NCBI GenBank assembly: GCA_016196565.1
Contig: JACPXK010000009.1
Span: 1-62,815, forward strand
Length of the DNA: 62,815 bases
Source: Candidatus Omnitrophota bacterium
GTDB taxonomy: Bacteria; Omnitrophota; Omnitrophia; Omnitrophales; Aquincolibacteriaceae
Direction: 5' to 3'
A program made the translations under genes and the position numbers. The notes below the pieces were generated by a model that was not told the origin of the DNA, ran no database searches, and saw nothing but the letters and a program-made list of their open reading frames with translations. Of the stretch, positions 1 through 62,815 are shown piece after piece (position 1 is the first letter of the stretch; the number at the start of each line of letters is the position of its first letter).

Positions 1-2
1 CG

Positions 3-182
3 AGCGAAGCTTTTATCGGCGCCGTGAGAAAAGCGGTGTCTATTTTCCATAATGAGAAAAACTGGGCCCGCCTCGTGAAAAATGCCATGGAAAGCGATTT
101 TTCATGGAAGGCTTCGGCCAAAAAATACGTGCAAATTTATGAAATGGTCGCCCATACGAAAAGCAGAAGTCTCGAAAAATGA
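3..182 (+). CDS. glgA: Glycogen synthase, C-terminal end (partial)
   Basis: Only the last 59 codons are present; the 5' part lies outside the window. The tail reads as a GT5 glycogen/starch synthase C-terminus: a helix followed by the sequence [18 protein letters not shown], which matches the family's usual ending (D-[FY]-SW-x(3)-SA-x(2)-Y-x(2)-[LI]Y). The enzyme would transfer glucose from ADP-glucose to a growing alpha-1,4-glucan. The stop codon overlaps the thiG start by four bases (ATGA), so the two are probably co-transcribed. The family call rests on a short tail only. Confidence 0.65.
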
Positions 183-958
183 ACGAACAATTAAAAATCG
201 GAAAATATATTTTGACCTCGCGCCTTATCTTGGGCTCGGGAAAGTATTCCTCCATGGATGCCATGGTGAGGTCTTTCGAGGCTTCGCTCACGCAAATGGT
301 GACGGTGGCGATTGCGCGCGTGGACCTAAACGGGCCGGCCGAAAAAAATGTTATGAATTATATCGACCGTTCAAAATACGTTATTTTGCCCAATACAGCG
401 GGCGCTTACACGGCCGAAGACGCCATTCGTATTGCGCGGCTTGCGCGTGCGGCTGGGATCGGCGATTTGGTGAAGCTGGAAGTGATCGGCGACAAGAAAA
501 CTTTGATGCCCGATACCATGGCGCTTCTTGAAGCCACAAAAATTTTGGTCAAAGAAGGTTTTACGGTGATGCCTTATACCAACGATGACCCAGTCATGGC
601 CAAAAAATTGGAGGATGCCGGGGCGGCGTGTGTGATGCCGCTGGCGGCGCCGATTGGTTCCGGACGCGGCATTCAAAACCGGCTCAATCTTCAGTTCATT
701 AAAGAAGCGGTGTCATGCCCTGTGATTGTGGATGCGGGCGTGGGAACGGCCTCCGATGCCGCCGTTTGTATGGAGCTTGGGGCCGACGGAGTTTTAATGA
801 ATACTGCGATTGCGGCTGCGGATGATCCTATGCTTATGGCCGAAGCCATGCGCGAAGCAGTCTCAGCCGGCCGCAAGGCATTTTTGGCCGGCAGAATGCC
901 GGTAAAAGATTACGGCTCTGCTTCAAGTCCTCAGGAAGGTCTCGCCCTTAAATCTTAA
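179..958 (+). CDS. thiG: Thiazole synthase ThiG
   Basis: ThiG condenses 1-deoxy-D-xylulose 5-phosphate, dehydroglycine and ThiS-thiocarboxylate into the thiazole phosphate of thiamine. The 259-residue protein has the family's normal length and TIM-barrel landmarks: LILGSGKY near residue 17, [13 protein letters not shown] near 70, and [15 protein letters not shown] with the Schiff-base lysine at K99. [14 protein letters not shown] and [12 protein letters not shown] form the phosphate-binding loops near the C-terminus. No thiS, thiF or thiH is nearby, so its partners must lie elsewhere. It sits between glgA and leuB, a mixed housekeeping operon. The ATG at 179 overlaps the glgA stop. Confidence 0.95.
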
Positions 959-961
959 GCT

Positions 962-2032
962 ATGTATAAAATTACCATGTTCCCCGGAGACGGGGTCGGC
1001 GTTGAAGTCGCCGAACAAGCCGTCAAAATTATTCAAAAAATCGCCAAACAATTTCATCTTGTTTTTGAAATTGAAAAAGCGCCGCTTGGCGGGGCTTCCA
1101 TCGATAAGTTCGGGGTTCCCATCACGCCTGAGGCCCTGACCTTGGCTAAAAATGCGGATGCGGTCTTTCTCGGAGCGGTCGGCGGTCCCAAATGGGACAA
1201 TGTCGAAACCGCCAAACGTCCGGAGAAGGCGCTGCTCGCGCTCCGCAAAACTTTGGAAGTTTTCGCCAATTTGAGGCCGGTTCATATGTTTCCGGCTCTT
1301 GTATCAAAATCGCCCCTTAAAGAAGAAATCGTGAGCGGGCTGGATTTTTTAATTTTAAGGGAGCTAATCGGCGGTATTTATTTCGGAAGTCCGCGCGGCA
1401 TTAAAAATCTCCCCGGTGGCGGCGAAGAAGGAATCAACACCGAGGTTTATACCACGCCGGAGGTTGAGAGAATTGCGCGCAAGGCCTTTGAATTTGCCCG
1501 CAAGCGCCGCAAAAAAGTGACGTCCGTGGACAAGGCCAATGTGCTGGAATCCAGCCAACTTTGGCGAAAAGTGGTGATGGCCGTGCATAAAGAATTTCCG
1601 GATGTGGAGCTCGATCACCGTTATGTGGATGATTGCGCCATGCAGCTCATACGGAGTCCCAAACAATTTGACGTGATTGTCACCACCAATTTATTCGGCG
1701 ATATTTTAAGCGATGAATCGGCCATGCTCACGGGCTCCATCGGCATGCTGCCCTCAGCTTCAATCGGAGCTCATCACGGCCTTTATGAGCCGGTGCATGG
1801 TTCGGCGCCTGATATTGCCGGAAAGGACCTCGCCAATCCGCTGGCTTCGATTTTATCTGTGGCCATGATGATGGAGTTCAGTTTCGGGCTTCATGAAATG
1901 GCCCGCTCGATTGAAAAAGCGGTAGAAAAAGTTTTGCAGGATGGTTACAGGACGCAGGATATTTACCAGGAGGAGACCGAGAAGGTGAGTTGTTCCCGAA
2001 TGGGAGATTTAGTCGCGGAGAGAATAAAGTGA
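962..2032 (+). CDS. leuB: 3-isopropylmalate dehydrogenase
   Basis: LeuB carries out NAD-dependent oxidative decarboxylation of 3-isopropylmalate in leucine synthesis. At 356 residues it has standard length. Seen in the sequence: the N-terminal PGDGVGVEV, the substrate-loop arginines near RPEKALLALRK and LRPV, LRELIGGIYFG, DKANVLESSQLWR, the metal-binding VDDCAMQL and NLFGDILSDE aspartates, and the NAD-binding EPVHGSAPDIAGKDLANP. It starts three bases after thiG and its stop overlaps the asd GTG start by four bases (GTGA), so it lies inside an operon. No leuA, leuC or leuD is in the window. Confidence 0.96.
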   Translation: MYKITMFPGDGVGVEVAEQAVKIIQKIAKQFHLVFEIEKAPLGGASIDKFGVPITPEALTLAKNADAVFLGAVGGPKWDNVETAKRPEKALLALRKTLEVFANLRPVHMFPALVSKSPLKEEIVSGLDFLILRELIGGIYFGSPRGIKNLPGGGEEGINTEVYTTPEVERIARKAFEFARKRRKKVTSVDKANVLESSQLWRKVVMAVHKEFPDVELDHRYVDDCAMQLIRSPKQFDVIVTTNLFGDILSDESAMLTGSIGMLPSASIGAHHGLYEPVHGSAPDIAGKDLANPLASILSVAMMMEFSFGLHEMARSIEKAVEKVLQDGYRTQDIYQEETEKVSCSRMGDLVAERIK

Positions 2033-3045
2033 AAAAAGTAAATGTGGCTGTCGTCGGCGCCAAAGGTGCCGTCGGACAAGAAATCATAAAACTTTTGGAA
2101 AAGCGAAAATTTCCGGTGGGAGAATTTCGTCCATTCGGTTCTTCCAGGTCCAAAGGCCAGATCGTTCGATTAAACGGAAAAGATTATTCGAATCAGGAAT
2201 TGAAAGTCGAGCCCGGAGAATTCAAAGGCATTGATATTGTCCTCTCAAGCCCCGGTGCTTCGGTCAGCAAGCAATTCGTGCCTCATGCCGTCAAAGACGG
2301 CGCGCTCGTGATTGATAATACCAGCGCTTTTCGCATGGATCCGGGCGTGCCGCTTGTGGTGCCTGAAATCAATGGCGATGATATTTTTAAAAACAAAGGG
2401 GTAATCGCCAATCCCAATTGCTCGGCCATTATTATGCTGATGGCAATTGCTCCGCTTCACAAAGTGAATCGAATCCGCCGTGTTTTATGTTCGACTTATC
2501 AAGCTGTCAGCGGCGCTGGGACCAAAGCGATGGAGGAGCTAAAAAAACAGACCTCTGAGGTTTTGGCCGGCAAACCGCCCACGAAAGAAGTGTTTCCGCA
2601 TCAAATCGCGTTCAATCTTTTTTCGCATAATGCCGCCATCGAAAAAGACGGTTATAACGGCGAAGAGCTTAAAATGATTCAGGAAGCCAAAAAAATTCTG
2701 CATGATGATGCGATTAAAATCGTCACGACTTGCATCCGGGTTCCTGTGTTTCGGGCCCATACCGAAGTGCTTTATCTGGAGTTTGAAAAACCGATGAAGC
2801 CCGAAGAGGCCCGGGAAATTTTGAGACGGTCTGGCGGAATCGAAATTCAAGACGATCCCGCTTCCAATCATTTTCCCATGCCCATCGAAGCCAGCAATCG
2901 CGAAAATGTCCTGGTCGGCCGTATCCGCAAGGATTTGTCGAATGAAAACGGCCTTGCGATGATGGTCTCCGGGGATCAATTGTGGAAGGGCGCCGCTTTG
3001 AACGCGGTTCAAATCGCCGAACTCTGGGCGAATGCGAAACATTAA
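2029..3045 (+). CDS. asd: Aspartate-semialdehyde dehydrogenase
   Basis: This enzyme reduces aspartyl-4-phosphate to aspartate semialdehyde, the branch point to lysine/diaminopimelate, threonine and methionine. The start chosen is the GTG at 2029, which overlaps the leuB stop and begins directly at the Rossmann strand (VNVAVVGAKGAVG); an ATG at 1990 in the same frame would add residues buried in leuB. The resulting 338 residues fit the family. The catalytic cysteine is C131 in IANPNCSAI, and the RVPVFRAHTE segment carries the substrate-binding arginine and the active-site histidine. Its product feeds the LysA enzyme encoded at 16056. Confidence 0.95.
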   Translation: MKKVNVAVVGAKGAVGQEIIKLLEKRKFPVGEFRPFGSSRSKGQIVRLNGKDYSNQELKVEPGEFKGIDIVLSSPGASVSKQFVPHAVKDGALVIDNTSAFRMDPGVPLVVPEINGDDIFKNKGVIANPNCSAIIMLMAIAPLHKVNRIRRVLCSTYQAVSGAGTKAMEELKKQTSEVLAGKPPTKEVFPHQIAFNLFSHNAAIEKDGYNGEELKMIQEAKKILHDDAIKIVTTCIRVPVFRAHTEVLYLEFEKPMKPEEAREILRRSGGIEIQDDPASNHFPMPIEASNRENVLVGRIRKDLSNENGLAMMVSGDQLWKGAALNAVQIAELWANAKH

Positions 3046-3793
3046 ATTAGTTTTAGAATATGACGGTGCTGCGTTTTTTGGATTTCAAAGGCAGCCCGAT
3101 CACCCGACCGTTCAAGAAGCAATAGAAAAAGCCCTCTCAAAACTTTTTGATTCAAAAATAAAAATCGTCGCGGCCAGCGGCAGAACCGATACCGGAGTTC
3201 ATGCCGAGGGCCAAGTGATTAATTTTAAGACACGAAGTTCTCTTCCTGTTTCTCAAATTCAAAAGGCGTTGAACGGGCTTCTTCCCAAAACGATTGCGAT
3301 TAAAGAAATAGCCGAAGTCCCGGCAAATTTTCATGCCCGTTACGGCGTTAAATCCAAAATTTACGAATATAGAATTTGGAATAGTCCCGTGCGTTCGCCG
3401 CTTCTTGCCGCTCAGACTTATCAAGTTCATGAAGCTCTCAATTTGACGGCCATGAGGCGCGGCGCCAAACTTTTAACCGGCCGTCACGATTTTAAGGCGT
3501 TTTGTTCGTCCAACGGTGTGCCCGGTTCCCAAGAAAAAACAGTGCGTACTATTTTCCGTTTTGAAATTAAACGCCAAGGAAATCTTATCCGGATGATCGT
3601 GGAAGCCGACGGTTTTCTCTATCGTATGATGCGCAATATAGCCGGTGCTTTAATTCGCGTCGGGTGGGGCAGAATGAGTCTTGAGGAGTTGCAAAGAATC
3701 ATCAAAAGCAAAGACCGCCGCCAGGCCGCCGCCATGGCCCCGGCTTCCGGTCTCAGGCTTGTGAATGTAACTTATGGCAGCAAAAGGGGATAA
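3032..3793 (+). CDS. truA: tRNA pseudouridine(38-40) synthase TruA
   Basis: TruA isomerises uridines 38-40 in the tRNA anticodon arm. The 253-residue protein shows the family signature ASGRTDTGVHAEGQV with catalytic aspartate D53, the N-terminal LEYDGAAFFGFQRQP, and the C-terminal GFLYRMMRNIAGALIRVG. Its ATG lies 14 bases inside the end of asd, in another frame, consistent with translational coupling. It is the last gene of the thiG operon; a short hairpin-forming repeat follows at 3804. Confidence 0.95.
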   Translation: MRNIKLVLEYDGAAFFGFQRQPDHPTVQEAIEKALSKLFDSKIKIVAASGRTDTGVHAEGQVINFKTRSSLPVSQIQKALNGLLPKTIAIKEIAEVPANFHARYGVKSKIYEYRIWNSPVRSPLLAAQTYQVHEALNLTAMRRGAKLLTGRHDFKAFCSSNGVPGSQEKTVRTIFRFEIKRQGNLIRMIVEADGFLYRMMRNIAGALIRVGWGRMSLEELQRIIKSKDRRQAAAMAPASGLRLVNVTYGSKRG

Positions 3794-3803
3794 GAGCCAA
3801 CAC

Positions 3804-3823
3804 AAAAGGGGCCAGGCCCTTTT
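3804..3823. repeat. Short palindromic repeat downstream of truA, possible terminator
   Basis: A 7-bp perfect stem (AAAAGGG / CCCTTTT) closes a GCCAGG loop. It is a short version of the GGGGCCAGGCCCC-containing repeats found at 45031 and 46331. It lies between the end of truA and the rplM promoter, where a terminator would be expected, but there is no following run of T beyond the stem itself, so termination is only a possibility. Confidence 0.5.
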
Positions 3824-3834
3824 GGATTAAGCTT

Positions 3835-3863
3835 TTGACACAACCCTTTCCTTTTGTTATACT
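3835..3863 (+). promoter_or_regulatory. sigma70-type promoter for rplM-rpsI
   Basis: A perfect -35 box TTGACA (3835-3840) is followed, after 17 bases, by TATACT (3858-3863), five of six matches to the -10 consensus. The rplM ATG at 3889 lies 25 bases further on, with AGGAAA as a likely ribosome-binding site. Confidence 0.85.
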
Positions 3864-3888
3864 TACCGGCTTTCAACTCAGGAAAACA

Positions 3889-4317
3889 ATGAAAACATTT
3901 ATTCCCACAGAAAAAGATTTTGCCAGGAAAACCTATTTGGTGAACGCAGAGGGAAAAACCCTCGGCCGTATGGCCACCAAAGTTGCCACCCTCCTTATCG
4001 GAAAGTCTAAGCCTTGCTTTGCCGTGGATCAACTGTCCGGGGATCAGGTGGTGGTTGTGAATGCCGAAAAGGTGCATGTGACCGGCCAGAAAAGAAAGCA
4101 AAAAATTTATAAGCATTATTCCGGTTATCCCGGCGGTTTAAAAACTTATAATTTTGAAGAATTGATGGATGAAAAACCCGAAGAAATCATTATCCGGGCT
4201 GTTTCCCGAATGCTTCCCAAAAACAAATTGGGACGGGAAATGCTGAGACGTTTACGGGTTTACGCCGGCAAAGAACACAATCAACAAGCCCAAAAACCGA
4301 TTCCCTACGAGGTCTAA
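3889..4317 (+). CDS. rplM: 50S ribosomal protein L13
   Basis: L13 is an early assembly protein of the large ribosomal subunit. The ATG at 3889 gives 142 residues, the usual bacterial length, and starts with MKTFIPTEKDFARKTYLVNA. An ATG further upstream at 3835 overlaps the promoter and is rejected. Family landmarks are GKTLGRMATKVATLLIGK, VVVVNAEKVHVTGQKRKQK, HYSGYPGGLK and the tail MLPKNKLGREMLRRLRVYAG. It is followed by rpsI after three bases, the conserved L13-S9 pair. Confidence 0.97.
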   Translation: MKTFIPTEKDFARKTYLVNAEGKTLGRMATKVATLLIGKSKPCFAVDQLSGDQVVVVNAEKVHVTGQKRKQKIYKHYSGYPGGLKTYNFEELMDEKPEEIIIRAVSRMLPKNKLGREMLRRLRVYAGKEHNQQAQKPIPYEV

Positions 4318-4320
4318 TTC

Positions 4321-4713
4321 ATGTCAGAAACAACGCTCTATGCTACCGGCAGACGTAAAAGGGCTATCGCCCGTGTCTGGCTTTTTCCGGGTCAAAAAGG
4401 ATTTAGTGTCAACGGTCAGGAACTTTCCGATTATCTAAAACGAGCCAATCTCAAAATGCTTGCCGAACAGCCCCTTAAAACGGCAGGTGTGATCGATCAA
4501 TTCCGTGTCCGTGCTTCCGTGCACGGCGGCGGCATCGCCGGTCAGGCGGGCGCCATCAGCCTTGGGATTTCCCGTGCCCTTCTCATCCACGATGACAAAC
4601 TTCGCCGTCCCCTTCGCCAAGGTGGATTCCTCACGCGCGACCCAAGAGAAAAAGAACGTAAGAAACCAGGCCGCAAGGGAGCGCGTAAACGCTTTCAGTA
4701 TACCAAGCGTTAA
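4321..4713 (+). CDS. rpsI: 30S ribosomal protein S9
   Basis: S9 is a 30S head protein whose C-terminal tail reaches the P-site tRNA. The 130-residue sequence has YATGRRKRAIARVWLFPG at the N-terminus, GGGIAGQAGAISLGISRALL in the middle and the invariant basic end KRFQYTKR, in which the last arginine contacts the anticodon loop. Its TAA stop overlaps the ATG of the next small gene (TAATG). Confidence 0.97.
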   Translation: MSETTLYATGRRKRAIARVWLFPGQKGFSVNGQELSDYLKRANLKMLAEQPLKTAGVIDQFRVRASVHGGGIAGQAGAISLGISRALLIHDDKLRRPLRQGGFLTRDPREKERKKPGRKGARKRFQYTKR

Positions 4714-4838
4714 TGGGCAAGATTTTCACCTCCTTTTTTTTGGCGGGGCTTCTCCTTCTTTCGGCCGGCTGTCAGGGATTTTTCGACGAATACAGTTACT
4801 CTCCCGTCGGTTCCAACACTTCATCAAGCTCCTATTAA
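4713..4838 (+). CDS. Small predicted lipoprotein (41 aa)
   Basis: This short frame opens at an ATG overlapping the rpsI stop. The peptide has a lysine-bearing start (MGKIFTSFFL), a hydrophobic core and a lipobox LLSAGC with the cysteine at residue 20, leaving a mature 22-residue peptide rich in Ser, Tyr and Asn that ends in SSSSY. By the lipobox it should be lipidated at Cys20 and membrane-anchored. The position between rpsI and the AsmA-like gene suggests an envelope role; no function can be assigned. The very short mature part is unusual for a lipoprotein. Confidence 0.6.
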   Translation: MGKIFTSFFLAGLLLLSAGCQGFFDEYSYSPVGSNTSSSSY

Positions 4839-4854
4839 CTCCCGAGGTGATCTC

Positions 4855-7377
4855 TTGAGTGGTCGTAAAATTTCCCTGACCCTCATTTTTGTCCCGATCC
4901 TTATCCTTCTGGCTCTCGTAGGCGGGCTTTGGTTCGCTCTCGCGTCAAAAATAAATCCTGAAGCCATTCAGCGCATGGTCATCAGCAGTCTGGAAGAAAA
5001 GACCGAGGGTACGGTCGATTTCGAAGGGTTCCGTTTTTCATATTTTCCTATTCCCAAAGTGGAATTTCAAAAGGTCCAGTTTGAAGGGAGGGATTTCAAA
5101 AGGGTGGTTGCCAAGGCGGAAAAAATAAAAATTACTTTCCAGATTCTGCCGCTTCTTTTCCGGAAAATAGATACGTCCAAAGTCGAAGTGCAGGGCGGCG
5201 AAATTTCATTTTTGATGCCGGGTTATTTTCTTTCCCGGGCGGATATCAGTAATATCATTCTTAGCGTTCGCTCGGTAGGAGCCAAAACTCCTATGGCGGT
5301 GGAATTCAAGGGAGATCTTGCCGGAATGAAAAAAACGATTTCCGGCCGGGCAAACGTGATGCTCGAAAGCCTTGCGGAAATCACCTGGAACCAGACTCAG
5401 ACAGACGGCTTTATTCAAATTCATGACATTGATTTAAAAACGGCGATTCCCGCCTCCGAAAATTTTTTGTGGAAGGTCGATTCCGGGAATGCGGCCGCGG
5501 ATTTTCATTTTAAAAAAATAAAAGATAATCCCAAATTGATTTTAGAAAGCAATATCGCCTTGAAAAAATTTGTTTATCAAACCGGAACCGGAGCGAATTT
5601 GCTTACTTCTCCGCCCATGGATTTGGCGGCCAGTTCCGAACTGGAATGGAATCCCGAAGAGGAAGGAATCGATCTCAAAATGGCAAGGCTAGAATCCCCG
5701 ATGGGAAAAATCGAAGGAAGCGGCCGGTTTTTGGGGCGGACAAAGGAATTTCAGGAGGTTCGTTTACGGGCGCCAGCTCTCTTGCTCGAAACGATTCCGC
5801 AATACTGGATTTTTTTAAAAGAAGCCATTCCCTTTAATCTTGGATTTTCGGGGCAAAGCAGCCTGGAAATGTCCCTGGAAGGGACGCTGGATCATCTTTC
5901 GCTTCATGCCAATATGGATTTCACCAAAGCCCTTTTGACTTACGGGCGTTTTTTTTCCAAAGAGCGGGATATTCCGCTCGGTCTCGGCCTTGATTATTTA
6001 ATTAAGGACGGAAAACTTTTGTCCGGTGATTTTTCCCTTAAATTTCTTGAGGCCCGCATCAAGGGAACGGTGACGGGTTTTGATTTGAGAACCGGCGGCG
6101 GATCGATTAATGTGATTACGAATAAATTTCCTTTGGCCGGATGGCAATCCATGATCCCGCCTTTTGCCGATTATGAGCTTGGCGGCGAAATGAAAATTCT
6201 CGCCAATATGACCGGCCATTATCAGAATCTATCTTCCATCGTTCCTGTGTTTAATGTCACTCTTGAAAACGGCAAGATCGCGCGCACCTCTACCGGTCAA
6301 GGCATTACGGACCTGAATGTGCTGCTCGATTACGGCCCCGTGGCTTTGGAAATCAAAGAGTTAAAATTCCAGCTGAACGGTTCCGCGCTTCAGGGCGGGC
6401 TGATGATTTATAATCCGGCCACTCATCCGGAAGCCAAGGCAAAGCTTGAGTCTTCGCATCTTGAGCCCTCTAAAATGATTTCGGGTTTTGAGGAATTATT
6501 CGGAATTTATTTTAAGCCGGATTTTCAAAAAGATTTTGACCGGGCGAAGAAAGCTCTTTTTTATCTTTTCCCCGACGGACACGCCGCCCAGGATTTCTCC
6601 GCCTCATTAAGTTATACGGACAAGGATAAAAAATTATCCTTAGAAAAAATGAATTTTGAGGCGTACCGGGGGACTGCGGCGCTTCGGGGATCCATGGAAT
6701 GGGCAGGGGAAACCCCCGAGTGGCTGCTTGAAACTGAAATCAACCGGCTGAATCTTTCCCGTTTTTTAACACGGCAAAGCCAAAAAGAAACTATTATGGA
6801 AGGAAATTTATTTTTGAACGCCAATTTCTACGGCAAAGATTTTCAGAAGGAAAATTGGTATGACTTTGTGGCGGGGGAAGGGTCTTTTTCAGTGACCAAT
6901 GGAAGTTTCGAATCGCTCGATCTTTTGGCGGGACCGGCATCGCTCGAGCCTTTAAAAGGGCTCGCTTCGCGGACATCCGGCCAAACTAAATTTAACGATT
7001 TGCGCGGCCAATTTACATTAAAAGAGGGCAAATTCAGTACGGAAAAAATCATGATGATTTCACGGGATCTCGTGGCGGAAGGTCATGGGGAACTCTATCT
7101 TGACGGGCTTGTGAATTACCGGCTGGATATGTATCTTTCTCCTGCCTTGACGGATGAAGTCGTGGCACCTCTTCTCGAAAAATCCGAGGCGGGAGATAAT
7201 AAACGCTTCGGACCTCTTCCGTTTCTTTTATCGGGCCCCTTGGCCCATCCGGAACTCAAGCCCGATCCGGTTTTGATTCCGCAAGTCCTCGATCAACTCG
7301 CCAAACGACGGACGCAAAAAATTTTCCGTCATTTTTTACCGGAGGATCTTTTCTTCGAGCGCCGTAAGAGCTCCTGA
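4855..7377 (+). CDS. AsmA-like inner-membrane protein
   Basis: The protein is 840 residues with one N-terminal membrane segment (about residues 8-29, rich in L, I, V) and a long beta-rich body. The early motif KINPEAIQRMVISSLEEKTEGTV and the C-terminal AsmA-type region (SFSVTNGSFESLDL near residue 680, then KEGKFSTEKIMMISRDLVAEGHGELYLDG) match AsmA/TamB/YhdP-like proteins, which bridge the envelope and are linked to lipid transport and outer-membrane assembly. The start is a TTG at 4855, supported by GAGGTGA six bases upstream. The 3' end overlaps the oppositely oriented rnc gene by 49 bases. Confidence 0.75.
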   Translation: MSGRKISLTLIFVPILILLALVGGLWFALASKINPEAIQRMVISSLEEKTEGTVDFEGFRFSYFPIPKVEFQKVQFEGRDFKRVVAKAEKIKITFQILPLLFRKIDTSKVEVQGGEISFLMPGYFLSRADISNIILSVRSVGAKTPMAVEFKGDLAGMKKTISGRANVMLESLAEITWNQTQTDGFIQIHDIDLKTAIPASENFLWKVDSGNAAADFHFKKIKDNPKLILESNIALKKFVYQTGTGANLLTSPPMDLAASSELEWNPEEEGIDLKMARLESPMGKIEGSGRFLGRTKEFQEVRLRAPALLLETIPQYWIFLKEAIPFNLGFSGQSSLEMSLEGTLDHLSLHANMDFTKALLTYGRFFSKERDIPLGLGLDYLIKDGKLLSGDFSLKFLEARIKGTVTGFDLRTGGGSINVITNKFPLAGWQSMIPPFADYELGGEMKILANMTGHYQNLSSIVPVFNVTLENGKIARTSTGQGITDLNVLLDYGPVALEIKELKFQLNGSALQGGLMIYNPATHPEAKAKLESSHLEPSKMISGFEELFGIYFKPDFQKDFDRAKKALFYLFPDGHAAQDFSASLSYTDKDKKLSLEKMNFEAYRGTAALRGSMEWAGETPEWLLETEINRLNLSRFLTRQSQKETIMEGNLFLNANFYGKDFQKENWYDFVAGEGSFSVTNGSFESLDLLAGPASLEPLKGLASRTSGQTKFNDLRGQFTLKEGKFSTEKIMMISRDLVAEGHGELYLDGLVNYRLDMYLSPALTDEVVAPLLEKSEAGDNKRFGPLPFLLSGPLAHPELKPDPVLIPQVLDQLAKRRTQKIFRHFLPEDLFFERRKSS

Positions 7378-8057
7378 CGGATTTTCCGCAGGAGGAGTCT
7401 TGCCGCTTTTTCTTCGGCTTCCTGACGTGTTCTTCCGGTTGCAAGGGCTTTTCGGGCGGGGGAAATAATCACTTCCGTTTTCATGCCGCCGGCGTGAAAT
7501 TGGCTGGTGTAGGTGGGAATGACGCGCCACTGTTTTTGGGCCAGCTCCTGAAGCGTGCTTTTGGGGTTGGGGTCCAGGCGGAAAAGGCGTTTGGCGTCCA
7601 GATACGGTTTTAAATATTTGAGAATAAAGGCTTCGGTTTTCGCGAACCCTTGATCAAAGTAAATGGCCGCGAAAAGCGATTCGATGGAATCGGTGAGAAT
7701 TTTAGCGCGTGAGAAGGCAAACTGGCGTTTGAGGCTTTTGCCGAGTTTTAAATGAGGCGTTAGCTTAAGATCGAGGGCCATACGCGAAAGAATTTTTCGC
7801 GAAACAATAATGGAGCGGAGCCGGCTTAAAAGTCCTTCATTGGCAAGGGGATAAAGGGCATAAAGTTTGCGGCAAACGACGAAATTGAGAATACAATCCC
7901 CCAAAAATTCCATCCGGTCGAAATCTTCGAGAGGGGGGACTGAATTTTCATTGCGGTGAGAAGGATGATACAGTGCGGCTTCAAGCCAGCGTGAATCCCG
8001 GAACCGGATACCGAAGAGAGATCGCGAATGACGTGCCGAGGTTTTTTGACGGGACAT
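7329..8057 (-). CDS. rnc: Ribonuclease III
   Basis: RNase III cleaves double-stranded RNA in rRNA processing and mRNA turnover. The 242-residue protein has the catalytic domain (residues about 22-160) with the signature DFDRMEFLGDCIL; E50 and D54 with D123 and E126 (in TDSIESLFAAIYFDQGF) match the acidic active site. A double-stranded RNA-binding domain follows (about residues 163-235; PKSTLQELAQK to AEEKAARLLL). It is transcribed divergently from argC and runs convergently into the AsmA gene, overlapping it by 49 bases, so antisense pairing of the two transcripts is possible. Confidence 0.95.
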   Translation of the reverse strand: MSRQKTSARHSRSLFGIRFRDSRWLEAALYHPSHRNENSVPPLEDFDRMEFLGDCILNFVVCRKLYALYPLANEGLLSRLRSIIVSRKILSRMALDLKLTPHLKLGKSLKRQFAFSRAKILTDSIESLFAAIYFDQGFAKTEAFILKYLKPYLDAKRLFRLDPNPKSTLQELAQKQWRVIPTYTSQFHAGGMKTEVIISPARKALATGRTRQEAEEKAARLLLRKIRQELLRRSKKRSSGKK

Positions 8058-8121
8058 GATTTGTGACAGGGTAGATTTTTCTTAAAGCCTTGTCAAGCTA
8101 GAAAGTGCGTAACATATGAAA

Positions 8122-8151
8122 TTGACAAAGGATAGAGACGGTCTCTATAAT
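8122..8151 (+). promoter_or_regulatory. Promoter of the arg operon
   Basis: TTGACA (8122-8127) and TATAAT (8146-8151) are both perfect sigma70 boxes, separated by 18 bases. The argC ATG is at 8205 with GGAG upstream. The leader between them contains a C4/G4-armed stem-loop at about 8162-8186. Confidence 0.85.
8132..8148. promoter_or_regulatory. Candidate operator palindrome in the arg promoter
   Basis: ATAGAGACGGTCTCTAT is a perfect 17-bp palindrome with eight-base arms around a single central base. It fills the spacer and covers the first half of the -10 box, so a bound protein would block RNA polymerase. It does not look like an ARG box of the E. coli type. The regulator is unknown. Confidence 0.55.
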
Positions 8152-8204
8152 ACCAAAATTTCCCCGGCTTGGAGCCTTCGCGGGGGTAGGAGAGATTCTT
8201 TTTT

Positions 8205-9227
8205 ATGTTAAATGTCGCAGTGATAGGAGCAACCGGTTATACCGGCATGGAGCTTGTCAAAATTTTGATTCGCCATCCCCACGTCCGGATTTCGGCGCTC
8301 ACCACACGGCAAAAAGAAACCCGGCCCGTTCACGACTTGATCCCATCGCTGCCCAAGGATATTGATCTGGAAATCAAAACCTATTCCTTCCCTGAAGTCA
8401 GCAAAAAATCCGATTTGGTATTTTTATGCCTGCCCCATACGGAAGCCATGGAAACCGCGCAAAAATTCCGGAAGGCAGGAAAAATTGTGATCGATTTGTC
8501 TGCGGACTTCCGGTTAAGGTCCAAGAAAATTTATGAAACCTGGTACGGTGTTAAACACACCAATCCTATCCTCCTCAAAGAGGCGGTTTACGGCCTCCCG
8601 GAGTTTAATCGAAAATTTATTCAAAAAGCCGATTTGATTTCCAATCCCGGCTGTTATCCGACCGGGGCCATTCTCGGCATTGCCCCTCTTCTTGCCCACC
8701 GGTTGGTGGCGGAGGATTCCATCATTATTGATTCCAAGTCCGGCGTGAGCGGTGCGGGAAAGAAACCGAATCCTGCCACCCAATTTTGCGAAGTGAATGA
8801 AAATTTTTATGCTTACAAAGTCGGCCGCCATCAGCATACACCGGAAATCGAACAGGCGCTTTCGGATGTCAGCGGCTCTGACATTAAAGTGACTTTTACC
8901 CCGCATCTTCTTCCGGTTACACGGGGCATTTTATCCACCATTTATTTGAAGAAAAAAAGAAACGTCAAGCGCGAAGCCATTAGCGATGCCTTTAAAGATG
9001 CCTATCACGAAGAGCCTTTTGTACGCGTGAAACCGGAAGGTGCCTTTCCCGCTTTAAGGGATGTGCAGCACACCAATTATTGCGACGTGGGTTATTTGAT
9101 CAAGGATGATTCGGATGAAATTATCGTGATTACGGCCATCGATAACCTTCTCAAAGGGGCTTCGGGCCAGGCGGTTCAAAATATGAATATCCGATGCGGA
9201 TTCGCAGAAGAGGAAGGGATCAGGTAA
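8205..9227 (+). CDS. argC: N-acetyl-gamma-glutamyl-phosphate reductase
   Basis: ArgC reduces N-acetylglutamyl phosphate to the semialdehyde, the third step to ornithine. The 340-residue protein starts with the NADP-binding VAVIGATGYTGMELVKIL and has the catalytic cysteine C150 in SNPGCYPTGAILG. HLLPVTRGILSTIYL and the C-terminal LLKGASGQAVQNMN are typical. It is the first gene of a seven-gene arg operon with lysA behind it; its stop overlaps the argJ start (TAATG). Confidence 0.97.
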   Translation: MLNVAVIGATGYTGMELVKILIRHPHVRISALTTRQKETRPVHDLIPSLPKDIDLEIKTYSFPEVSKKSDLVFLCLPHTEAMETAQKFRKAGKIVIDLSADFRLRSKKIYETWYGVKHTNPILLKEAVYGLPEFNRKFIQKADLISNPGCYPTGAILGIAPLLAHRLVAEDSIIIDSKSGVSGAGKKPNPATQFCEVNENFYAYKVGRHQHTPEIEQALSDVSGSDIKVTFTPHLLPVTRGILSTIYLKKKRNVKREAISDAFKDAYHEEPFVRVKPEGAFPALRDVQHTNYCDVGYLIKDDSDEIIVITAIDNLLKGASGQAVQNMNIRCGFAEEEGIR

Positions 9228-10444
9228 TGCCAAAGATTTTTTGGGAAAAAAGACGCAAAGGAACGGTGACGACACCGCTTGGTTTTTATGCAAGCGGGAT
9301 GCGTTCCGGCATCAAAAAAAAGAAAAAATACGATTCTTCGCTGATAGTGTCCAGAGTTCCGGCGATAGCCGCCGCCACTTTTACCGTCAATAAAGTGAAG
9401 GCTTGGCCCGTGCTTTACTCCATGAAAGCCATTCGCGCGGCAAAGCATCATGCGATTCTGGCCTCCAGCGGCAATGCCAATTGCATGAACGGTCCCAACG
9501 GTAAGCATGCGGTGGAAGAATCGGTGCGTGAACTTGCCAGGCATTTAAATGTCGGAGAGGAAGAAATATTAATCGCTCAAACGGGGCTGATCGGCGTTCC
9601 CTTTCCCATTAATCGATTTAAGCGGGCCATTCCGAAACTGGTAAAACGCCTTTCTGAGGACGGCGGAAGAGCCGCCGCGCGGGGAATTATGACCACTGAT
9701 CTCAGCATCAAAGAAGTAGCGTTTTCATTTTTCCTTGGAGACACGCGTGTGACCATCGGGGCGGTAGGAAAAGGGGCCGGGATGGTTCATCCCAATATGG
9801 CGACCATGCTTTGTTTTATCACGACCGATGTGGCGATTTCAAAACCGCTTTTCAAACGCGCCCTTCGTCATGCCGTGGATGATACCTTTAATGTGATTGC
9901 CATTGATAACGATCAGAGCACCAATGATATGGTACTCGGTCTTGCCAACGGTGAGGCGGGAAATTCTCCCATTCAAAAAATCGACCGGGATTACCGGTTT
10001 TTTCGCGAGGTCCTCGAACAAGTCTGCCGGCATATGGCTTATGAAATGGTCAAAGACGGTGAAGGCGTTACGCATGTCTGCACGCTTTTAGTTTCCGGCG
10101 CGAAAAACCCGACCGATGCCGAAAAAGTGGCGCGGCAAATCGGCAATTCCATGTTGTTTAAAACCATGCTTGCCGGGGCCGACCCCAATTGGGGCCGCAT
10201 TGCGGCAGCCATCGGCGCAAGCGGTGTGAGTTTCAATCCCAATCATTTGAATATCACTTTTGGGGGCGCCAATGTCGTGCATAACGGCCGGCTGCGCGTT
10301 CTCAATCTTCCCAAGGCTCGGCGGATTCTTCAGCGTAAGGAATACACCATCGATGTGGTGATCGGGAAAGGAAGAGGCAGGGCCCGGTTCGTGACCTCGG
10401 ATTTGACCACCAAATACGTCCAGATCAACGGCTCTTACTCATAA
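9227..10444 (+). CDS. argJ: Glutamate N-acetyltransferase / ornithine acetyltransferase ArgJ
   Basis: ArgJ recycles the acetyl group from N-acetylornithine to glutamate and may also use acetyl-CoA. The ATG at 9227 gives 405 residues and is preferred over an upstream in-frame start at 9194 because it overlaps the argC stop and has GGAAGGG upstream. The self-cleavage region is clear: GAVGKGAGMVHPNMATMLCF, in which the threonine of MAT becomes the new N-terminal nucleophile of the beta chain. Other landmarks are SSGNANCMNGPNG, TGLIGVPFPI and DPNWGRIAAAIGASG. With ArgJ the operon needs no ArgE deacetylase. Confidence 0.96.
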   Translation: MPKIFWEKRRKGTVTTPLGFYASGMRSGIKKKKKYDSSLIVSRVPAIAAATFTVNKVKAWPVLYSMKAIRAAKHHAILASSGNANCMNGPNGKHAVEESVRELARHLNVGEEEILIAQTGLIGVPFPINRFKRAIPKLVKRLSEDGGRAAARGIMTTDLSIKEVAFSFFLGDTRVTIGAVGKGAGMVHPNMATMLCFITTDVAISKPLFKRALRHAVDDTFNVIAIDNDQSTNDMVLGLANGEAGNSPIQKIDRDYRFFREVLEQVCRHMAYEMVKDGEGVTHVCTLLVSGAKNPTDAEKVARQIGNSMLFKTMLAGADPNWGRIAAAIGASGVSFNPNHLNITFGGANVVHNGRLRVLNLPKARRILQRKEYTIDVVIGKGRGRARFVTSDLTTKYVQINGSYS

Positions 10445-10454
10445 TTTCACTTTG

Positions 10455-11303
10455 ATGCAAGAACTCGTCGAAAAAGCCAGCATTTTAATCGAGGCGCTTC
10501 CTTATATAAAAAATTTCCGGGGAAAAGAAATCCTCATTAAATACGGCGGTTCGGCCATGACCGATCCCGAGGTCCGGAGAAATGTTTTGCTTGATCTTGT
10601 GTTCATGAATTATGTGGGTATGAAGCCCATTTTGATTCATGGGGGCGGGATCGCCATTACGGAGAATTTAAAAAAGCGCGGCGTTCAAAGCCAATTTGTG
10701 AACGGTCTGCGCGTGACGGACAAAGCCACGATTAATGTGGTGGTGGAAACTTTGGCGGAAATCAATCGAAGCATTGTGAAGGAAATTAACGATCTCGGAG
10801 CCAAGGCCATCGGACTTTCCGGCCATGACGCCAAAATCCTGCACGTGGTCAAGCACAACAGCAATGTGGGTTATGTGGGTGATGTGGTAAAAGTTAATAT
10901 CAAGCCGATCCGTAAAATTACCGACCGGTATGAAATCCCTGTGATTTATCCGGTGGGGATTGATGCCAAAAAAGAAACTTATAATGTGAATGCCGACGAT
11001 GCCGCCGCCGAAATCGCAGCCGCCATGGGCGTGGAAAAGCTCATGGTGCTTACCAATGTGAAGGGGATTATGACGAATCCCGCAGATGAAAACACGCTTC
11101 TTTCTTCGGTGCGGGTGGGCGAGATGCAGGATTTGATCGACAAGAAAATTGTGACAGGCGGCATGATTCCAAAGGTCAATTGTTTCTTAACCGCGCTTCA
11201 AGGCGGCGTCAAAAAAGCCCATATCGTGGATGGCCGCATCAAGCATTCTTTACTGCTCGAAATTTTTACCGATAAGGGTATCGGCACGGAAATGATTTTA
11301 TGA
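10455..11303 (+). CDS. argB: Acetylglutamate kinase
   Basis: ArgB phosphorylates N-acetylglutamate. The ATG at 10455 (after an in-frame TTG at 10452) gives 282 residues. The amino-acid kinase fold is shown by LIKYGGSAM, IHGGGIAITENLKKRG, the VNGLRVTDKATINVV region, IGLSGHDAKIL, NVNADDAAAEIAAAMG, and KIVTGGMIPKV with the ATP-site lysine. The N-terminal helix before the first lysine motif (VEKASILIEALPYIKNFRG) is the kind found in arginine-inhibited hexameric enzymes, so feedback inhibition is likely. The stop overlaps the argD ATG by four bases. Confidence 0.96.
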   Translation: MQELVEKASILIEALPYIKNFRGKEILIKYGGSAMTDPEVRRNVLLDLVFMNYVGMKPILIHGGGIAITENLKKRGVQSQFVNGLRVTDKATINVVVETLAEINRSIVKEINDLGAKAIGLSGHDAKILHVVKHNSNVGYVGDVVKVNIKPIRKITDRYEIPVIYPVGIDAKKETYNVNADDAAAEIAAAMGVEKLMVLTNVKGIMTNPADENTLLSSVRVGEMQDLIDKKIVTGGMIPKVNCFLTALQGGVKKAHIVDGRIKHSLLLEIFTDKGIGTEMIL

Positions 11304-12502
11304 AAACATCGGACATACAAAAATTATACACCGAATACATTCTGCCGACTTACACACAGGTTCCGGTTTGCCTGGTCAAAGGCAAAGGGTCCAAAGTTTG
11401 GGATTTGCAGGGAAAAGAATATATCGATTTTTTCCCGGGCTGGGCGGTTTCGGGTTTGGGGCATTGCCATCCGGATGTGGTGCATGCGCTCAAACATCAA
11501 ATCGGGAAAATTCTTCACATCTCCAATAATTTTTTAAATTTGAAGCAGGCCCAGCTTGCCCAGGAAATTTCCAGGGCGTCTTTTCCTTCACGCCTGTTTT
11601 TTTGCAATAGCGGGGCCGAGGCGGCCGAAAGCGCCGTAAAATTTGCGCGCAAGTACGGATCCGAAACCGGGCGTTATGAAATTATTACCATGCGCCAGTC
11701 TTTTCATGGAAGAACGCTTGCGGCGCTTACTTTGACCGGCCAGGAAAAAGTTCAAAAAGGTTTTGAGCCTTTGCCCTCCGGCTTCCGTTACGCAGAATTA
11801 AACAATCTTTTGTCCGTGGCCGAACAGGTAACGGACAAAACCATCGCCATTTTTCTCGAACCGGTTCAAGGGGAGGGCGGAGTCAATGTCGCCACGCCCG
11901 AATTTATGACCGGCCTTCGCCAGATTTGTGATAAAAAAGATTTGCTCCTAATTTTGGATGAAGTTCAAACCGGCATGGGACGTACCGGAAAAATGTTTGC
12001 CTATCAGCATTACGGCCTGGAGCCGGATGTGATGATTTTGGCCAAATCCCTCGGCAGCGGGGTTCCGATCGGGGCTTTGGTCGTGAATAAAAAAATAAAA
12101 AAGGAAGTTTTTACACCCGGCACGCACGGCTCGACTTATGGCGGGAATCCGCTTGTGGCCAGTGCTTCAATCGCTGTTTTTAAGGCGATACGGAAAGGGA
12201 AACTCGTTAGCTATGCCGCGCGTCTCGGTGATTATTTTGGAAAAAGGCTTGAAGCGATGAAATCTAAATATCCGGTGATTCAGGCCGTCCGGGGGCTTGC
12301 CATGATGCGGGGACTCGAGCTGAATGTTCCGGGCGCGGCCTTTGCCGATAAAGCGCGCGAAAAAGGGCTTCTCATTAATTGCACCCAGGAAAAAATTCTC
12401 AGGCTCATGCCGGCCATCAATATTTCCAAGACCTTGCTGGATGAAGGGCTTGATATTCTGGAGAAAGTTTTTAACGAATTGTTGACGTCAACAAAACGAT
12501 AA
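11300..12502 (+). CDS. argD: Acetylornithine aminotransferase
   Basis: ArgD is a PLP-dependent class III aminotransferase turning acetylglutamate semialdehyde into N-acetylornithine. The 400-residue protein shows FCNSGAEAAESAVKFARK near residue 101, QSFHGRTLAALTLTG, EPVQGEGGV, LILDEVQTGMGRTGK, and the PLP lysine K249 in MILAKSLGSGVPIGAL. The enzyme may also serve as succinyldiaminopimelate aminotransferase for lysine, which would fit the lysA gene in the same operon. It overlaps argB by ATGA. Confidence 0.95.
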   Translation: MKTSDIQKLYTEYILPTYTQVPVCLVKGKGSKVWDLQGKEYIDFFPGWAVSGLGHCHPDVVHALKHQIGKILHISNNFLNLKQAQLAQEISRASFPSRLFFCNSGAEAAESAVKFARKYGSETGRYEIITMRQSFHGRTLAALTLTGQEKVQKGFEPLPSGFRYAELNNLLSVAEQVTDKTIAIFLEPVQGEGGVNVATPEFMTGLRQICDKKDLLLILDEVQTGMGRTGKMFAYQHYGLEPDVMILAKSLGSGVPIGALVVNKKIKKEVFTPGTHGSTYGGNPLVASASIAVFKAIRKGKLVSYAARLGDYFGKRLEAMKSKYPVIQAVRGLAMMRGLELNVPGAAFADKAREKGLLINCTQEKILRLMPAINISKTLLDEGLDILEKVFNELLTSTKR

Positions 12503-12505
12503 CCA

Positions 12506-13432
12506 ATGAAAAAGAAACATTTAATTTCCGTCACTGATTTTGAAGCCAAGGATGTGCGCAAGCTCTTTGAGCTGGCGCACCGGATTAAAAAGGCGCCGGC
12601 CTATTTTCAGCAATCCCTTCAGGGGAAAATGTTCGGGCTTATTTTCGAGAAGCCGTCCACCCGCACGTGGATTTCTTTTGAAACCGGCATTTTTTCGCTG
12701 GGAGGCGGCACCATTTATCTGGGCAAGGATGAAATCCAGCTTGGGGTTCGTGAAGAGGTCAAAGACGTGGCCCGGGTTTTAAACCGCTATCTTGCCGGCG
12801 TGATTTTGCGCACCTTTTCGCATGACACGATTACGGAATTCGAGAAATATTTTGATCAGCCGGTCATTAACGGCTTAAGTGATTTTGAGCATCCATGCCA
12901 GGCCCTGGCGGATTTTTTTACGCTGGAAGAAAAATTCGGAGTGAAAGGAAATCCCGTAATTTCCTTTGTGGGGGACGGCAATAATGTTTTGAATTCACTG
13001 ATTTTATTGACGGCGATACTCGGGAGAAAAATGCGGTATGCGACGCCTCGAAGGCATGAGCCCTCCGCGGAAATTCTCGCCAAAGCCAGGCGCCTCGCCC
13101 GGAAAAGCGGGGCGGTGATCGAAGGCTCGCATGATCCCGTAGTCGCGGTGCGCGATGCGGACGTCGTCTACACGGATGTCTGGGTTAGTATGGGAGAAGA
13201 AAAACAAAGAAAAAATAAAGTGAAGGAATTCCGGGGCATGCAGGTGAATGAAACGTTGATGAAATGCGCCAAAAAAGGGGCGCTTCTGATGCACTGCCTG
13301 CCGGCCCATCGCGGTGAAGAAATCACGGATGAGGTTCTCGAGAGTAAAAATTCCATCATTTTCGATCAGGCGGAAAACCGTCTGCATGTGCAGAAAGCTA
13401 TTTTGCTTCATTTGTGCGATTCTAAAAAGTAA
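12506..13432 (+). CDS. argF: Ornithine carbamoyltransferase
   Basis: ArgF joins carbamoyl phosphate and ornithine to citrulline. The 308-residue protein has the normal architecture: a carbamoyl-phosphate loop KPSTRTWISFE near residue 50, VILRTFSHDTI, HPCQALADFFTLEE, the ornithine-side DVWVSMGEEKQ and the catalytic HCLPAHRGEEI. The second arginine of the usual STRTR loop is tryptophan here, which is uncommon; the first arginine, serine and threonines are kept. N-acetyl- or succinyl-ornithine carbamoyltransferases are alternatives, but the surrounding ArgJ route argues for ornithine. Confidence 0.92.
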   Translation: MKKKHLISVTDFEAKDVRKLFELAHRIKKAPAYFQQSLQGKMFGLIFEKPSTRTWISFETGIFSLGGGTIYLGKDEIQLGVREEVKDVARVLNRYLAGVILRTFSHDTITEFEKYFDQPVINGLSDFEHPCQALADFFTLEEKFGVKGNPVISFVGDGNNVLNSLILLTAILGRKMRYATPRRHEPSAEILAKARRLARKSGAVIEGSHDPVVAVRDADVVYTDVWVSMGEEKQRKNKVKEFRGMQVNETLMKCAKKGALLMHCLPAHRGEEITDEVLESKNSIIFDQAENRLHVQKAILLHLCDSKK

Positions 13433-13441
13433 GGAGTGATT

Positions 13442-14647
13442 ATGAAAAAAGTTGTGCTGGCTTATTCGGGAGGGCTCGATACTTCCTGCGCCGTCAAATG
13501 GCTTCAGGATCAATACGGCCTTGAAGTGATTTGTTTTTCTGCGTTTTTGGGGGAAGTCAAAGACAAAAATTTGCTCCGCAAAAAAGCCGCGGCCGGGGGA
13601 GCGCGGAAAATCATCATCGAAGACTTGAAAGAGGAGTTTGCCCAAGATTTTATTTTGCCCGCCCTTTGGGCCCATGCGCGTTATGAAGGAAAATATCCTT
13701 TGGCCACGGCGCTTGGCAGGCCGCTTATTGCCAAACATTTGGTGAAAACGGCGCAAAAAGAAGGCGCCCAGTACGTGGCCCACGGCTGCACCGGCAAGGG
13801 CAATGATCAGGTCCGTATTGAAGTGGGCGTGCGCACGCTTGATCCGTCGCTTGAAATTATCGCGCCGCTCCGGCAATGGGAATTTAAATCCCGCGAGGAA
13901 GAAATCGAATACGCTCGGGAAAATAAAATTCCGGTGGACGCAACCAAAGCCAGCCCTTATTCCATCGATAAAAATATTTGGGGCATTGCCATCGAGGCTG
14001 GTATTCTGGAAGATCCGTGGGTGGAACCGCCGGCGGACGCTTATGTCATGACCCGCGGTCTTGACCGGGTGCCGAAAAAACCGAAATATATTGTAATCGA
14101 ATTTGAAAAGGGAGTTCCGGTAAAAATCAACGGCGTGCGCAAATCGCTGGTGGATTTAATCGAATCCCTTAATGAAATTGCCGGCCAGTACGGTGTGGGA
14201 CGATTTGATCAAATCGAAAACCGTTTGGTCGGAATCAAAAGCCGGGAAATTTACGAAGCCCCGGCCGCTGAAGTGCTGCTCACCAGCCATAGCGAACTCG
14301 AAGGCATGGTCATGGACCGCGAGTTTCTTCATTATAAGAAGGTGCTTTCCGAAAAATACGCGGAACTGGTTTATTTCGGGCTTTGGTTTTCGCCGCTCAA
14401 GCAAGCCATGGATCAATTCTTCAAATCCAATCAAAACCGGGTCAGCGGAAAAATCCGCATTAAACTCGACCGCGGCCACGCGATTTGCGTGGGCAGACAA
14501 TCGCCCAATTCCCTTTATTCGGAAAAACTTGCCACGTATTCGGCCAAAGATGCCTTTGACCGGAAGGCCTCGGAAGGATTTATGAAAATTTGGGGATTGC
14601 CGTATGAAGGCATGGGTCAAAATCGAAAAGGAGGGCTTCATGGCTAA
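13442..14647 (+). CDS. argG: Argininosuccinate synthase
   Basis: ArgG ligates citrulline and aspartate with ATP. The ATG at 13442, five bases after AAGGAG, gives 401 residues. The N-terminal PP-loop AYSGGLDTSCAVKWL, the middle YVAHGCTGKGNDQVR, and YSIDKNIWG with the following acidic residues identify the family. The 3' end overlaps argH by eight bases in another frame. Confidence 0.97.
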   Translation: MKKVVLAYSGGLDTSCAVKWLQDQYGLEVICFSAFLGEVKDKNLLRKKAAAGGARKIIIEDLKEEFAQDFILPALWAHARYEGKYPLATALGRPLIAKHLVKTAQKEGAQYVAHGCTGKGNDQVRIEVGVRTLDPSLEIIAPLRQWEFKSREEEIEYARENKIPVDATKASPYSIDKNIWGIAIEAGILEDPWVEPPADAYVMTRGLDRVPKKPKYIVIEFEKGVPVKINGVRKSLVDLIESLNEIAGQYGVGRFDQIENRLVGIKSREIYEAPAAEVLLTSHSELEGMVMDREFLHYKKVLSEKYAELVYFGLWFSPLKQAMDQFFKSNQNRVSGKIRIKLDRGHAICVGRQSPNSLYSEKLATYSAKDAFDRKASEGFMKIWGLPYEGMGQNRKGGLHG

Positions 14648-16043
14648 GACGCTCTGGGGCGGCAGGTTCAAAAGCCAAATGAATTCCACGTTTCAATGTT
14701 TCAGCTATTCCCTTTATGTGGATTTTCAGCTTCTGGAAGCCGAGCTGGAAGTCGATAGGGCTTGGGCCAAAATGCTTGGCCGCACGAAACTTATCACAAG
14801 ACAGGAATCCGTAAAACTGGTCAAGGCCCTTCACGCGGTGGCCAAAAAACTGCGCCTCCAGGATCCTCACGATAAACTGCCCAAAACATTTCTTAATCAA
14901 TATGAAGATATTCACACTTTGATTGAAGCCGAACTGGAAAAGAAGGCCGGCAATTTGGCCAAGAAAATCCATACGGGAAGGAGTCGCAATGATTTGGTGG
15001 TCACTTCCACGCGGCTTTATTTGAAAAAGAAAATAGAAGCCGTGGCTTCAAAGGTGACGGAGCTTGAAAAATCGCTCGTGATTTTAGCCAAACGTTCCGG
15101 CGACTCCGTTGTCAGCGGGATGACCCATCTCAAAAAAGCCCAGCCTATACTTTTTGCCCATCATCTCTTGGCTTATGTGGAAATGCTGGAAGAAGACAAG
15201 GCGAGAATCCTGGACTCTGCCAAACGGGCGGATGTTCTCCCTCTGGGTTCTGCTGCGCTGGCCGGATCGTCGCTTGGCATTGATCAAAAATTTCTGGCGC
15301 GCGAACTTGGATTTTCAAAAATCGCCGCGAACAGCATGGCTGCCACGAGCGACCGGTCCTTTATCGTGGAATTTGTCGGCGCCTTGGCGATTTTATGGAT
15401 GCATTTGTCACGTATGGCGGAGGATTTTATTTTATGGAATTCGGAAGCCTTCAACTATATTGAATTGGATGACGCCTTCGCTACCGGATCAAGCCTGATG
15501 CCGCAGAAAAAAAATCCCGATGTGTTTGAGCTCGTGCGCGGAAGAAGCGGCGTCATCTTCGGACATTTGCAATCCCTTCTGACGATTCAAAAGGGACTCC
15601 CGCTTGCCTATAACCGGGATTTGCAGGAAGACAAGCCCGCGCTTTTTGATTCGGCGAATAAAACCCAGCTGGCCTTGGAGGTTTTGGCCCTGGCCATTCG
15701 TTCGATTTCTTTAAACCGCAAGGCCATGCAGGCTTCGATTCAGGATGACAATTTATTTGCGACCGACATTTTGGAATATTTGGTGAGAAAAAAGGTGCCC
15801 TTTCGCCAAGCTCACGAAACCGTCGGACGCGCGGTAAGATTCGCCCTCGAATCAGGACGGCCTCTTCGGGAAATCGCTCTGGCGGAATGGAAAAGGTTTT
15901 CTCCCGCGTTTGACGGAGGAGTTTATGATTTGTTCGATGCCCGCTCTTCCGTCCGGGCAAAAAAGACCATCGGCAGCACCAATCCGGCGATGGCGGCGCA
16001 ACAGATTAAAAAATGGGAAAAACAACTAAGGACGTCATTCTGA
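14640..16043 (+). CDS. argH: Argininosuccinate lyase
   Basis: ArgH splits argininosuccinate into arginine and fumarate. The ATG at 14640 follows AGGAGG by five bases and starts at the canonical MAKTLWGGRF; an in-frame upstream start at 14604 lies inside argG and is rejected. The 467 residues include HTGRSRNDLVVTSTRLYL, TGSSLMPQKKNPDVFELVR (the fumarase-superfamily signature with the catalytic-loop serines) and the C-terminal PFRQAHETVGRAVRFA. It completes the pathway to arginine. Confidence 0.97.
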   Translation: MAKTLWGGRFKSQMNSTFQCFSYSLYVDFQLLEAELEVDRAWAKMLGRTKLITRQESVKLVKALHAVAKKLRLQDPHDKLPKTFLNQYEDIHTLIEAELEKKAGNLAKKIHTGRSRNDLVVTSTRLYLKKKIEAVASKVTELEKSLVILAKRSGDSVVSGMTHLKKAQPILFAHHLLAYVEMLEEDKARILDSAKRADVLPLGSAALAGSSLGIDQKFLARELGFSKIAANSMAATSDRSFIVEFVGALAILWMHLSRMAEDFILWNSEAFNYIELDDAFATGSSLMPQKKNPDVFELVRGRSGVIFGHLQSLLTIQKGLPLAYNRDLQEDKPALFDSANKTQLALEVLALAIRSISLNRKAMQASIQDDNLFATDILEYLVRKKVPFRQAHETVGRAVRFALESGRPLREIALAEWKRFSPAFDGGVYDLFDARSSVRAKKTIGSTNPAMAAQQIKKWEKQLRTSF

Positions 16044-16055
16044 CGACATGTAACT

Positions 16056-17327
16056 ATGTCCAAATTTCACGAATTCCGTTACGTTAAAGACGAGCTTTAC
16101 GCCGAAAATGTCCGCGTCCGCGATATTGTCGAAAAAACCGGCACACCCGTTTATATTTACAGCCACAAAACCCTTGTCGAACATATCAAAAAAATCCAAA
16201 CCGCTTTCCGGGCGGTAAAGCCTCTTATCTGCTATTCCATGAAGGCCAATTCCAATCTGGCGGTGCTGAGATCCATCGTCAGTCAGGGCGCGGGCCTTGA
16301 TATTGTCTCAGGCGGCGAGCTTTTTCGCGCCAAAAGGGTAGGCTGCCCTCCGGAAAAAATCGTTTATGCCGGAGTGGGAAAAACCGAAGAGGAAGTGGAA
16401 GAAGCCCTTCGCTACGGCATTTTACTTTTTAATGTGGAATCGCATCCGGAGCTCGAACTCATTCAAAAAGCGGCCAAACGCCTTAAAAAAACCGCCCGTG
16501 TTTCTCTCAGAATCAATCCGGGTGTGGATCCCCACACGCATGATCATATTGCTACCGGCAAAGCCGAAAGCAAATTCGGCATTGATTTGGAAGCTGCACG
16601 CGCTATTTTTTCCCGCCGTTCCCACTATCCCAATGTTTCGATTTGCGGGGTGCATGTTCATATCGGTTCGCAAATTACGATTGGCGAGCCTTTTGTCGAA
16701 GCCTTTCATAAAGTGCTCAGCTTTGTCGAAGAACTGGAAAAACAAGGCGTCAAAATCGAAACCCTCAATCTTGGCGGCGGGCTCGGGGTCATTTATAGCG
16801 ATGAAAATCCCCAAACCGCCGAGGATTTTGCCAAAAAAATCCTTCCGCTCTTTAAAAATAAAAAATATAAAATTGTTTTTGAGCCGGGCCGCTTTGTGGC
16901 CGCGAATGCGGGAATTCTCGCGGGCAAAGTCCTTTTCATCAAGCAAACCAAGGTAAAAAACTTTGCCATTTGCGATACCGGCATGGGGGATTTGATCCGC
17001 CCCACGCTTTACGGCGCTTATCATGAGGTGTGGCCCTTGAAGCGCAGCGAAAAGGCCGCCAAATGGATGTATGATGTGGTCGGCCCGATTTGCGAAAGCG
17101 GAGATTTTCTGGCCAAGGAACGTCATCTTCAAGAACTTCACGCCGGGGATTATTTGGCCTTCATGACCGCCGGGGCTTACGGGTTTGTCATGGCTTCCAA
17201 TTATAATTCCCGTCCCTTGTGCGCCGAGGTTTTGGTCAAAGGCCGCCAGTTTCAAATTGTCCGCAAACGCCAAAAATTGCAGGATTTGACGGCCGGGGAA
17301 AGCATCCCTTCTTTCATTTCCCGTTGA
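16056..17327 (+). CDS. lysA: Diaminopimelate decarboxylase
   Basis: LysA decarboxylates meso-diaminopimelate to lysine. The 423-residue protein is a fold-III PLP enzyme with the PLP lysine K63 in CYSMKANSNLAVL, the phosphate-binding LNLGGGLGV and EPGRFVAANAGILAG loops, GVHVHIGSQI, and the dimer-partner active-site cysteine in GPICESGDF. It lies 12 bases after argH in the same direction, so lysine output may be co-regulated with arginine. The other fold-III decarboxylase at 53175 is shorter and of the ornithine type. Confidence 0.95.
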   Translation: MSKFHEFRYVKDELYAENVRVRDIVEKTGTPVYIYSHKTLVEHIKKIQTAFRAVKPLICYSMKANSNLAVLRSIVSQGAGLDIVSGGELFRAKRVGCPPEKIVYAGVGKTEEEVEEALRYGILLFNVESHPELELIQKAAKRLKKTARVSLRINPGVDPHTHDHIATGKAESKFGIDLEAARAIFSRRSHYPNVSICGVHVHIGSQITIGEPFVEAFHKVLSFVEELEKQGVKIETLNLGGGLGVIYSDENPQTAEDFAKKILPLFKNKKYKIVFEPGRFVAANAGILAGKVLFIKQTKVKNFAICDTGMGDLIRPTLYGAYHEVWPLKRSEKAAKWMYDVVGPICESGDFLAKERHLQELHAGDYLAFMTAGAYGFVMASNYNSRPLCAEVLVKGRQFQIVRKRQKLQDLTAGESIPSFISR

Positions 17328-17343
17328 TGTGATATTCATCACA
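17328..17343. promoter_or_regulatory. Perfect CRP/FNR-family binding site
   Basis: TGTGATATTCATCACA matches TGTGA-N6-TCACA exactly and can also be read as GTGAT-N4-ATCAC, close to FNR/DNR half-sites. It begins at the base after the lysA stop. Its centre is 41.5 bases before the start point expected from the -10-like TATCCT at 17365-17370, the classical class II activator position. Confidence 0.75.
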
Positions 17344-17364
17344 GCCGGATTTTTTCCCTTCTGC

Positions 17365-17370
17365 TATCCT
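17365..17370 (+). promoter_or_regulatory. Candidate -10 box for the small-gene/ppsR/pckA unit
   Basis: TATCCT matches four of six -10 positions and has no recognisable -35, as expected for a promoter that depends on an activator bound at 17328-17343. The first start codon follows at 17421 with GGGAGAG upstream. Confidence 0.45.
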
Positions 17371-17420
17371 TCTGTGTGAGAAGGGGTTATGGCACCCGGC
17401 TTTCTTTTGGGAGAGATTTT

Positions 17421-17663
17421 ATGAAGAAAGAAGAAATCAAAACCATCATCAAGAAACTTCTTCAGGAAATCGAAGAAGAGGATATCGGCATTAGTTTGTT
17501 CTCGACTTTTTACCAGAATGAGGAAGAGCTTAGCTTCTTCAAAGAAGCGGACCGTGAGCACGTCCTTAAAATTCTGAAAAAACTTGCGGATGACAGCAAA
17601 CGGCACAAAACCATTCTCGAACACATTATCCGGAATCTTGAGGACAAAGCCCATGCCAAATAA
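17421..17663 (+). CDS. Small helical protein, possibly ferritin-like (80 aa)
   Basis: Family not recognised. The ATG at 17421 has GGGAGAG upstream; an earlier in-frame start is rejected because it overlaps the promoter. The peptide is almost all amphipathic helix and highly charged. Two helices carry Glu/Asp/His patterns (FYQNEEELSFFKEAD and ADDSKRHKTILEHII) that resemble the metal-binding helices of ferritin-like proteins. It stands before another 80-residue helical gene and may form a bundle with it. Metal binding is inference. Confidence 0.5.
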   Translation: MKKEEIKTIIKKLLQEIEEEDIGISLFSTFYQNEEELSFFKEADREHVLKILKKLADDSKRHKTILEHIIRNLEDKAHAK

Positions 17664-17681
17664 ATCCGAAGGGTGGTCCCC

Positions 17682-17930
17682 ATGAAGACGGAATATTTAA
17701 AAACGCTTTGGACATTGCGTTTTGAAAAAATAAAAAAAACCGAAGAACAGGCGGCATGGGGATATCAGGAAATTCTTGACCGCTGTCTTACGGATTTAGG
17801 AAAAGGCGACGAGATCATAGCACTGCTCGGCCAGTTAGTCCGGGAAGAACGCGGCCACGAAAAACTTGCCGAAGAGCTCATCAAAATCTGTCATCGCAAC
17901 CATCCGGAATTAGGGACGCTTTTTACGTGA
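17682..17930 (+). CDS. Small helical protein with ExxH motif (82 aa)
   Basis: Family not recognised. The ATG at 17682 is chosen over an in-frame GTG at 17673. The sequence has two helices with TEEQAAWGYQEIL and REERGHEKLAEELIKI; the E-x-x-H in the second is the usual diiron ligand motif of rubrerythrin/ferritin-like proteins. Together with the preceding gene it could supply the four helices of a diiron bundle. The stop overlaps the ppsR start by GTGA, tying it to carbon metabolism genes. Confidence 0.5.
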   Translation: MKTEYLKTLWTLRFEKIKKTEEQAAWGYQEILDRCLTDLGKGDEIIALLGQLVREERGHEKLAEELIKICHRNHPELGTLFT

Positions 17931-18733
17931 GGCTTTGTCTTGTCTCGGATGAATCGGGGAATTTGCTGGAGCATTTTGTTAACGCGATTTTGACCCAATA
18001 CCCGCGTCAATCCTTTGAGGTTGAAACCTTTCCTTTTGTCAAAACCGAAGAAGATCTCGCCAAAACCGTTCTAAAATGCCGTAAAGGCATCATCTTTCAT
18101 GCCCTTGCTTCGTCCCCCTTGAAAACGAAGATTGCCAGAGAATGCGCGAAGGAAAAAATTCCCTGCCTGGATGTGACCGGTCTGGCGGCCGAATTTCTTG
18201 AGAAAGCAGCGAAAGTAAGGCCTTTTGCCAAACCTCAAGCTGTGCATCGTGTGGATAGGGAATATATCAAGCGCATGGACGCGCTTGAATTTGCCATACA
18301 GCATGACGATAATCGCCGCATAGAAGAACTCGAAAATGCCGATATTATTGTGGTGGGGATCAGCCGTGTTTCCAAAAGTCCCAACGCCCTTTTTTTGGCT
18401 TATCGCGGATTCCGGGTAGCAAATGTTTCCATTGTTCCGGAAAATGGTTTGCCGCAGGAGTTGGAAAAACATTCGAAACCCAATGTCGTGGCCTTGACCA
18501 TTCAACCTAAAACTTTAAGCGAAATCCGGTCCCGGCGTTTTGCCAAGTGGGAATTTAAAAATTTTCAATATGAAGATTTACAAGCGATTATCCATGAAGT
18601 CGTCGAAGCCGAAAAGATTTATAAACGGAAAAAGTGGCCGGTGATCGACACCACAACCCTTGCCGTCGAGGAAACCAGCGCCATGATACTGTCCGCTTTA
18701 AAACTCAAACCGAAAGTGCTTGAGTGGCTATGA
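17927..18733 (+). CDS. ppsR: PEP synthase / pyruvate phosphate dikinase regulatory protein
   Basis: Members of this family (DUF299) are bifunctional kinase/pyrophosphorylases that switch PEP synthase or PPDK off by ADP-dependent phosphorylation and on again with phosphate. The 268-residue protein has the N-terminal VSDESGNLLEHFVNAIL and the nucleotide loop VVGISRVSKSPNALFLAYRG (G144-K150); the common form is SRVSKTP-T/S. The start is a GTG overlapping the previous stop. The neighbouring PEP carboxykinase gene suggests joint control of PEP formation. The target PpsA or PPDK is not in the window. Confidence 0.93.
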   Translation: MRLCLVSDESGNLLEHFVNAILTQYPRQSFEVETFPFVKTEEDLAKTVLKCRKGIIFHALASSPLKTKIARECAKEKIPCLDVTGLAAEFLEKAAKVRPFAKPQAVHRVDREYIKRMDALEFAIQHDDNRRIEELENADIIVVGISRVSKSPNALFLAYRGFRVANVSIVPENGLPQELEKHSKPNVVALTIQPKTLSEIRSRRFAKWEFKNFQYEDLQAIIHEVVEAEKIYKRKKWPVIDTTTLAVEETSAMILSALKLKPKVLEWL

Positions 18734-20313
18734 ATCCCGGCCTCAAACAGCTCGGCCTTGAGAATGCCGGACGTGCTTATTGGGACTTGCCGGTTGCGGC
18801 GCTTTATGAAGAAGCCGTACGCCGTCATGAAGGCCTTCTCGCCCAGGGCGGTCCTCTGGTCTTATGTACCGTGCCTTATACGGGAAGACTGCCGCAGGAT
18901 AAATTTTTTGTGCGCGAGCCTTCCAGCGAATCCAAAATCTGCTGGGGCGAGATCAATCGTCCGTTTGATCCTGCCAAGTTCAACGCCTTAAAAAACCGCA
19001 TGCTGACTTATTTTCAGGGGAAAGATATTTTTATTCAAAATTGTTATGCCGGCGCCGATCCGAGATATCAAATTCCCATCCGGGTCATCACGCAGCGGGC
19101 CACGCACGCTTTGTTTGCGCGATCGATGTTTATCCGCGAGCCGGATCCGGCCAAATTAATGCGTCTGGACCCGGAATTCACTATTCTCCACGCGCCCCAT
19201 TTTCATGCCGACCCTCAAATCGACGGCACGCATTCGGATGCCTTTATCATTTTGCATTTGGGAGAAAAACTGGTGTTAATCGGCGGCACGGCCTATGCGG
19301 GTGAAATTAAAAAATCGGTTTTTTCACTCATGAATTATCTGCTTCCCCAGCGCGGCATTATGACCATGCATGCGTCCGCCAATTATGGGAAAGACGAAAA
19401 TGATCTGGCGATTTTCTTCGGGCTTTCGGGAACCGGAAAGACGACCCTTTCCGCCTCTTCGGACCGCACCCTCATCGGGGATGATGAGCACGGCTGGAGC
19501 GACGACGGCGTTTTTAATTTTGAAGGGGGATGTTATGCCAAAGTGATCAAGCTTTCCCGGGAAGGCGAGCCGGAAATTTATGCTACCACACGGCGTTTCG
19601 GAACACTGCTTGAAAATGTGGTCATGGATACCCGCACCCGGGAAATCGATTTGAATGATGAATCACTTACGGAAAACACACGCGCCACTTATCCGATTTT
19701 TTTTATCCCGAATATGACATTAACAGGGCGCGGCGGTCATCCCAAAAATGTCATCATGCTGACTTGCGATGCTTTCGGAGTTTTCCCTCCCATTGCGCGG
19801 CTTACTCCCGATCAGGCGATGTATCATTTTCTGGCCGGTTATACCGCTAAAGTGGCGGGAACGGAAGCCGGCATTAAAGAACCTCAGGCCACGTTCAGCC
19901 CGTGTTTTGGGGTGCCGTTCATGCCGCTTTCTCCGAGTATTTACGCGGGTCTTTTGGGAGCCAAGATTGCCAAGCACAAGGTGAATGTTTGGATGATCAA
20001 TACCGGATGGAACGGTGGCCCTTACGGGGAAGGCCAGCGCATCAAACTCTCGCTTACCCGCGCCATGGTGAAAGCCGTTCTCGACGGCTCACTCAAAAAA
20101 ATCGAAACAAAACCCGATCCTATTTTCGGCATTGCCGTACCGGTTTCCTGTGCCGGCGTTCCTTCGGAAATTCTTGATCCACGGAAAACCTGGAAAGATC
20201 CCGCTGCTTATGATAAAAAAGCGCATGAGCTTGTAAGTATGTTCAAAAATAATTTCGAGAAAAATGCCGCAGACGCTCCGGCGAATATCAAAGCTGCCGG
20301 GCCCAAAATTTGA
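18730..20313 (+). CDS. pckA: Phosphoenolpyruvate carboxykinase (ATP)
   Basis: PckA turns oxaloacetate and ATP into PEP and CO2, the entry to gluconeogenesis. The 527 residues contain the kinase-1a loop FFGLSGTGKTTLSAS (about 231-239), kinase-2-like LIGDDEHGWSDDGVFNFEGGCYAK with metal-binding aspartates, GGTAYAGEIKKSVFS with the catalytic lysine, and the C-terminal NTGWNGGPYGEGQRIKL. The ATG at 18730 overlaps the ppsR stop (ATGA); a GTG two codons earlier is possible. This is the ATP-type family. Confidence 0.96.
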   Translation: MNPGLKQLGLENAGRAYWDLPVAALYEEAVRRHEGLLAQGGPLVLCTVPYTGRLPQDKFFVREPSSESKICWGEINRPFDPAKFNALKNRMLTYFQGKDIFIQNCYAGADPRYQIPIRVITQRATHALFARSMFIREPDPAKLMRLDPEFTILHAPHFHADPQIDGTHSDAFIILHLGEKLVLIGGTAYAGEIKKSVFSLMNYLLPQRGIMTMHASANYGKDENDLAIFFGLSGTGKTTLSASSDRTLIGDDEHGWSDDGVFNFEGGCYAKVIKLSREGEPEIYATTRRFGTLLENVVMDTRTREIDLNDESLTENTRATYPIFFIPNMTLTGRGGHPKNVIMLTCDAFGVFPPIARLTPDQAMYHFLAGYTAKVAGTEAGIKEPQATFSPCFGVPFMPLSPSIYAGLLGAKIAKHKVNVWMINTGWNGGPYGEGQRIKLSLTRAMVKAVLDGSLKKIETKPDPIFGIAVPVSCAGVPSEILDPRKTWKDPAAYDKKAHELVSMFKNNFEKNAADAPANIKAAGPKI

Positions 20314-20333
20314 AACAATATGAGGAGATCGCG

Positions 20334-20765
20334 ATGAGAAAATATTTAGGGTTCTTTCTTTTTATTTTAATTTTTTCCGGTTCCGGTTTTGCGGCGATTG
20401 ATCGTGACGAGGGAATGGCCCCGGCGGACGGATTTTTTCTGCCCGAGGGGGACGGTGTCCGCGGGAAAAAAGCCTTTATGGATTTAAAATGCACCTCCTG
20501 TCATTGGGTTCAAAATGAATTGAATCTTTCGGCTCCGGTGGCGGAAAAATCCGGCCCGATTCTCGGCACCAAACAGGCGGCCTATGCCCCCGGCTGGATT
20601 GCTAATTCCATCACTTCTCCTTCCCATACCATCGGATTTGACACGGACGGTCAAGCGGATGAAAGCGATCTTTCGCGCATGGGGGATTTTACCGAGACTA
20701 TGACGGTGCGTCAGATGATTGATCTTGTCGCCTATATCAAATCCCTTGGAGAAGAGAAAAAATAG
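20334..20765 (+). CDS. Periplasmic monohaem cytochrome c-like protein
   Basis: The ATG at 20334 follows GAGGAG and opens a signal peptide (MRKYLGFFLFILIFSGSGFA, cleavage likely after AA around residue 22). The mature part has one haem c motif CTSCH near residue 58 and a distal SRMGDFTETMTVRQMIDLVAYI segment whose methionines could be the axial ligand. At 143 residues it is a class I-type c cytochrome with a long middle loop. It begins shortly after pckA. An electron-transfer role in the periplasm is inferred; the partner is unknown. Confidence 0.8.
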   Translation: MRKYLGFFLFILIFSGSGFAAIDRDEGMAPADGFFLPEGDGVRGKKAFMDLKCTSCHWVQNELNLSAPVAEKSGPILGTKQAAYAPGWIANSITSPSHTIGFDTDGQADESDLSRMGDFTETMTVRQMIDLVAYIKSLGEEKK

Positions 20766-20905
20766 CAATTTATAGCATTATTGATTTAAAATATTCTTCC
20801 TCATTCAATCCATCTCTCCAACATTCTTAATTATTAACTGCTGTTGAAAATTCTCCTCAAATATGCGATCTTTTTCCTCACATTTTTCACCCTTTTGAAA
20901 AGCCT

Positions 20906-21088
20906 ATGCAAAACGAAATCCTAACCATTCATGAAGTAAGCGAATATCTGAGAATCCCGGTCTCTACGATTTACTCCCTGGCGCAAAAGAAAAAACTACG
21001 GGGGGCAAAGATAGGGAGACAGTGGCGCTTCCTTAGAGAAGAAATCGTGAATTATCTTCGCGGGCAGGAGGGGGCATATGCCTCATAA
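20906..21088 (+). CDS. Excisionase-type HTH DNA-binding protein (60 aa)
   Basis: The peptide is a complete MerR/excisionase-like winged HTH: LTIHEVSEYLRIPVSTIYSL, then KKKLRGAKIGRQWRF and REEIVNYLRGQ. Such stand-alone domains bind DNA as Xis proteins or as small regulators. The gene ends 11 bases inside the giant gene, whose strong AGGAGG ribosome site (21066-21071) lies in its coding sequence, so the two are translationally coupled. There is no integrase or attachment site nearby, so a regulatory role is more likely than excision. The 140-base gap upstream is A/T-rich with no convincing promoter. Confidence 0.85.
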   Translation: MQNEILTIHEVSEYLRIPVSTIYSLAQKKKLRGAKIGRQWRFLREEIVNYLRGQEGAYAS

Positions 21089-22970
21089 CCCGCCCGTCTT
21101 CCGGTATTCAGTTTTTTTACGCTTTACGGCCCTTGTCACCTTGCTCACTTTTTCTGTTCCGCAGGATTTAAGGGCCATGGTCGTGGCGTCTGGTCCCCAA
21201 CGGGAAACTCAGAGGGAAGTGCCGTTTCTTGTGAATACGGTATCCATTCCCTCCAGCATCGGAAAAATCGAGGAAATATACCAGGCTTCGCCGGAAAGCC
21301 CTCGCGTGGTCCTTATTCAGGATGCCCACTCCATTCCGGACGCCCAGAAGAATATTCAAAAATTAATTCATCATTTTCAAAAACAATATGGAATTGGCCT
21401 CGTGGCGCTTGAAGGGGCTTCGTCCAAGTTAGACCCGCAGATTTTAAGGAGTTTCCCGGACAAAGAAAAATTAGAAAAAACCTTGGATCAGTATTTCGAA
21501 AAGGGGGAACTTACCGGAAGTTCTGCCGCCGCCATTTTTTCTCCCGGAGATGGGAATAAAACGGTTTTCCAAGGCATTGAAGACTGGAAAATGTACGAAG
21601 AAGGTCTGGGCCTTTACCTTAAGGCGATGAAAAATCAGCCGGAGATCCTCAAAAGTCTTCACGCGCGCTCAAAGGACCTCGCCGCAAAAAAAGAAAAGAT
21701 TTATTCCAAAGAGCTTTTAGAAATCGACAAAATGCTTCAATCGTTCGAAGAAAATCATCAGAGTTTGGTCGAGGTCTTGAAACGGTTGTCCCGGATCAAA
21801 AGACCGCCCCAAAGCACCGAACTCGAATTGATTTTGGCGGAGGCCGAACGTGAGAACTTGGATTCTAAAGCTGAATTTTTGGAAGTCGGGACAATCGCGA
21901 AAAACATGCAAAGGCTTCTGCAAAAGCCATGGCTGCGAAGCCGTCTTGCTGAATTTAACGCCAAATTCCAAGAATTCAAAACCTCGCAGATATCTGCCTC
22001 GGCCTTCGCGTTTTATCTGAGAGAACTTTCTGAGTTGTCGGGCGTCCCTTTGCCGGTTTCAGTTCCCTTAGACCGCCTGATCAAAAACCAAAAACGCCTT
22101 GCCAATATCGAAGGCTCAAAACTCTTCCGTGATTTTGAAGATTACGCAGAGGAAATAATGGCTTTTCTTATCCGCAATGAAGAACAAGGGGGTATCAAGC
22201 AGGAAAGTAGAAAATTGGCCCTCCTGGGGAAGTTGGTCCGCCTTGAATTGACGCGGGCAGAATGGAATGAGGCTCAGCCGTTGGCCCAGAATCCGCAATG
22301 GACTGATCATCTGGCCTTTTATCAAAATGCCGAAAAACGCGACGATATCTTTTTAAATCAACTGTCATCCCTCATGCGGGAAAGAAAAACAGAATCCGCG
22401 ATTCTCATCGCCGGGGGTTTTCATGCAGAAGGATTAATGGCGAGACTTAAAGAGAACAATATTTCTTATCTTCTTCTTACGCCCCAAATCAATTCTATTC
22501 CCCAAGAAAATTATTATTTGAATCATATGAAAGGGGACGTCTCATGGAAAAGTTATTTCCGGGTTGAGAATGGGAGGGTCCATGTTTATCAGGCCTTTGT
22601 CCGTGCCGTGCGGGACCGGCTCATGGCCGGGCATTCGTCTCTGTTTTTGAAATCCTGGCGCGATCAAATCATTCGCGATCTTGCCCAGGAAGGAGGCCTC
22701 GAGCGGGCAGGGGATTACACGGGATTTCTTGATGAAATTTCTAAGGATGGGAATCAAAATCATTCCGTCAAAGACAAACTGCGTAAAATCAATGAATTCA
22801 TCAAAGGTCTGCGCCATCTCGAAATCCGCGGCGAACTTACCGGCCCGAATGTACTCAAACTCCTTCAGCCTTCTGCCGTACCGGCGGTTGCCATCGCCAT
22901 TCAATTGGCCTCAGGGAATACCATGCGTTGGCCATTGATTGAAGACCCCGTTGGTTCCGGCCCCGCCGCT
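21078..22970 (+). other. Giant protein module 1: signal segment and TraB/ChaN/EreA-like domain
   Basis: Residues 1-631. After the signal segment, VVLIQDAHSIPDAQKNIQKL (from about 76) and GLVALEGASSKLDP resemble the first strands of TraB/Tiki/ChaN/EreA-type hydrolases, in which an early His and Glu and a late GGxH are conserved; ILIAGGFHAEGLM near residue 444 supplies the late motif. A long coiled helical insert lies between. Hydrolase or peptidase activity is inferred. Confidence 0.45.
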
Positions 22971-25900
22971 CGTTCTGAAGTAAGAAAAATTGAGCCGAGT
23001 CCCGTGGTCATGAAATATCTGGCGCCGCCTCCGCAGGACATAAAAAAATCCAAAGCCAGAAAAAAACCGCGCTCCCGGACTGAAAAGGCGACCTTGCCCG
23101 CCAAACCTCAGCCGAGACAATGGCTTGTTTTCCCCGTGAATGGAAAGGATAAACTCAATCTTCATGCCAGGAATTTTCAAGAAATGACCAAACCCTTAAC
23201 GGATAAAGAAAAAATAGAATTTGAGAGGTATCTTGTAAAAGCTGTGGCGCCTGTTGTGCAAGATTTTGAGAAAAGCGGGTTATGGCATCCTTTTCGCGAG
23301 AAAGGGCATGATTTTAAAGCTCCCGGAGAAACCTGGACAGGAGAAGAAGGAGTTCTTACCCGCCTTCAATTTTATAATCCTATTATCTCGCGCAAATATT
23401 TTATCGACCGGTTGGTCCTGCCGCATATTTTGCGGCATTCTCCCCAAGCCGGCGCTTGGAGCGTTGCTTCCTGGGACGATCCCCGCCAAGGCCGGCCGAT
23501 TGCCAGAGAAAAAGAACGCATGATTCATTTGATGAGAGATACGGTGGAACATGTCATTTCCAAATATGGTTTGGGAGATATCCATATTCCGGAATTCATC
23601 CAGGAGGGTTACGCCAAAGGGCTTTTACCTTATTTTTGGCAGCGTTTGCTGCTGAGGGTGAATCGGCTGGTCAGCCCGGAAGTTATGGAAAATATTGTTT
23701 CCGCCATGTTTTTTTCGATCATTTCAATCGTTCTTGCCTTTCTCCGGAGTGTTTTCCACCTTGAAAAAACGGCGGAATTTTTAAGCGACTTTGTGGTTTT
23801 ACGGATTGGGAAAATTCAAGTCAATATCGCGGACGTCTTATTCGCCGCAATCATTGTCGGAGTGCTTTTTCGTCCTCAGTTCGAAAAATTTGAAAATTGG
23901 CTGAAAAATCTCGAAAGAGATTATCATGACCAGATTTTGGGCCGGGTTTTTACCCGGATTACGGCCGGCATTTATCATAAAAATTTAGAAAAGTTTGAAA
24001 ATGATTTTGCGCGTTTACGCGGCCGTTTTGAGCCTTCGGCCGAACCTTTATTCCGCGAAACACAGCATGTATTGATTGATATCGGCAATGAAAAACAACG
24101 GTACTTGCGTTTTGTCCAGTCCGGGAGTTTATTGATAGATTCCGGAATCAAGCTTGACGCCGAGACGGTGATCGTAGCCATGCTTGCGGACGCTTTGGGG
24201 CATAATCCCGAACGTTTTGAGGTCCATGTCCGGCGCTGGGAAAGCCGTCAAGAATGGGCGGATAAATTATGGGAAAAAACTTCTGTGGGACGTTCGCGGG
24301 GTCCGCGTCCCGAAAATCAATGGGACCGGCTGCTTGCTCTTCTTCCGCTTATCCGTATTCAGCAGCATGATTATTACCGGGACCACTACGCCTGGGAAAA
24401 TGCCCAGCCCAGCATTGACGCTTCGGAGCAAAGCGGGATAGAAACTTCAACCGGAGAACAGCAGGAGACACTTGCAGAAGAAATTTCAAAAATCAAAAAT
24501 GAGGAGACCGAGGCCTATCATCGATATCTTGCCGGCAAATTGATCCATCGCATTCAAAAAAGAAGATTAAGTATTCACAAAAGGCGTCAAACCATTCTGG
24601 CCTATTTCGGAGTTTCTTTGGCACGGCTCCGGTACTTGGAAGACAATTACACGGCCAACGAAGAGATTAATCCCGAATATGCCGAACGTCTTTTTGATAT
24701 GGGCGAGACTCATTGGCCGGGCATGCTGCAAAGAATTCATGATTATCAAAATTTGCGAAATAAATTCGGTCTATCGAAAGGCGAGATCGGGGTTCTTTTA
24801 GCTCAAATTCGGGAACATCTACAACGAGCGAAAGCGGCCCATGCAAGGGCCGAAGTGCGCATAAGCAAAGAAGCTTTTATTGAAAATCTCAAGCAGCGAA
24901 CGGCTCAAAAATTTGCGGCAGCTTCCAGCCTTAATCTTGATTATCCAAGCTGGACTGCGCACGCACTTTATCAAGTGTTAAACGGGACAATCCTTGAAAT
25001 TTATGAATTTTTGACAAAGGACCAAGAACCAGACGGGATTGCGCTTGCCCAATATGGCAGCCTTTCCCGGAACCTTTTTTATGGTGTTACTTCGGACATT
25101 GACCTTGTGATTATCGCGCGTGATGAACCCCAGTTGGAATTCGCGAATCATATCAAAAATGAACTAAGCGATATTCTGGCACAAGTCATCCCCCAAAATG
25201 GAAAAGAAGACCAATTCGTTAAGCTGGCCACAAGCCGGCCTCTAACTCCCATGGAAACTTTTACCTGGGCCCATTCGCGTTTTCTTGCCGGGGATTCAAA
25301 AGTATTTCAAACTTTCCAGCAAACCGTGCACGCGTCGTCAGGCGAAATGGCCTATCAAGCGGCTTTTCTTTTTAATTTTCTCGAACGTCCGATGCGTGAA
25401 CATAAAACGATGGAAGGCCAAGTGAATATCAAAAGCATGCCGGGCGGGTTGAAGGACCTCGGAATCTTGCATCAGTTTGCGGAATCCCACCGGGGGTATG
25501 CGGCGCTCCCTTTTCCCGGGGCCATGAAGGTTTTAGCCGATGAGGGAATTCTTCCTTTTGAAAATGTGAAGGACCTGAACCATTTGTTCGAAATCCTTTC
25601 ACGCCTAAGGCTTCAAGGCGGGGTTGAAGTAAAACCTGATGAGTTGCGCCCATATCAAGATTTGATCGATCGTGTGGCCGGGGTTGTGTCTTTTGCCGAA
25701 GATGAAATAGTAAAAAGAATGCTTGGATTGGATCAAATTCAAAATCCATCTCCTTTTTTGCAGGTTTATTTGACGGGGAAAATGACCGATCCTGACCGGC
25801 TTCAAGCCATCTTTTCTGAAAAACTTCGCGAGGCCGGCGGGAAGATCGAAGAAATGAACTGGCTCTATTTGGCCGCTTTTTCTTCCAATCCGGCTACGCC

Positions 25901-28900
25901 CGCTTCAATTCTCGAGAAAATGATGCCGATCACGAAATTTCGATGGTCTCAAAAAATCACCACGAACATGATTGCCCATCCTCATATTCCTACGGAGGCT
26001 TTGCAAACCCTTTCCCATGAAACCGCCATTAATAAAGAATACCGGGCATTGGCCCTCGAAAAGCTACAAAGCCGTCCGGCAAAATCCGAAACGCGGTCGC
26101 TGCCGCAAATCAAAAATGATTTGAAACGAATTTTGAAGGAGGTTCAATCGGGGCTTAATCGCCAAGAGGCCTTGCGGGAGGTCGATCAATTGCTGGCTGA
26201 TTGGCTCAGCCAAGAAAGTATCAGCGGCTTACCGGGATTGAATTACGGATGGGTTTATGACTCGCCGTCAAAAAAATTCCTGCTTGCCGAAGGCGGCCAA
26301 GAACTTAAAAGTATCGCGGGGGCTTTGCAATTTCACAGTTTTTTTGACGGTGCGGATTTGGTCATTTTCATTGATTCTCTCCGCTTTGAGCCGAAGGTCA
26401 CCGGCCGAGCATTAACTCATTGGCTGCTTAAACAATTTGCAGAAATCATTCCCAAGGGGCATAGGGTAAAAATTGCGGGGGCTATTTTGCATACTCCAAC
26501 CTTGATTGAGCTTGCGGAAGATTTGTCATCCAAAATCGATTTGACCCGGCAGGCCAAACGCCGCGGGGCGTTGAGTCCTTTTGCAAAACTTTTGCTTTCC
26601 TCCCTTGATTATTACCGCGAAGCGCGCGGCAGAAGGCTGGCGCTTACGCCAGCCTCAGGTTCGGAAGAGGCGAAACACAATGTTTCTTTGAATATTGGGC
26701 TGGCGGCCTTTTATATGCTCAAACCTCAGCTTTTGCCCAATCAGGCATGGGTAGAAAAGAAATCCATGGGACAAATCAGCAGACTACACGGCATTCCGGC
26801 GAAAATTTTGGTGGGAAGTGACAATGACAACGACTCCGCATTTTTAATGTTCGAGCTTGCGTTCTTTTCTCAAAACGATCATGCCGTGACTTCCAAAGAA
26901 CAAATGGAGCAGATCATGTCCGAGGAAGCTGACTTGCTTTTATCCAGGATTCTGCCGTCTTTGAATGAAACCCGCCATGAAGAATTGAAAAAGCTTTTAA
27001 TTCAAAGCACGGCCCATCGCTTTAACCGTACTTTCTCAAAAGCCCTGTGGACGGGATTGACGAGCGGCGTTCTTTTTGCGCTGGCAGGCCTGGGGAGATC
27101 CTTTTTAATTGCGGGTTTAGGTTTCACTGCGGGTTTTATCTTAGGAATCATCACTCAAAGACGAGTGGAAAAAAGTCCTCACGTTCATCCCATTTTTTTG
27201 AACATCAATCTAGCGGACAAAGATTTAAATTCAGAATTTAATGCCCGCAGAACTTTGGTGCATGAATGGATTCATTTTCTTTATCATCGAAATTTGCTTA
27301 AAACGGACGCCGCTTCGTCGGCGGTTGACCGGCTGCGCTACGCGGAATTGACGGGGGATGTGCATCTGGCTCCTAAGGCATGGCCATGGAATCACGGATT
27401 CGCGCTTTGGGAAGGGTTTCAGGCCATGGAAGGGGTGCTGGAAAAAGATGATTTTAAGGAAAGTCCATTATCTCCGGTGCTTGCGGCTGTTCTGGAAAAA
27501 GCAGGGCGGGCTCGCATCTCCGATTATTTATTTACGATGGCCTTATCTCCCGAACGATTGCTGCAATATTTAATATGGTCTATGGTTTGGATTCTCACAG
27601 GGTTCCGGTTCAAGCTTGAAAATTATCTTCGCTCTTTCCGTCTCGGTGGGATGGCCATTAGTTTGTATAAAAACCATCCGGCCTTGAAAACTTCTGAGGG
27701 GACGGTTTCTCCGGCATGGATTTTTTCACGCGAAATCTTGGCAGGCAAAACCGCAGCGGAAGCTTATGCGGCAGTGCGTCCTTTTCTTGCCGGAACACGC
27801 TCTGAAATTCGCATCGAAAGATTAAAATCTTTCTTACCGTTTAGAGGCTTCATTGACAGTCTCAAAAAATCCGGGCGATGGGAATTTTATAAAAAGGAAC
27901 TATTAGATTTTGCCTTTCCTTTGATTGCCGTGAGTGCTGTGTTTATTGCGGGCGCGGCCAAAGAAACTATTTTTCAAGAATTTCCTTTTACGCCGACATG
28001 GGGAAAATCGCTTATAGCAATATCCATAGCCGCTTTTTTAATCATGTTCTTTCAGCATTTGGTAAAAGAAAGTAAACATTTTATTCAGGAAAAACATTTT
28101 TCTTCCTCTATTTTCCGTCTGTTGACTTATCCCTTAGTGGCAATCAGTCTTCTTTTGTGGGAGGCTAAAGCTCCCTATTCATTGTTTAATCATTCAGGTA
28201 GTTCTTGGCTAAGTTTCCTTCCCGATACTCGTGTTTTAGCGGAGATGACACTCGATTTTATTCAACGAATTCCTGTCGTTGGCAAAAGCAGTTTATTTTC
28301 GTGGCCTGCGTTAGATGCTGTTTTAAAAGTTTTTCACTTGATTATCAGCATTTCGATTCTTCTGCCAAGCTTGTTTGCTGCCTTCATTTTGCCTCATTTG
28401 ATGTGGGAAGGATTCCTGGGTTTAGGTTCCGCCGTCGGTTCGCCGAAGATCCGGCGATGGTCAGAAGATTGGAAAGAACACATGCGCTCCTTCCTTCCGT
28501 CCCGCTCTGAAACGCGAGGTAATTTGATTTCTGAGGAGCTCCTCGGATCGAAATATCCCATAAGAGTTGTCGCGCGGACATTGTATTCCTTAATTAACGA
28601 AGGAAGAGAAGACGAGGGAGCTATTGCAATCCCTGATGCCACTTTACCGGCCCATGATGAATATTTTAAAAGAAATCTTCACGGAAGGATTATGGATGCC
28701 AATCTAGAATTTGCCAGCGCTGCGGGGTTGCCTGAAGCTGCAGAATTACAAGCGCTGGTGAAGAAGGGAAAAGTCGCTCTACTGGAATCTGCCGACATTC
28801 GTAGCAAAGCAGTTGACTCCCGAGATGAAATTAAAGATATGCTCTGGCATGAACAATTGCATTTGGCTCTTGATGATAATCCCGATATCTCATCAACCGT

Positions 28901-31900
28901 CATCCAACGCGTTATGACAACATCCCTCAAGCTCATTGCTCGGCCGCGAAAGATTCTTGCGGAATTCTACGAAGAGGAGCATACGCTTGGAGAGGAAACC
29001 CTCATCATATTGTTAACGAAGCTTTCCGGTGAGGATAAGGAAAGGAAAGCTATCTCGAAGGCGTTTAGCGAATTACTTTCCGATAACCCTGAAATGTTTG
29101 ATCGGTTAATGCAAATAAGAAAAGAGTTGGAACCTTCCGAAGAACTTATAGAAGCGGCGATTCAAGCTGCAAATAATATTTCGGAAAGAAAGAAGACTTA
29201 TTATGACGAGATCAGAGTTTTTTTTCGTGACAATTCGAAGATCCGCTCGGAGACGCGAGGTAATTTGATTTCTGAGGAGCTCCTCGGATCGAAATATCCC
29301 ATAAGAGTTGTCTCGCCGACCTTGTGTTCCTTAATTAGTGAAGCCGAAGAGGGAAGACTCGCAGTCGCAATCCCTGACGCCGCATCACCGGCTTACCGTG
29401 ATTTGGAAAGAAATATTCAGTGGGCGGTGGCAAATGCCAATCTCGAATTTGCCAGCGCTATGGGATGGCCTGAAGCCGCAGAATTACAAGCTATGGTGAA
29501 AAAAGGAAAAGTCACCCTATTAGAATCTGCTGACATTCGCAGCAAAGTAAACGACTCCCCAGATAAAATTAAATCTGCGATATGGCATGAGCAATTACAT
29601 TTAGCCCTCGACGATCATCCTGATATTGCAGCCGCTGTTATCCAACGCGTTATGAGCTCATCCATGGAATTGATCGTTGAGGCGCGAAAGATTTTAGAAG
29701 CATTCTATGGAGACCGCGCGGGAGAGGAAACTCTCATCGTATTGTTAACAGAGGTTTTCAGCGCGGATCAGGAGATTCATGAAAAAGGAATCTTGAAAAA
29801 ATTTCGCGAATTACTTTCCGATAACCCTGAAATGTTTGACCGGTTAATGCAAATAAGAAAAGAAGTGGAACCTTCCCAACAACTTATAGAGACAGTGATT
29901 CAGGCCGCGAATAGTGTTTCGGAAGAAAAGAGTACTTATCGGGATCAGATGAAAGCTTTTTCACGCTCGGAGAACCCAGAGATGGGATATCGGGAAAAAT
30001 TTGAAGAAATGGGATTAAGTTCACAAGAAATCGAAGAATTGGAAAAATACACCAAGGAATTTTTAGACAATCCAGAACATAGAATGTTTATTCGAAGAAA
30101 CCAAAAGGAATTGCTCGATTCTTTAGCGGATGAAGATCTTCTCAGTTATGCGCTGCTTCCTTTGCCTGCGCCTCATAAAGAAGCGGCTAATTTTCGATTC
30201 TGGAAGAAACAGGTTTTCTTTCCTTTTGTGGAGGCAAGCCGCGATTATTTGAACCGAATGAATCCGGAAATTCTTATTAAAATTTTCAGCCGTAAAATTT
30301 TTATTCCCGAGCGCGAATTTGCGCTTTGGGATTTTCTGACAGGAGTATTGCCGCAATCAAATCGATTGACGCCAGAAGAGCGCCAAATGCTTGCCTCATT
30401 GGATTCTGACGATTCTCTTGTCGAGCAGGGTGTTACCCTCACCGCTTTAAAGGATTTCAGCTCAGGGCGCGGGCTTGACCCTGGTGAAATGGTGTGGCGA
30501 TTGACGCTTTCCAAGGATGGCCGGTCCATTCCTATTTTCCTTAAAGGTGTGGGCAAGGGGATCAAAGCCGAAATGCAAACTCAGCAAACCAACATCCAGG
30601 CCCATGAAACTTTCTTTTTTGAAATCGCTAAACTTCTTGGGCTGAACTCTATCGAATCTTATCATTATTCCGAAGACAGAGATCAAAGTATGTTTGGGTT
30701 TGTGCTGATGGAAGACGCTCGCGCCCAAAATATGAAGGATATTTTCATTGAAGAAGAAAAAAGGCCGCAGCTGAATGCTGATCTTATATCGCAAAAGGAA
30801 GCGCGTGCGCTTATACCTCAACTAGCCAGGTATGCCGCCGTTTCAGATTTCCTACACGGAACGGACAGAAAAATTTATCAACTTGAGCGAAGCCAATTTC
30901 CCGCCAATTACATGGTGGATTTAGAGCGTTTTAAAAAGGGAGAGCCTTCGGTTATTTCTATAGATCATCAATTTCTTTTCAATGCCACCAATGATTTTGT
31001 GGCCAGTGATCTGGAACGTTCCGCCGATGCCGAAATGGGAATTTTGATTGCCCTCGACGATTTTTTCGAATCCGGAGAAGGCCGTGAGCGTTTATTCGAG
31101 GAATATCGAAGGGTTTATTTGGACGAGTGGCATGAAATTCGGATTCATCGTGAGGCCATTGAAGCAAAGGTGATTCAGACTTTCGGTGAGGATTCGCACG
31201 AGCATAAAATTATTTTAAGTGAATTAGCGGGCGATCCGGAAGAACATTTTGATCAGCAAAAGGCCGCCCTTTTAAAACTTGTCGAAAAACCTCTTCGTTT
31301 TTACGATAGCTTTGGATTTAGAAGGTGGAATCTCCGCAGCAATATAGCCTCAGCCGAACTTCTCTTCTCCATGATGAGAGGTGTTTCATTCATTCACAAA
31401 TGGGGAAGGTATTTATTTTACCTTGTGGGCATACTTGTCACTTTAAATCTTGCGCTTCAGGGTTGGGGATTGCCCGCGGCAAATTTAAATTTTCTTCTTA
31501 TCCCTCTTGGTTTTTTAGGTGCTTATCTTTTCAGTTTATCCGTTTACCTTGCGCTCTATCACTATGATCGCGCTGATGGTAAAGTCGCGATTGAAGGTGG
31601 CTACCGCAAGGACGTTAAAAGATATCTCCAGTTGCGCTCTGAAATTTTGGGTTATTGGAAGAATTCTTTGCAAGACGAAAGCCCTCGAACGGTTAAAGAA
31701 TATCAATTCAATAAGCCGCGCCTTACTGCGCTACGTGAAAAATTCAAATATTGGCTGGATCAAATAGCCCGTCCTTATCCTGCCTTAACTTCCGATTTGC
31801 ATGACAGGGTCATGGATGTGGCTTATGAAAGGGCCATGAGAACCTTTGAAGACCTTGTGCTGGCGGCTAAAAAAATACTGCAAAAAGAAAGAAAGAACCG

Positions 31901-34900
31901 CGTAGAAATAAAACGCCAGTTAAAACATCTCGTCGTTGGTGATGATATTGAACTGCAAAAAACAATTCATAATTTTCTTCAAGATTATCAAAAATTCCGC
32001 GAGCGTGTTCCCTTTGCGCCCATCCGCTCCGAAGCTCGTCAAGAGCCGAAAACGGTGGCGGTGGACGGAGCAAGCATTCATGATGATGAACTAAGACAGT
32101 CTCCAACCGATGGGCAGGTCATTATTAAACGCGTTATTAGCCCTGCTGAGATGGCCGTTCGCTTGGAAGGAATGGAAGTGTTGATGAAAGAATTAATGGC
32201 CCACGATGGTGTGGCGCTTAGTGAATTCATCCGGCAGGCTTATCCGCAGTTATCCCATCCCGGAAATTTTCAGGATTGGGAAGACCGTGTTCAAAATGCC
32301 GCCATCTATTTTTTTCTGAAGCATGAACGGATTCAGAGAAAGTATGACCCTGCAAGAGATAGCCCCGAGAATTATTTATCGATGGTCATTCGGTCAAGAG
32401 GAATTCGTTTCGGACGCAAAAAAGGTAAGGTACCGGCGTTAGAATCAGACGTTGAAATAGACCAGTTCTCTTTCCAAGACAGCCAAATTTCTAGAGACAA
32501 AGACCCGGCGGAGAGCGCAGAAATCAGTGATAGCGCCCAATTAGCAAAAGGCTTTTTGCTTCCCCGGTTAGAGGAGGACGAAAGGGCCTTGTTTGTGGCT
32601 CGCGCGGAGGGCAAACCATTAAAAGAAATCGCTCGTGAAGCAAATCTTCCACTCGACCAAGTAAGCAGGACCTTAACCGCGGCAAAAGTTAAAATGCAGA
32701 TTATGTCTGAGGCCTTGGATCAAAAAATTCCTCCGGACAAAATGGCGCTCCACCGGCTCGAAAGTCTTATCCGAAGAATGCACGAACCCCATCGCGCAAT
32801 TGCCACGGACCTTTTAGGCGGCATGACAACGCGGGAAATTAAAGAGCGTTATCAGTTGGACGAGGCCGGGTTCCTTAAGAATATCCGTAATATCCATCAC
32901 ACCATTTACATCATTTTTGGTCCTGAGACCGCCAAGATTTTAATCAAAGAATTATGGCGTGAAATGACGGAAGAACGGCCCTCTGAAAAGATTGTGAAAG
33001 CGACCCATCATCGCAAAGAAAAATTTATGCCGGTTGACCAGCAATTCTACGAATGGCTTTTGGAAGCCAGAAGCAATTTGCCCTCGGCCGGAATGGTGAT
33101 TGTTTTTGATAAAATCATGCAGGGAAAATTGCCGGCGGAGATTGCCAAAGAGCACAAATTGGCAGGGCATAGTTTTAATAAGCAGTATGCGTATCCTATC
33201 GAGAAGCATCTTGGCGAAGCTTCCGAGAAACGCGGCCTTCTCCGCCGGACCTTGATGGACACCCTTAAAGCCGTTTCTGCCAACAACCGCTTGGCTTCAG
33301 CAGCCGGAGCAGACGGATTGGCCCGTTCCGAAACCCGTTCTTCGGTCAACCCTGCAGCAAAACTTGCTTATTATTTGGGCATTCTCGAATCAGACGCGGA
33401 TTTAACAGCTCTTTTAAAAGCGGCAAGCCGCGTGCAACTTCTCATAGATGACATTTCTTTGCAAGATCGGTTGCCTTTTCTTGAAAGATTATGGAATTTA
33501 TACCTGCAACGACCAAAGCTTAAAACCGCGCTCATTCAATCTCTTGTTATGTTCGGTTTCGGAAACGGAAAAATTAAAAATGAAGCCTTAAGGCTTCTTC
33601 AAAATCGAGCAGAAGGAAATGATGATTTGCTTATCGCTGCTCTCAGTGGGCTTATTCGGGGTATTAACGAAGGCTGGATTCAAAAGCTTCCAGATGCTTT
33701 TTATTCTGCTATGGTTCCTTTGATTTCTAAGGATCAACACGAAATTATTGGGGGCATTGCTTCTAACATTTTTATCACGGCTTGGGAAAAAAAGTGGCTT
33801 TCTGCCGAACAAATACGAAAAATGCCTGGACTTGTAGAGAAAATTCGCACCTTATCAAAAACTCACCCAGGTTTTTTTGCAGCAGAAATCGATAAAGCAT
33901 TCCTTAAAGCTTTAGGACTTCCCGAGGTAACCGCCTCTTCTTTCGAACTCCAGCAGGCCAATTTATATAGTGATGCAAATCTTGCAGCTATTTTAAAAGA
34001 GATCAATTCTCCTCATACCATGACGTCCCAAGAATTGCTCGAGAGTTTATTCGAAAACAAAAGCATGGTGTTACTAGGGCATTACAGTTCTTATATTGCT
34101 AGCAGTTTGATCAAAGATATTCGCGAACTCCATCAAAAGGGCATTCTTACTCATTTTGCGCTTCCCTTAGAACCTCAATTTGAGTCCGAATTTTCCAGAT
34201 GGAAGCGTGAAGGAACGATTACTGCTGACACACGGCTAATGTTGAGTGCTTACCTTGTGGGAGCTGTTGATCCGGAAAAATTAGAAGCTCGCAAACCTGG
34301 ATTTGCAGTTCAATTAGATGCTGCGATTCAGGACTTTCACGAGATTATTTCCCGGCTTCCTGATACCCTTGAAATATTTTTGTATGGCAATTCGGATATA
34401 GGGGGCGATGATGAAAAAATTGCCGAGCAAACAATTAATCTCGCTAAGCGATTAGAGAATAATGCTGCGCGAATTTTGGTTTTTAGTCACAGAATACGTG
34501 CAGGAAAAATAGATTTAGTGCAACCCTCAGGACGGGACATTCTCTTAACGCTTGGCGCGTCTTTAAACCGTTATTTATCTAAAGAAAAGGCTGTTCGCAT
34601 CGCTTATGTTTTAGAAGAAGACGAGGATGCTTGGGAATCCGCCAGAGAACATAATTTGGCGCGGCTAATGGCCCTTTATCCTCTTCGTTCCTTTGCTTTA
34701 ATGCTAAAAGGAAGTCGTTTAGCCGATCGCCCGTTTAGCTGGGATTATGAACAAACGACAATCTCAGAGCTTTTTGACGCTTTGATTTTCAGGCGAGAAA
34801 ACGATAATGATGGAAATCGGAATTTTACTCGACCCCCTCGAGTTGTCGAGCCTTTAGATTCACCCGATTTGTCTCTTGCCGGAGCCCGTTCTGAGATGCG

Positions 34901-37900
34901 CACGGCGCCATTATTGGAAACAGACGCTCGCTTGCGGTTGGAATTGGAAAGAATAAAAGAAGAGCCCTTATCCGATCTTACAGATATTGCGTTTTTCCGT
35001 GTCACTAAAGGGTTTGGTCCCTACACGCCAGAACAGGCAGAAATCCTTTTCGATGCCGTATGGCAGCGATTTGGCCCGCAGGAATTAACTTTTCCGCCGG
35101 AATTGAAAAAAATATTGCTGGAACATTGTGAACATTTGAATCTTTCAAATTTTGCTACCGGCTGGATTGGAGTCAAAGGAATCAACGCTTTGAAGGAAGC
35201 GGGAGTTCTTTCGCGGGAACACGAGCGATTTCTTTGGAAGGTTTTTCACCGCGCAAGATCTAAAAGCAGTAATCGAGAAGATTATCTTGTGTCGGATGAA
35301 AATGTTCAGGAGTTGATGACGCATTCTCCTTACCCAAAAATGATTTTGGATCTAGGGAGTGGACCGAAAGGCATGGCGTTGGCGAAATTGAAGGACCGTT
35401 ATCAAGATAAGGTTATCGCCCATGGGATTGACCTCGAAGGGAGTCAAAAGGCCCACCCCGATATTTTTCTTGTTCAAGGAGATATTACGGAATTGCCTTA
35501 TGCGGATAATTCATTCGATTTGATTTATGAATCAGAAGTTTTGCATTATTTTGCCGAAGGCGGAAAATTGGGAAAAGTTTTGGTTGAAGCGCTGCGCGTT
35601 TTAAAACCCGGCGGAAAATTTATTTTTAAAAGTACCGATTTTTTTACTCGAGGCAAAATCGTCGATGCGCTTGAGGCTGCCGGCTTGCCTTATGGAATAA
35701 GCCAATATGCCCCCTATGTCATTACTAAAGGTTCAGCGGTAGCTCGGTCCGAAACTCGGAATCTAGATATGGATATTGCGGCGATGAGTGATAATACCGT
35801 AATTCCTAAGGAAGCCATGATTTTTTCGGATCCGGACACTGGCTATCACATTGTCGATATGAATCTTTGGGACTTTGATCCGGAAAGTGATGAGTCTAGG
35901 GAAATTCTGGAAGGTTTGAGCGAGCAATTGGCCGAAATCTATCGGACCCGTTTTGAAAAAAATTCTTTTGGCCTTCGAAGCTACCTTGTATGGGAACAAA
36001 TGATTGGGGCTAAAAAGAATGAATTGCTGGTGTTGATGAATCGCGAAGGAAAGATTGAAGGATTCCTTCTGGCCGATGCATTACGAAACCCGGTGCTATT
36101 GGATAGAATAGCCAGTCGTGAGAATGGAATAAAGAGCAAGGGAACGTGGCTTCTTCACACTTTCTTTAAGAAAATGCAGCGCCAAGGCCAGCTTGAAATC
36201 GAATGGTATTCTTCGTCTGATGCCACCTATGGCTTTTATAACCGGGTTTTAGTCAGGCCTGAGTTTTCCGCATTGATCGATGATTTTGAACCTCTTCATT
36301 ATCCGGACGATGAACATTTTAACATTCGCTTGAAACCTCTTCGCTCCGAGACGCGGGCGGTAAGTATTCCCATTTCGAAAAAACAAATCGAGGGGATTCT
36401 TAACGCACGGATCCCGGAAGAAAAGGTGAGCCGGCTGACGGATTTTATTCATCAATCTCCGGCAATGCTTAACGCACTTTGGGACACACCTTTAGCAAGC
36501 TCACCAATGGGCCGGGGGCCTCTTTACCAAATCCAAAAAGAAGGCGTGCCTGTTCTGATCATTAGTTTGTTTTCCGGTTTCATTGTGGATTTCAGCACCA
36601 ATGTTCTTGGAGACAAATTCGATTTGGATCTTCTCCGAGGCGATGAGCCGATTTCCCAAGAACAATTTTTCAAATTGAAATTTATAAGTTCTAAAAAAAC
36701 AGTTGCCGATTTGTTCCGGGAAAAAGGCCTGGGCAAGTTCGTGGAAGAAGGTTTGCCTTTAGAAACAGACATGGATTTCTTTTATGATTCGAAATCCGGA
36801 ACCATACAAGGCGTTAGTACCATTCACGAAGATCCTATGGCGCAGATTGTGATTGACACTACAGAGACAGGGGATTGGAAGTTCAGCGGCTTCGGGGCGG
36901 GAATTGCAAACATAAGGTCAGAGTCGATTTATCAAGGTGCAAAATGGAACGGTTTGATTCCGCTTTTTGGCATGCATACGCATCCCGATGAAAATTTTCA
37001 TCCCGGCTATACGGATATGGAATTCATGGTGCGTGAGCCGGAAATTCCCCAAATGATTGTTACCCCTTCGGGCAAAGCAAGAATGTGGGCGGTGTGGGAT
37101 CAAAAAGGTTTGAAGTCATTGATCAATCATCGGCTTTGGCGTAGTCCGGTATGGGAGCCGGAACAAGTTCAAAAAATGGCCAAACAATATCTTTATTGGG
37201 TCCCGGTCAGAGACGAACGGCCGGGCCTTGCTTTCGATGCATTGCGTCATCATCAATTCCATGATGCCCTCAGAAAAATGGATCCCATAGACGTTAAGTT
37301 ATCGCGGATCCAGAAAATTCTTTCCTCATCCTCTGTTTTAGATGTTTTAAAAAGAGAGTATCAGGACCTTAGGACCAAAATATATCGGTTCTATGGAAAG
37401 CCCACTCCGGAGAATTGGCATCAATTAAATCAGGCGCTATCTCAAAAAGCGGAAATCATCCGGCAATTTGAGACAGCCGCGGCGCAAATCGAAACGCTCC
37501 TTGGCCAGGGTGCGATTGAAGAAGACGATGAAACAACGCTGCGAGAGGGCGTCGCCTTAATAAAAGAGAACCTGCTTTCCTTGTTTGAAATTCTTGAAAA
37601 CCATAGCCGGGCCATACAAGATTCAGTATTGCAAAATTCCTTGCGGACTCATGAACGTTTGAAAATCGCGGCCCGTTCCTTTAGTCATAGTCAAGTTGGC
37701 GATATTACGGTATTTGCGTTTGGTCTCAAATGGACAACCATTAAACACATTCTTCCTCAATTGAAAGATGATGATCTGTCCGCGGCCCTTGATAATCTTA
37801 ATGCCAAAATCAAAAACTTTTACTCTGGTCCCACCCTGAAAAATCTGGATGAAATGGATGAACTGCTGGTTCAAAAGGCGAAAATAAGCAGTCGCTTTGA

Positions 37901-40900
37901 GGCCGTTGTGGCACAGATCGACGCATTGCTTCAACCGGCTTCAGTTAATGGTGACAATGAAAAGGAAGTTCGTGCTTCCATTGAAGTTCTGAGAAAAAAT
38001 CTCATATATCTGTTTGAAACGCTTGAAAACCGTGTCCGTTTTGCCCGCGCCGTGCCGGTACAAAATCCGTTTGATTTGCGCGATGTCGTTTATCGATCAG
38101 CCCTGACCCGTGATTGGAGAGGAGGAAGCGAAGAATTATTAGAAAGAGTGGCGCTTCATTTGCCGGAAGAGGTGATAGGGATTCGGGGCGATGAGCTTTC
38201 TTTAATCAACGGGTTTAATAACATTATCAGGAATGGGCTAGCGGCTGTTTCTTCGACAGCAGGAGATGAAGGAAAAATCGAGGTGACCCTTTCAAGCGAT
38301 CAAAATCAAGCGGTACTCACCATTTCAGATCAGGGACCGGGAGTGTTGCCCGAGCTTTTGGCGGCAGGCGCGGATGGAAAGAAAAAACTTTTTGAATTGG
38401 GTGCATCTTCTAAAGGAAAGGAGCGCGGAATAGGGCTTGCCGAAGCATGGCATGCCGTTGGCGATCATGGTGGGACAATCGAAGTAAATTCTGAATTAGG
38501 CAAGGGAACCACCTTCACCATCCGGCTTCCGCTCCACGCCCCTCGGTCCGAAACCCGGAATAATCCATGGCCGAGGGACCAAATCCGAATTACCAAAGAC
38601 AAATCGGCTCGAACGGCTTGGGACAAGCGGTTGAGATGGCTTGACAGTCAATTCCGCCGGTATGCCTCGTTTGAAGACATACGGGATAAAATGAGAGAAC
38701 AATTTATCGATATATTTCATCGGGCCGGAGTTTTTAATAAACAATTTTTTTCCGGCCTTGAAACGATTCCCCCTATTTTCTTTAATGCCGAAGAACTTAA
38801 GGGTTTATTGCAATTTATGGCGGCAATGAATAAAGAAGAGAAAGAGATACTTGCTATTCTGAAAAGAATGGAAAAGAAAGGGGAAAGAGTTTATTTAGAT
38901 CAAGGGGTCCACGACGCGCGGGTTCGTCAGTTTTCATTTAGTCCTCGTATTGTTTCAGCCTATTGGGTTCATGAGAACAATTTGACGCTTGAAGAAAAAG
39001 TTGCCATGACCATGGAATTATTTGGAAATACTCCTCGGCGGTTAGATTGGCTCATAGGAATCGCCAAGCTTTCAAAAACGAAAAGAAGGATTGTGATCAA
39101 TCGTGTTAAAGATCTTAAAAAAAGGTATGAACGGGCTGTCCAATGGCATCTCCGTCATACATTCCCGCCTTATACGACTGCTTTGGCTCTTTATCACGGC
39201 AGTAATAAAAATATTTTTGATGGCAGAAAGTGGCTTGTCAAAGATCCGGTTTATATGACTTTTAATTCGGGTCTTGCGAGGTCTTATGTCGACGAAGATT
39301 TTCTTTGGCCTGGCGAAAAAGGGGCCAAGGAGGGGCAAATTCTTCAAGCGCGAATTCCTTTGAGTGCCGTTATCGGGTTTCGAAAACTTCATGACCGGAC
39401 CAATGAAATTGTTGTCAAAGAAGGCATTTATCCTATTCTTGAAAATAGGGTTGTTCCCCGTTCTGAAACACGTTCCGTGGAGGATTTGCCCGGGCCAATC
39501 CAAAAGATACAACAGCAGCTGGACCAGTATTTGCGTGATGATAAGTTTGATTGGAGTCATCAAAGTGTCGAGTTGAAAAAGTTTAAGAAGCATGAAGCGG
39601 ATTATGGTGGTTTTATTCTGAATCCAGGGACCTCTGATTCTCAAGGGTATGCGGTACCTCCTCTATACGCGCTGCTTGTGAGGCTGGCGGTGTTACCTGA
39701 AAATATCGTTAATAGCCAAGCGTCCGCACTTATCGGATTCCAACTTGGGGCCGATGGCCGGCCGGATAGGAATCAACCGCCTATCGGCTGGCTATTGATT
39801 TATCAACATAACGGCAACACCTTTATGCTTGCTCGAGATAAGGATGGAAAGCTTATTCAGGAAGCCATTCATGGTTCGCGCAGGAAAACTAGAAAAATCC
39901 TAACGGAGCAAGAAGTCTGGATTAGGTTCAGTGAAGCGCTTCTCTATCCTAAGTCAAAAGAAAAACTGTCAAACCTTGCCTTGTTTCTTCTTCTTAATCA
40001 TGCAAATTCCCGGCGTGAAAAAGAAATTGTGGCAGATGGTCAAACACGATCGAAAGGCGGGTTTTACAATTTTGGGCCATTACGTTTTCAAATCCCGGAA
40101 ATGCACCGGATTTTAAAAGGAGGAACAGCTTTAAGTGTATTTTTTGATGAATCCCGCAATGCTAACTGGGTCCTTATTATTCCCTCCGACGAAATTGCCG
40201 CCGTGAGACAGAAAGCAGAAAGATTAGCGGACATTCCATGGATAATTTTTCATCGAAACCTCCTTTTGCCGCCGGGTCAGGCAGAGCTTTTCGACAAGAT
40301 GGGACAAACGGACGTTTTAAATTCATCCAATCCAGAAGCCGAAGGCTCACGCCCCGCCTTGTCACTGATGGACTCAGGGAAATTCCGGTTTTTCTTAACT
40401 CGATTGGAAAAGCCCTGGAAGGCATTGCCTCTAGAACAAAAGAAAACATTTGTGGTTGCTTTAGGAGATCGAGTCGGTATGGCTGTGCGCCCTGAAACAG
40501 AGCTTGTACTCATACGCCGCAAAGGAGAGGTGCCCTCTGCTGAAGGCGGTGAAAATAATCAAATTTTTGTTCTCCATAAGGATACTCCTATTTTGCATGT
40601 TTCGATTCAAGAAATTACAAAAAAAGAAGATGTTTTGCGGAACTATCCTAGAGAAACAACGCTTCTTGAAGCCCTGAGTCAAAATCAAGAAAATGGTTTT
40701 AATCTGCCTCCGGATTGGATTGAAAAAATCGGTGAGGCTTCGTTATTCAGCGCCAGTTTGTCGAGGGATGATCCCGGAATGGTGGAAATTAAAATTGATG
40801 GAAAACAAAAACCCTTTTTAATACTAAAAACGTTTCATGACGCAAGCAACCATGGAGAGTCTGCTGCTCATTTTGCCATTCCCGCGCTCGCGCATCTTTT

Positions 40901-43900
40901 AAGCCGGATAGAAGGCGATCCATTTTTATTGCGTTCCAGCCCTTTGCGGGAAGCCCTTTCGGAGCCGAGATGGAACAGCGTCCGGCTGTATTACAGCGTC
41001 ATTTTCTGGAAAGATCCGGCCCGGACCCCTTGGGTAGTACGCAATGACGAAATAAAAAGTTTTACGGAGGCCATTGATCAAAACTTAGTGGCCAGGATTA
41101 TTGACACAGAATCCTTGGCCCCTGGCTCTCGTTCCGAAACGCGGCAGCCCAATCAAACAAAACGGGCAGTGGAAGAAAAAGGAAGGTACGCAGAGGTTTT
41201 TGAGCTGTTCAGGCGGACGTCTCGAAATGCGGGAAATATGGATGAGCTTGTCCAAGACCTGCAGGAGCCGCTGCAAAAGTTAATAAGAGCCGCGGCCTAT
41301 AATCCCGACTTTAGAATGCTGGCCAGAACTTTAGAAGTTCTGGTCCGTGACATCACAAAAGTTGGCGGTAAGCGAAAAGTCCATTTGGCTTTTCCTAGTC
41401 CCCAGGCGATTCAGTGGCTGGACAAGTTCAAAGAGCTTATCAGTGAATACGATTATGAGCCTTTTACCCCTCTCAAAGGAATTTATGTTGATCTTCAAAA
41501 TAGTTTGGGGGTCCGTGCGAGAGGCAAATCAAAAAATGGCCAGCGATCCGGCACAAAGGGGGAAAATAAAAATTCTAATAGAGTTTTAAAAAATAAAACA
41601 AATGCCGGGGACCCGTGGGAGGATTTATCCGAGCTTTATGCCGAGTTGGAAATTTTTTATGATTATAAAGCCGGTAAAGACGGAAAATACCGCAAATTCA
41701 CGAAAGAAAGATTTAAAAAGTTTAATCATCTGATGAAGCATTGGCCTTTGGCCGTTGAAATGATTGAAATCGAAGAAGGATTAAGTGTGGCTGATTTCGC
41801 GCAAGCTATTCTTGGCTGGGCTTTGCGTTATCAGAAAGAAGTATTGCGGCGGTATAGGAGAGGGGCCTATCCTGAAGTCGTGGTAAATCTTTTAAAACTG
41901 TTCCAGGAATATCATTCTGAGAATAAAGATTTCATCGCTGCCCTTGAACTGAAATCGGTCAAGAAGTCCGATCTCTCAGGCCGGTCAGAACTGAGAAGTG
42001 AAAATATTCAAGAAGCTCAAAGACAACGAGAGCTATTTCGAAATTATGTGATCAGCAGTTATGTCCGCATACGGAATCTTGAGGGGGGGGCCGAAGAGCC
42101 GCCATATCCGGAAGAATTCGAAGCGCTGCTTCATTTGATTGACAGCTACGGAGAAGAATTTTTGGAATGGAATCCGTTTTATGATCAAAATACAGACGAC
42201 CCCATGAATGCGCCTTCTCTTTCCTGGCTTTTAAGGGTGATGGAGAAACCGATGGATTTGCCGGATTCATTTTATCTCTTTCCATATTTGGCGGTGGATA
42301 GTTTAAAAAGACAAAGGCAAACATCTTCTTGGTTGAAAGCCGAGCCGATTATCCGGCAGCACATACGGTTTGGGATACTGGATGATTTAGCGGTTTATGC
42401 TGAAGCATGGATAAAAACCCACGAAAGCGGAGAGAAATTTTTTGAAATCGAACATAGGGCAAAACAATGGCTGCAGAGTTTTTATAAATACCTTTATGAA
42501 AAGCATCTTCCTTTGACCTCCCTTCAGCTAATTTACAAGACTTACTGGAAGGCCAGTGAAGAATTTAATAAAACCGATCTCATTAATATTTGGAACGATT
42601 TGTACAGCGAAGAAATCAAGGCGATTACGGGATGTAAAATTCTCATGCATCCTGATTCGAAAAAGGCAGATCATGTTGTGATTTCAGTCTCGCAAGATTC
42701 TAATTTGAATTCCGAATTTGGCGATTTTACTACCAAACCCATTCCTCTTTTTTCCCGCACAAAGAGCGAAGAAGATTTTGCCGATTTTCTTAATGATTTT
42801 ATCGAAGATGCGATTTTGGGAGCCAGCGAAGCCACCTGGCATGCCGAGTTTCAAAACTTAAAAGTAATTCATGATTTCCGTTTGGCCGTGTCATGGCTTT
42901 CCACCATTCTCCTGATTGCTTCACCGGCCTTGTTCTTTTTGCCCGTTGTGGGGCTCATTCAAAAAATAATTTTGGTGTTGGTCGAAATTGTCCTGGTCCT
43001 TATCACGGTCGGTTTTTGGCTTACTCGAAGCTGGGCGCGAAAAAGAGTGATCCTAAGAGTTCGAGAATTCATTCATGAAATCAATCGTAGAAATCCGGCC
43101 CGCTCCGAAACGCGGCAGAAAAGAAAGGACGTCAAAAATATTTCCGAAGTTTTGAAATATACCCAGAATTTTGTGGGCAAAGAAGGGAAAATTATTTTTG
43201 TCGAGCACCGTCCCGCAGTCCGCGAAAATGGAGTCGAGGCGCTCAAAAATTTGGGTTTTAACAATGTGCTCGGGATTCAACATATCAATCAATTGAGATC
43301 AGCCTCTGCGTCAAAAGCTAAAGACCCAATCAAGGTGGTAGTTGTTATCGGAAGCCATTATCAAAGGGATCCAAGAACCTATCATATTCTATTGGATTTG
43401 CCTTTTGATAGTTCGTCCTTAAATGCGGGAAAAATAGCTGAAATTTTTAAAGAACGCTTAGCCCGGTGGCATGCAGGCCAAGCGGACTATTACAATTTGG
43501 AGATAAAAATCCTTAAAGCTTTATTTGCCTCTGGGACCCTCGATAGCAAATCTCTTTACGAGACAGTGCTTAACTGGAGTGATAGAGTGCGGAGCCGGGC
43601 AAGAATTCTTGAACGGATTGGCCTGGTTGAAATTATAAAAGACCGTAAAGAAAAATCCCTTCGTATCGAAGGAGAGCGGCCTCATGATAAAAAGGGCACT
43701 TTTTATTCTAATCAATATGCCTTAACCGACGATGGCAGACAATTTGTTTCTGATTTTCAAGACGACCTTCCCGCCATGCAGCAAAAATTGCAGAATTTAC
43801 GCCGGGAAGCCGGAATAAAAAACCGTGTGACCAATAATCCCCCTTCGCTTACGCGAAGAAGGCGCATCGCGGTTTTAAAGTTGTTGGATGGTAGCAGCCC

Positions 43901-45032
43901 AAGCGAATTTATGATCGCAGAAATCGCGGCTCAAATGATCAAGGACGGGCATTTGAAAAAAGCGGCTAATGCTATTCCGATTCTTCGTCAGGATTTGATT
44001 GACATGAAAAAAGCTGACTTTATCGAAAGAAGACAGGAAGGGGGAGTATCTTTCTATCACATCCTGACGCGGGGACATCGAGTGGTTTATAAGATACGTG
44101 ATTTGGAGGAGATTGAAGCCGGCAAAGTATTTCAAAAAATGTTGACCGAAGACATTACAACCCGTAAAAATGCTCTAAAGGCTTTATCCAAATACTTCCA
44201 AGGTCGTGACGAGGGGCCCCGCCGTTCTGAATTGCGAAAGTTTCAGCTGGCTCCGGTTTTGAGGCCCAAGGCCGATACGTTATGGGCCGCGGGGATTATT
44301 GACGGCACTTTGTCGGGTGGCGTAGAAATTCCGTTGTCTGATAGGCAAAAGGCTTCCCAGATCGTAGCGGAAACGAACGTCAGAACATTCGCTGAAATTC
44401 TCAAAGTTATTGGGGCGCATCAAGCGCAACAGGAAGTATTTCGCCGGGAACAGGAAAGGCTGCTTGAAAAAGTCGAGGCGCTATTTCCTGATTTGAGATT
44501 TTCGTTCGGGGTTATTTTTCCGCCAGAAATGAATTCTGTGGAAATAAACGATTTGCGCCGGGTTTTTGAGCGGATTCGCGCCGAAGATGTGGCGGTCCAG
44601 AAACGTTTGAAATGGCTGCATGAACTTCGAATGGAGGGACTGCATTTGCGGCAAATTGATTTCGCCAATCCCGGGCCGGCGGAAGAGTCTATGGCAGTCG
44701 CTGTCATGGAAAATCAAGAAGGGTTAGCGCTGGAAAACCGTTTTATGCCTTTTACCTCTGAGGGTACCGGGCAAATAAACAATTATTTTGTCCGCCGTCA
44801 CACCCGTTTTCTGCATTTACTCAGCACCGGCCTTGCCTCAGCCCTTCTTAAACAATACCCTCAACTCCGGGGAAATCCGGAGGCACTGCTGGGTAAACTT
44901 CTGGAGATTTTTGGTTCCGAAGAATATCAGTTTATTCTTAATCTTAAAGGGCAGGGGGTTGATGTTAACCCGATGGCTGTCAGTTTTTGGGAATACGCTG
45001 CCGCCCGCGCCGAGGTCCGCAAAGCCGCTTAA
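21078..45032 (+). CDS. Giant modular protein with RSETR-type motifs (7,984 aa)
   Basis: This is one open frame of almost 24 kb with no stop, starting at an ATG six bases after AGGAGG. Residues about 12-33 form a hydrophobic signal or anchor (FLRFTALVTLLTFSV), so export to the envelope or outside is likely. The rest is divided into about nineteen domain-sized modules by the pentapeptide R-[S/A]-E-x-R. The protein ends nine residues after the start of such a motif (ARAEVRKAA). Recognisable folds include TraB/ChaN-like, GlnD-like, zincin, kinase, sigma-like, methyltransferase, JAMM-like, histidine-kinase ATPase and ADP-ribosyltransferase-like; hydrophobic segments lie in modules 2, 4, 5, 8 and 17. 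Giant proteins are known from Omnitrophota; their function is unknown. A polyprotein cut at the motifs, or a giant surface effector, are both possible. Single-gene status is secure; function is not. Confidence 0.9.
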   Translation: MPHNPPVFRYSVFLRFTALVTLLTFSVPQDLRAMVVASGPQRETQREVPFLVNTVSIPSSIGKIEEIYQASPESPRVVLIQDAHSIPDAQKNIQKLIHHFQKQYGIGLVALEGASSKLDPQILRSFPDKEKLEKTLDQYFEKGELTGSSAAAIFSPGDGNKTVFQGIEDWKMYEEGLGLYLKAMKNQPEILKSLHARSKDLAAKKEKIYSKELLEIDKMLQSFEENHQSLVEVLKRLSRIKRPPQSTELELILAEAERENLDSKAEFLEVGTIAKNMQRLLQKPWLRSRLAEFNAKFQEFKTSQISASAFAFYLRELSELSGVPLPVSVPLDRLIKNQKRLANIEGSKLFRDFEDYAEEIMAFLIRNEEQGGIKQESRKLALLGKLVRLELTRAEWNEAQPLAQNPQWTDHLAFYQNAEKRDDIFLNQLSSLMRERKTESAILIAGGFHAEGLMARLKENNISYLLLTPQINSIPQENYYLNHMKGDVSWKSYFRVENGRVHVYQAFVRAVRDRLMAGHSSLFLKSWRDQIIRDLAQEGGLERAGDYTGFLDEISKDGNQNHSVKDKLRKINEFIKGLRHLEIRGELTGPNVLKLLQPSAVPAVAIAIQLASGNTMRWPLIEDPVGSGPAARSEVRKIEPSPVVMKYLAPPPQDIKKSKARKKPRSRTEKATLPAKPQPRQWLVFPVNGKDKLNLHARNFQEMTKPLTDKEKIEFERYLVKAVAPVVQDFEKSGLWHPFREKGHDFKAPGETWTGEEGVLTRLQFYNPIISRKYFIDRLVLPHILRHSPQAGAWSVASWDDPRQGRPIAREKERMIHLMRDTVEHVISKYGLGDIHIPEFIQEGYAKGLLPYFWQRLLLRVNRLVSPEVMENIVSAMFFSIISIVLAFLRSVFHLEKTAEFLSDFVVLRIGKIQVNIADVLFAAIIVGVLFRPQFEKFENWLKNLERDYHDQILGRVFTRITAGIYHKNLEKFENDFARLRGRFEPSAEPLFRETQHVLIDIGNEKQRYLRFVQSGSLLIDSGIKLDAETVIVAMLADALGHNPERFEVHVRRWESRQEWADKLWEKTSVGRSRGPRPENQWDRLLALLPLIRIQQHDYYRDHYAWENAQPSIDASEQSGIETSTGEQQETLAEEISKIKNEETEAYHRYLAGKLIHRIQKRRLSIHKRRQTILAYFGVSLARLRYLEDNYTANEEINPEYAERLFDMGETHWPGMLQRIHDYQNLRNKFGLSKGEIGVLLAQIREHLQRAKAAHARAEVRISKEAFIENLKQRTAQKFAAASSLNLDYPSWTAHALYQVLNGTILEIYEFLTKDQEPDGIALAQYGSLSRNLFYGVTSDIDLVIIARDEPQLEFANHIKNELSDILAQVIPQNGKEDQFVKLATSRPLTPMETFTWAHSRFLAGDSKVFQTFQQTVHASSGEMAYQAAFLFNFLERPMREHKTMEGQVNIKSMPGGLKDLGILHQFAESHRGYAALPFPGAMKVLADEGILPFENVKDLNHLFEILSRLRLQGGVEVKPDELRPYQDLIDRVAGVVSFAEDEIVKRMLGLDQIQNPSPFLQVYLTGKMTDPDRLQAIFSEKLREAGGKIEEMNWLYLAAFSSNPATPASILEKMMPITKFRWSQKITTNMIAHPHIPTEALQTLSHETAINKEYRALALEKLQSRPAKSETRSLPQIKNDLKRILKEVQSGLNRQEALREVDQLLADWLSQESISGLPGLNYGWVYDSPSKKFLLAEGGQELKSIAGALQFHSFFDGADLVIFIDSLRFEPKVTGRALTHWLLKQFAEIIPKGHRVKIAGAILHTPTLIELAEDLSSKIDLTRQAKRRGALSPFAKLLLSSLDYYREARGRRLALTPASGSEEAKHNVSLNIGLAAFYMLKPQLLPNQAWVEKKSMGQISRLHGIPAKILVGSDNDNDSAFLMFELAFFSQNDHAVTSKEQMEQIMSEEADLLLSRILPSLNETRHEELKKLLIQSTAHRFNRTFSKALWTGLTSGVLFALAGLGRSFLIAGLGFTAGFILGIITQRRVEKSPHVHPIFLNINLADKDLNSEFNARRTLVHEWIHFLYHRNLLKTDAASSAVDRLRYAELTGDVHLAPKAWPWNHGFALWEGFQAMEGVLEKDDFKESPLSPVLAAVLEKAGRARISDYLFTMALSPERLLQYLIWSMVWILTGFRFKLENYLRSFRLGGMAISLYKNHPALKTSEGTVSPAWIFSREILAGKTAAEAYAAVRPFLAGTRSEIRIERLKSFLPFRGFIDSLKKSGRWEFYKKELLDFAFPLIAVSAVFIAGAAKETIFQEFPFTPTWGKSLIAISIAAFLIMFFQHLVKESKHFIQEKHFSSSIFRLLTYPLVAISLLLWEAKAPYSLFNHSGSSWLSFLPDTRVLAEMTLDFIQRIPVVGKSSLFSWPALDAVLKVFHLIISISILLPSLFAAFILPHLMWEGFLGLGSAVGSPKIRRWSEDWKEHMRSFLPSRSETRGNLISEELLGSKYPIRVVARTLYSLINEGREDEGAIAIPDATLPAHDEYFKRNLHGRIMDANLEFASAAGLPEAAELQALVKKGKVALLESADIRSKAVDSRDEIKDMLWHEQLHLALDDNPDISSTVIQRVMTTSLKLIARPRKILAEFYEEEHTLGEETLIILLTKLSGEDKERKAISKAFSELLSDNPEMFDRLMQIRKELEPSEELIEAAIQAANNISERKKTYYDEIRVFFRDNSKIRSETRGNLISEELLGSKYPIRVVSPTLCSLISEAEEGRLAVAIPDAASPAYRDLERNIQWAVANANLEFASAMGWPEAAELQAMVKKGKVTLLESADIRSKVNDSPDKIKSAIWHEQLHLALDDHPDIAAAVIQRVMSSSMELIVEARKILEAFYGDRAGEETLIVLLTEVFSADQEIHEKGILKKFRELLSDNPEMFDRLMQIRKEVEPSQQLIETVIQAANSVSEEKSTYRDQMKAFSRSENPEMGYREKFEEMGLSSQEIEELEKYTKEFLDNPEHRMFIRRNQKELLDSLADEDLLSYALLPLPAPHKEAANFRFWKKQVFFPFVEASRDYLNRMNPEILIKIFSRKIFIPEREFALWDFLTGVLPQSNRLTPEERQMLASLDSDDSLVEQGVTLTALKDFSSGRGLDPGEMVWRLTLSKDGRSIPIFLKGVGKGIKAEMQTQQTNIQAHETFFFEIAKLLGLNSIESYHYSEDRDQSMFGFVLMEDARAQNMKDIFIEEEKRPQLNADLISQKEARALIPQLARYAAVSDFLHGTDRKIYQLERSQFPANYMVDLERFKKGEPSVISIDHQFLFNATNDFVASDLERSADAEMGILIALDDFFESGEGRERLFEEYRRVYLDEWHEIRIHREAIEAKVIQTFGEDSHEHKIILSELAGDPEEHFDQQKAALLKLVEKPLRFYDSFGFRRWNLRSNIASAELLFSMMRGVSFIHKWGRYLFYLVGILVTLNLALQGWGLPAANLNFLLIPLGFLGAYLFSLSVYLALYHYDRADGKVAIEGGYRKDVKRYLQLRSEILGYWKNSLQDESPRTVKEYQFNKPRLTALREKFKYWLDQIARPYPALTSDLHDRVMDVAYERAMRTFEDLVLAAKKILQKERKNRVEIKRQLKHLVVGDDIELQKTIHNFLQDYQKFRERVPFAPIRSEARQEPKTVAVDGASIHDDELRQSPTDGQVIIKRVISPAEMAVRLEGMEVLMKELMAHDGVALSEFIRQAYPQLSHPGNFQDWEDRVQNAAIYFFLKHERIQRKYDPARDSPENYLSMVIRSRGIRFGRKKGKVPALESDVEIDQFSFQDSQISRDKDPAESAEISDSAQLAKGFLLPRLEEDERALFVARAEGKPLKEIAREANLPLDQVSRTLTAAKVKMQIMSEALDQKIPPDKMALHRLESLIRRMHEPHRAIATDLLGGMTTREIKERYQLDEAGFLKNIRNIHHTIYIIFGPETAKILIKELWREMTEERPSEKIVKATHHRKEKFMPVDQQFYEWLLEARSNLPSAGMVIVFDKIMQGKLPAEIAKEHKLAGHSFNKQYAYPIEKHLGEASEKRGLLRRTLMDTLKAVSANNRLASAAGADGLARSETRSSVNPAAKLAYYLGILESDADLTALLKAASRVQLLIDDISLQDRLPFLERLWNLYLQRPKLKTALIQSLVMFGFGNGKIKNEALRLLQNRAEGNDDLLIAALSGLIRGINEGWIQKLPDAFYSAMVPLISKDQHEIIGGIASNIFITAWEKKWLSAEQIRKMPGLVEKIRTLSKTHPGFFAAEIDKAFLKALGLPEVTASSFELQQANLYSDANLAAILKEINSPHTMTSQELLESLFENKSMVLLGHYSSYIASSLIKDIRELHQKGILTHFALPLEPQFESEFSRWKREGTITADTRLMLSAYLVGAVDPEKLEARKPGFAVQLDAAIQDFHEIISRLPDTLEIFLYGNSDIGGDDEKIAEQTINLAKRLENNAARILVFSHRIRAGKIDLVQPSGRDILLTLGASLNRYLSKEKAVRIAYVLEEDEDAWESAREHNLARLMALYPLRSFALMLKGSRLADRPFSWDYEQTTISELFDALIFRRENDNDGNRNFTRPPRVVEPLDSPDLSLAGARSEMRTAPLLETDARLRLELERIKEEPLSDLTDIAFFRVTKGFGPYTPEQAEILFDAVWQRFGPQELTFPPELKKILLEHCEHLNLSNFATGWIGVKGINALKEAGVLSREHERFLWKVFHRARSKSSNREDYLVSDENVQELMTHSPYPKMILDLGSGPKGMALAKLKDRYQDKVIAHGIDLEGSQKAHPDIFLVQGDITELPYADNSFDLIYESEVLHYFAEGGKLGKVLVEALRVLKPGGKFIFKSTDFFTRGKIVDALEAAGLPYGISQYAPYVITKGSAVARSETRNLDMDIAAMSDNTVIPKEAMIFSDPDTGYHIVDMNLWDFDPESDESREILEGLSEQLAEIYRTRFEKNSFGLRSYLVWEQMIGAKKNELLVLMNREGKIEGFLLADALRNPVLLDRIASRENGIKSKGTWLLHTFFKKMQRQGQLEIEWYSSSDATYGFYNRVLVRPEFSALIDDFEPLHYPDDEHFNIRLKPLRSETRAVSIPISKKQIEGILNARIPEEKVSRLTDFIHQSPAMLNALWDTPLASSPMGRGPLYQIQKEGVPVLIISLFSGFIVDFSTNVLGDKFDLDLLRGDEPISQEQFFKLKFISSKKTVADLFREKGLGKFVEEGLPLETDMDFFYDSKSGTIQGVSTIHEDPMAQIVIDTTETGDWKFSGFGAGIANIRSESIYQGAKWNGLIPLFGMHTHPDENFHPGYTDMEFMVREPEIPQMIVTPSGKARMWAVWDQKGLKSLINHRLWRSPVWEPEQVQKMAKQYLYWVPVRDERPGLAFDALRHHQFHDALRKMDPIDVKLSRIQKILSSSSVLDVLKREYQDLRTKIYRFYGKPTPENWHQLNQALSQKAEIIRQFETAAAQIETLLGQGAIEEDDETTLREGVALIKENLLSLFEILENHSRAIQDSVLQNSLRTHERLKIAARSFSHSQVGDITVFAFGLKWTTIKHILPQLKDDDLSAALDNLNAKIKNFYSGPTLKNLDEMDELLVQKAKISSRFEAVVAQIDALLQPASVNGDNEKEVRASIEVLRKNLIYLFETLENRVRFARAVPVQNPFDLRDVVYRSALTRDWRGGSEELLERVALHLPEEVIGIRGDELSLINGFNNIIRNGLAAVSSTAGDEGKIEVTLSSDQNQAVLTISDQGPGVLPELLAAGADGKKKLFELGASSKGKERGIGLAEAWHAVGDHGGTIEVNSELGKGTTFTIRLPLHAPRSETRNNPWPRDQIRITKDKSARTAWDKRLRWLDSQFRRYASFEDIRDKMREQFIDIFHRAGVFNKQFFSGLETIPPIFFNAEELKGLLQFMAAMNKEEKEILAILKRMEKKGERVYLDQGVHDARVRQFSFSPRIVSAYWVHENNLTLEEKVAMTMELFGNTPRRLDWLIGIAKLSKTKRRIVINRVKDLKKRYERAVQWHLRHTFPPYTTALALYHGSNKNIFDGRKWLVKDPVYMTFNSGLARSYVDEDFLWPGEKGAKEGQILQARIPLSAVIGFRKLHDRTNEIVVKEGIYPILENRVVPRSETRSVEDLPGPIQKIQQQLDQYLRDDKFDWSHQSVELKKFKKHEADYGGFILNPGTSDSQGYAVPPLYALLVRLAVLPENIVNSQASALIGFQLGADGRPDRNQPPIGWLLIYQHNGNTFMLARDKDGKLIQEAIHGSRRKTRKILTEQEVWIRFSEALLYPKSKEKLSNLALFLLLNHANSRREKEIVADGQTRSKGGFYNFGPLRFQIPEMHRILKGGTALSVFFDESRNANWVLIIPSDEIAAVRQKAERLADIPWIIFHRNLLLPPGQAELFDKMGQTDVLNSSNPEAEGSRPALSLMDSGKFRFFLTRLEKPWKALPLEQKKTFVVALGDRVGMAVRPETELVLIRRKGEVPSAEGGENNQIFVLHKDTPILHVSIQEITKKEDVLRNYPRETTLLEALSQNQENGFNLPPDWIEKIGEASLFSASLSRDDPGMVEIKIDGKQKPFLILKTFHDASNHGESAAHFAIPALAHLLSRIEGDPFLLRSSPLREALSEPRWNSVRLYYSVIFWKDPARTPWVVRNDEIKSFTEAIDQNLVARIIDTESLAPGSRSETRQPNQTKRAVEEKGRYAEVFELFRRTSRNAGNMDELVQDLQEPLQKLIRAAAYNPDFRMLARTLEVLVRDITKVGGKRKVHLAFPSPQAIQWLDKFKELISEYDYEPFTPLKGIYVDLQNSLGVRARGKSKNGQRSGTKGENKNSNRVLKNKTNAGDPWEDLSELYAELEIFYDYKAGKDGKYRKFTKERFKKFNHLMKHWPLAVEMIEIEEGLSVADFAQAILGWALRYQKEVLRRYRRGAYPEVVVNLLKLFQEYHSENKDFIAALELKSVKKSDLSGRSELRSENIQEAQRQRELFRNYVISSYVRIRNLEGGAEEPPYPEEFEALLHLIDSYGEEFLEWNPFYDQNTDDPMNAPSLSWLLRVMEKPMDLPDSFYLFPYLAVDSLKRQRQTSSWLKAEPIIRQHIRFGILDDLAVYAEAWIKTHESGEKFFEIEHRAKQWLQSFYKYLYEKHLPLTSLQLIYKTYWKASEEFNKTDLINIWNDLYSEEIKAITGCKILMHPDSKKADHVVISVSQDSNLNSEFGDFTTKPIPLFSRTKSEEDFADFLNDFIEDAILGASEATWHAEFQNLKVIHDFRLAVSWLSTILLIASPALFFLPVVGLIQKIILVLVEIVLVLITVGFWLTRSWARKRVILRVREFIHEINRRNPARSETRQKRKDVKNISEVLKYTQNFVGKEGKIIFVEHRPAVRENGVEALKNLGFNNVLGIQHINQLRSASASKAKDPIKVVVVIGSHYQRDPRTYHILLDLPFDSSSLNAGKIAEIFKERLARWHAGQADYYNLEIKILKALFASGTLDSKSLYETVLNWSDRVRSRARILERIGLVEIIKDRKEKSLRIEGERPHDKKGTFYSNQYALTDDGRQFVSDFQDDLPAMQQKLQNLRREAGIKNRVTNNPPSLTRRRRIAVLKLLDGSSPSEFMIAEIAAQMIKDGHLKKAANAIPILRQDLIDMKKADFIERRQEGGVSFYHILTRGHRVVYKIRDLEEIEAGKVFQKMLTEDITTRKNALKALSKYFQGRDEGPRRSELRKFQLAPVLRPKADTLWAAGIIDGTLSGGVEIPLSDRQKASQIVAETNVRTFAEILKVIGAHQAQQEVFRREQERLLEKVEALFPDLRFSFGVIFPPEMNSVEINDLRRVFERIRAEDVAVQKRLKWLHELRMEGLHLRQIDFANPGPAEESMAVAVMENQEGLALENRFMPFTSEGTGQINNYFVRRHTRFLHLLSTGLASALLKQYPQLRGNPEALLGKLLEIFGSEEYQFILNLKGQGVDVNPMAVSFWEYAAARAEVRKAA
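22971..24845 (+). other. Giant protein module 2: membrane-associated region
   Basis: Residues 632-1256. A basic Lys/Arg/Pro-rich linker (about 650-680) leads to a helical region with conserved-looking His and Trp, then two hydrophobic segments (about 873-893 and 915-932) and a charged helical tail. No family recognised. Confidence 0.4.
24846..26081 (+). other. Giant protein module 3: GlnD-like nucleotidyltransferase
   Basis: Residues 1257-1668. YGSLSRNLFYGVTSDIDLVI (about 1325-1344) carries the G-S...D-x-D nucleotidyltransferase signature, and NIKSMPGGLKDLGILHQF (about 1450) closely mirrors the K-x-G-x-GG-[LI]-[RK]-D-[IL] segment of [protein-PII] uridylyltransferase. The ACT domains of GlnD are absent. 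Nucleotide transfer to a protein or small target is a reasonable inference. Confidence 0.65.
26082..27797 (+). other. Giant protein module 4: possible GNAT-like part and HExxH zincin
   Basis: Residues 1669-2240. An alpha/beta segment (VIFIDSLRFEPKVTGRALTH, about 1760) resembles an acetyltransferase core. It is followed by a hydrophobic hairpin (about 1985-2024) and the zinc-peptidase motif HEWIH at 2062-2066 with a further His at 2070. Other zinc ligands are not certain. Confidence 0.5.
27798..28502 (+). other. Giant protein module 5: multi-pass membrane segment
   Basis: Residues 2241-2475. About four hydrophobic segments follow one another (for example FAFPLIAVSAVFIAGAA and LIAISIAAFLIMFFQHL). 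This would anchor the middle of the protein in a membrane if the chain is not cut first. It ends directly at the duplicated zincin modules. Confidence 0.55.
28503..29243 (+). other. Giant protein module 6: zincin, first copy of tandem duplication
   Basis: Residues 2476-2722 (247 aa, 741 bp). HEQLH at 2591-2595 is a zinc-peptidase motif, preceded by ALLESADIRSKA and followed by LALDDNPDI. The next module is a diverged copy of this one, and both start with the same RSETR-GNLISEELLG stretch. Confidence 0.6.
29244..29963 (+). other. Giant protein module 7: zincin, second copy
   Basis: Residues 2723-2962 (240 aa). It repeats module 6 along its full length with many substitutions; HEQLH is at 2837-2841. 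The first roughly 65 bp of the two copies are nearly identical in DNA, the rest has diverged, so the duplication is fairly recent or locally homogenised. It ends at the decayed motif RSENP. Confidence 0.7.
29964..32024 (+). other. Giant protein module 8: PI-kinase/HipA-like kinase and membrane hairpin
   Basis: Residues 2963-3649. IPIFLKGVGKGIKAEMQ suggests the ATP-lysine region; VSDFLHGTDRKIYQL (about 3258) and VISIDHQFLFN (about 3292) resemble the catalytic D-R-x(n)-N and metal-binding D-H segments of PI3/4-kinase, HipA and related folds. Two hydrophobic segments follow at about 3443-3495. Kinase activity is inferred from motif spacing only. Confidence 0.4.
32025..33323 (+). other. Giant protein module 9: sigma-factor-like helical domains
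   Basis: Residues 3650-4082. DWEDRVQNAAIYFFLKHERI with YDPARDSPENYLSMVIRSRG (about 3735-3780) looks like sigma region 2. LEEDERALFVARAEGKPLKE with IAREANLPLDQVSRTLTAAK (about 3829-3870) looks like a region 4 HTH. A further HTH-like stretch (TTREIKERYQLDEAGFLKNI) follows. A sigma-like domain within a putatively exported chain is unexpected. Confidence 0.5.
33324..34886 (+). other. Giant protein module 10: helical repeats and alpha/beta domain
   Basis: Residues 4083-4603. The first half looks like HEAT-type paired helices. The second half is alpha/beta, with SMVLLGHYSSYIASSLIKDI (about 4331) and a late RILVFSHRIRAGKIDL. This order recalls module 1 (TraB/ChaN/EreA group) but the match is weak. 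Confidence 0.3.
34887..35744 (+). other. Giant protein module 11: SAM-dependent methyltransferase
   Basis: Residues 4604-4889. The class I methyltransferase motifs are all present in order: MILDLGSGPKGMALAKL (motif I, about 4755), AHGIDLEGSQ (motif II), VQGDITELPYADNSFDLIY with ESEVLHYF (motif IV region), and ALRVLKPGGKFIFKS (post-motif IV). This is the clearest enzyme domain of the chain. The substrate is unknown. Confidence 0.85.
35745..36341 (+). other. Giant protein module 12: GNAT-like acetyltransferase
   Basis: Residues 4890-5088, the shortest module. NELLVLMNREGKIEGFLLAD, then KGTWLLHTFFKKMQRQGQ and the closing ATYGFYNRVLVRPEF follow the order of a GNAT fold (beta bulge, acetyl-CoA loop, FY-x(3)-GF-like end), but the Q/R-x-x-G-x-[GA] loop is degenerate. 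Confidence 0.4.
36342..38543 (+). other. Giant protein module 13: JAMM-like peptidase plus histidine-kinase ATPase
   Basis: Residues 5089-5822. FGMHTHPDENFHPGYTDMEF (H5300 and H5302) resembles the H-x-H-P-x(7)-S-x(2)-D metal site of JAMM/MPN peptidases, with slightly altered spacing. After two related helical stretches (about 5405-5490 and 5560-5640) comes a full HATPase: N box FNNIIRNGLAAV (about 5713), G1 DQGPGV, G2 KERGIGLAEAW, and GGTIEVNSELGKGTTFTIRL. No clear phospho-acceptor histidine box is seen. Confidence 0.6.
38544..39458 (+). other. Giant protein module 14: ADP-ribosyltransferase-like domain
   Basis: Residues 5823-6127. After a helical half, ALYHGSNKN (about 6037), VYMTFNSGLARSYV, GQILQARIPLSAVIG and TNEIVVKEG appear in the order of the R/H-STS-ExE type folds of mono-ADP-ribosyltransferases. 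The catalytic Glu would lie in NEIVVKEG. Inference from motif order. Confidence 0.45.
39459..41129 (+). other. Giant protein module 15: unrecognised
   Basis: Residues 6128-6684. Mixed alpha/beta sequence with no family recognised. A segment near residue 6195-6255 (YALLVRLAVLPENIV, ALIGFQLGADG, WLLIYQHNGNTFMLARD) suggests a beta-sheet domain, and a second sheet-rich part follows near 6480-6530. Confidence 0.4.
41130..41981 (+). other. Giant protein module 16: helical, unrecognised
   Basis: Residues 6685-6968. Largely charged helices with a low-complexity Lys/Asn-rich linker in the middle (GKSKNGQRSGTKGENKNSN). No family recognised. Confidence 0.4.
41982..43100 (+). other. Giant protein module 17: helical with membrane segment
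   Basis: Residues 6969-7341. Opens with RSELR followed directly by SEN. Helix-rich sequence ends with a hydrophobic hairpin (about 7271-7315, LSTILLIASPALFFLPVVGL and IILVLVEIVLVLITVGFWL) and a basic tail just before the next motif. Confidence 0.45.
43101..44222 (+). other. Giant protein module 18: winged-helix-like domains
   Basis: Residues 7342-7715. Two stretches look like winged helices of transcription-factor type: LKALFASGTLDSKSLYETVL with ARILERIGLVEIIKDRKEKS, and AVLKLLDGSSPSEFMIAEIA with RQDLIDMKKADFIERR. An alpha/beta stretch precedes them. DNA binding is inferred. Confidence 0.4.
44223..45032 (+). other. Giant protein module 19: C-terminal module ending in ARAEVRKAA
   Basis: Residues 7716-7984. 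Helix-rich domain with VRRHTRFLHLLSTGLASALL near the end; no family recognised. The protein stops four residues after a last copy of the motif (RAEVR-KAA), as if the motif were also a C-terminal tag. Confidence 0.45.
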
Positions 45033-45066
45033 ACCAAAAGGGGCCAGGCCCCTCGGTGCCAGGCTT
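45031..45066 (+). repeat. 36-bp inverted repeat, left copy
   Basis: This sequence is the exact reverse complement of 46331-46366. It begins in the last two bases of the giant gene's stop codon, contains the hairpin GGGGC-CAG-GCCCC and is rich in AAAAGGGG/CCAGG units. Shorter or diverged relatives lie at 3804 and 47076. It could also act as a hairpin between the convergent giant and HAD genes, although no T-run follows. Confidence 0.9.
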
Positions 45067-45075
45067 CTTTGGGTT

Positions 45076-45675
45076 TTAATGTAACGTTATCGATTGAAAA
45101 TGGGGATGGCGGTCCGAGGCGGGATCATCACCCAGGACAAGAACTTGCGAGGGGCTGCAACCGGCTTTTTGGCAGGCAAGGCGGAAAATGGCCGGATGAG
45201 GTTTGTCATGACCGGCTTCTTCGGACGTGATCACAAAATCAATCCATTTTTCGAGCCGTAATTTTTTGATTTTGGAAAATTGAAGCGCCGAAGTTAAATT
45301 TGTCACAATCACAATCCGTTTTTTCTCCCTTCTCATTCTTTTCAAAAAAGGAAGAACCCAGCCCTTCAATTTCATTTTTTTGAAATAAGCTCGCCAGTAA
45401 TTTTTTTCAAGCCTGAGCGATAATCCGGTTTTAGTTTTGCTGAATTTTTTCTCAAGCAAAGTTTGAAAATAAAGCAAGCGGGAATGCGAGGCGGCCCGGC
45501 CTTTTAATCTTCGATTAATCGTTTCCCGCGCTTTTTGATAAAGGCCGTAAAATGCCCGGTAGGAAATTTTTTCTACGGATTTTCTGTAAAATCGGTAAGA
45601 CGCTTTAAGTCCCGCCAAATGACAAGGCGCATAGGCATAAAGCGTATTGTCGAGATCCAGAAAAATCGTCGTCAT
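45076..45675 (-). CDS. HAD-superfamily hydrolase, C-terminally shortened
   Basis: The ATG at 45675 opens MTTIFLDLDNTLYAY, with the HAD nucleophile D7 and acid D9; related phosphatases act on pyrimidine nucleotides or phosphoglycolate. IVIVTNLTSALQFSKI is motif II, the lysine of DKPHPAIFRLA is motif III and VLVLGDDPASD is motif IV. The frame can be extended upstream to 45780, but that part is a translated repeat and is excluded. The protein (199 aa) stops just after motif IV with an atypical tail, next to the inverted repeat, so the 3' end looks truncated. It is last in the minus-strand operon. Confidence 0.75.
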   Translation of the reverse strand: MTTIFLDLDNTLYAYAPCHLAGLKASYRFYRKSVEKISYRAFYGLYQKARETINRRLKGRAASHSRLLYFQTLLEKKFSKTKTGLSLRLEKNYWRAYFKKMKLKGWVLPFLKRMRREKKRIVIVTNLTSALQFSKIKKLRLEKWIDFVITSEEAGHDKPHPAIFRLACQKAGCSPSQVLVLGDDPASDRHPHFQSITLH

Positions 45676-45732
45676 TCTGAGGCCAAAGGCTGAAGAATCT
45701 CGTTTGAGATCCTTCGCTGCGCTCAGGATGAC
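45671..45732. repeat. 62-bp imperfect palindromic repeat
   Basis: The ends GTCATTCTGAG / CTCAGGATGAC and the inner arms GAAGAATCTC / GAGATCCTTC pair around a four-base centre. This type of dispersed repeat occurs in many genomes; translated on the minus strand it gives the familiar NSVILSAAKDL. It covers the HAD start codon and the end of the gap to the GDPD gene. Confidence 0.85.
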
Positions 45733-45746
45733 GGAATTAGCGCTTT

Positions 45747-46325
45747 TCATTTTTTCCATAGCTCGGGGTACTTGGTGCAAACGGCGTCGATTTTGAATTT
45801 GGCGATTTGTTTTTTAAAGCCGGCGATTTTTTCTTTCGGATCATGCTGGAGCTCCGGAGAAACCAGGCAAAGTTTAAAATGCTTTTTGAGCGCCGTGTAA
45901 CTTTTTATGGTAAGCGGCATCTTCGTAAAGCAATCCACCCAAACCCAGCGTACTTTTTCTTTTAAGGCGAGGCATTGTTCCAGCGGTTCGAATTCCGAGA
46001 ACCGGACCGCGATATTGCGCTCGCCTTGCCGGACGAGACGCATCATGGCTGGAAAGGAAAGATCCAGAAAGAAATAGCGCTTGACCCGGTATTTTTTAAG
46101 AAGTTTGATTACCGCCTCTTCAAGGCCTTCGATTTTGACATTGAGAATAATCAGAGCATGATGGTATTTGCGGAGTAAACTTTCGAAGCTCTCTCCGCTT
46201 TTGAAAGGATCGTGTTGAAGGATGATTTTATTTCCTTCCGAACGTAAGTCTAATTCGATCCCCATAGACGGAGGAACGGTCGCCAGATCCCGAAGTGTAT
46301 TAATGCGATGACGAATGAAGAGCAT
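45747..46325 (-). CDS. Glycerophosphodiester phosphodiesterase-like protein
   Basis: The 192-residue protein starts with IRHRINTLRDLATVPPSMG and IELDLRSEGNKIILQHDPF, which mirrors the GDPD core (H-R-G/N...E-x-D-[VL]...[LV]-x-H-D). An alpha/beta barrel continues with ALIILNVKIEGLEEA and ends with VCTKYPELW. The first histidine-arginine pair and the E-x-D metal ligands are kept, but the glycine after HR is replaced by I, and the protein is shorter than usual (about 240). It may cleave a phosphodiester of a lipid or glycan headgroup. It follows the GT2 gene after three bases. Confidence 0.65.
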   Translation of the reverse strand: MLFIRHRINTLRDLATVPPSMGIELDLRSEGNKIILQHDPFKSGESFESLLRKYHHALIILNVKIEGLEEAVIKLLKKYRVKRYFFLDLSFPAMMRLVRQGERNIAVRFSEFEPLEQCLALKEKVRWVWVDCFTKMPLTIKSYTALKKHFKLCLVSPELQHDPKEKIAGFKKQIAKFKIDAVCTKYPELWKK

Positions 46326-46328
46326 GAT

Positions 46329-47057
46329 TTAAGCCTGGCACCGAGGGGCCTGGCCCCTTTTGGTTTTGAAGATGTAGCTCACAGTTCGTTTCATAAGTTT
46401 CATGCGGGTTTTGAAACTTCCGCCACCCTTAGCTTCGCCGTAAAGGCGGTTTTTGAAAAAAACGGGAATCGGGACAATTTCATAGCCCAGCTTTTTGGCC
46501 CGATAAAGAACATACAAATCCAAGGAAAAATCATAAGGCGCGTCTTGCATTTTCTCATAAAGGGAGCGGCCAAAAAGTTTGGGCTGGGCATTGATTTCCG
46601 AAAGTCCGGTGCCCAGTACAAGACTGGCCAAGGTCTGCATTCCAAGAGAAAATATTTTTTCCATTAATTTGCGATTACGGCGATGCCCTTTCACTAAAAT
46701 ATTCGGCCGGATGAGGGATTTTTCCAGATAAATTTCATAGGCCCTCAAAACGTCTCCGGGGTCCGTTTGCAAATCCGCGTGTGTCCAGGCCAAGACTTGT
46801 CCTTCGGCCGCTTTCAGGCCGGACAAAATGCCGAACCCATACCCAATATTCTTGGTGACCGTGACTTTGCGGGCAAAATGATAATGACCCCGCGCAATTT
46901 CACCGTCGATCACACGGCCGGTTTCATCCTGCGATCCATTATCGACCAAAATAAGCTCCATCTGATCCTTGCCGCCGAGGACTTGGGCAAAGCTGTCCAA
47001 CACTCTCGGGACATTTTTGGCCTCGTTATAACAGGGGACGACGATTGAAAGTTCCAT
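46329..47057 (-). CDS. GT2 family glycosyltransferase
   Basis: This is a dolichyl-phosphate-mannose-synthase-type GT-A enzyme: MELSIVVPCYNEAKNVPRVL, ELILVDNGSQDET, TVTKNIGYGFGILSGLKAA and TWTHADLQTDP carrying the D-x-D-like metal site (HAD). The basic C-terminal segment KLGYEIVPIPVFFKNRLYGE is typical. The ATG at 47057 is chosen because the domain starts there; an in-frame ATG at 47075 would overlap the previous gene. There is no C-terminal membrane pair. The final dozen residues come from a palindromic repeat. It probably transfers a sugar from a nucleotide sugar to a lipid carrier or surface glycan. Confidence 0.85.
   Translation of the reverse strand: MELSIVVPCYNEAKNVPRVLDSFAQVLGGKDQMELILVDNGSQDETGRVIDGEIARGHYHFARKVTVTKNIGYGFGILSGLKAAEGQVLAWTHADLQTDPGDVLRAYEIYLEKSLIRPNILVKGHRRNRKLMEKIFSLGMQTLASLVLGTGLSEINAQPKLFGRSLYEKMQDAPYDFSLDLYVLYRAKKLGYEIVPIPVFFKNRLYGEAKGGGSFKTRMKLMKRTVSYIFKTKRGQAPRCQA
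46331..46366 (-). repeat. 36-bp inverted repeat, right copy
   Basis: Perfect reverse complement of 45031-45066. On the minus strand it forms the last eleven codons of the GT2 gene (TKRGQAPRCQA) and supplies most of its stop codon. The two copies bracket the HAD and GDPD genes (about 1.26 kb). Confidence 0.9.
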
Positions 47058-47064
47058 TAAAATC

Positions 47065-48741
47065 TCAATTCCCAAGGGTGCCTAGCACTGAGGAGCCAGG
47101 TACCTTATAGGGGTGAAAATCCGCTTGGCGGAAAAATCTTTCCCAGTATTCGTAACATTTTAAATCATCCGGCGTTCCGAGCGAGGCAAATTTTGTGACT
47201 TCGAAAACATAGACCCGGAGTTTGCTTTGAATCAAATAATTCATGCATTGATCAATATAGAATTCATGATTCACACGGTCATTTTTACGAATCATAGCCT
47301 CGGCGTTTTCAATGAAATAACGGGCCCTGCGGAACCAAAAGGCACCGATCACGGCGTGATGTTCAAACGGATCGCCCGCAAGCGGCACTTTTACGGACAC
47401 TTTAAGCGCGCGGCCGTCAGCATCCGTTTGAACCCAGCCGTACATTTCCGGTTTTCTTCGAAGGGCGGGATGATGGCGGTAAGTAAAAATTAAGGCATCG
47501 ATTCCGGATTTTTCATCGGTCAGTCGTTTGAATTCCGAAGGGTCTAAAATCATGGCATGATCGCAGGCGCCGATTAACAGAGGCTCTTCCGGATCAAGAT
47601 GTTTTTTGGCCGCCAGCGCTGTCTCGGCTTGCCCGCGCGTTATTTGTTGAAGATAGATGAAGTCTATGTCATTGCGAGGAGTGCCCGAAGGGGACGACGA
47701 AGCAATCTCGGAACGTAGTTCCGCTTCTTTTTTTTCGTTCTTGATTTCTTCGCGTGTGACAAAAAGATAGCGGCTTGCGCGGGGAAGGCACTGGGTAGAT
47801 TTTGCCACCAGCGTAGTCCCTTCAAAAGGAATCCAGGGTTTGGGAAGGCCGTAACCTTCTTCCGCAAATCTTTTTCCGCGGCCGGCCATTAAAATTAAGG
47901 CCGTCATAGAGGGTAAAAAGGGGACAGGTCTTAAGACCTGTCCCCTTTTTACAGCGGGCGAAGAGGAATCAGTGGCGACACTTAAATGCCGGAAATAATC
48001 CGACCAGTAACGGTATTCTTCTAAATCCTCCGGCGTGCCCCATTGCAGCATGTAGGGAATTTCATAAATAAATATTTTGAGACCGTCTTCCTTCATAAGC
48101 TGGAAAATCTGGCTGACATAAAATTCTCCGTTGATTTTCCATTCCGGCCTTTTTTCGATGGCTTCGAAATATTTTTTTACATATGACCCTTTTTTGAAAT
48201 AATAAGTCCCCGAACTTGTCCAATCCTTTTGTTTTGTGTCATGCCAGGAAAATTTCTCGCGTATTTCTTTCATCCACAGGCCGTCGGCGTCTAGCGTGGC
48301 ATATTTGTTGGGCCCTAAAAGATGAGGATGAAATCCCCGGTAGCAAACAACAGCGCCGTCACAATCATTGTCGCGTATGGTTTTTTTGAAATGCTCATAA
48401 TTCCAAACCCAGGAGAAATCGCAATAATTGACGATGACGGGCTCTTCATCTTTAAAGGAACCAAACATCTTTCGAACCACGCCGATAGGTCCTTCTTTTT
48501 GATAAGGCATGGGAATCAATTTGTGACGCGGGGCAATGCGGTTTAAAAGAGTGAGAATCGCCGGATTTTTTTTGAGTTGGTCTTGATTGGCACCGAAAAC
48601 AAATTCATCTTCCGGAGAAAAATTCTTGGCAATGTGCTCTACCACCGGCAGGCCGTCGACCATAATCAACGGTTTGGGAGTGTCGTATCCGGCTGCCATG
48701 AAACGTTTTCCCATACCCGCCATGGGAATAAGCACTTTCAT
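47065..48741 (-). CDS. Tandem sugar-phosphate nucleotidyltransferase (two fused domains)
   Basis: Two NTP_transferase domains lie in one 558-residue frame. Domain 1 (about 1-265) starts MKVLIPMAGMGKRFMAAGYD and has VIVNYCDFSWVW as the D-x-D-like site. Domain 2 (about 279-555) starts MTALILMAGRGKRFAEEGYG and has LLIGACDHAMILD and ITRGQAETALAAK. Both end in an LQWGTPEDL or ASLGTPDDL stretch. The start at 48741 overlaps the aldolase stop (ATGA). The linker is a translated 40-bp perfect palindrome and domain 2 contains another in-frame repeat. A separate start at 47907 is possible but lacks a ribosome site. The enzyme would make nucleotide-activated sugars or alditols for the glycan operon. Confidence 0.8.
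   Translation of the reverse strand: MKVLIPMAGMGKRFMAAGYDTPKPLIMVDGLPVVEHIAKNFSPEDEFVFGANQDQLKKNPAILTLLNRIAPRHKLIPMPYQKEGPIGVVRKMFGSFKDEEPVIVNYCDFSWVWNYEHFKKTIRDNDCDGAVVCYRGFHPHLLGPNKYATLDADGLWMKEIREKFSWHDTKQKDWTSSGTYYFKKGSYVKKYFEAIEKRPEWKINGEFYVSQIFQLMKEDGLKIFIYEIPYMLQWGTPEDLEEYRYWSDYFRHLSVATDSSSPAVKRGQVLRPVPFLPSMTALILMAGRGKRFAEEGYGLPKPWIPFEGTTLVAKSTQCLPRASRYLFVTREEIKNEKKEAELRSEIASSSPSGTPRNDIDFIYLQQITRGQAETALAAKKHLDPEEPLLIGACDHAMILDPSEFKRLTDEKSGIDALIFTYRHHPALRRKPEMYGWVQTDADGRALKVSVKVPLAGDPFEHHAVIGAFWFRRARYFIENAEAMIRKNDRVNHEFYIDQCMNYLIQSKLRVYVFEVTKFASLGTPDDLKCYEYWERFFRQADFHPYKVPGSSVLGTLGN
47076..47113 (-). repeat. Diverged copy of the GGCCAGG-type repeat at an ORF end
   Basis: On the minus strand this region reads AAGGTACCTGGCTCCTCAGT and onward, a diverged relative of the 36-bp repeat. 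It encodes the C-terminal KVPGSSVLGT of the double nucleotidyltransferase. Boundaries are approximate. Confidence 0.6.
47668..47710 (-). repeat. 43-bp dispersed repeat inserted in frame in nucleotidyltransferase domain 2
   Basis: GTCATTGCGAGG...GCAATCTC is a widespread type of short palindromic repeat with GTCATTGCGAGGAG and GACGAAGCAATCTC ends. On the coding strand it translates as EIASSSPSGTPRND inside a surface loop before DIDFIYLQQITRGQAET, without breaking the frame. Confidence 0.8.
47913..47952. repeat. 40-bp perfect palindrome in the linker of the double nucleotidyltransferase
   Basis: Left arm GTAAAAAGGGGACAGGTCTT and right arm AAGACCTGTCCCCTTTTTAC are exact complements with no spacer. 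On the coding strand it encodes KRGQVLRPVPFL between the two nucleotidyltransferase domains. The GGGGACAG/CTGTCCCC type is typical of REP-like elements. In RNA it would form a very stable hairpin. Confidence 0.9.
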
Positions 48742-49553
48742 TTTTTCTTCCCCCATAATTTCTGGCGGTATTTTTCATCTTCCATATGAAGAAGAAAATC
48801 CACATCCTCAGCGCTTAACCAGGAAGGGGACCAGCCCTTTTGACGGATAAGTTCCAAAACCTCCCGGGCGAGCTGGGTGATTTCTTCAATCGAAAGGATT
48901 TGTTTGTCCGATAATTTTTCGCGCTCAAGATTCAGATAAACGGCATGATCGGGCGTCAAATATTTTCCGGCCGGAGGATTGGGCAAATCGCCCGGAGGGA
49001 TTTTGCCGAAAAATTTTTCCAGACGCCGGACGGTTTCATTATGAAGCTTCATGCATTCGTCCCGGGACTCGGCCGAAACAAAAAGCCCGTGATTTTGAAG
49101 GAATACAATCAGCTTTTCTTTATTCAAATGGGAATTTTTTTCAAGCGTGACCTTTACCTTTTCATAAATGCCCCGGCCCGGCGACGCGTAAGCTACCCAT
49201 AAATGATGGCTTTCAGGGAAAATCGTGCGAAAAACATCCAGTCCTTCCTTGGCCGAGACCAAGGCCGCGACATAAACGGGGTGGGTATGAATGCCGTAGG
49301 TTCCAAAAAGGGTATGAAGCCCGGTTTCCATCGATACCTTACGCTGTTTGGAATCTAAAACGCTGCCGGTTTTTAAATCGATAATGCCAAAGCCTTCGGT
49401 TGGGGTGACATCTTCCAAAAAATAACCGGAGGCCTTGATGGCCATTTTGCCTTCGAATTTGACCGAGCAATTTCCGCCGCCGCCTTGCACAAAGCGGGGA
49501 TGGTCCGCCGCATAAGTGGAAAGCGTGACAAGATCCTGAATCTGTTTTTTCAA
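48738..49553 (-). CDS. Class II aldolase/adducin-family protein
   Basis: The 271-residue protein has the zinc-aldolase landmarks: QGGGGNCSVKFEGKMAIKAS at the phosphate-binding start, the zinc ligands in YGIHTHPVYVAAL, and LIVFLQNHGLFVSAE with a third histidine. Family members cleave or form sugar phosphates such as fuculose- or rhamnulose-1-phosphate. The sequence resembles the aldolase half of rhamnulose-phosphate aldolase/dehydrogenase fusions more than FucA. It overlaps the upstream fusion gene by four bases and the nucleotidyltransferase by ATGA, so it may build a modified sugar or alditol phosphate for activation. Confidence 0.8.
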   Translation of the reverse strand: MKKQIQDLVTLSTYAADHPRFVQGGGGNCSVKFEGKMAIKASGYFLEDVTPTEGFGIIDLKTGSVLDSKQRKVSMETGLHTLFGTYGIHTHPVYVAALVSAKEGLDVFRTIFPESHHLWVAYASPGRGIYEKVKVTLEKNSHLNKEKLIVFLQNHGLFVSAESRDECMKLHNETVRRLEKFFGKIPPGDLPNPPAGKYLTPDHAVYLNLEREKLSDKQILSIEEITQLAREVLELIRQKGWSPSWLSAEDVDFLLHMEDEKYRQKLWGKKK

Positions 49554-51601
49554 GATTTCAGACTCATTTGATGATTGTAAAGGACAAGGAAGACAAGCTG
49601 GGTAATGCCGTGATGATTTTTGATCCAGCCGCGCGTATTGATAAAAAGTTCATCCAGATTAAACCCGAGCTGAAAGGCGGTATTCATCACTTCCCGCGCG
49701 CGGATGGTTCCTGAGACTTCGAGTTGCTGAGCGTCAATATCGGTATAACTCTCGACGCGAAGGGTCGGAATTTTCCCAAGCAGCATCACAAGATCTTCCA
49801 GATTGACGCTGTTATCCATCGTGTAAAGAACTTTAAGTGGAGGACGTGAAGGCGACGGATGTTTTAAGTCCAATGCGTTTGAAGCTTCATAACGGATGAT
49901 CAAATCAGCAAATTTTCTTTGAGGTTCAATATGTTTGAAACGGTCTTCTTCTCGCTCGGAAATCTGGCGCAGCACGTCATCGGTTTTATGGCCCCGTTTG
50001 TAAACGTCCCGCTGCAATTTCCAGTAGCGTTTGAGTGTTTCCTCCGTATCCATAAAAATTTTGATGGGAAGGAGGCTGCGCATTTTTTTGAGGTAAAAGG
50101 GATGAAGCCCCACGAAAAAAATAAATTTGTTGGATTCCACCGTTTCCGGATCCGTAAATTTTCCGCTTTTATGGTCGTAATGGCCCAGTTCAATGGTGTC
50201 GCCGTCTTTTAAGGCAATGGCCATGTCCAGGCTCTGATGAAGCCGGTTGGCGGTGGGGTCCAGATGCGTATAAATCTGCCAATTTTCATTGCCTCTTTCC
50301 CATTTATGAAAATCATCGCCGAAAATCGGGATCGACCGGGATTTTCCTGCCAAATTCCTCAAGACAGCCAGCAGCGTATGTTTGCCGGAAGCGCTGTCTC
50401 CTCCGATTCCGACAAGAAGCGGAGCTTCAGCGATTTTGAGTTCTTCATTTTTACGAATGCCAAGGACAAACATCCAGAAAGCTATAAATCCCACGGAAGA
50501 AAGCATCACGGAAAGGGCGAGATCTTTGACCGGGAGCGTGCTTTTAAAAGGAAAAGAAAACTCCCTTTCGAAAAAGAAAAGAAAATAGACGAGATAGACG
50601 GCGTTATAAAGGATAAAAGGCGCCCGCGAATATTCCTTATTGCTGATATAAAAATAAATCAGAAAAGGAAGCGACCACATAAACCATCCAGGCATGGGCG
50701 GCACCAAAACAACCAGGGCGGCAAAGACGATCCCGAGGAACATCAAAAGAATTTCCCGGTTGAGTTTCCGGTACGAAGCAAATTTAATAAAAAGGAGGAC
50801 GACCACAATGGGACAGACCATCAAATTAAGGGAAGACGAAAGCGGGATGACGAAATCAAACAGTCTTTTTTGTTCCGGCGAATTAAATACCATTTGACGG
50901 AAGGCCTCGGATGAAAAATAAGGGAGTAGTAGAAGGCCGTAAGCCGCAAAAAATCCAGCCAGATAAGTAAGAAGCCTAAGCGCGCCGATTTTTTTCCGGA
51001 AAACATAAACCAAAATGAAAGGAAGCGCGATAAAAATATGCGTTTTGGACGCCGCAGCGACAGCCATAAGTAAAAATCCTGCCCAATACCTTGATTGAAT
51101 TAAAAAGACAACGGCCGCAAAAAATAAGGCAGTGGGGACAATGTCCAGCTGGCCGTGAATGTAATTGATGAAGAAAAGGATGGGCGAGCCCCAATAAATA
51201 AGAAGCGTTCTTTTCTGCCGGGTTGGGAAAAGCCGTAAAAGCAAAGAAAAAAGCAGTAGATCCGCCAAAAGCAGCGGGATTCTCATGATCATTAAGTGAA
51301 GATTGGATACCGCATGCCAATCCGGGCTTAAAAGGGACCCGGCGACGATACGGGGTAATGCCATAACCCAAAGCATGACCGTGGGATAGGGAAACATCTT
51401 TAACATGTCCAATGAGTAAAAATATTCCCACGGATTTTTGAAACCGGAGACGGCAAAGTAATTAATAAAAGGAATAAAAAGACGGGTCAAATAATCGGAC
51501 CCGCAAAAAAATGAGGCCGCAATCTTCAAGATCAAGATGATGAAGAAGAAAGGCGATGTCCAAACCGGGTCTTTTGAGGCTTCCATGTGTTTTTGTGGCA
51601 T
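49550..51601 (-). CDS. Fusion of GT-C-like membrane glycosyltransferase and P-loop uridine-kinase-like domain
   Basis: Residues 1-390 contain about ten hydrophobic segments and motifs of polyprenyl-phosphate-dependent GT-C enzymes (an early acidic stretch and YIHGQLDIVPTALFFAAVVF with ASKTHIFIALPF). Residues about 400-683 are a soluble P-loop kinase of the uridine kinase/phosphoribulokinase group: LLVGIGGDSASGKHTLLAVL is the Walker A loop (H replaces the usual T), FGDDFHKWERG is the next acidic motif, and IKIFMDTEETLKRYWKLQRD follows as in uridine kinase. The first start at 51601 has no obvious ribosome site; 51586 is an alternative. The gene opens the minus-strand operon. Linking a membrane glycosyl transfer step to a cytosolic kinase is unusual. 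Confidence 0.75.
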   Translation of the reverse strand: MPQKHMEASKDPVWTSPFFFIILILKIAASFFCGSDYLTRLFIPFINYFAVSGFKNPWEYFYSLDMLKMFPYPTVMLWVMALPRIVAGSLLSPDWHAVSNLHLMIMRIPLLLADLLLFSLLLRLFPTRQKRTLLIYWGSPILFFINYIHGQLDIVPTALFFAAVVFLIQSRYWAGFLLMAVAAASKTHIFIALPFILVYVFRKKIGALRLLTYLAGFFAAYGLLLLPYFSSEAFRQMVFNSPEQKRLFDFVIPLSSSLNLMVCPIVVVLLFIKFASYRKLNREILLMFLGIVFAALVVLVPPMPGWFMWSLPFLIYFYISNKEYSRAPFILYNAVYLVYFLFFFEREFSFPFKSTLPVKDLALSVMLSSVGFIAFWMFVLGIRKNEELKIAEAPLLVGIGGDSASGKHTLLAVLRNLAGKSRSIPIFGDDFHKWERGNENWQIYTHLDPTANRLHQSLDMAIALKDGDTIELGHYDHKSGKFTDPETVESNKFIFFVGLHPFYLKKMRSLLPIKIFMDTEETLKRYWKLQRDVYKRGHKTDDVLRQISEREEDRFKHIEPQRKFADLIIRYEASNALDLKHPSPSRPPLKVLYTMDNSVNLEDLVMLLGKIPTLRVESYTDIDAQQLEVSGTIRAREVMNTAFQLGFNLDELFINTRGWIKNHHGITQLVFLVLYNHQMSLKS

Positions 51602-51664
51602 AAATTTAGGTGTATCATTTTTCGGCTTTTCTGCCTTCTTCCTTGATGTAAGTCCTTCATTTGT

Positions 51665-51692
51665 TTGACCCCTAGAGAAAATATGCTACAAT
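51665..51692 (+). promoter_or_regulatory. Promoter of the homospermidine synthase gene
   Basis: TTGACC (51665-51670) and TACAAT (51687-51692) are separated by 16 bases. The ATG at 51725 follows, with GAGGTG five bases before it. Confidence 0.75.
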
Positions 51693-51724
51693 GCCGGTGC
51701 TTTTTAAAAAAATGAGGTGACAGA

Positions 51725-53233
51725 ATGTTTAAAGGCAAATTGCTCGTGATCGGATGCGGTTCCGTGTCTCAATGCGCCATTCCGCTCATTCTCGATTTGA
51801 TCGAAATGCCGGCTCGTAACATAACCATCATGGATTATGCGGACAATCGCAGACGCGTAAAAAGTGCGCTGGATCGCGGCGTCAAATACGTGATGGAAAA
51901 AGTGACCCAGGAAAATTACAAAAAACTCCTCGCCCAATATGTGGGAGCGGGAGACATGATCATTGACCTGGCTTGGAATATAGGCTGTGTGGATATTCTC
52001 CAGTGGTGTCACGACAATGAAATTCTTTATGCCAATACCTCGGTGGAAGAATGGGACCCTTACCGGGACAGCCAGAGGAATGACCCCACCAAATACACCC
52101 TTTATACCCGTCATATGGAGCTTCGCCGCATGCTGGACCGCTGGGGCGGCAATCGAGGAACCTCAGCCGTAGTGGATCACGGCGCCAATCCCGGACTGGT
52201 TTCCCATTTCACCAAACATGCCTTAATTCAAATTGCCGAAAAAATTCTCAAAGAAAAACCCAAAGATTCCCGCCGTAAAGCTCTCGAAAAAGCCCTGGCG
52301 GATAAAAATTTTGCCAAACTTTCACAGGCGACAGGCGTTAAAACCATTCATATCAGTGAACGCGACACGCAAATCACCGACAAACCCAAGCGCGTCAACG
52401 AATTCGTCAACACATGGAGCATTGAAGGTTTTTTTGAAGAAGGCGTGGCTCCTGCGGAACTGGGATGGGGAACGCATGAAAAATACATTCCTAAAAATGC
52501 CTTCTTCCATAAAGTGGGCCCGCAAAATCAAATTTGTCTTAGCACCATCGGAGTCAAAACCTGGGTACGTTCCTGGGTGCCCTGCGGAGAAATCACCGGC
52601 ATGGTGATTCGCCACGGTGAGGCTTTTAGTATTTCCGACCGCTTGACGGTTTGGGAAAAGGGAAAGGCGGTTTATCGTCCGACAGTTCATTATGCTTATT
52701 GCCCGAGCGATGTCGCGATTAACTCCCTTCATGAACTCGAAATGCGCCAGTATCATCTTCAGGAAAAACAGCGCATCATGAATGATGAAATTATTGACGG
52801 ACGTGACGAACTCGGCGTTTTGCTTATGGGGCATGATTTTAAATCCTGGTGGTGCGGAAGCCTTCTGGATATTCACGAAGCACGAAGGCTTGTTCCCGGC
52901 CAGCAAGCCACAACGCTTCAAGTGGCGATTTCCGTGGTTGCCGCCGCCAAGTGGATGATGGCAAATCCGAAACGGGGATTTCTTCTCCCCGACGATCTTG
53001 ATCATGAAGAAATCCTTTCGGTTTCTATTCCTTACATCAAACCGTTTGTTTCGGAAGCGGTGGACTGGACGCCCCTCAAAAACCTAAACACCAAATTCAC
53101 CAAATACGATATTCCGCGGCCGAAGGATGAGGATGTTTGGCAATTCGTCACCTTTCTCGTGGACCCCACTCAATATGAACATAAGACAAAAAAACAATCT
53201 TCCCGCCGTAAACGGCAAACCGCAAAAGTCTAA
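51725..53233 (+). CDS. Homospermidine synthase
   Basis: The enzyme makes homospermidine from putrescine (and spermidine or putrescine) with NAD as bound cofactor. The 502 residues start with the nucleotide loop LLVIGCGSVSQCAIPLIL and include IIDLAWNIGCVDILQWC, YANTSVEEWDPY, VVDHGANPGLVSHFTKHAL and WVPCGEITGMVIRHGEAFSI, as in bacterial homospermidine synthases rather than in carboxynorspermidine synthase. The gene overlaps the following decarboxylase, which would supply its putrescine. No strong alternative family. Confidence 0.88.
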   Translation: MFKGKLLVIGCGSVSQCAIPLILDLIEMPARNITIMDYADNRRRVKSALDRGVKYVMEKVTQENYKKLLAQYVGAGDMIIDLAWNIGCVDILQWCHDNEILYANTSVEEWDPYRDSQRNDPTKYTLYTRHMELRRMLDRWGGNRGTSAVVDHGANPGLVSHFTKHALIQIAEKILKEKPKDSRRKALEKALADKNFAKLSQATGVKTIHISERDTQITDKPKRVNEFVNTWSIEGFFEEGVAPAELGWGTHEKYIPKNAFFHKVGPQNQICLSTIGVKTWVRSWVPCGEITGMVIRHGEAFSISDRLTVWEKGKAVYRPTVHYAYCPSDVAINSLHELEMRQYHLQEKQRIMNDEIIDGRDELGVLLMGHDFKSWWCGSLLDIHEARRLVPGQQATTLQVAISVVAAAKWMMANPKRGFLLPDDLDHEEILSVSIPYIKPFVSEAVDWTPLKNLNTKFTKYDIPRPKDEDVWQFVTFLVDPTQYEHKTKKQSSRRKRQTAKV

Positions 53234-54356
53234 GGCCGACGCCGCCGGCGTCGAGAATCTCATCCGCGCGATGATTAAAAAACATCGCACGCCTTTTATG
53301 CTCATCCGTAAAAGCATTTTGAAACGCCAGTACCAGCGTTTCCGCAAATGCCTCCCAGAAGTTACTCCTTATTACGCGATCAAGGCCAATCCTTATCCGG
53401 CCATTATCAAAGAATTCATCCGCATGGGAACAGGATTCGATGTGGCCAGCGGCACGGAAATGAAACAGGTGCTGAAACTCGGCGCCACGCCAGGAAAAAT
53501 TATTTTCGCCAATACTATCAAATCCGATGAGGACATTATTCTTGCGCGCAAGCGCCGCGTGCGCCTTATGACCTTTGATAATGAACCGGAGCTTTATAAA
53601 ATTTCCGAGCATTATCCGCGCGCGCATGTGCTGCTACGCATCAAAGTGGAAAACAAAGGAAGTATTGTCGAGCTTTCACTTAAGTTTGGGGCCGATCCGG
53701 ATCAGGCCTTTTATTTATTAAGGAAGGCGCATTCGCTCGGCCTGGTACCGCTGGGCGTGAGTTTTCATGTGGGGTCGCAATCCGCGAATGTGGAAAATTA
53801 TCTGCAGGCGCTTGAAATTACTTCCTCGATTTTCAAGGAATGCAAAGAAAATGGAATTCCTTTGAAGGTTGTGGATATCGGCGGGGGATTTCCCATTCAG
53901 CATTTTGACAATGAAATTGGCATTAACTTCGAACGCATGGCCTCGCAAATCCGTAAACAAATGCATGGCCTCTTTGATAAAAATGTCCGCTTTATCGCCG
54001 AACCCGGTAGATTTTTGGTAGGACCGGCCGGCATTCTGGTGACGCAAGTGATTGGGCGTACTTTTCGCAATAATAAAAATTATTATTATTTGAATGACGG
54101 CGTTTACGCCGATTTTTCCGGCATGGTTTTTGATCATTGTAAATATGAATTCAAAACCATGCGCCGCGGCCAAAAATTCCTGAGTGCTTTGGCCGGCCCG
54201 ACCTGTGATTCCTTTGATACCCTCTCCCTCAATGAAGAAATCCCCGAACTTTATGTCAATGACGTGGTCTATGTCAAAAACATCGCTGCCTATTCCTGCG
54301 CCAGTGCCGTTGCCAATTTCAACGGTTTTTCTCCCGCTAAACTCGTCATGGTGTAA
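53175..54356 (+). CDS. Ornithine/diamino-acid decarboxylase, PLP fold III
   Basis: The protein (393 aa from the ATG at 53175) belongs to the eukaryotic-ODC-like group of fold-III decarboxylases. TPYYAIKANPYPAIIKEF carries the PLP lysine, then GTGFDVASGTEMKQVLKLG, SFHVGSQSAN, VVDIGGGFPIQHFD and FIAEPGRFLVGPAG. GPTCDSFDTL contains the C-D of the partner-subunit site found in ODC and lacks the C-E-S form of LysA. It probably converts ornithine (from the arg operon) to putrescine for homospermidine synthase. The start is uncertain: ATGs at 53127 or 53133 (after AAGGA) would lengthen the overlap with the upstream gene. Confidence 0.85.
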   Translation: MNIRQKNNLPAVNGKPQKSKADAAGVENLIRAMIKKHRTPFMLIRKSILKRQYQRFRKCLPEVTPYYAIKANPYPAIIKEFIRMGTGFDVASGTEMKQVLKLGATPGKIIFANTIKSDEDIILARKRRVRLMTFDNEPELYKISEHYPRAHVLLRIKVENKGSIVELSLKFGADPDQAFYLLRKAHSLGLVPLGVSFHVGSQSANVENYLQALEITSSIFKECKENGIPLKVVDIGGGFPIQHFDNEIGINFERMASQIRKQMHGLFDKNVRFIAEPGRFLVGPAGILVTQVIGRTFRNNKNYYYLNDGVYADFSGMVFDHCKYEFKTMRRGQKFLSALAGPTCDSFDTLSLNEEIPELYVNDVVYVKNIAAYSCASAVANFNGFSPAKLVMV

Positions 54357-54450
54357 GCGCTTTTTGATTATTACGTTCAATCAATTTTGATCATCTCGTA
54401 ACTCTTTCGTCATTTTGCGCCGGTTTTTATCATGTTGAGCGTTGGTCTTC

Positions 54451-54478
54451 TTGACAAGCTCAAAATTTATGTTATTTT
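54451..54478 (+). promoter_or_regulatory. Promoter of the lacI-type gene
   Basis: TTGACA (54451-54456) and TATTTT (54473-54478) are separated by 16 bases. The operator at 54478-54491 overlaps the last base of the -10 box and the expected start point, which fits autorepression. Confidence 0.65.
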
Positions 54479-54491
54479 GTAACCGGTTACA
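54478..54491. promoter_or_regulatory. LacI-family operator, copy 1
   Basis: TGTAACCGGTTACA is a perfect 14-bp palindrome with the central CG typical of LacI-family sites. It sits directly upstream of the regulator's own ATG at 54506. An identical site lies at 55541. Confidence 0.85.
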
Positions 54492-54505
54492 TTCCTGGGG
54501 GAAAA

Positions 54506-55522
54506 ATGACCAATATCCGAGATATCGCGAAAGAAGCCAAGGTTTCGGTGGCGACCGTGTCCCGCTTGTTAGATCCTGAAAAAAATAAACTGGTGCATCC
54601 CGAGACGCGGGAAAAAGTTGAAAAAATTATCCGCAAGCGCCGTTATACGCCCAATCGGACCGCTCAGGCGCTTAGCCGTCAAACGACCAACACCATCGGC
54701 ATGGTCACGGCTTTTTCTTCGGACGTGGTCAAAAGTCCTTACTTTGAAGGGTTGATTGCCGGGATTATCGAAGGAATCGGCCCTCTGTCTTATGATTTGA
54801 AATGGATCATGATTCGAGATGAAGAACGCAACAGCTGTAAGCTACACGACATGCTCCGTAAGCACTCTGTCGACGGCGTGATTTTTTTGACGTGGAGATT
54901 GCTGACAAACCTCGTGGAAGAGATACAGCACCGGATTGATGTCCCCTCTGTCTTGATCAACGATTATGATCCCAAAGTGCATTGCAGTATTGTTTATTGC
55001 GAGAACAAAAGCGGCGTTGCGAAAATTTTTTCTCATTTCATTTCAAAAGGGCACAAAAAAATCGGAATGATTCGCGGGCCGGAATATATTTCGCACGATG
55101 CGCGCGGGCGTTTTCTGGCATTTAAAGCAAGCGCTAAAAAAATGGGCATTCCGCTCAAGGATTCTTTTTTCCGCCAGTGCCACCGGTTTGAAGAAGAGGC
55201 AGGCTATGAAACGATGGCGTCCTGGATCCGGGCAGGCGGCCTTCCGGACGCGATTTTTTGCGCGAACGATGACCTGGCCGCCGGGGCGGTCCGGGCCTTG
55301 CGGGAAAAGAAAATCAAAGTCCCTCAGGATATCGCGATCGCGGGCTATGATGATTCCCAGCGGCATAAAATGTCAATTCCTTTTCTGACTTCCGTCCGCC
55401 AACCGCTGGAAGCCATGGGGCGGGCTTCCGTTGAAACCTTGATAAAATTAATTTCTAAGGAGGCGAAAGGAGCCATCCGGTTGAAGTTCGAGCCGGAGTT
55501 AATCGTACGGGATTCTGCATAA
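54506..55522 (+). CDS. LacI-family transcriptional regulator
   Basis: The 338-residue protein opens with the LacI HTH and hinge (MTNIRDIAKEAKVSVATVSR, then RYTPNRTAQALSRQTTNTIG). The periplasmic-binding-like ligand domain follows, with SPYFEGLIAGIIEGI, GVAKIFSHFISKGHKKIGMI, PDAIFCANDDLAAGAVRAL and VPQDIAIAGYDDS. The ATG follows GGGGG. It most likely binds both TGTAACCGGTTACA sites, one in its own promoter and one before the next operon, and is released by a sugar ligand, probably a product of the glycan-active enzyme encoded at 55866. Confidence 0.93.
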   Translation: MTNIRDIAKEAKVSVATVSRLLDPEKNKLVHPETREKVEKIIRKRRYTPNRTAQALSRQTTNTIGMVTAFSSDVVKSPYFEGLIAGIIEGIGPLSYDLKWIMIRDEERNSCKLHDMLRKHSVDGVIFLTWRLLTNLVEEIQHRIDVPSVLINDYDPKVHCSIVYCENKSGVAKIFSHFISKGHKKIGMIRGPEYISHDARGRFLAFKASAKKMGIPLKDSFFRQCHRFEEEAGYETMASWIRAGGLPDAIFCANDDLAAGAVRALREKKIKVPQDIAIAGYDDSQRHKMSIPFLTSVRQPLEAMGRASVETLIKLISKEAKGAIRLKFEPELIVRDSA

Positions 55523-55540
55523 AATTTTTTCACTAAAAAA

Positions 55541-55554
55541 TGTAACCGGTTACA
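55541..55554. promoter_or_regulatory. LacI-family operator, copy 2
   Basis: Identical to the site at 54478. It lies 18 bases after the regulator's stop and 19 bases before the start at 55574, so it would control the small gene and the glycoside-hydrolase-like gene. No clear -35/-10 pair is visible around it. Confidence 0.85.
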
Positions 55555-55573
55555 AAAAAGGGGGTATCTCAAC

Positions 55574-55831
55574 ATGATTATGAAGGATTTGAAAGATTTT
55601 TTGGCGCGGCGCATCAACAGTGAGGGGTGGAATCAGGTGGCCGTTAATTCGGAAATTCTCGACCAAGTTTTTCCGGCTGTTCCGGCGGTGGAAGCAGAAA
55701 GCCGAGAAGTTACCGCGTATCAAGTTAACGGAACCATGGTATTCGTAAGCAAAGGCGGGTTGACAAAACCTAGCCGGGTTATTTTTGTCGACCTCCTAAG
55801 TGGCGAGTCTTTTTTGCAGGAAGTCGAGTAA
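55574..55831 (+). CDS. Hypothetical protein in the LacI-controlled unit (85 aa)
   Basis: No family recognised. The 85-residue acidic protein is a short alpha/beta sequence (KDLKDFLARRINSEGW, then TAYQVNGTMVFVSKGG and RVIFVDLLSGESF) with no signal peptide or cysteines. A GGGGGTA stretch precedes the ATG; a second ATG lies two codons later. Its place directly behind the operator and before the hydrolase gene suggests it is co-expressed with them. Confidence 0.6.
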   Translation: MIMKDLKDFLARRINSEGWNQVAVNSEILDQVFPAVPAVEAESREVTAYQVNGTMVFVSKGGLTKPSRVIFVDLLSGESFLQEVE

Positions 55832-55865
55832 TCCTAGGGGAATCGTCAACCGCAAAGGAAATAGC

Positions 55866-57764
55866 ATGCTAAGCCGAAAATTTTTGCTTCTATTTTCTTT
55901 CTTTTTGATAGGGATTGTCCCTATGAAAGCTGTAGCCTACGAGTTTTTAAAAGAAGAACATGCTTTAACGCGGGAAGATATCGAATACCTCAAACGTATC
56001 GAAAAGGCCACCTTTCTTGGAGTCGAAAAACTTTTTGATCCGGCTACCGGCCTTCCGGTAGATATTGCTTCTATCGCTCAAGGAAACGTTTTGATTCTTC
56101 CCGAAAATACTTATTACAGCAAAACTTCGCCCACCAATATCGGACTTGGTTTTCTTTATTTAATACTGGCAAAAGAGAGGAGACATTGGCCGGAATCGCA
56201 AGCTTATGAGTATGCCCTTCGAATGATGAATACTTTGGAGAAGTTGGAAACGCATGAGGGTTTTCTTTATAACTGGTATTATTTGTCGGGAAAAGAAGGA
56301 ACGATCCCACAAGTTACCCTCGACCGTTTTGTTTCTTCGCTGGATAACGGCGATCTGGATGTTTGTTTGATGGCCGCCGCAGGGGCTTTTCCACAAACGG
56401 AACTTTCCGAAAGAATCGATCGATTTCTCAAAAATAAAAATTATGATTTTTTCTTTAACAAGAATCCTAATCAACCCAATAATGGCATGATTAATACCGG
56501 TTACGATGCTGAAAAGAAAATCTATCAGGGTGCAGATTATGCCATTTTAAATACCGAAGGCAGAATGACGGTTTTGGAAGCTATTCTTAAAGACAATATC
56601 CCTGAAACTGCATGGAAAAAACAAACGAGACTTGTCCGTACTTACACGACATTGGAAAATGAAATCATCGCTGTAGTTGCACCGTGGGGTGGAAGCCTTT
56701 ATGAGACCTTATTTGCGGATGAAATTCTTGGCGGCGATAGAATTGCCCCCAAGGCTTTCCGGCAAAACGCCCTTCATATGATTCGAATTCATCAAGATAA
56801 AGGTAAAAGAATTTCTGAGAGCGGCATTTGGGGATTTTCAAATGGGGAAGTGCCCGGAGAAAACCGGTATGAAATGGCAGGAGTTCCAGAAATTGCTTAT
56901 AACCGTTTTCCGGGAGAATTTGTTACGATTTATTCTTCTTTTCTTTCTCTTCGTTATCATCCCAAAGCGGTCGCCAATAATTTGCGGCGTATTGAAGAGT
57001 TGAACCCGCAGGCTTTTGACCCTGCTTATGGTTTTACGGACTCTATCGCCCCGAAAACCGGTATTATCAATCGGAATATTTTAGCCTTAGATAAGGGAAT
57101 AGAACTGCTTTGTATTGCCAATTTTATGAATTCTCTGGAAGGAAAAAAAAAGATCCCGGATTTCTTTTGGGAATATGCAAAATCAAAAGGATGGGAAAGC
57201 GAGGGAAAGACCTTGATTCAAGAAGAAGAAAACCACCCTTCGTTTCACGCGATCATAAACCCGCAAAGTTACAATATCCGTCCTGAAAAACAGGGCCTTC
57301 CATCTTTGGATTTAATAGAAATGCGTCAGGACGCGGGAGTTTTTTATGAACCGGACCGCGCCAAGGTTTCTGTTGCATGGCTGAATTCCGACGAAAAGAA
57401 AGCCATCATCCAGATGCAATATGATGTCAGCCAGCGTTATACTTATGCGGGAATGTTCATTCATTATGATGATCTTGATATTTCGGATTATCACTCGCTC
57501 TCCCTTCAGGTCAAAGGTGATGAAGTTCATGGGTATCCGGAAACCTTAAAAGTTGAATTGAAATGGCGAGGAAACTATGTACAATTCGAGCATGTGCCTT
57601 TAAAATCGATAGGAACCGAAATAAAAATTCCGTTGTTTGGAAATAATCAAAAGATAGACGAAATAGCGTTAGTGATCGAAAATGCTGCCGCCGGTAAAAA
57701 TAAAAAGGGAAAAATCTTTATAGAATCCCTGTCTCTTCAATCTGGGGCCGATTTGCAAGGATGA
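55866..57764 (+). CDS. Secreted glucan hydrolase-like protein (glucoamylase/GH144/DUF3131 group) with C-terminal carbohydrate-binding-like domain
   Basis: The ATG at 55866 follows AAAGGA and opens a signal peptide (LLLFSFFLIGIVPMKAVAYE); a longer frame from 55800 overlaps the previous gene. The 632-residue protein has an (alpha/alpha)-barrel pattern: YYSKTSPTNIGLGFLYLILA, EGFLYNWYYLSG, FVSSLDNGDLDVCLMAAAG, VVAPWGGSLYETLFADEI and GIWGFSNGEVPG, as in bacterial glucoamylase/beta-1,2-glucanase-like families. Residues about 480-625 (VFYEPDRAKVSVAWLNS to KGKIFIESLSLQS) form a jelly-roll like CBM11-type domains. It is controlled by the LacI site upstream. The substrate is unproven. Confidence 0.75.
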   Translation: MLSRKFLLLFSFFLIGIVPMKAVAYEFLKEEHALTREDIEYLKRIEKATFLGVEKLFDPATGLPVDIASIAQGNVLILPENTYYSKTSPTNIGLGFLYLILAKERRHWPESQAYEYALRMMNTLEKLETHEGFLYNWYYLSGKEGTIPQVTLDRFVSSLDNGDLDVCLMAAAGAFPQTELSERIDRFLKNKNYDFFFNKNPNQPNNGMINTGYDAEKKIYQGADYAILNTEGRMTVLEAILKDNIPETAWKKQTRLVRTYTTLENEIIAVVAPWGGSLYETLFADEILGGDRIAPKAFRQNALHMIRIHQDKGKRISESGIWGFSNGEVPGENRYEMAGVPEIAYNRFPGEFVTIYSSFLSLRYHPKAVANNLRRIEELNPQAFDPAYGFTDSIAPKTGIINRNILALDKGIELLCIANFMNSLEGKKKIPDFFWEYAKSKGWESEGKTLIQEEENHPSFHAIINPQSYNIRPEKQGLPSLDLIEMRQDAGVFYEPDRAKVSVAWLNSDEKKAIIQMQYDVSQRYTYAGMFIHYDDLDISDYHSLSLQVKGDEVHGYPETLKVELKWRGNYVQFEHVPLKSIGTEIKIPLFGNNQKIDEIALVIENAAAGKNKKGKIFIESLSLQSGADLQG

Positions 57765-58087
57765 AACCAAAGTATAAAAAAATGCTCGAAGGCATGCGGA
57801 AGAAGGCGAAAAAGGCCTCGAAAAAACGCGCCGAAAAATGGTTTGTTTATATCCTTGGCTGCAGGGACCAATCCCTTTATACGGGAATTACCAATGATTT
57901 GGAACGCCGCTTCAAAACCCACTCGGAAGGCAAAGGGGCGCGTTACACCCGAACCCGGCTGCCGCTTGAAATGGTTTATCAAGAAACCTGCCGTAATCGA
58001 ACCGAAGCGCTTATCCGCGAATGTGCGGTGAAGGCCCTGCCCAAAGCCAAGAAAATCAATTTGATCGAGCAATTTAAATCGAAATGA
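57761..58087 (+). CDS. GIY-YIG nuclease-domain protein
   Basis: The 108-residue protein has a basic N-terminal extension, then the single GIY-YIG domain of the UPF0213/YhbQ type: WFVYILGCRDQSLYTGITND (the VYIL and YTGIT form of GIY/YIG), LERRFKTHSEGKGARYTRTR with the active-site arginine, and LPLEMVYQE with the metal glutamate further on in RTEALIREC. Small proteins of this type act on DNA ends or are of unknown role. It overlaps both neighbours by ATGA. Confidence 0.88.
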   Translation: MKPKYKKMLEGMRKKAKKASKKRAEKWFVYILGCRDQSLYTGITNDLERRFKTHSEGKGARYTRTRLPLEMVYQETCRNRTEALIRECAVKALPKAKKINLIEQFKSK

Positions 58088-58557
58088 AATCATTACCCGT
58101 TAAGGATTTAGATTTTTTGGCCAAACAAACGCGCCTGATTCTTTCCAGTTACCGGCATTGGACGGGCAAAAGCTTATGGCCGGAAAATAAAACGGATGAA
58201 ATTTTGGCCCGCGAAGTTTTTTTCGCGCCTTTTGTGATTGCTTCGGCAGGGACCGAGCCAGATCCCATCCTTAATTACGGCAATCAAAAGGCCCTTGATC
58301 TTTGGGAAATGGATTGGGATACTTTCACCCGTACGCCCGGCAAACAAACCGCCGAACCGGTCGAGCGCGGCGAGCGTGCGAAATTTCTTGAGACCGTGAA
58401 AAAGCAGGGCTATATTCAAGATTATCGCGGCATTAGAATTACAAGTACGGGGCGGCGCTTTGAAATTCAGAATGCCACGGTTTGGAATTTGATCGATGAA
58501 AAAGGCCGGTATGCCGGCCAAGCCGTGACTTTTACGGAGGTTAAGCGAGTATCATGA
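58084..58557 (+). CDS. MEKHLA domain protein
   Basis: The 157-residue protein is a PAS-related MEKHLA domain on its own: RLILSSYRHWTGKSLWPENK, FFAPFVIASAGTEPDPILNY, GNQKALDLWEMDWDTFTRTP and IQDYRGIRITSTGRRFEIQN. MEKHLA domains occur in plant HD-Zip III factors and as free bacterial proteins, where they may sense light, redox state or a small ligand. It lies between a GIY-YIG gene and an iron-transporter-like gene, each with ATGA overlaps. Confidence 0.85.
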   Translation: MKSLPVKDLDFLAKQTRLILSSYRHWTGKSLWPENKTDEILAREVFFAPFVIASAGTEPDPILNYGNQKALDLWEMDWDTFTRTPGKQTAEPVERGERAKFLETVKKQGYIQDYRGIRITSTGRRFEIQNATVWNLIDEKGRYAGQAVTFTEVKRVS

Positions 58558-59669
58558 AAGATTTAGAAAGGTATCAAAATAATTGGCAGGGCGAAATGGA
58601 TGGGGCGGCGCTTTATCAAGAACTCTCAAAGGCTGAAAAAAATCCCAAACTTTCCCAGGTCTATGCCAATCTCGCTGCCGTGGAACTGCGTCACGCTAAA
58701 TTTTGGGAAAGTAAAATCACGGAAGCCGGAGGGAAAATCCCTCAAAAGAAAATAAGTTTGCGCACCCGGCTTCTCGGATTTTTTGCCCGCCGGTTCGGTC
58801 CGGAATTCGTGCTGCCGGCAGTCAATGCCCTTGAAGCGGCCGACACCACGGCTTACGATCATCAGGAGGAATCCAAAAATACATCCCTTCCGCGCGATGA
58901 ACGTTCTCATGCCCGTATTATTCAGGCTTTGGCGCGGGAACGTCACGGCATAAAAGGTGAAACTCTCGCCAAGCTCGAAGGCCGTCATCGGGGTGTGGGC
59001 GGCAATGCGCTGCGCGCCGCGATTTTGGGTGCCAATGACGGTCTTGTTTCCAATTTAAGTTTGATCATGGGAATTGCCGGGGCTCAATTTTCCAATCTTC
59101 AAGTGTTTGTAGCAGGTCTGGCCGGAATTTTGGCGGGGGCCTGTTCCATGGCCATGGGAGAATGGCTTTCGGTTCAAAGTTCGCGGGAACTTTATGAGAA
59201 GCAAATTGCCATCGAAGCGGAAGAATTGCGTGAAGCTCCGGAAGAAGAAGCTAAGGAGCTCGCACTTATTTATGAAGCCAAGGGAATTTCCCGCGAAGAA
59301 GCCGAACGGCTCGCTAATCAAGTGATGAAAGACAGGGAAAAGGCGCTTGATACCTTGACGCGTGAAGAACTCGGCATTGATCCCAACACTTTAGGCGGAT
59401 CCGCCTGGGAAGCCGCCGGAACATCTTTTACCCTTTTCGCTTTAGGCGCGGTCATTCCTGTGATTCCGTTATTCTTTTTTGAAGGGCCCTCCGCGATCCC
59501 GGCTTGTTTGATCGCAAGTTCACTCGGACTTTTTCTGATCGGAAGCCTTACCTCGCTTTTCACCGGCCGCAGTTTTATTTTCTCCGGGTCCCGCCAGCTT
59601 GCCATCGGCCTTGCCGCCGCTGCCGTTACTTTTCTCATCGGCCGCTGGATCGGTGTTTCTCTTTCTTGA
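58554..59669 (+). CDS. Rubrerythrin-VIT1/CCC1 fusion (MbfA-like iron exporter)
   Basis: Residues 1-140 form a ferritin-like domain with metal-binding patterns (GAALYQELSKAE, AAVELRHAKFWE with E-x-x-H, DERSHARIIQALARERHG). Residues about 145-371 form a VIT1/CCC1 transporter: ALRAAILGANDGLVSNLSLI, AGACSMAMGEWLSVQSSREL and three further membrane helices to the C-terminus. This architecture matches MbfA, which exports iron and protects against peroxide. The 371-residue length fits. It ends the overlapping chain that begins at 55866 and may act with the ferritin-like small genes at 17421-17930. Confidence 0.9.
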   Translation: MKDLERYQNNWQGEMDGAALYQELSKAEKNPKLSQVYANLAAVELRHAKFWESKITEAGGKIPQKKISLRTRLLGFFARRFGPEFVLPAVNALEAADTTAYDHQEESKNTSLPRDERSHARIIQALARERHGIKGETLAKLEGRHRGVGGNALRAAILGANDGLVSNLSLIMGIAGAQFSNLQVFVAGLAGILAGACSMAMGEWLSVQSSRELYEKQIAIEAEELREAPEEEAKELALIYEAKGISREEAERLANQVMKDREKALDTLTREELGIDPNTLGGSAWEAAGTSFTLFALGAVIPVIPLFFFEGPSAIPACLIASSLGLFLIGSLTSLFTGRSFIFSGSRQLAIGLAAAAVTFLIGRWIGVSLS

Positions 59670-59686
59670 TTTTTTGGGGTTGCTTT

Positions 59687-62600
59687 TTAGAGGGAGTTCA
59701 CAAATGCTTGAGGGGTGAAGGTGTAATAATTGGAATTAATCAACTGGATGAGTTTTTTTAGAGTGCCAACCGGTATTCCCGTAGAATAATTTGCGGCAGA
59801 AAGTACTGCTCCATATTTGGTGTTAAACTTGTTAAGTTTTGCAGGATTAGCGAGAAGAAGTTTAATCGTAGCGTCTGCTTTTTTGACCGATTCAACGAAT
59901 ACCCCGGGAAATGTAATTCCGTAGTTCGCGGCGACCTCCATCAATAAATATCCCTTCGCTAAATTATTCGTCCCCAGTTTGTAAAGATTATTAAGCGCGG
60001 CCATTGCGGCCCCATCTTTTTTGAGGAGCAGATTGATAGAATAGGCCATGGAAATTTGACTGCGCAGATTGGCCGGCACGTATCCGGGCATACTGACCAG
60101 TTTTAACAAGATCGTCCCGCCGGAAATTGCGTTTTTGTTAGGGGCGCCATTCCAAGAAAAAATCTCCTGAAACACATCGTTGATTTTGGCCGTGGGAAAA
60201 TAGGCGGTATGAAATTCACCCGCTTTTTTCAAGGCCGTAAGAAACTCTCCTAGATTGAATGAAGGCGTGTTTGCGATATATTCAAACAAAACCCTTTGCG
60301 AGGAATCGTCAAAAACATAAATCTTTCCCGGCTTCCAACGCTCATCGAACAAAGCGCCGAAGTATTTCACAAGATTGGGGTCACCCTTGATGATGATTGC
60401 CAGACTTGTTTTTGCGGCAACGTTTTTTGCTGCCGTATAAAGAAGGGCGCGATCTTTATCGGTTAAGGGGCCGGTTGTGGTAATAGAACCATTGATGCCA
60501 AAAAAAGCAGGCCCGCGTGAGGGATCAGTTTTTATCGTGTTATAAATCGTGGCCATGCCGTGAATTATGTTGAGCCATCCAGTGATTGCTTGGATACTGG
60601 TTTGAGAATTAATAGCCGAAGGCAATTCTGATTTAAATGTCTCATAAGCATTGAATAAAATTTGCCGGTCCTGATCGCTGAGGAATGCTCCTGTGAATTC
60701 CGTTCCCCGCGGCAGATTGGTCCCAAAAATCATATCGAAAAATCGAAATCCTGTGGGGTAATTCAACCCATTTTGCATGTCCCGGGCCTGCGTATAGATT
60801 TGAGTAATGACAGGAAGATTTTTTAAAAGATAAGCTTCGTTATAGCCGGGTTGGCTGACGGCTTTCAACGCGAGATCTTTAGAGATGAGATGTAATCTAC
60901 CGGAAGGGCGGGTGCCGTAAAAAGTTTCAAAGTCCTTGATTAATGTAATATTACCAAGCTTCGCACGAAGCGAGAGGGCTTTTTGAAGGTTGTCAAGATG
61001 AGCTGCTTGATTGTATCCAAGTTTATTCGTGATTTGATTTAAAAAATCCCGCAAGAGAATATATTGACCCGGATTGTTATCATTTCTCGCCCCTGCTTGT
61101 GGAATAAACACATACCCTTGGTAAAATTCATTAAACGTGTTACGAGCACTGTTGTTGCTTTGGAGAAAATCGTATAGAACGATGGACTTAATATTAAAAC
61201 CGGCTTGAATACTGATATTGGCATCATTGATCGATTGCCTAGGAGGAAGCGGCGCCGAAGGCGGCGGGGGGACTGTTTTGAATACCGAAATAGAAGATAG
61301 GGTCAAATTTCCTGCGGCATCCTTGGACCGTACACGGTAGTAATAAGCCGTTAGACGATTCAATCCGGAAAGTGTCGCGCTATGTTGTGTTACCAATTTT
61401 TCATTTATCGGGGACAATTGGGAGTCTTCCATTTCGGGATTTATCGCATATTCCACTTGAGTATCTGAAGCCTCATCGGTTGTCCATGTGATCTTTGCCC
61501 CATCGGCCGCCGAGACTAATTGAATATTCGAAATTGACGGTGGTTTTGTGTCCGGAGCTGGAAGAGGGGAAAAAGTGCTTACCTCGGAAATTGTCAAGTT
61601 TCCTGACTGGTCTTTGGACCGGATCCGGTAATAATATGGCGTACCGATATTCAATCCCGAAACGGTCACGCTATGCTGCGCCGTCAATGAGGAGTTCAGC
61701 GGTGAAAACAGAGAGTTCCGCATGCTTTTATCAGTCGAATACTCCACTTGAGTATCGGAGAGTTCATTCGTTGTCCAAGAAATGTTTACCCCGCCAACGA
61801 GGGCCGTTACTTTTATGTTTGATAGGGCCGGCGGCGTCGTATCCGGAAGAGGACGAGTGGTAAAAAAGTTCACGGCAGAAACGATCACATTTCCGGCCTG
61901 ATCTTTAGACCTAACGCGGTAATAATATTGTGTGTCTGGATTTAATTGGGAAAGCGTTACGCTATGCTGCGTTACCATGGCACTATTCAGTGGGGAAGAC
62001 TGAAAACCCGACATGCCGCCATTGGTCGCATATTCCACTTGGGTGTCTGAAGCCTCATCGGTTGTCCATGTGATGGTTGCCGTACTGGGGGCCGCAGTGA
62101 CCGAAATGTTCGAAACAATCGGGGCTGTTGTGTCGGGAAGAGGAAGGGTCGTGAAAGATTTCACCTCAGAAATTTTCACATTTCCTTTGAGATCTGATGA
62201 TTTTACACGGTAATAATAGACAGTATTGGCTTTCAACCCCGTGGCCATCACACTGTGAAAGCGCACTATGCTGTCGTTCGAGAATAAATATTGGGGCTGG
62301 GACATATCGCTATGAATCGAATATTCTACTTGGCCGTTTGAAAGGACGTCGGTGGTCCACCGAATGAGTGCTGAGTCGGATGATGGAACGGCCTGAATAT
62401 TGGTCAGATTCAAAGAAGAGGGTGCGATTGAGGGAACTGCGGTTTTGGCCAGAACCCCTATTTCCCTGGCTGAAAGTTCCCGGTTATAAATCTCTACTCC
62501 GTTGATTCTTCCTTTCAGATAATGTCCGTTGCCGTCCATAATTGCTTCGTCATGAAATCTCGTCGCGTTATTCATCCCGCCAATTCCGATCAAGGCAGCA

Positions 62601-62815
62601 TGCTCCCATAACTGGGATCCGGCCCCTCTTCCGAATTCCGCACCGTCTAAATATCCTTTCAAGACGTCCGCGCTGATTGTTGGTCCACCTTTCAGCGTCA
62701 GCGCCACATGATGCCATCCGTTTCCTTGAAGATTGGTCGATAAATAGGTGCCCTGCCAATTACTTTCTCCCATGGCATTCCAGCCGCCCACATATAATTT
62801 CCCGTCATGCACATA
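59687..62815 (-). CDS. LamG/fibronectin type III surface protein (5' end cut by window edge)
   Basis: The gene runs off the right edge, so its signal peptide is not seen. The visible part (about 1,042 residues) begins in a LamG/concanavalin-like domain (WHHVALTLKG, LKGYLDGAEFGRG, GRINGVEIYNRELSAREI). Four FN3 domains follow (about residues 131-222, 231-320, 329-416, 425-512), each with ITWTTDEASDTQVEY- and YYYRVRSKDQAGN-like strands. The last 500 residues match no family I know; they are helix-rich and show internal repeats (see Part 2). There is no LPXTG or PEP-CTERM end. A cell-surface or secreted adhesin-like role is inferred. It converges on the transporter gene with a 17-base gap. Confidence 0.85.
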   Translation of the reverse strand, partial: YVHDGKLYVGGWNAMGESNWQGTYLSTNLQGNGWHHVALTLKGGPTISADVLKGYLDGAEFGRGAGSQLWEHAALIGIGGMNNATRFHDEAIMDGNGHYLKGRINGVEIYNRELSAREIGVLAKTAVPSIAPSSLNLTNIQAVPSSDSALIRWTTDVLSNGQVEYSIHSDMSQPQYLFSNDSIVRFHSVMATGLKANTVYYYRVKSSDLKGNVKISEVKSFTTLPLPDTTAPIVSNISVTAAPSTATITWTTDEASDTQVEYATNGGMSGFQSSPLNSAMVTQHSVTLSQLNPDTQYYYRVRSKDQAGNVIVSAVNFFTTRPLPDTTPPALSNIKVTALVGGVNISWTTNELSDTQVEYSTDKSMRNSLFSPLNSSLTAQHSVTVSGLNIGTPYYYRIRSKDQSGNLTISEVSTFSPLPAPDTKPPSISNIQLVSAADGAKITWTTDEASDTQVEYAINPEMEDSQLSPINEKLVTQHSATLSGLNRLTAYYYRVRSKDAAGNLTLSSISVFKTVPPPPSAPLPPRQSINDANISIQAGFNIKSIVLYDFLQSNNSARNTFNEFYQGYVFIPQAGARNDNNPGQYILLRDFLNQITNKLGYNQAAHLDNLQKALSLRAKLGNITLIKDFETFYGTRPSGRLHLISKDLALKAVSQPGYNEAYLLKNLPVITQIYTQARDMQNGLNYPTGFRFFDMIFGTNLPRGTEFTGAFLSDQDRQILFNAYETFKSELPSAINSQTSIQAITGWLNIIHGMATIYNTIKTDPSRGPAFFGINGSITTTGPLTDKDRALLYTAAKNVAAKTSLAIIIKGDPNLVKYFGALFDERWKPGKIYVFDDSSQRVLFEYIANTPSFNLGEFLTALKKAGEFHTAYFPTAKINDVFQEIFSWNGAPNKNAISGGTILLKLVSMPGYVPANLRSQISMAYSINLLLKKDGAAMAALNNLYKLGTNNLAKGYLLMEVAANYGITFPGVFVESVKKADATIKLLLANPAKLNKFNTKYGAVLSAANYSTGIPVGTLKKLIQLINSNYYTFTPQAFVNSL
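61277..62422 (-). repeat. Four tandem fibronectin type III domains
   Basis: Approximate units: 62147-62422, 61853-62122, 61565-61828 and 61277-61540. The last three are closely alike (TDTQVEYS/A segments and QHSVT-LSGLN...YYYRVRSKD), the first more diverged, suggesting repeated duplication. Each is followed by a proline-rich PLPDTTPP-type linker. Confidence 0.85.

What the first reader, a model, noticed from the sequence alone, without database searches (positions are those of the whole stretch)
21078..45032. Giant 7,984-residue protein partitioned by an R-[S/A]-E-x-R pentapeptide: a candidate polyprotein
Eighteen full motifs (most often RSETR) and one decayed copy fall between recognisable domains, never inside the ones I could identify, at spacings of 199 to 734 residues. 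With rough residue frequencies, less than one would be expected by chance in a chain this long. Codons differ at wobble positions, so selection acts on the peptide. The N-terminus has a signal segment. I infer a processing, anchoring or module-shuffling signal, for example a site for an arginine-specific protease that releases about nineteen proteins from one chain. The chain itself carries zincin- and JAMM-like peptidase motifs that could do this.
Basis: partly seen in the sequence, partly recalled or inferred. Interest (0 to 1): 0.95.

Follow-up and report, generated by a model that had tools for sequence, protein, structure and literature searches.

The report
Exported bacterial polyproteins with genome-specific separators
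Bacteria of the phylum Omnitrophota encode giant, probably exported protein chains in which cysteine-poor enzyme modules are joined by a short peptide, R-[S/A]-E-x-R, whose variable letter tends to be the same across the giants of one genome and to differ between genomes, and at which a still unidentified protease likely cuts the chain into separate proteins.

Summary
The motif is not private to it. A search with its N-terminal domain gave 131 giants (itself included); of 120 listed, 79 carry at least 5 sites. In a related genome read almost completely, 11 giants hold 228 sites (4 expected) while 1,783 other ORFs sit near chance. Sites avoid the N-domain (1 found in 74 giants, 90 expected) and located domains. 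Asp at E3 and Lys at R5 stay at background. The fourth residue is more alike within genomes (0.41) than between (0.17; p=0.0002), most clearly in three leucine-using genomes; one genome spells RSELR at 22 of 22 sites in four giants with 22 different DNA sequences. Giants are cysteine-poor (0.075% against 1.1%), yet UDP-glucose-dehydrogenase-like modules keep the catalytic cysteine and lose the others. Their C-termini share L..E..A...[IV]..[AS]A. I infer exported polyproteins cut, or at least read, at the separators by a trans-acting factor. Published work knows giant Omnitrophota ORFs; in my searches nobody describes the separator.

The parts
21078..45032 (+). Giant ORF, 7,984 aa, 3 Cys
21078..21185 (+). 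N-terminal basic/hydrophobic signal-like segment (aa 1-36), predicted Sec signal
   Evidence: sequence; 117 of 120 giants pass a lenient hydrophobic-run test near the start; no signal-peptide program was available
21225..22868 (+). N-domain (aa 50-597), fold resembling EreC/ChaN/HopBA1; conserved H84, E112, E168, R421, H449
   Evidence: it is the query that collected the giants
22971..22985 (+). separator 1 RSEVR (aa 632), after a stretch of very low model confidence (aa 598-631)
24846..24860 (+). separator RAEVR (aa 1257)
24999..25613 (+). GlnD/nucleotidyltransferase-like stretch
   Evidence: PF08335 E 5.8e-4 and PF18765 E 0.008, both below cut-off
26082..26096 (+). decayed separator KSETR (aa 1669)
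27798..27812 (+). separator RSEIR (aa 2241)
28503..28517 (+). separator RSETR (aa 2476), start of first copy of a duplicated HExxH module
29244..29258 (+). separator RSETR (aa 2723), start of second copy of the duplicated module
32025..32039 (+). separator RSEAR (aa 3650)
32556..32696 (+). sigma-70 region 4-like segment
   Evidence: PF08281 E 2.5e-4, below cut-off
33324..33338 (+). separator RSETR (aa 4083)
34887..34901 (+). separator RSEMR (aa 4604)
35346..35627 (+). SAM methyltransferase domain
   Evidence: PF08241 E 1e-13
35745..35759 (+). separator RSETR (aa 4890)
   Evidence: lies in the lowest-confidence part of a poor model
36342..36356 (+). separator RSETR (aa 5089)
36975..37016 (+). 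JAMM-like HTHP...D
   Evidence: label recalled
38187..38537 (+). HATPase_c (histidine-kinase-type ATPase) domain
   Evidence: PF02518 E 1.1e-15; ends 3 aa before the next separator
38544..38558 (+). separator RSETR (aa 5823)
39459..39473 (+). separator RSETR (aa 6128)
41130..41144 (+). separator RSETR (aa 6685)
41982..41996 (+). separator RSELR (aa 6969)
43101..43115 (+). separator RSETR (aa 7342)
44223..44237 (+). separator RSELR (aa 7716)
45006..45020 (+). C-terminal separator RAEVR (aa 7977), then KAA-COOH
44985..45029 (+). C-terminal tail ending in AA, of the shared type L..E..A...[IV]..[AS]A (aa 7970-7984)

Best explanation
The 7,984-residue protein is a likely exported polyprotein of an Omnitrophota-type bacterium, in which a conserved N-terminal domain is followed by a string of modules joined by R-[S/A]-E-x-R separators, and a genome-encoded trans-acting protease probably cuts those separators after export to release the modules. 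Shown: dozens of giants share the separator; in the one genome read almost completely it is enriched in giants only; its flanks are linker-like in composition and it avoids the located domains; Asp at E3 and Lys at R5 are at background; its fourth residue is biased by genome; and the chains are cysteine-poor but can keep a catalytic cysteine. Inferred: Sec export (signal-like N-terminus, cysteine depletion), recognition by one trans-acting factor per genome (shared dialect over otherwise unrelated cargo), and cutting rather than mere binding. The cutter is unidentified. Two candidates are a short, exported-looking trypsin-like protease and the N-domain itself, whose fold resembles EreC and ChaN and which keeps a nearly invariant His/Glu/Glu/Arg/His set.
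For: 17 sites vs 0.48 expected. 79 of 120 listed giants have >=5 sites: 809 RSE.R (12.7 expected), 178 RAE.R (17.6), against RSD.R 7 (8.3) and RSE.K 9 (11.1). Relative G005: 11 giants 228 vs 4.0; 1,783 other ORFs 22 vs 17.4. N-domain of 74 giants: 1 site, 90.1 expected at chain density. 18 near-full-length matches of ordinary proteins: 0 sites inside, 9.4 expected. HSP ends within 10 aa of a site 28.0% vs 5.4% for random positions. Linker-like flanks. Dialect, over the 45 of 76 loci that have >=3 sites: within-genome similarity 0.414 vs 0.166, p=0.0002; flanking positions give -0.0 to 0.027. 22 of 22 RSELR in four giants, 22 distinct 15-mers, the four sharing only N-domain similarity. Cys 0.075% vs 1.135%; UGDH-like modules keep the catalytic Cys 3 of 3 and 0 of 18 others. 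C-terminal [AS]A in 101 of 120.
Against: No cleavage product or proteomic datum was available. No protease was identified: C11 0 of 24, C25 2 of 24 (both without N-domain matches), C14 1 of 24 genomes. Exported-looking proteins in G005 do not avoid the motif: 5 vs 2.24 expected in 339. Only 32 of 73 spanned junctions keep the motif in the aligned homologue (control 2), so separators are gained and lost. Without the three leucine genomes the dialect signal is weak (0.218 vs 0.167, p=0.043), and one of six flanking positions also reaches p=0.003. The window chain has 10 hydrophobic 19-residue windows, unexpected for soluble released enzymes. Part of the cargo looks altered: P0105's starch-synthase-like domain lacks the Lys of KTGGL, and three second UGDH-like alignments lack the catalytic Cys. 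The AF2 model across a window junction was too poor to use. 41 of the 120 giants have fewer than 5 sites.
Confidence: 0.52

Rival explanations
1. The chain stays whole. R[SA]E.R is a docking motif bound by a partner protein that anchors or bundles the giant on the cell surface, like beads on a string.
For: Strict recognition and the genome dialect fit a binding partner as well as a protease. Published readings treat Omnitrophota giants as surface or adhesin proteins (PMC10066038, passages read). Exported-looking proteins do not avoid the motif. Hydrophobic segments occur in the chain.
Against: Separators avoid domains and cluster at the ends of shared blocks, at irregular intervals. Cargo includes enzyme-like modules, some with retained catalytic residues, odd for an adhesin.
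Confidence: 0.27
2. The motif acts during export or folding, for example as a pause or chaperone-loading site between domains that lets each module fold before the next emerges.
For: It sits in linker-like sequence of very long, exported-looking chains. Strict sequence. No cutter found.
Against: A general export factor would be expected to be shared across genomes, yet the fourth residue is biased by genome, and relatives repeat unrelated words such as [AG]xSLG or GARLA.
Confidence: 0.13
3. The motif is a by-product of module duplication or of a DNA-level recombination sequence.
For: One duplicated module in the window carries its RSETR along (aa 2476 and 2723).
Against: 22 of 22 RSELR sites in one genome use 22 different DNA spellings, and those four giants show no similarity beyond the N-domain region. 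Flanking residues carry little or no genome signal.
Confidence: 0.03

Closest known systems
Giant ORFs of Omnitrophota (PMC10066038; V. archaeovorus 39,678-aa protein)
   Same: Same phylum as most named homologues, ORFs over 20 kb, few annotated domains, presumed surface or predation role (passages read)
   Different: The passages read describe no shared separator, N-domain, C-terminal signal or cysteine depletion; 'polyprotein' occurs 0 times in the main text. Whether the V. archaeovorus protein itself carries the motif was not tested
Viral polyproteins (recalled)
   Same: One ORF, several independent folded proteins, short conserved junction peptides
   Different: Cellular, many chains per genome (11 with >=3 separators in G005), exported-looking, junction word biased by genome; no protease shown
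MARTX-type multi-effector proteins with autoprocessing (recalled; PMC3153235 seen only in a search listing with the start of its abstract)
   Same: Several cargo domains in one exported chain, released by cleavage
   Different: Those use a dedicated internal cysteine protease domain; here cysteine is nearly absent
EreC, ChaN and HopBA1 (6xcq, 2g5g, 5t09)
   Different: No shared Pfam family, Foldseek E 0.065 at best; activity unknown
Cellulosome scaffolds and dockerin-bearing giants (recalled; dockerins in one Omnitrophota giant ORF, PMC10066038, passage read)
   Same: Multi-enzyme assemblies outside the cell
   Different: Here the enzymes are parts of one chain; no dockerin or cohesin among the Pfam matches of the window protein

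Membership tests
Polyprotein (cleaved multi-protein precursor) | one ORF with several independent folded modules | tested here: met
   Methyltransferase and HATPase domains in the window; near-full-length matches of ordinary proteins within modules of homologues
Polyprotein (cleaved multi-protein precursor) | conserved junction peptide between modules, not inside them | tested here: met
Polyprotein (cleaved multi-protein precursor) | demonstrated cleavage at the junctions | not testable with these tools
   no proteomics available
Polyprotein (cleaved multi-protein precursor) | identified protease with matching specificity | tested here: inconclusive
   C11, C25, C14 rare or absent; a short S1 protease correlates with strong N-domain matches (21/15/8/101 of 145 genomes) without phylogenetic correction
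Omnitrophota giant ORFs | ORF over 20 kb in an Omnitrophota genome | tested here: inconclusive
   ORF of 23,955 bp; 15 of the 20 listed homologues whose name gives an organism say Omnitrophica/Omnitrophota, 75 of 76 genome loci too; the window's own genome is not held
EreC/ChaN/HopBA1-type fold (N-domain) | fold | tested here: inconclusive
EreC/ChaN/HopBA1-type fold (N-domain) | conserved active-site-type His/Glu residues | tested here: inconclusive
   H84 111, E112 111, E168 106 (+5 Asp), R421 112, H449 112 of 112 aligned; equivalence to Ere catalytic residues was not aligned here
EreC/ChaN/HopBA1-type fold (N-domain) | enzymatic activity | not testable with these tools
   none
PEP-CTERM / LPXTG-type sorting | C-terminal motif + hydrophobic helix + basic tail (definition recalled) | tested here: not met
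   C-terminal logo of 107 giants is L..E..A...[IV]..[AS]A ending at the last residue, with no basic tail
MARTX-type autoprocessing toxins | internal cysteine protease domain | not tested
   not searched; the window chain has 3 Cys in all

The most novel reading that the evidence does not exclude
A phylum-wide bacterial polyprotein system: each genome has one exported processing protease, possibly the shared EreC/ChaN-like N-domain itself, whose specificity has co-evolved with a genome-wide separator dialect. It cuts about a dozen giant chains into hundreds of cysteine-poor proteins, around a tenth of the genome in G005, which form a second protein complement working outside the cytoplasm or inside a partner or prey cell.
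Probability: 0.28. Interest if true: 0.97.

Novelty: categorically new. Interest (0 to 1): 0.9.

Why it matters
Giant Omnitrophota ORFs have been a puzzle with 'few annotated domains' (PMC10066038, passages read). A shared separator, N-domain and C-terminal signal make them readable: each chain can be split in silico into modules and annotated, and cleavage becomes a single yes/no proteomic test. If cut, bacteria would have polyproteins on a scale otherwise known (recalled) from viruses, with junction dialects pointing to an undiscovered family of specific proteases. Loss of cysteine except at a catalytic site, seen in the modules examined, would be a clean signature of enzymes redesigned for export.

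Tried and rejected
Caspase-fold families as the cutter: C11 0 of 24, C25 2 of 24, C14 1 of 24 genomes; dropped. S41 tail protease as reader of the C-terminal [AS]A: present in 5 of 12 giant-rich but 12 of 12 N-domain-negative genomes; dropped. S8 subtilase: 5 of 12 vs 5 of 12. Trypsin-like PF13365: 11 of 12 vs 8 of 12, followed up with one short G005 protease: strong matches in 21 of 36 genomes with a strong N-domain match and in 8 of 109 others, a split I made by hand at cut-offs I chose (S1 E<1e-25, N-domain E<1e-80); relatedness not corrected; kept only as a candidate. The tmRNA tag of G005 ends LAA but does not otherwise resemble the giants' tail. A gene family next to giants: several ORF families recur upstream in 5 of 21 genomes, probably one syntenic site; not checked further. 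No excess of doubled separators (58 vs 55.7 expected within 30 aa). The C-terminal 269 aa of the window protein found no relative among the 120, although 34 others form one cluster by their last 450 aa. 'The first site follows the N-domain' was demoted: 44 of 81 giants have it within -3 to 57 aa of the profile's end, but the profile was built from a query that I had cut at the first separator, so that end is not independent; the count of sites inside the domain does not depend on it. Residue-by-residue conservation over junctions was only mildly informative. Strict active-site patterns for TIM, PGK and GlgP found nothing in 120 giants, but also nothing in G005's ordinary proteins, so they say nothing. 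The AF2 model of window aa 4604-5093 has mean pLDDT 45.7 and is not interpretable. No PDB sequence relative for the first half of the chain. Rfam scan of the window: no match; tandem repeats: one short array outside the giant. That the separator is not in print rests on searches (open-licence PMC only; listings, with passages of three papers read); preprints are not held (so not the West-Roberts giant-genes preprint), and Kizina 2022 was not held.

Full report
OBSERVATION. The window has one 7,984-residue ORF at 21078-45032 (+) without internal stops. It contains 17 R[SA]E.R sites; composition predicts 0.48 and 1,000 shuffles gave a mean of 0.498 and a maximum of 3. Spacings are 199-984 aa. 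The nine RSETR copies have nine DNA spellings. In 30 other window ORFs (11,830 aa) the motif does not occur and Cys is 0.83%, against 0.04% in the giant.

HOMOLOGUES. Searching the first 640 residues among proteins of 4.4-14 thousand residues gave 131 giants including the window's own, of which 120 were listed. Of the 20 whose listed name gives an organism, 15 say Omnitrophica/Omnitrophota, 2 Verrucomicrobiae, 2 Elusimicrobiota and 1 'bacterium F11'. A scan of genome contigs gave 76 loci, 75 titled Omnitrophota/Omnitrophica and 1 Elusimicrobia. Of the 120 giants, 79 have at least five R[SA]E.R sites (467,808 aa): 809 RSE.R against 12.7 expected and 178 RAE.R against 17.6. One-letter neighbours are at or near background: RSD.R 7 (8.3), RSE.K 9 (11.1); mildly raised are KSE.R 25 (11.1), RPE.R 37 (8.9) and RSE.H 11 (3.0). 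So the motif is read specifically, not as a charged linker. Flanks of 981 sites are S/A/P-rich before and S/T/A- then E-rich after. Of the 41 other giants several repeat another word: [AG]xSLG in eight, GARLA-like in three, [RKH]xELR in four that I inspected (one of these four, P0015, is also among the 79), with no copy inside the N-domain, its last 40 aa excluded, in any of the 15.

POSITION. In 74 giants with five or more sites the N-domain, its last 20 aa excluded, holds 1 site where chain density predicts 90.1. The first site often follows it closely (44 of 81 within -3 to 57 aa), but the profile came from a query cut at the window's first separator, so this distance is not independent. 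Blocks shared between giants beyond aa 700 end within 10 aa of an R[SAP]E.R site in 28.0% of cases against 5.4% for random positions (370 alignments, not independent of each other), and hold 72 sites where 197 are expected; the 72 were not inspected one by one and may include alignments that run over several modules. Twenty-two Pfam-located stretches in five giants, several of them below Pfam's cut-off, hold none. In 18 places where an ordinary G005 protein aligns over at least 80% of its length with a giant, there are 0 sites inside (9.4 expected), and in P0053, P0054, P0055, P0058, P0062 and P0119 an alignment end lies within about 4-26 aa of a separator. Where an alignment spans a site beyond aa 700, the homologue has one within 10 columns in 32 of 73 cases, against 2 for a shifted window.

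GENOME CONTROL. The window's genome is not held. A 2.5 Mb relative, G005, was fetched almost completely (155,159 masked bases, one contig in part, one small contig missing) and read with a simple ORF caller. Eleven giant ORFs with three or more sites, some cut by contig ends (85,444 aa, about a tenth of the genome), hold 228 sites where 4.0 are expected; 1,783 other closed ORFs (619,169 aa) hold 22 where 17.4 are expected, and the only two with two sites lie at contig starts and look like tails of giants. Cys is 0.075% in giants, 1.135% in the rest and 0.776% in 230 crudely predicted exported proteins. All 9 closed giants end in [AS]A, against 2 of 230 exported-looking and 22 of 1,444 ORFs without a signal. 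Against expectation, exported-looking proteins do not avoid the motif: 5 vs 2.24 in 339. N-domain matches occur in 85 of 145 genomes drawn from the phylum; in the ten genomes searched first, listed open frames reach 35,113 aa.

DIALECT. In a first test I grouped 56 loci from 14 genomes by hand, of which 39 had three or more sites in their longest frame (within 0.406, between 0.160; p=0.0002); three further multi-locus genomes had been left out. Repeated over all 76 loci with the frame that holds the N-domain, 45 loci have three or more sites (31 dropped): the fourth residue is more alike within a genome (0.414) than between (0.166), p=0.0002 in 5,000 permutations; without the most uniform genome 0.308 vs 0.155, p=0.0002; without the three leucine genomes 0.218 vs 0.167, p=0.043. 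In the first set the same test at six flanking positions gives differences of -0.0 to 0.027, one of them (+6) at p=0.003. In the genome of isolate C24_metabat.bin.98, all 22 sites in the held parts of four giants are RSELR, written in 22 different DNA sequences, and the four show similarity to each other only in the N-domain region; a fifth locus there is a 225-aa fragment without sites. This is best explained by selection on the peptide by a factor common to the giants of a cell. The signal is clearest in leucine-using genomes; shared ancestry within a genome is not formally excluded.

CYSTEINE AND CATALYSIS. In 18 paired stretches giants hold 10 Cys and the ordinary homologues 58. In three modules of the UDP-glucose-dehydrogenase type (P0054, P0055, P0119; family from the Pfam accessions, name recalled) the Cys of GGSCFPKD, the catalytic residue (recalled), is kept in 3 of 3, while 0 of 18 other Cys positions are kept; two of the modules each carry one new Cys elsewhere, and three weaker second alignments (23-28% identity) lack the catalytic Cys. 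P0081 has 3 Cys in 6,791 aa, one of them in CTANYHRS, the P-loop of a low-molecular-weight phosphatase (accession, motif recalled); P0084, a close relative with 5 Cys, has the same. HRD-type kinase motifs stand in 5 giants and an NDK motif in 1; the PEP-utiliser His is kept in P0083, P0097 and P0109. Against this, P0105's starch-synthase-like domain has lost the Lys of KTGGL. So at least part of the cargo appears to be maintained as enzyme, under a pressure against free cysteine.

MECHANISM. Committed reading: Sec export (inferred), then cutting at the separators by a trans-acting protease (inferred, about 0.52), releasing modules. Candidates for the cutter are the N-domain and a short exported-looking trypsin-like protease (two in G005), whose strong matches fall in genomes with a strong N-domain match in 21 of 29 cases and are absent in 101 of 109 genomes without one, while 15 of 36 genomes with a strong N-domain lack it (relatedness not corrected). 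C11, C25, C14, S41 and S8 do not fit. The main rival is a docking motif on an uncut surface chain.

NOVELTY. Giant Omnitrophota ORFs are published, with functions called poorly understood (PMC10066038, passages read). PMC11573180 (passages read) raises generic cleavage of huge proteins as a possibility. PMC12057145 (passages read) cites readings as surface weapons or cellulosome-like structures. Papers combining Omnitroph- and polyprotein: one listing hit, not read. No passage or abstract seen describes the separator. I therefore call the system categorically new, on the understanding that the polyprotein step itself is still a prediction.

Noticed in passing
window 28503-29984: A module of about 247 aa with HEQLH is duplicated in tandem inside the giant, each copy starting with RSETRGNLISEELLGSKYPIRVV.
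   Followed up: partly
C-termini of the giants, window 44985-45029: A shared C-terminal signature L..E..A...[IV]..[AS]A-COOH that looks like an independent sorting or recognition signal; no reader known.
   Followed up: partly
P0100, P0114, P0117; P0069, P0072, P0081, P0084, P0090, P0091, P0093, P0097: Relatives with the same N-domain repeat different words (GARLA; [AG]xSLG) instead of R[SA]E.R.
   Followed up: partly
P0071: A giant with many repeat-domain Pfam hits has RTSP 15 times at long spacing and fairly normal cysteine content (0.7%): possibly another separator or a repeat-domain feature.
   Followed up: no
G004:C37:184263-185126: N-domain match inside an open frame of 35,113 aa.
   Followed up: no
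L031, L039, L047, L076 upstream flanks: Several ORF families recur upstream of a giant in 5 of 21 genomes: probably one syntenic giant locus, useful for following module turnover.
   Followed up: no
window 8205-17327: Arginine biosynthesis genes in a row (argC, argJ, argB, argD, ornithine carbamoyltransferase, argininosuccinate synthase and lyase) followed by a PLP decarboxylase.
   Followed up: no
G001:C41:92574-93377: One N-domain match broken by a TAA next to another N-domain match: a decaying or misassembled copy.
   Followed up: no
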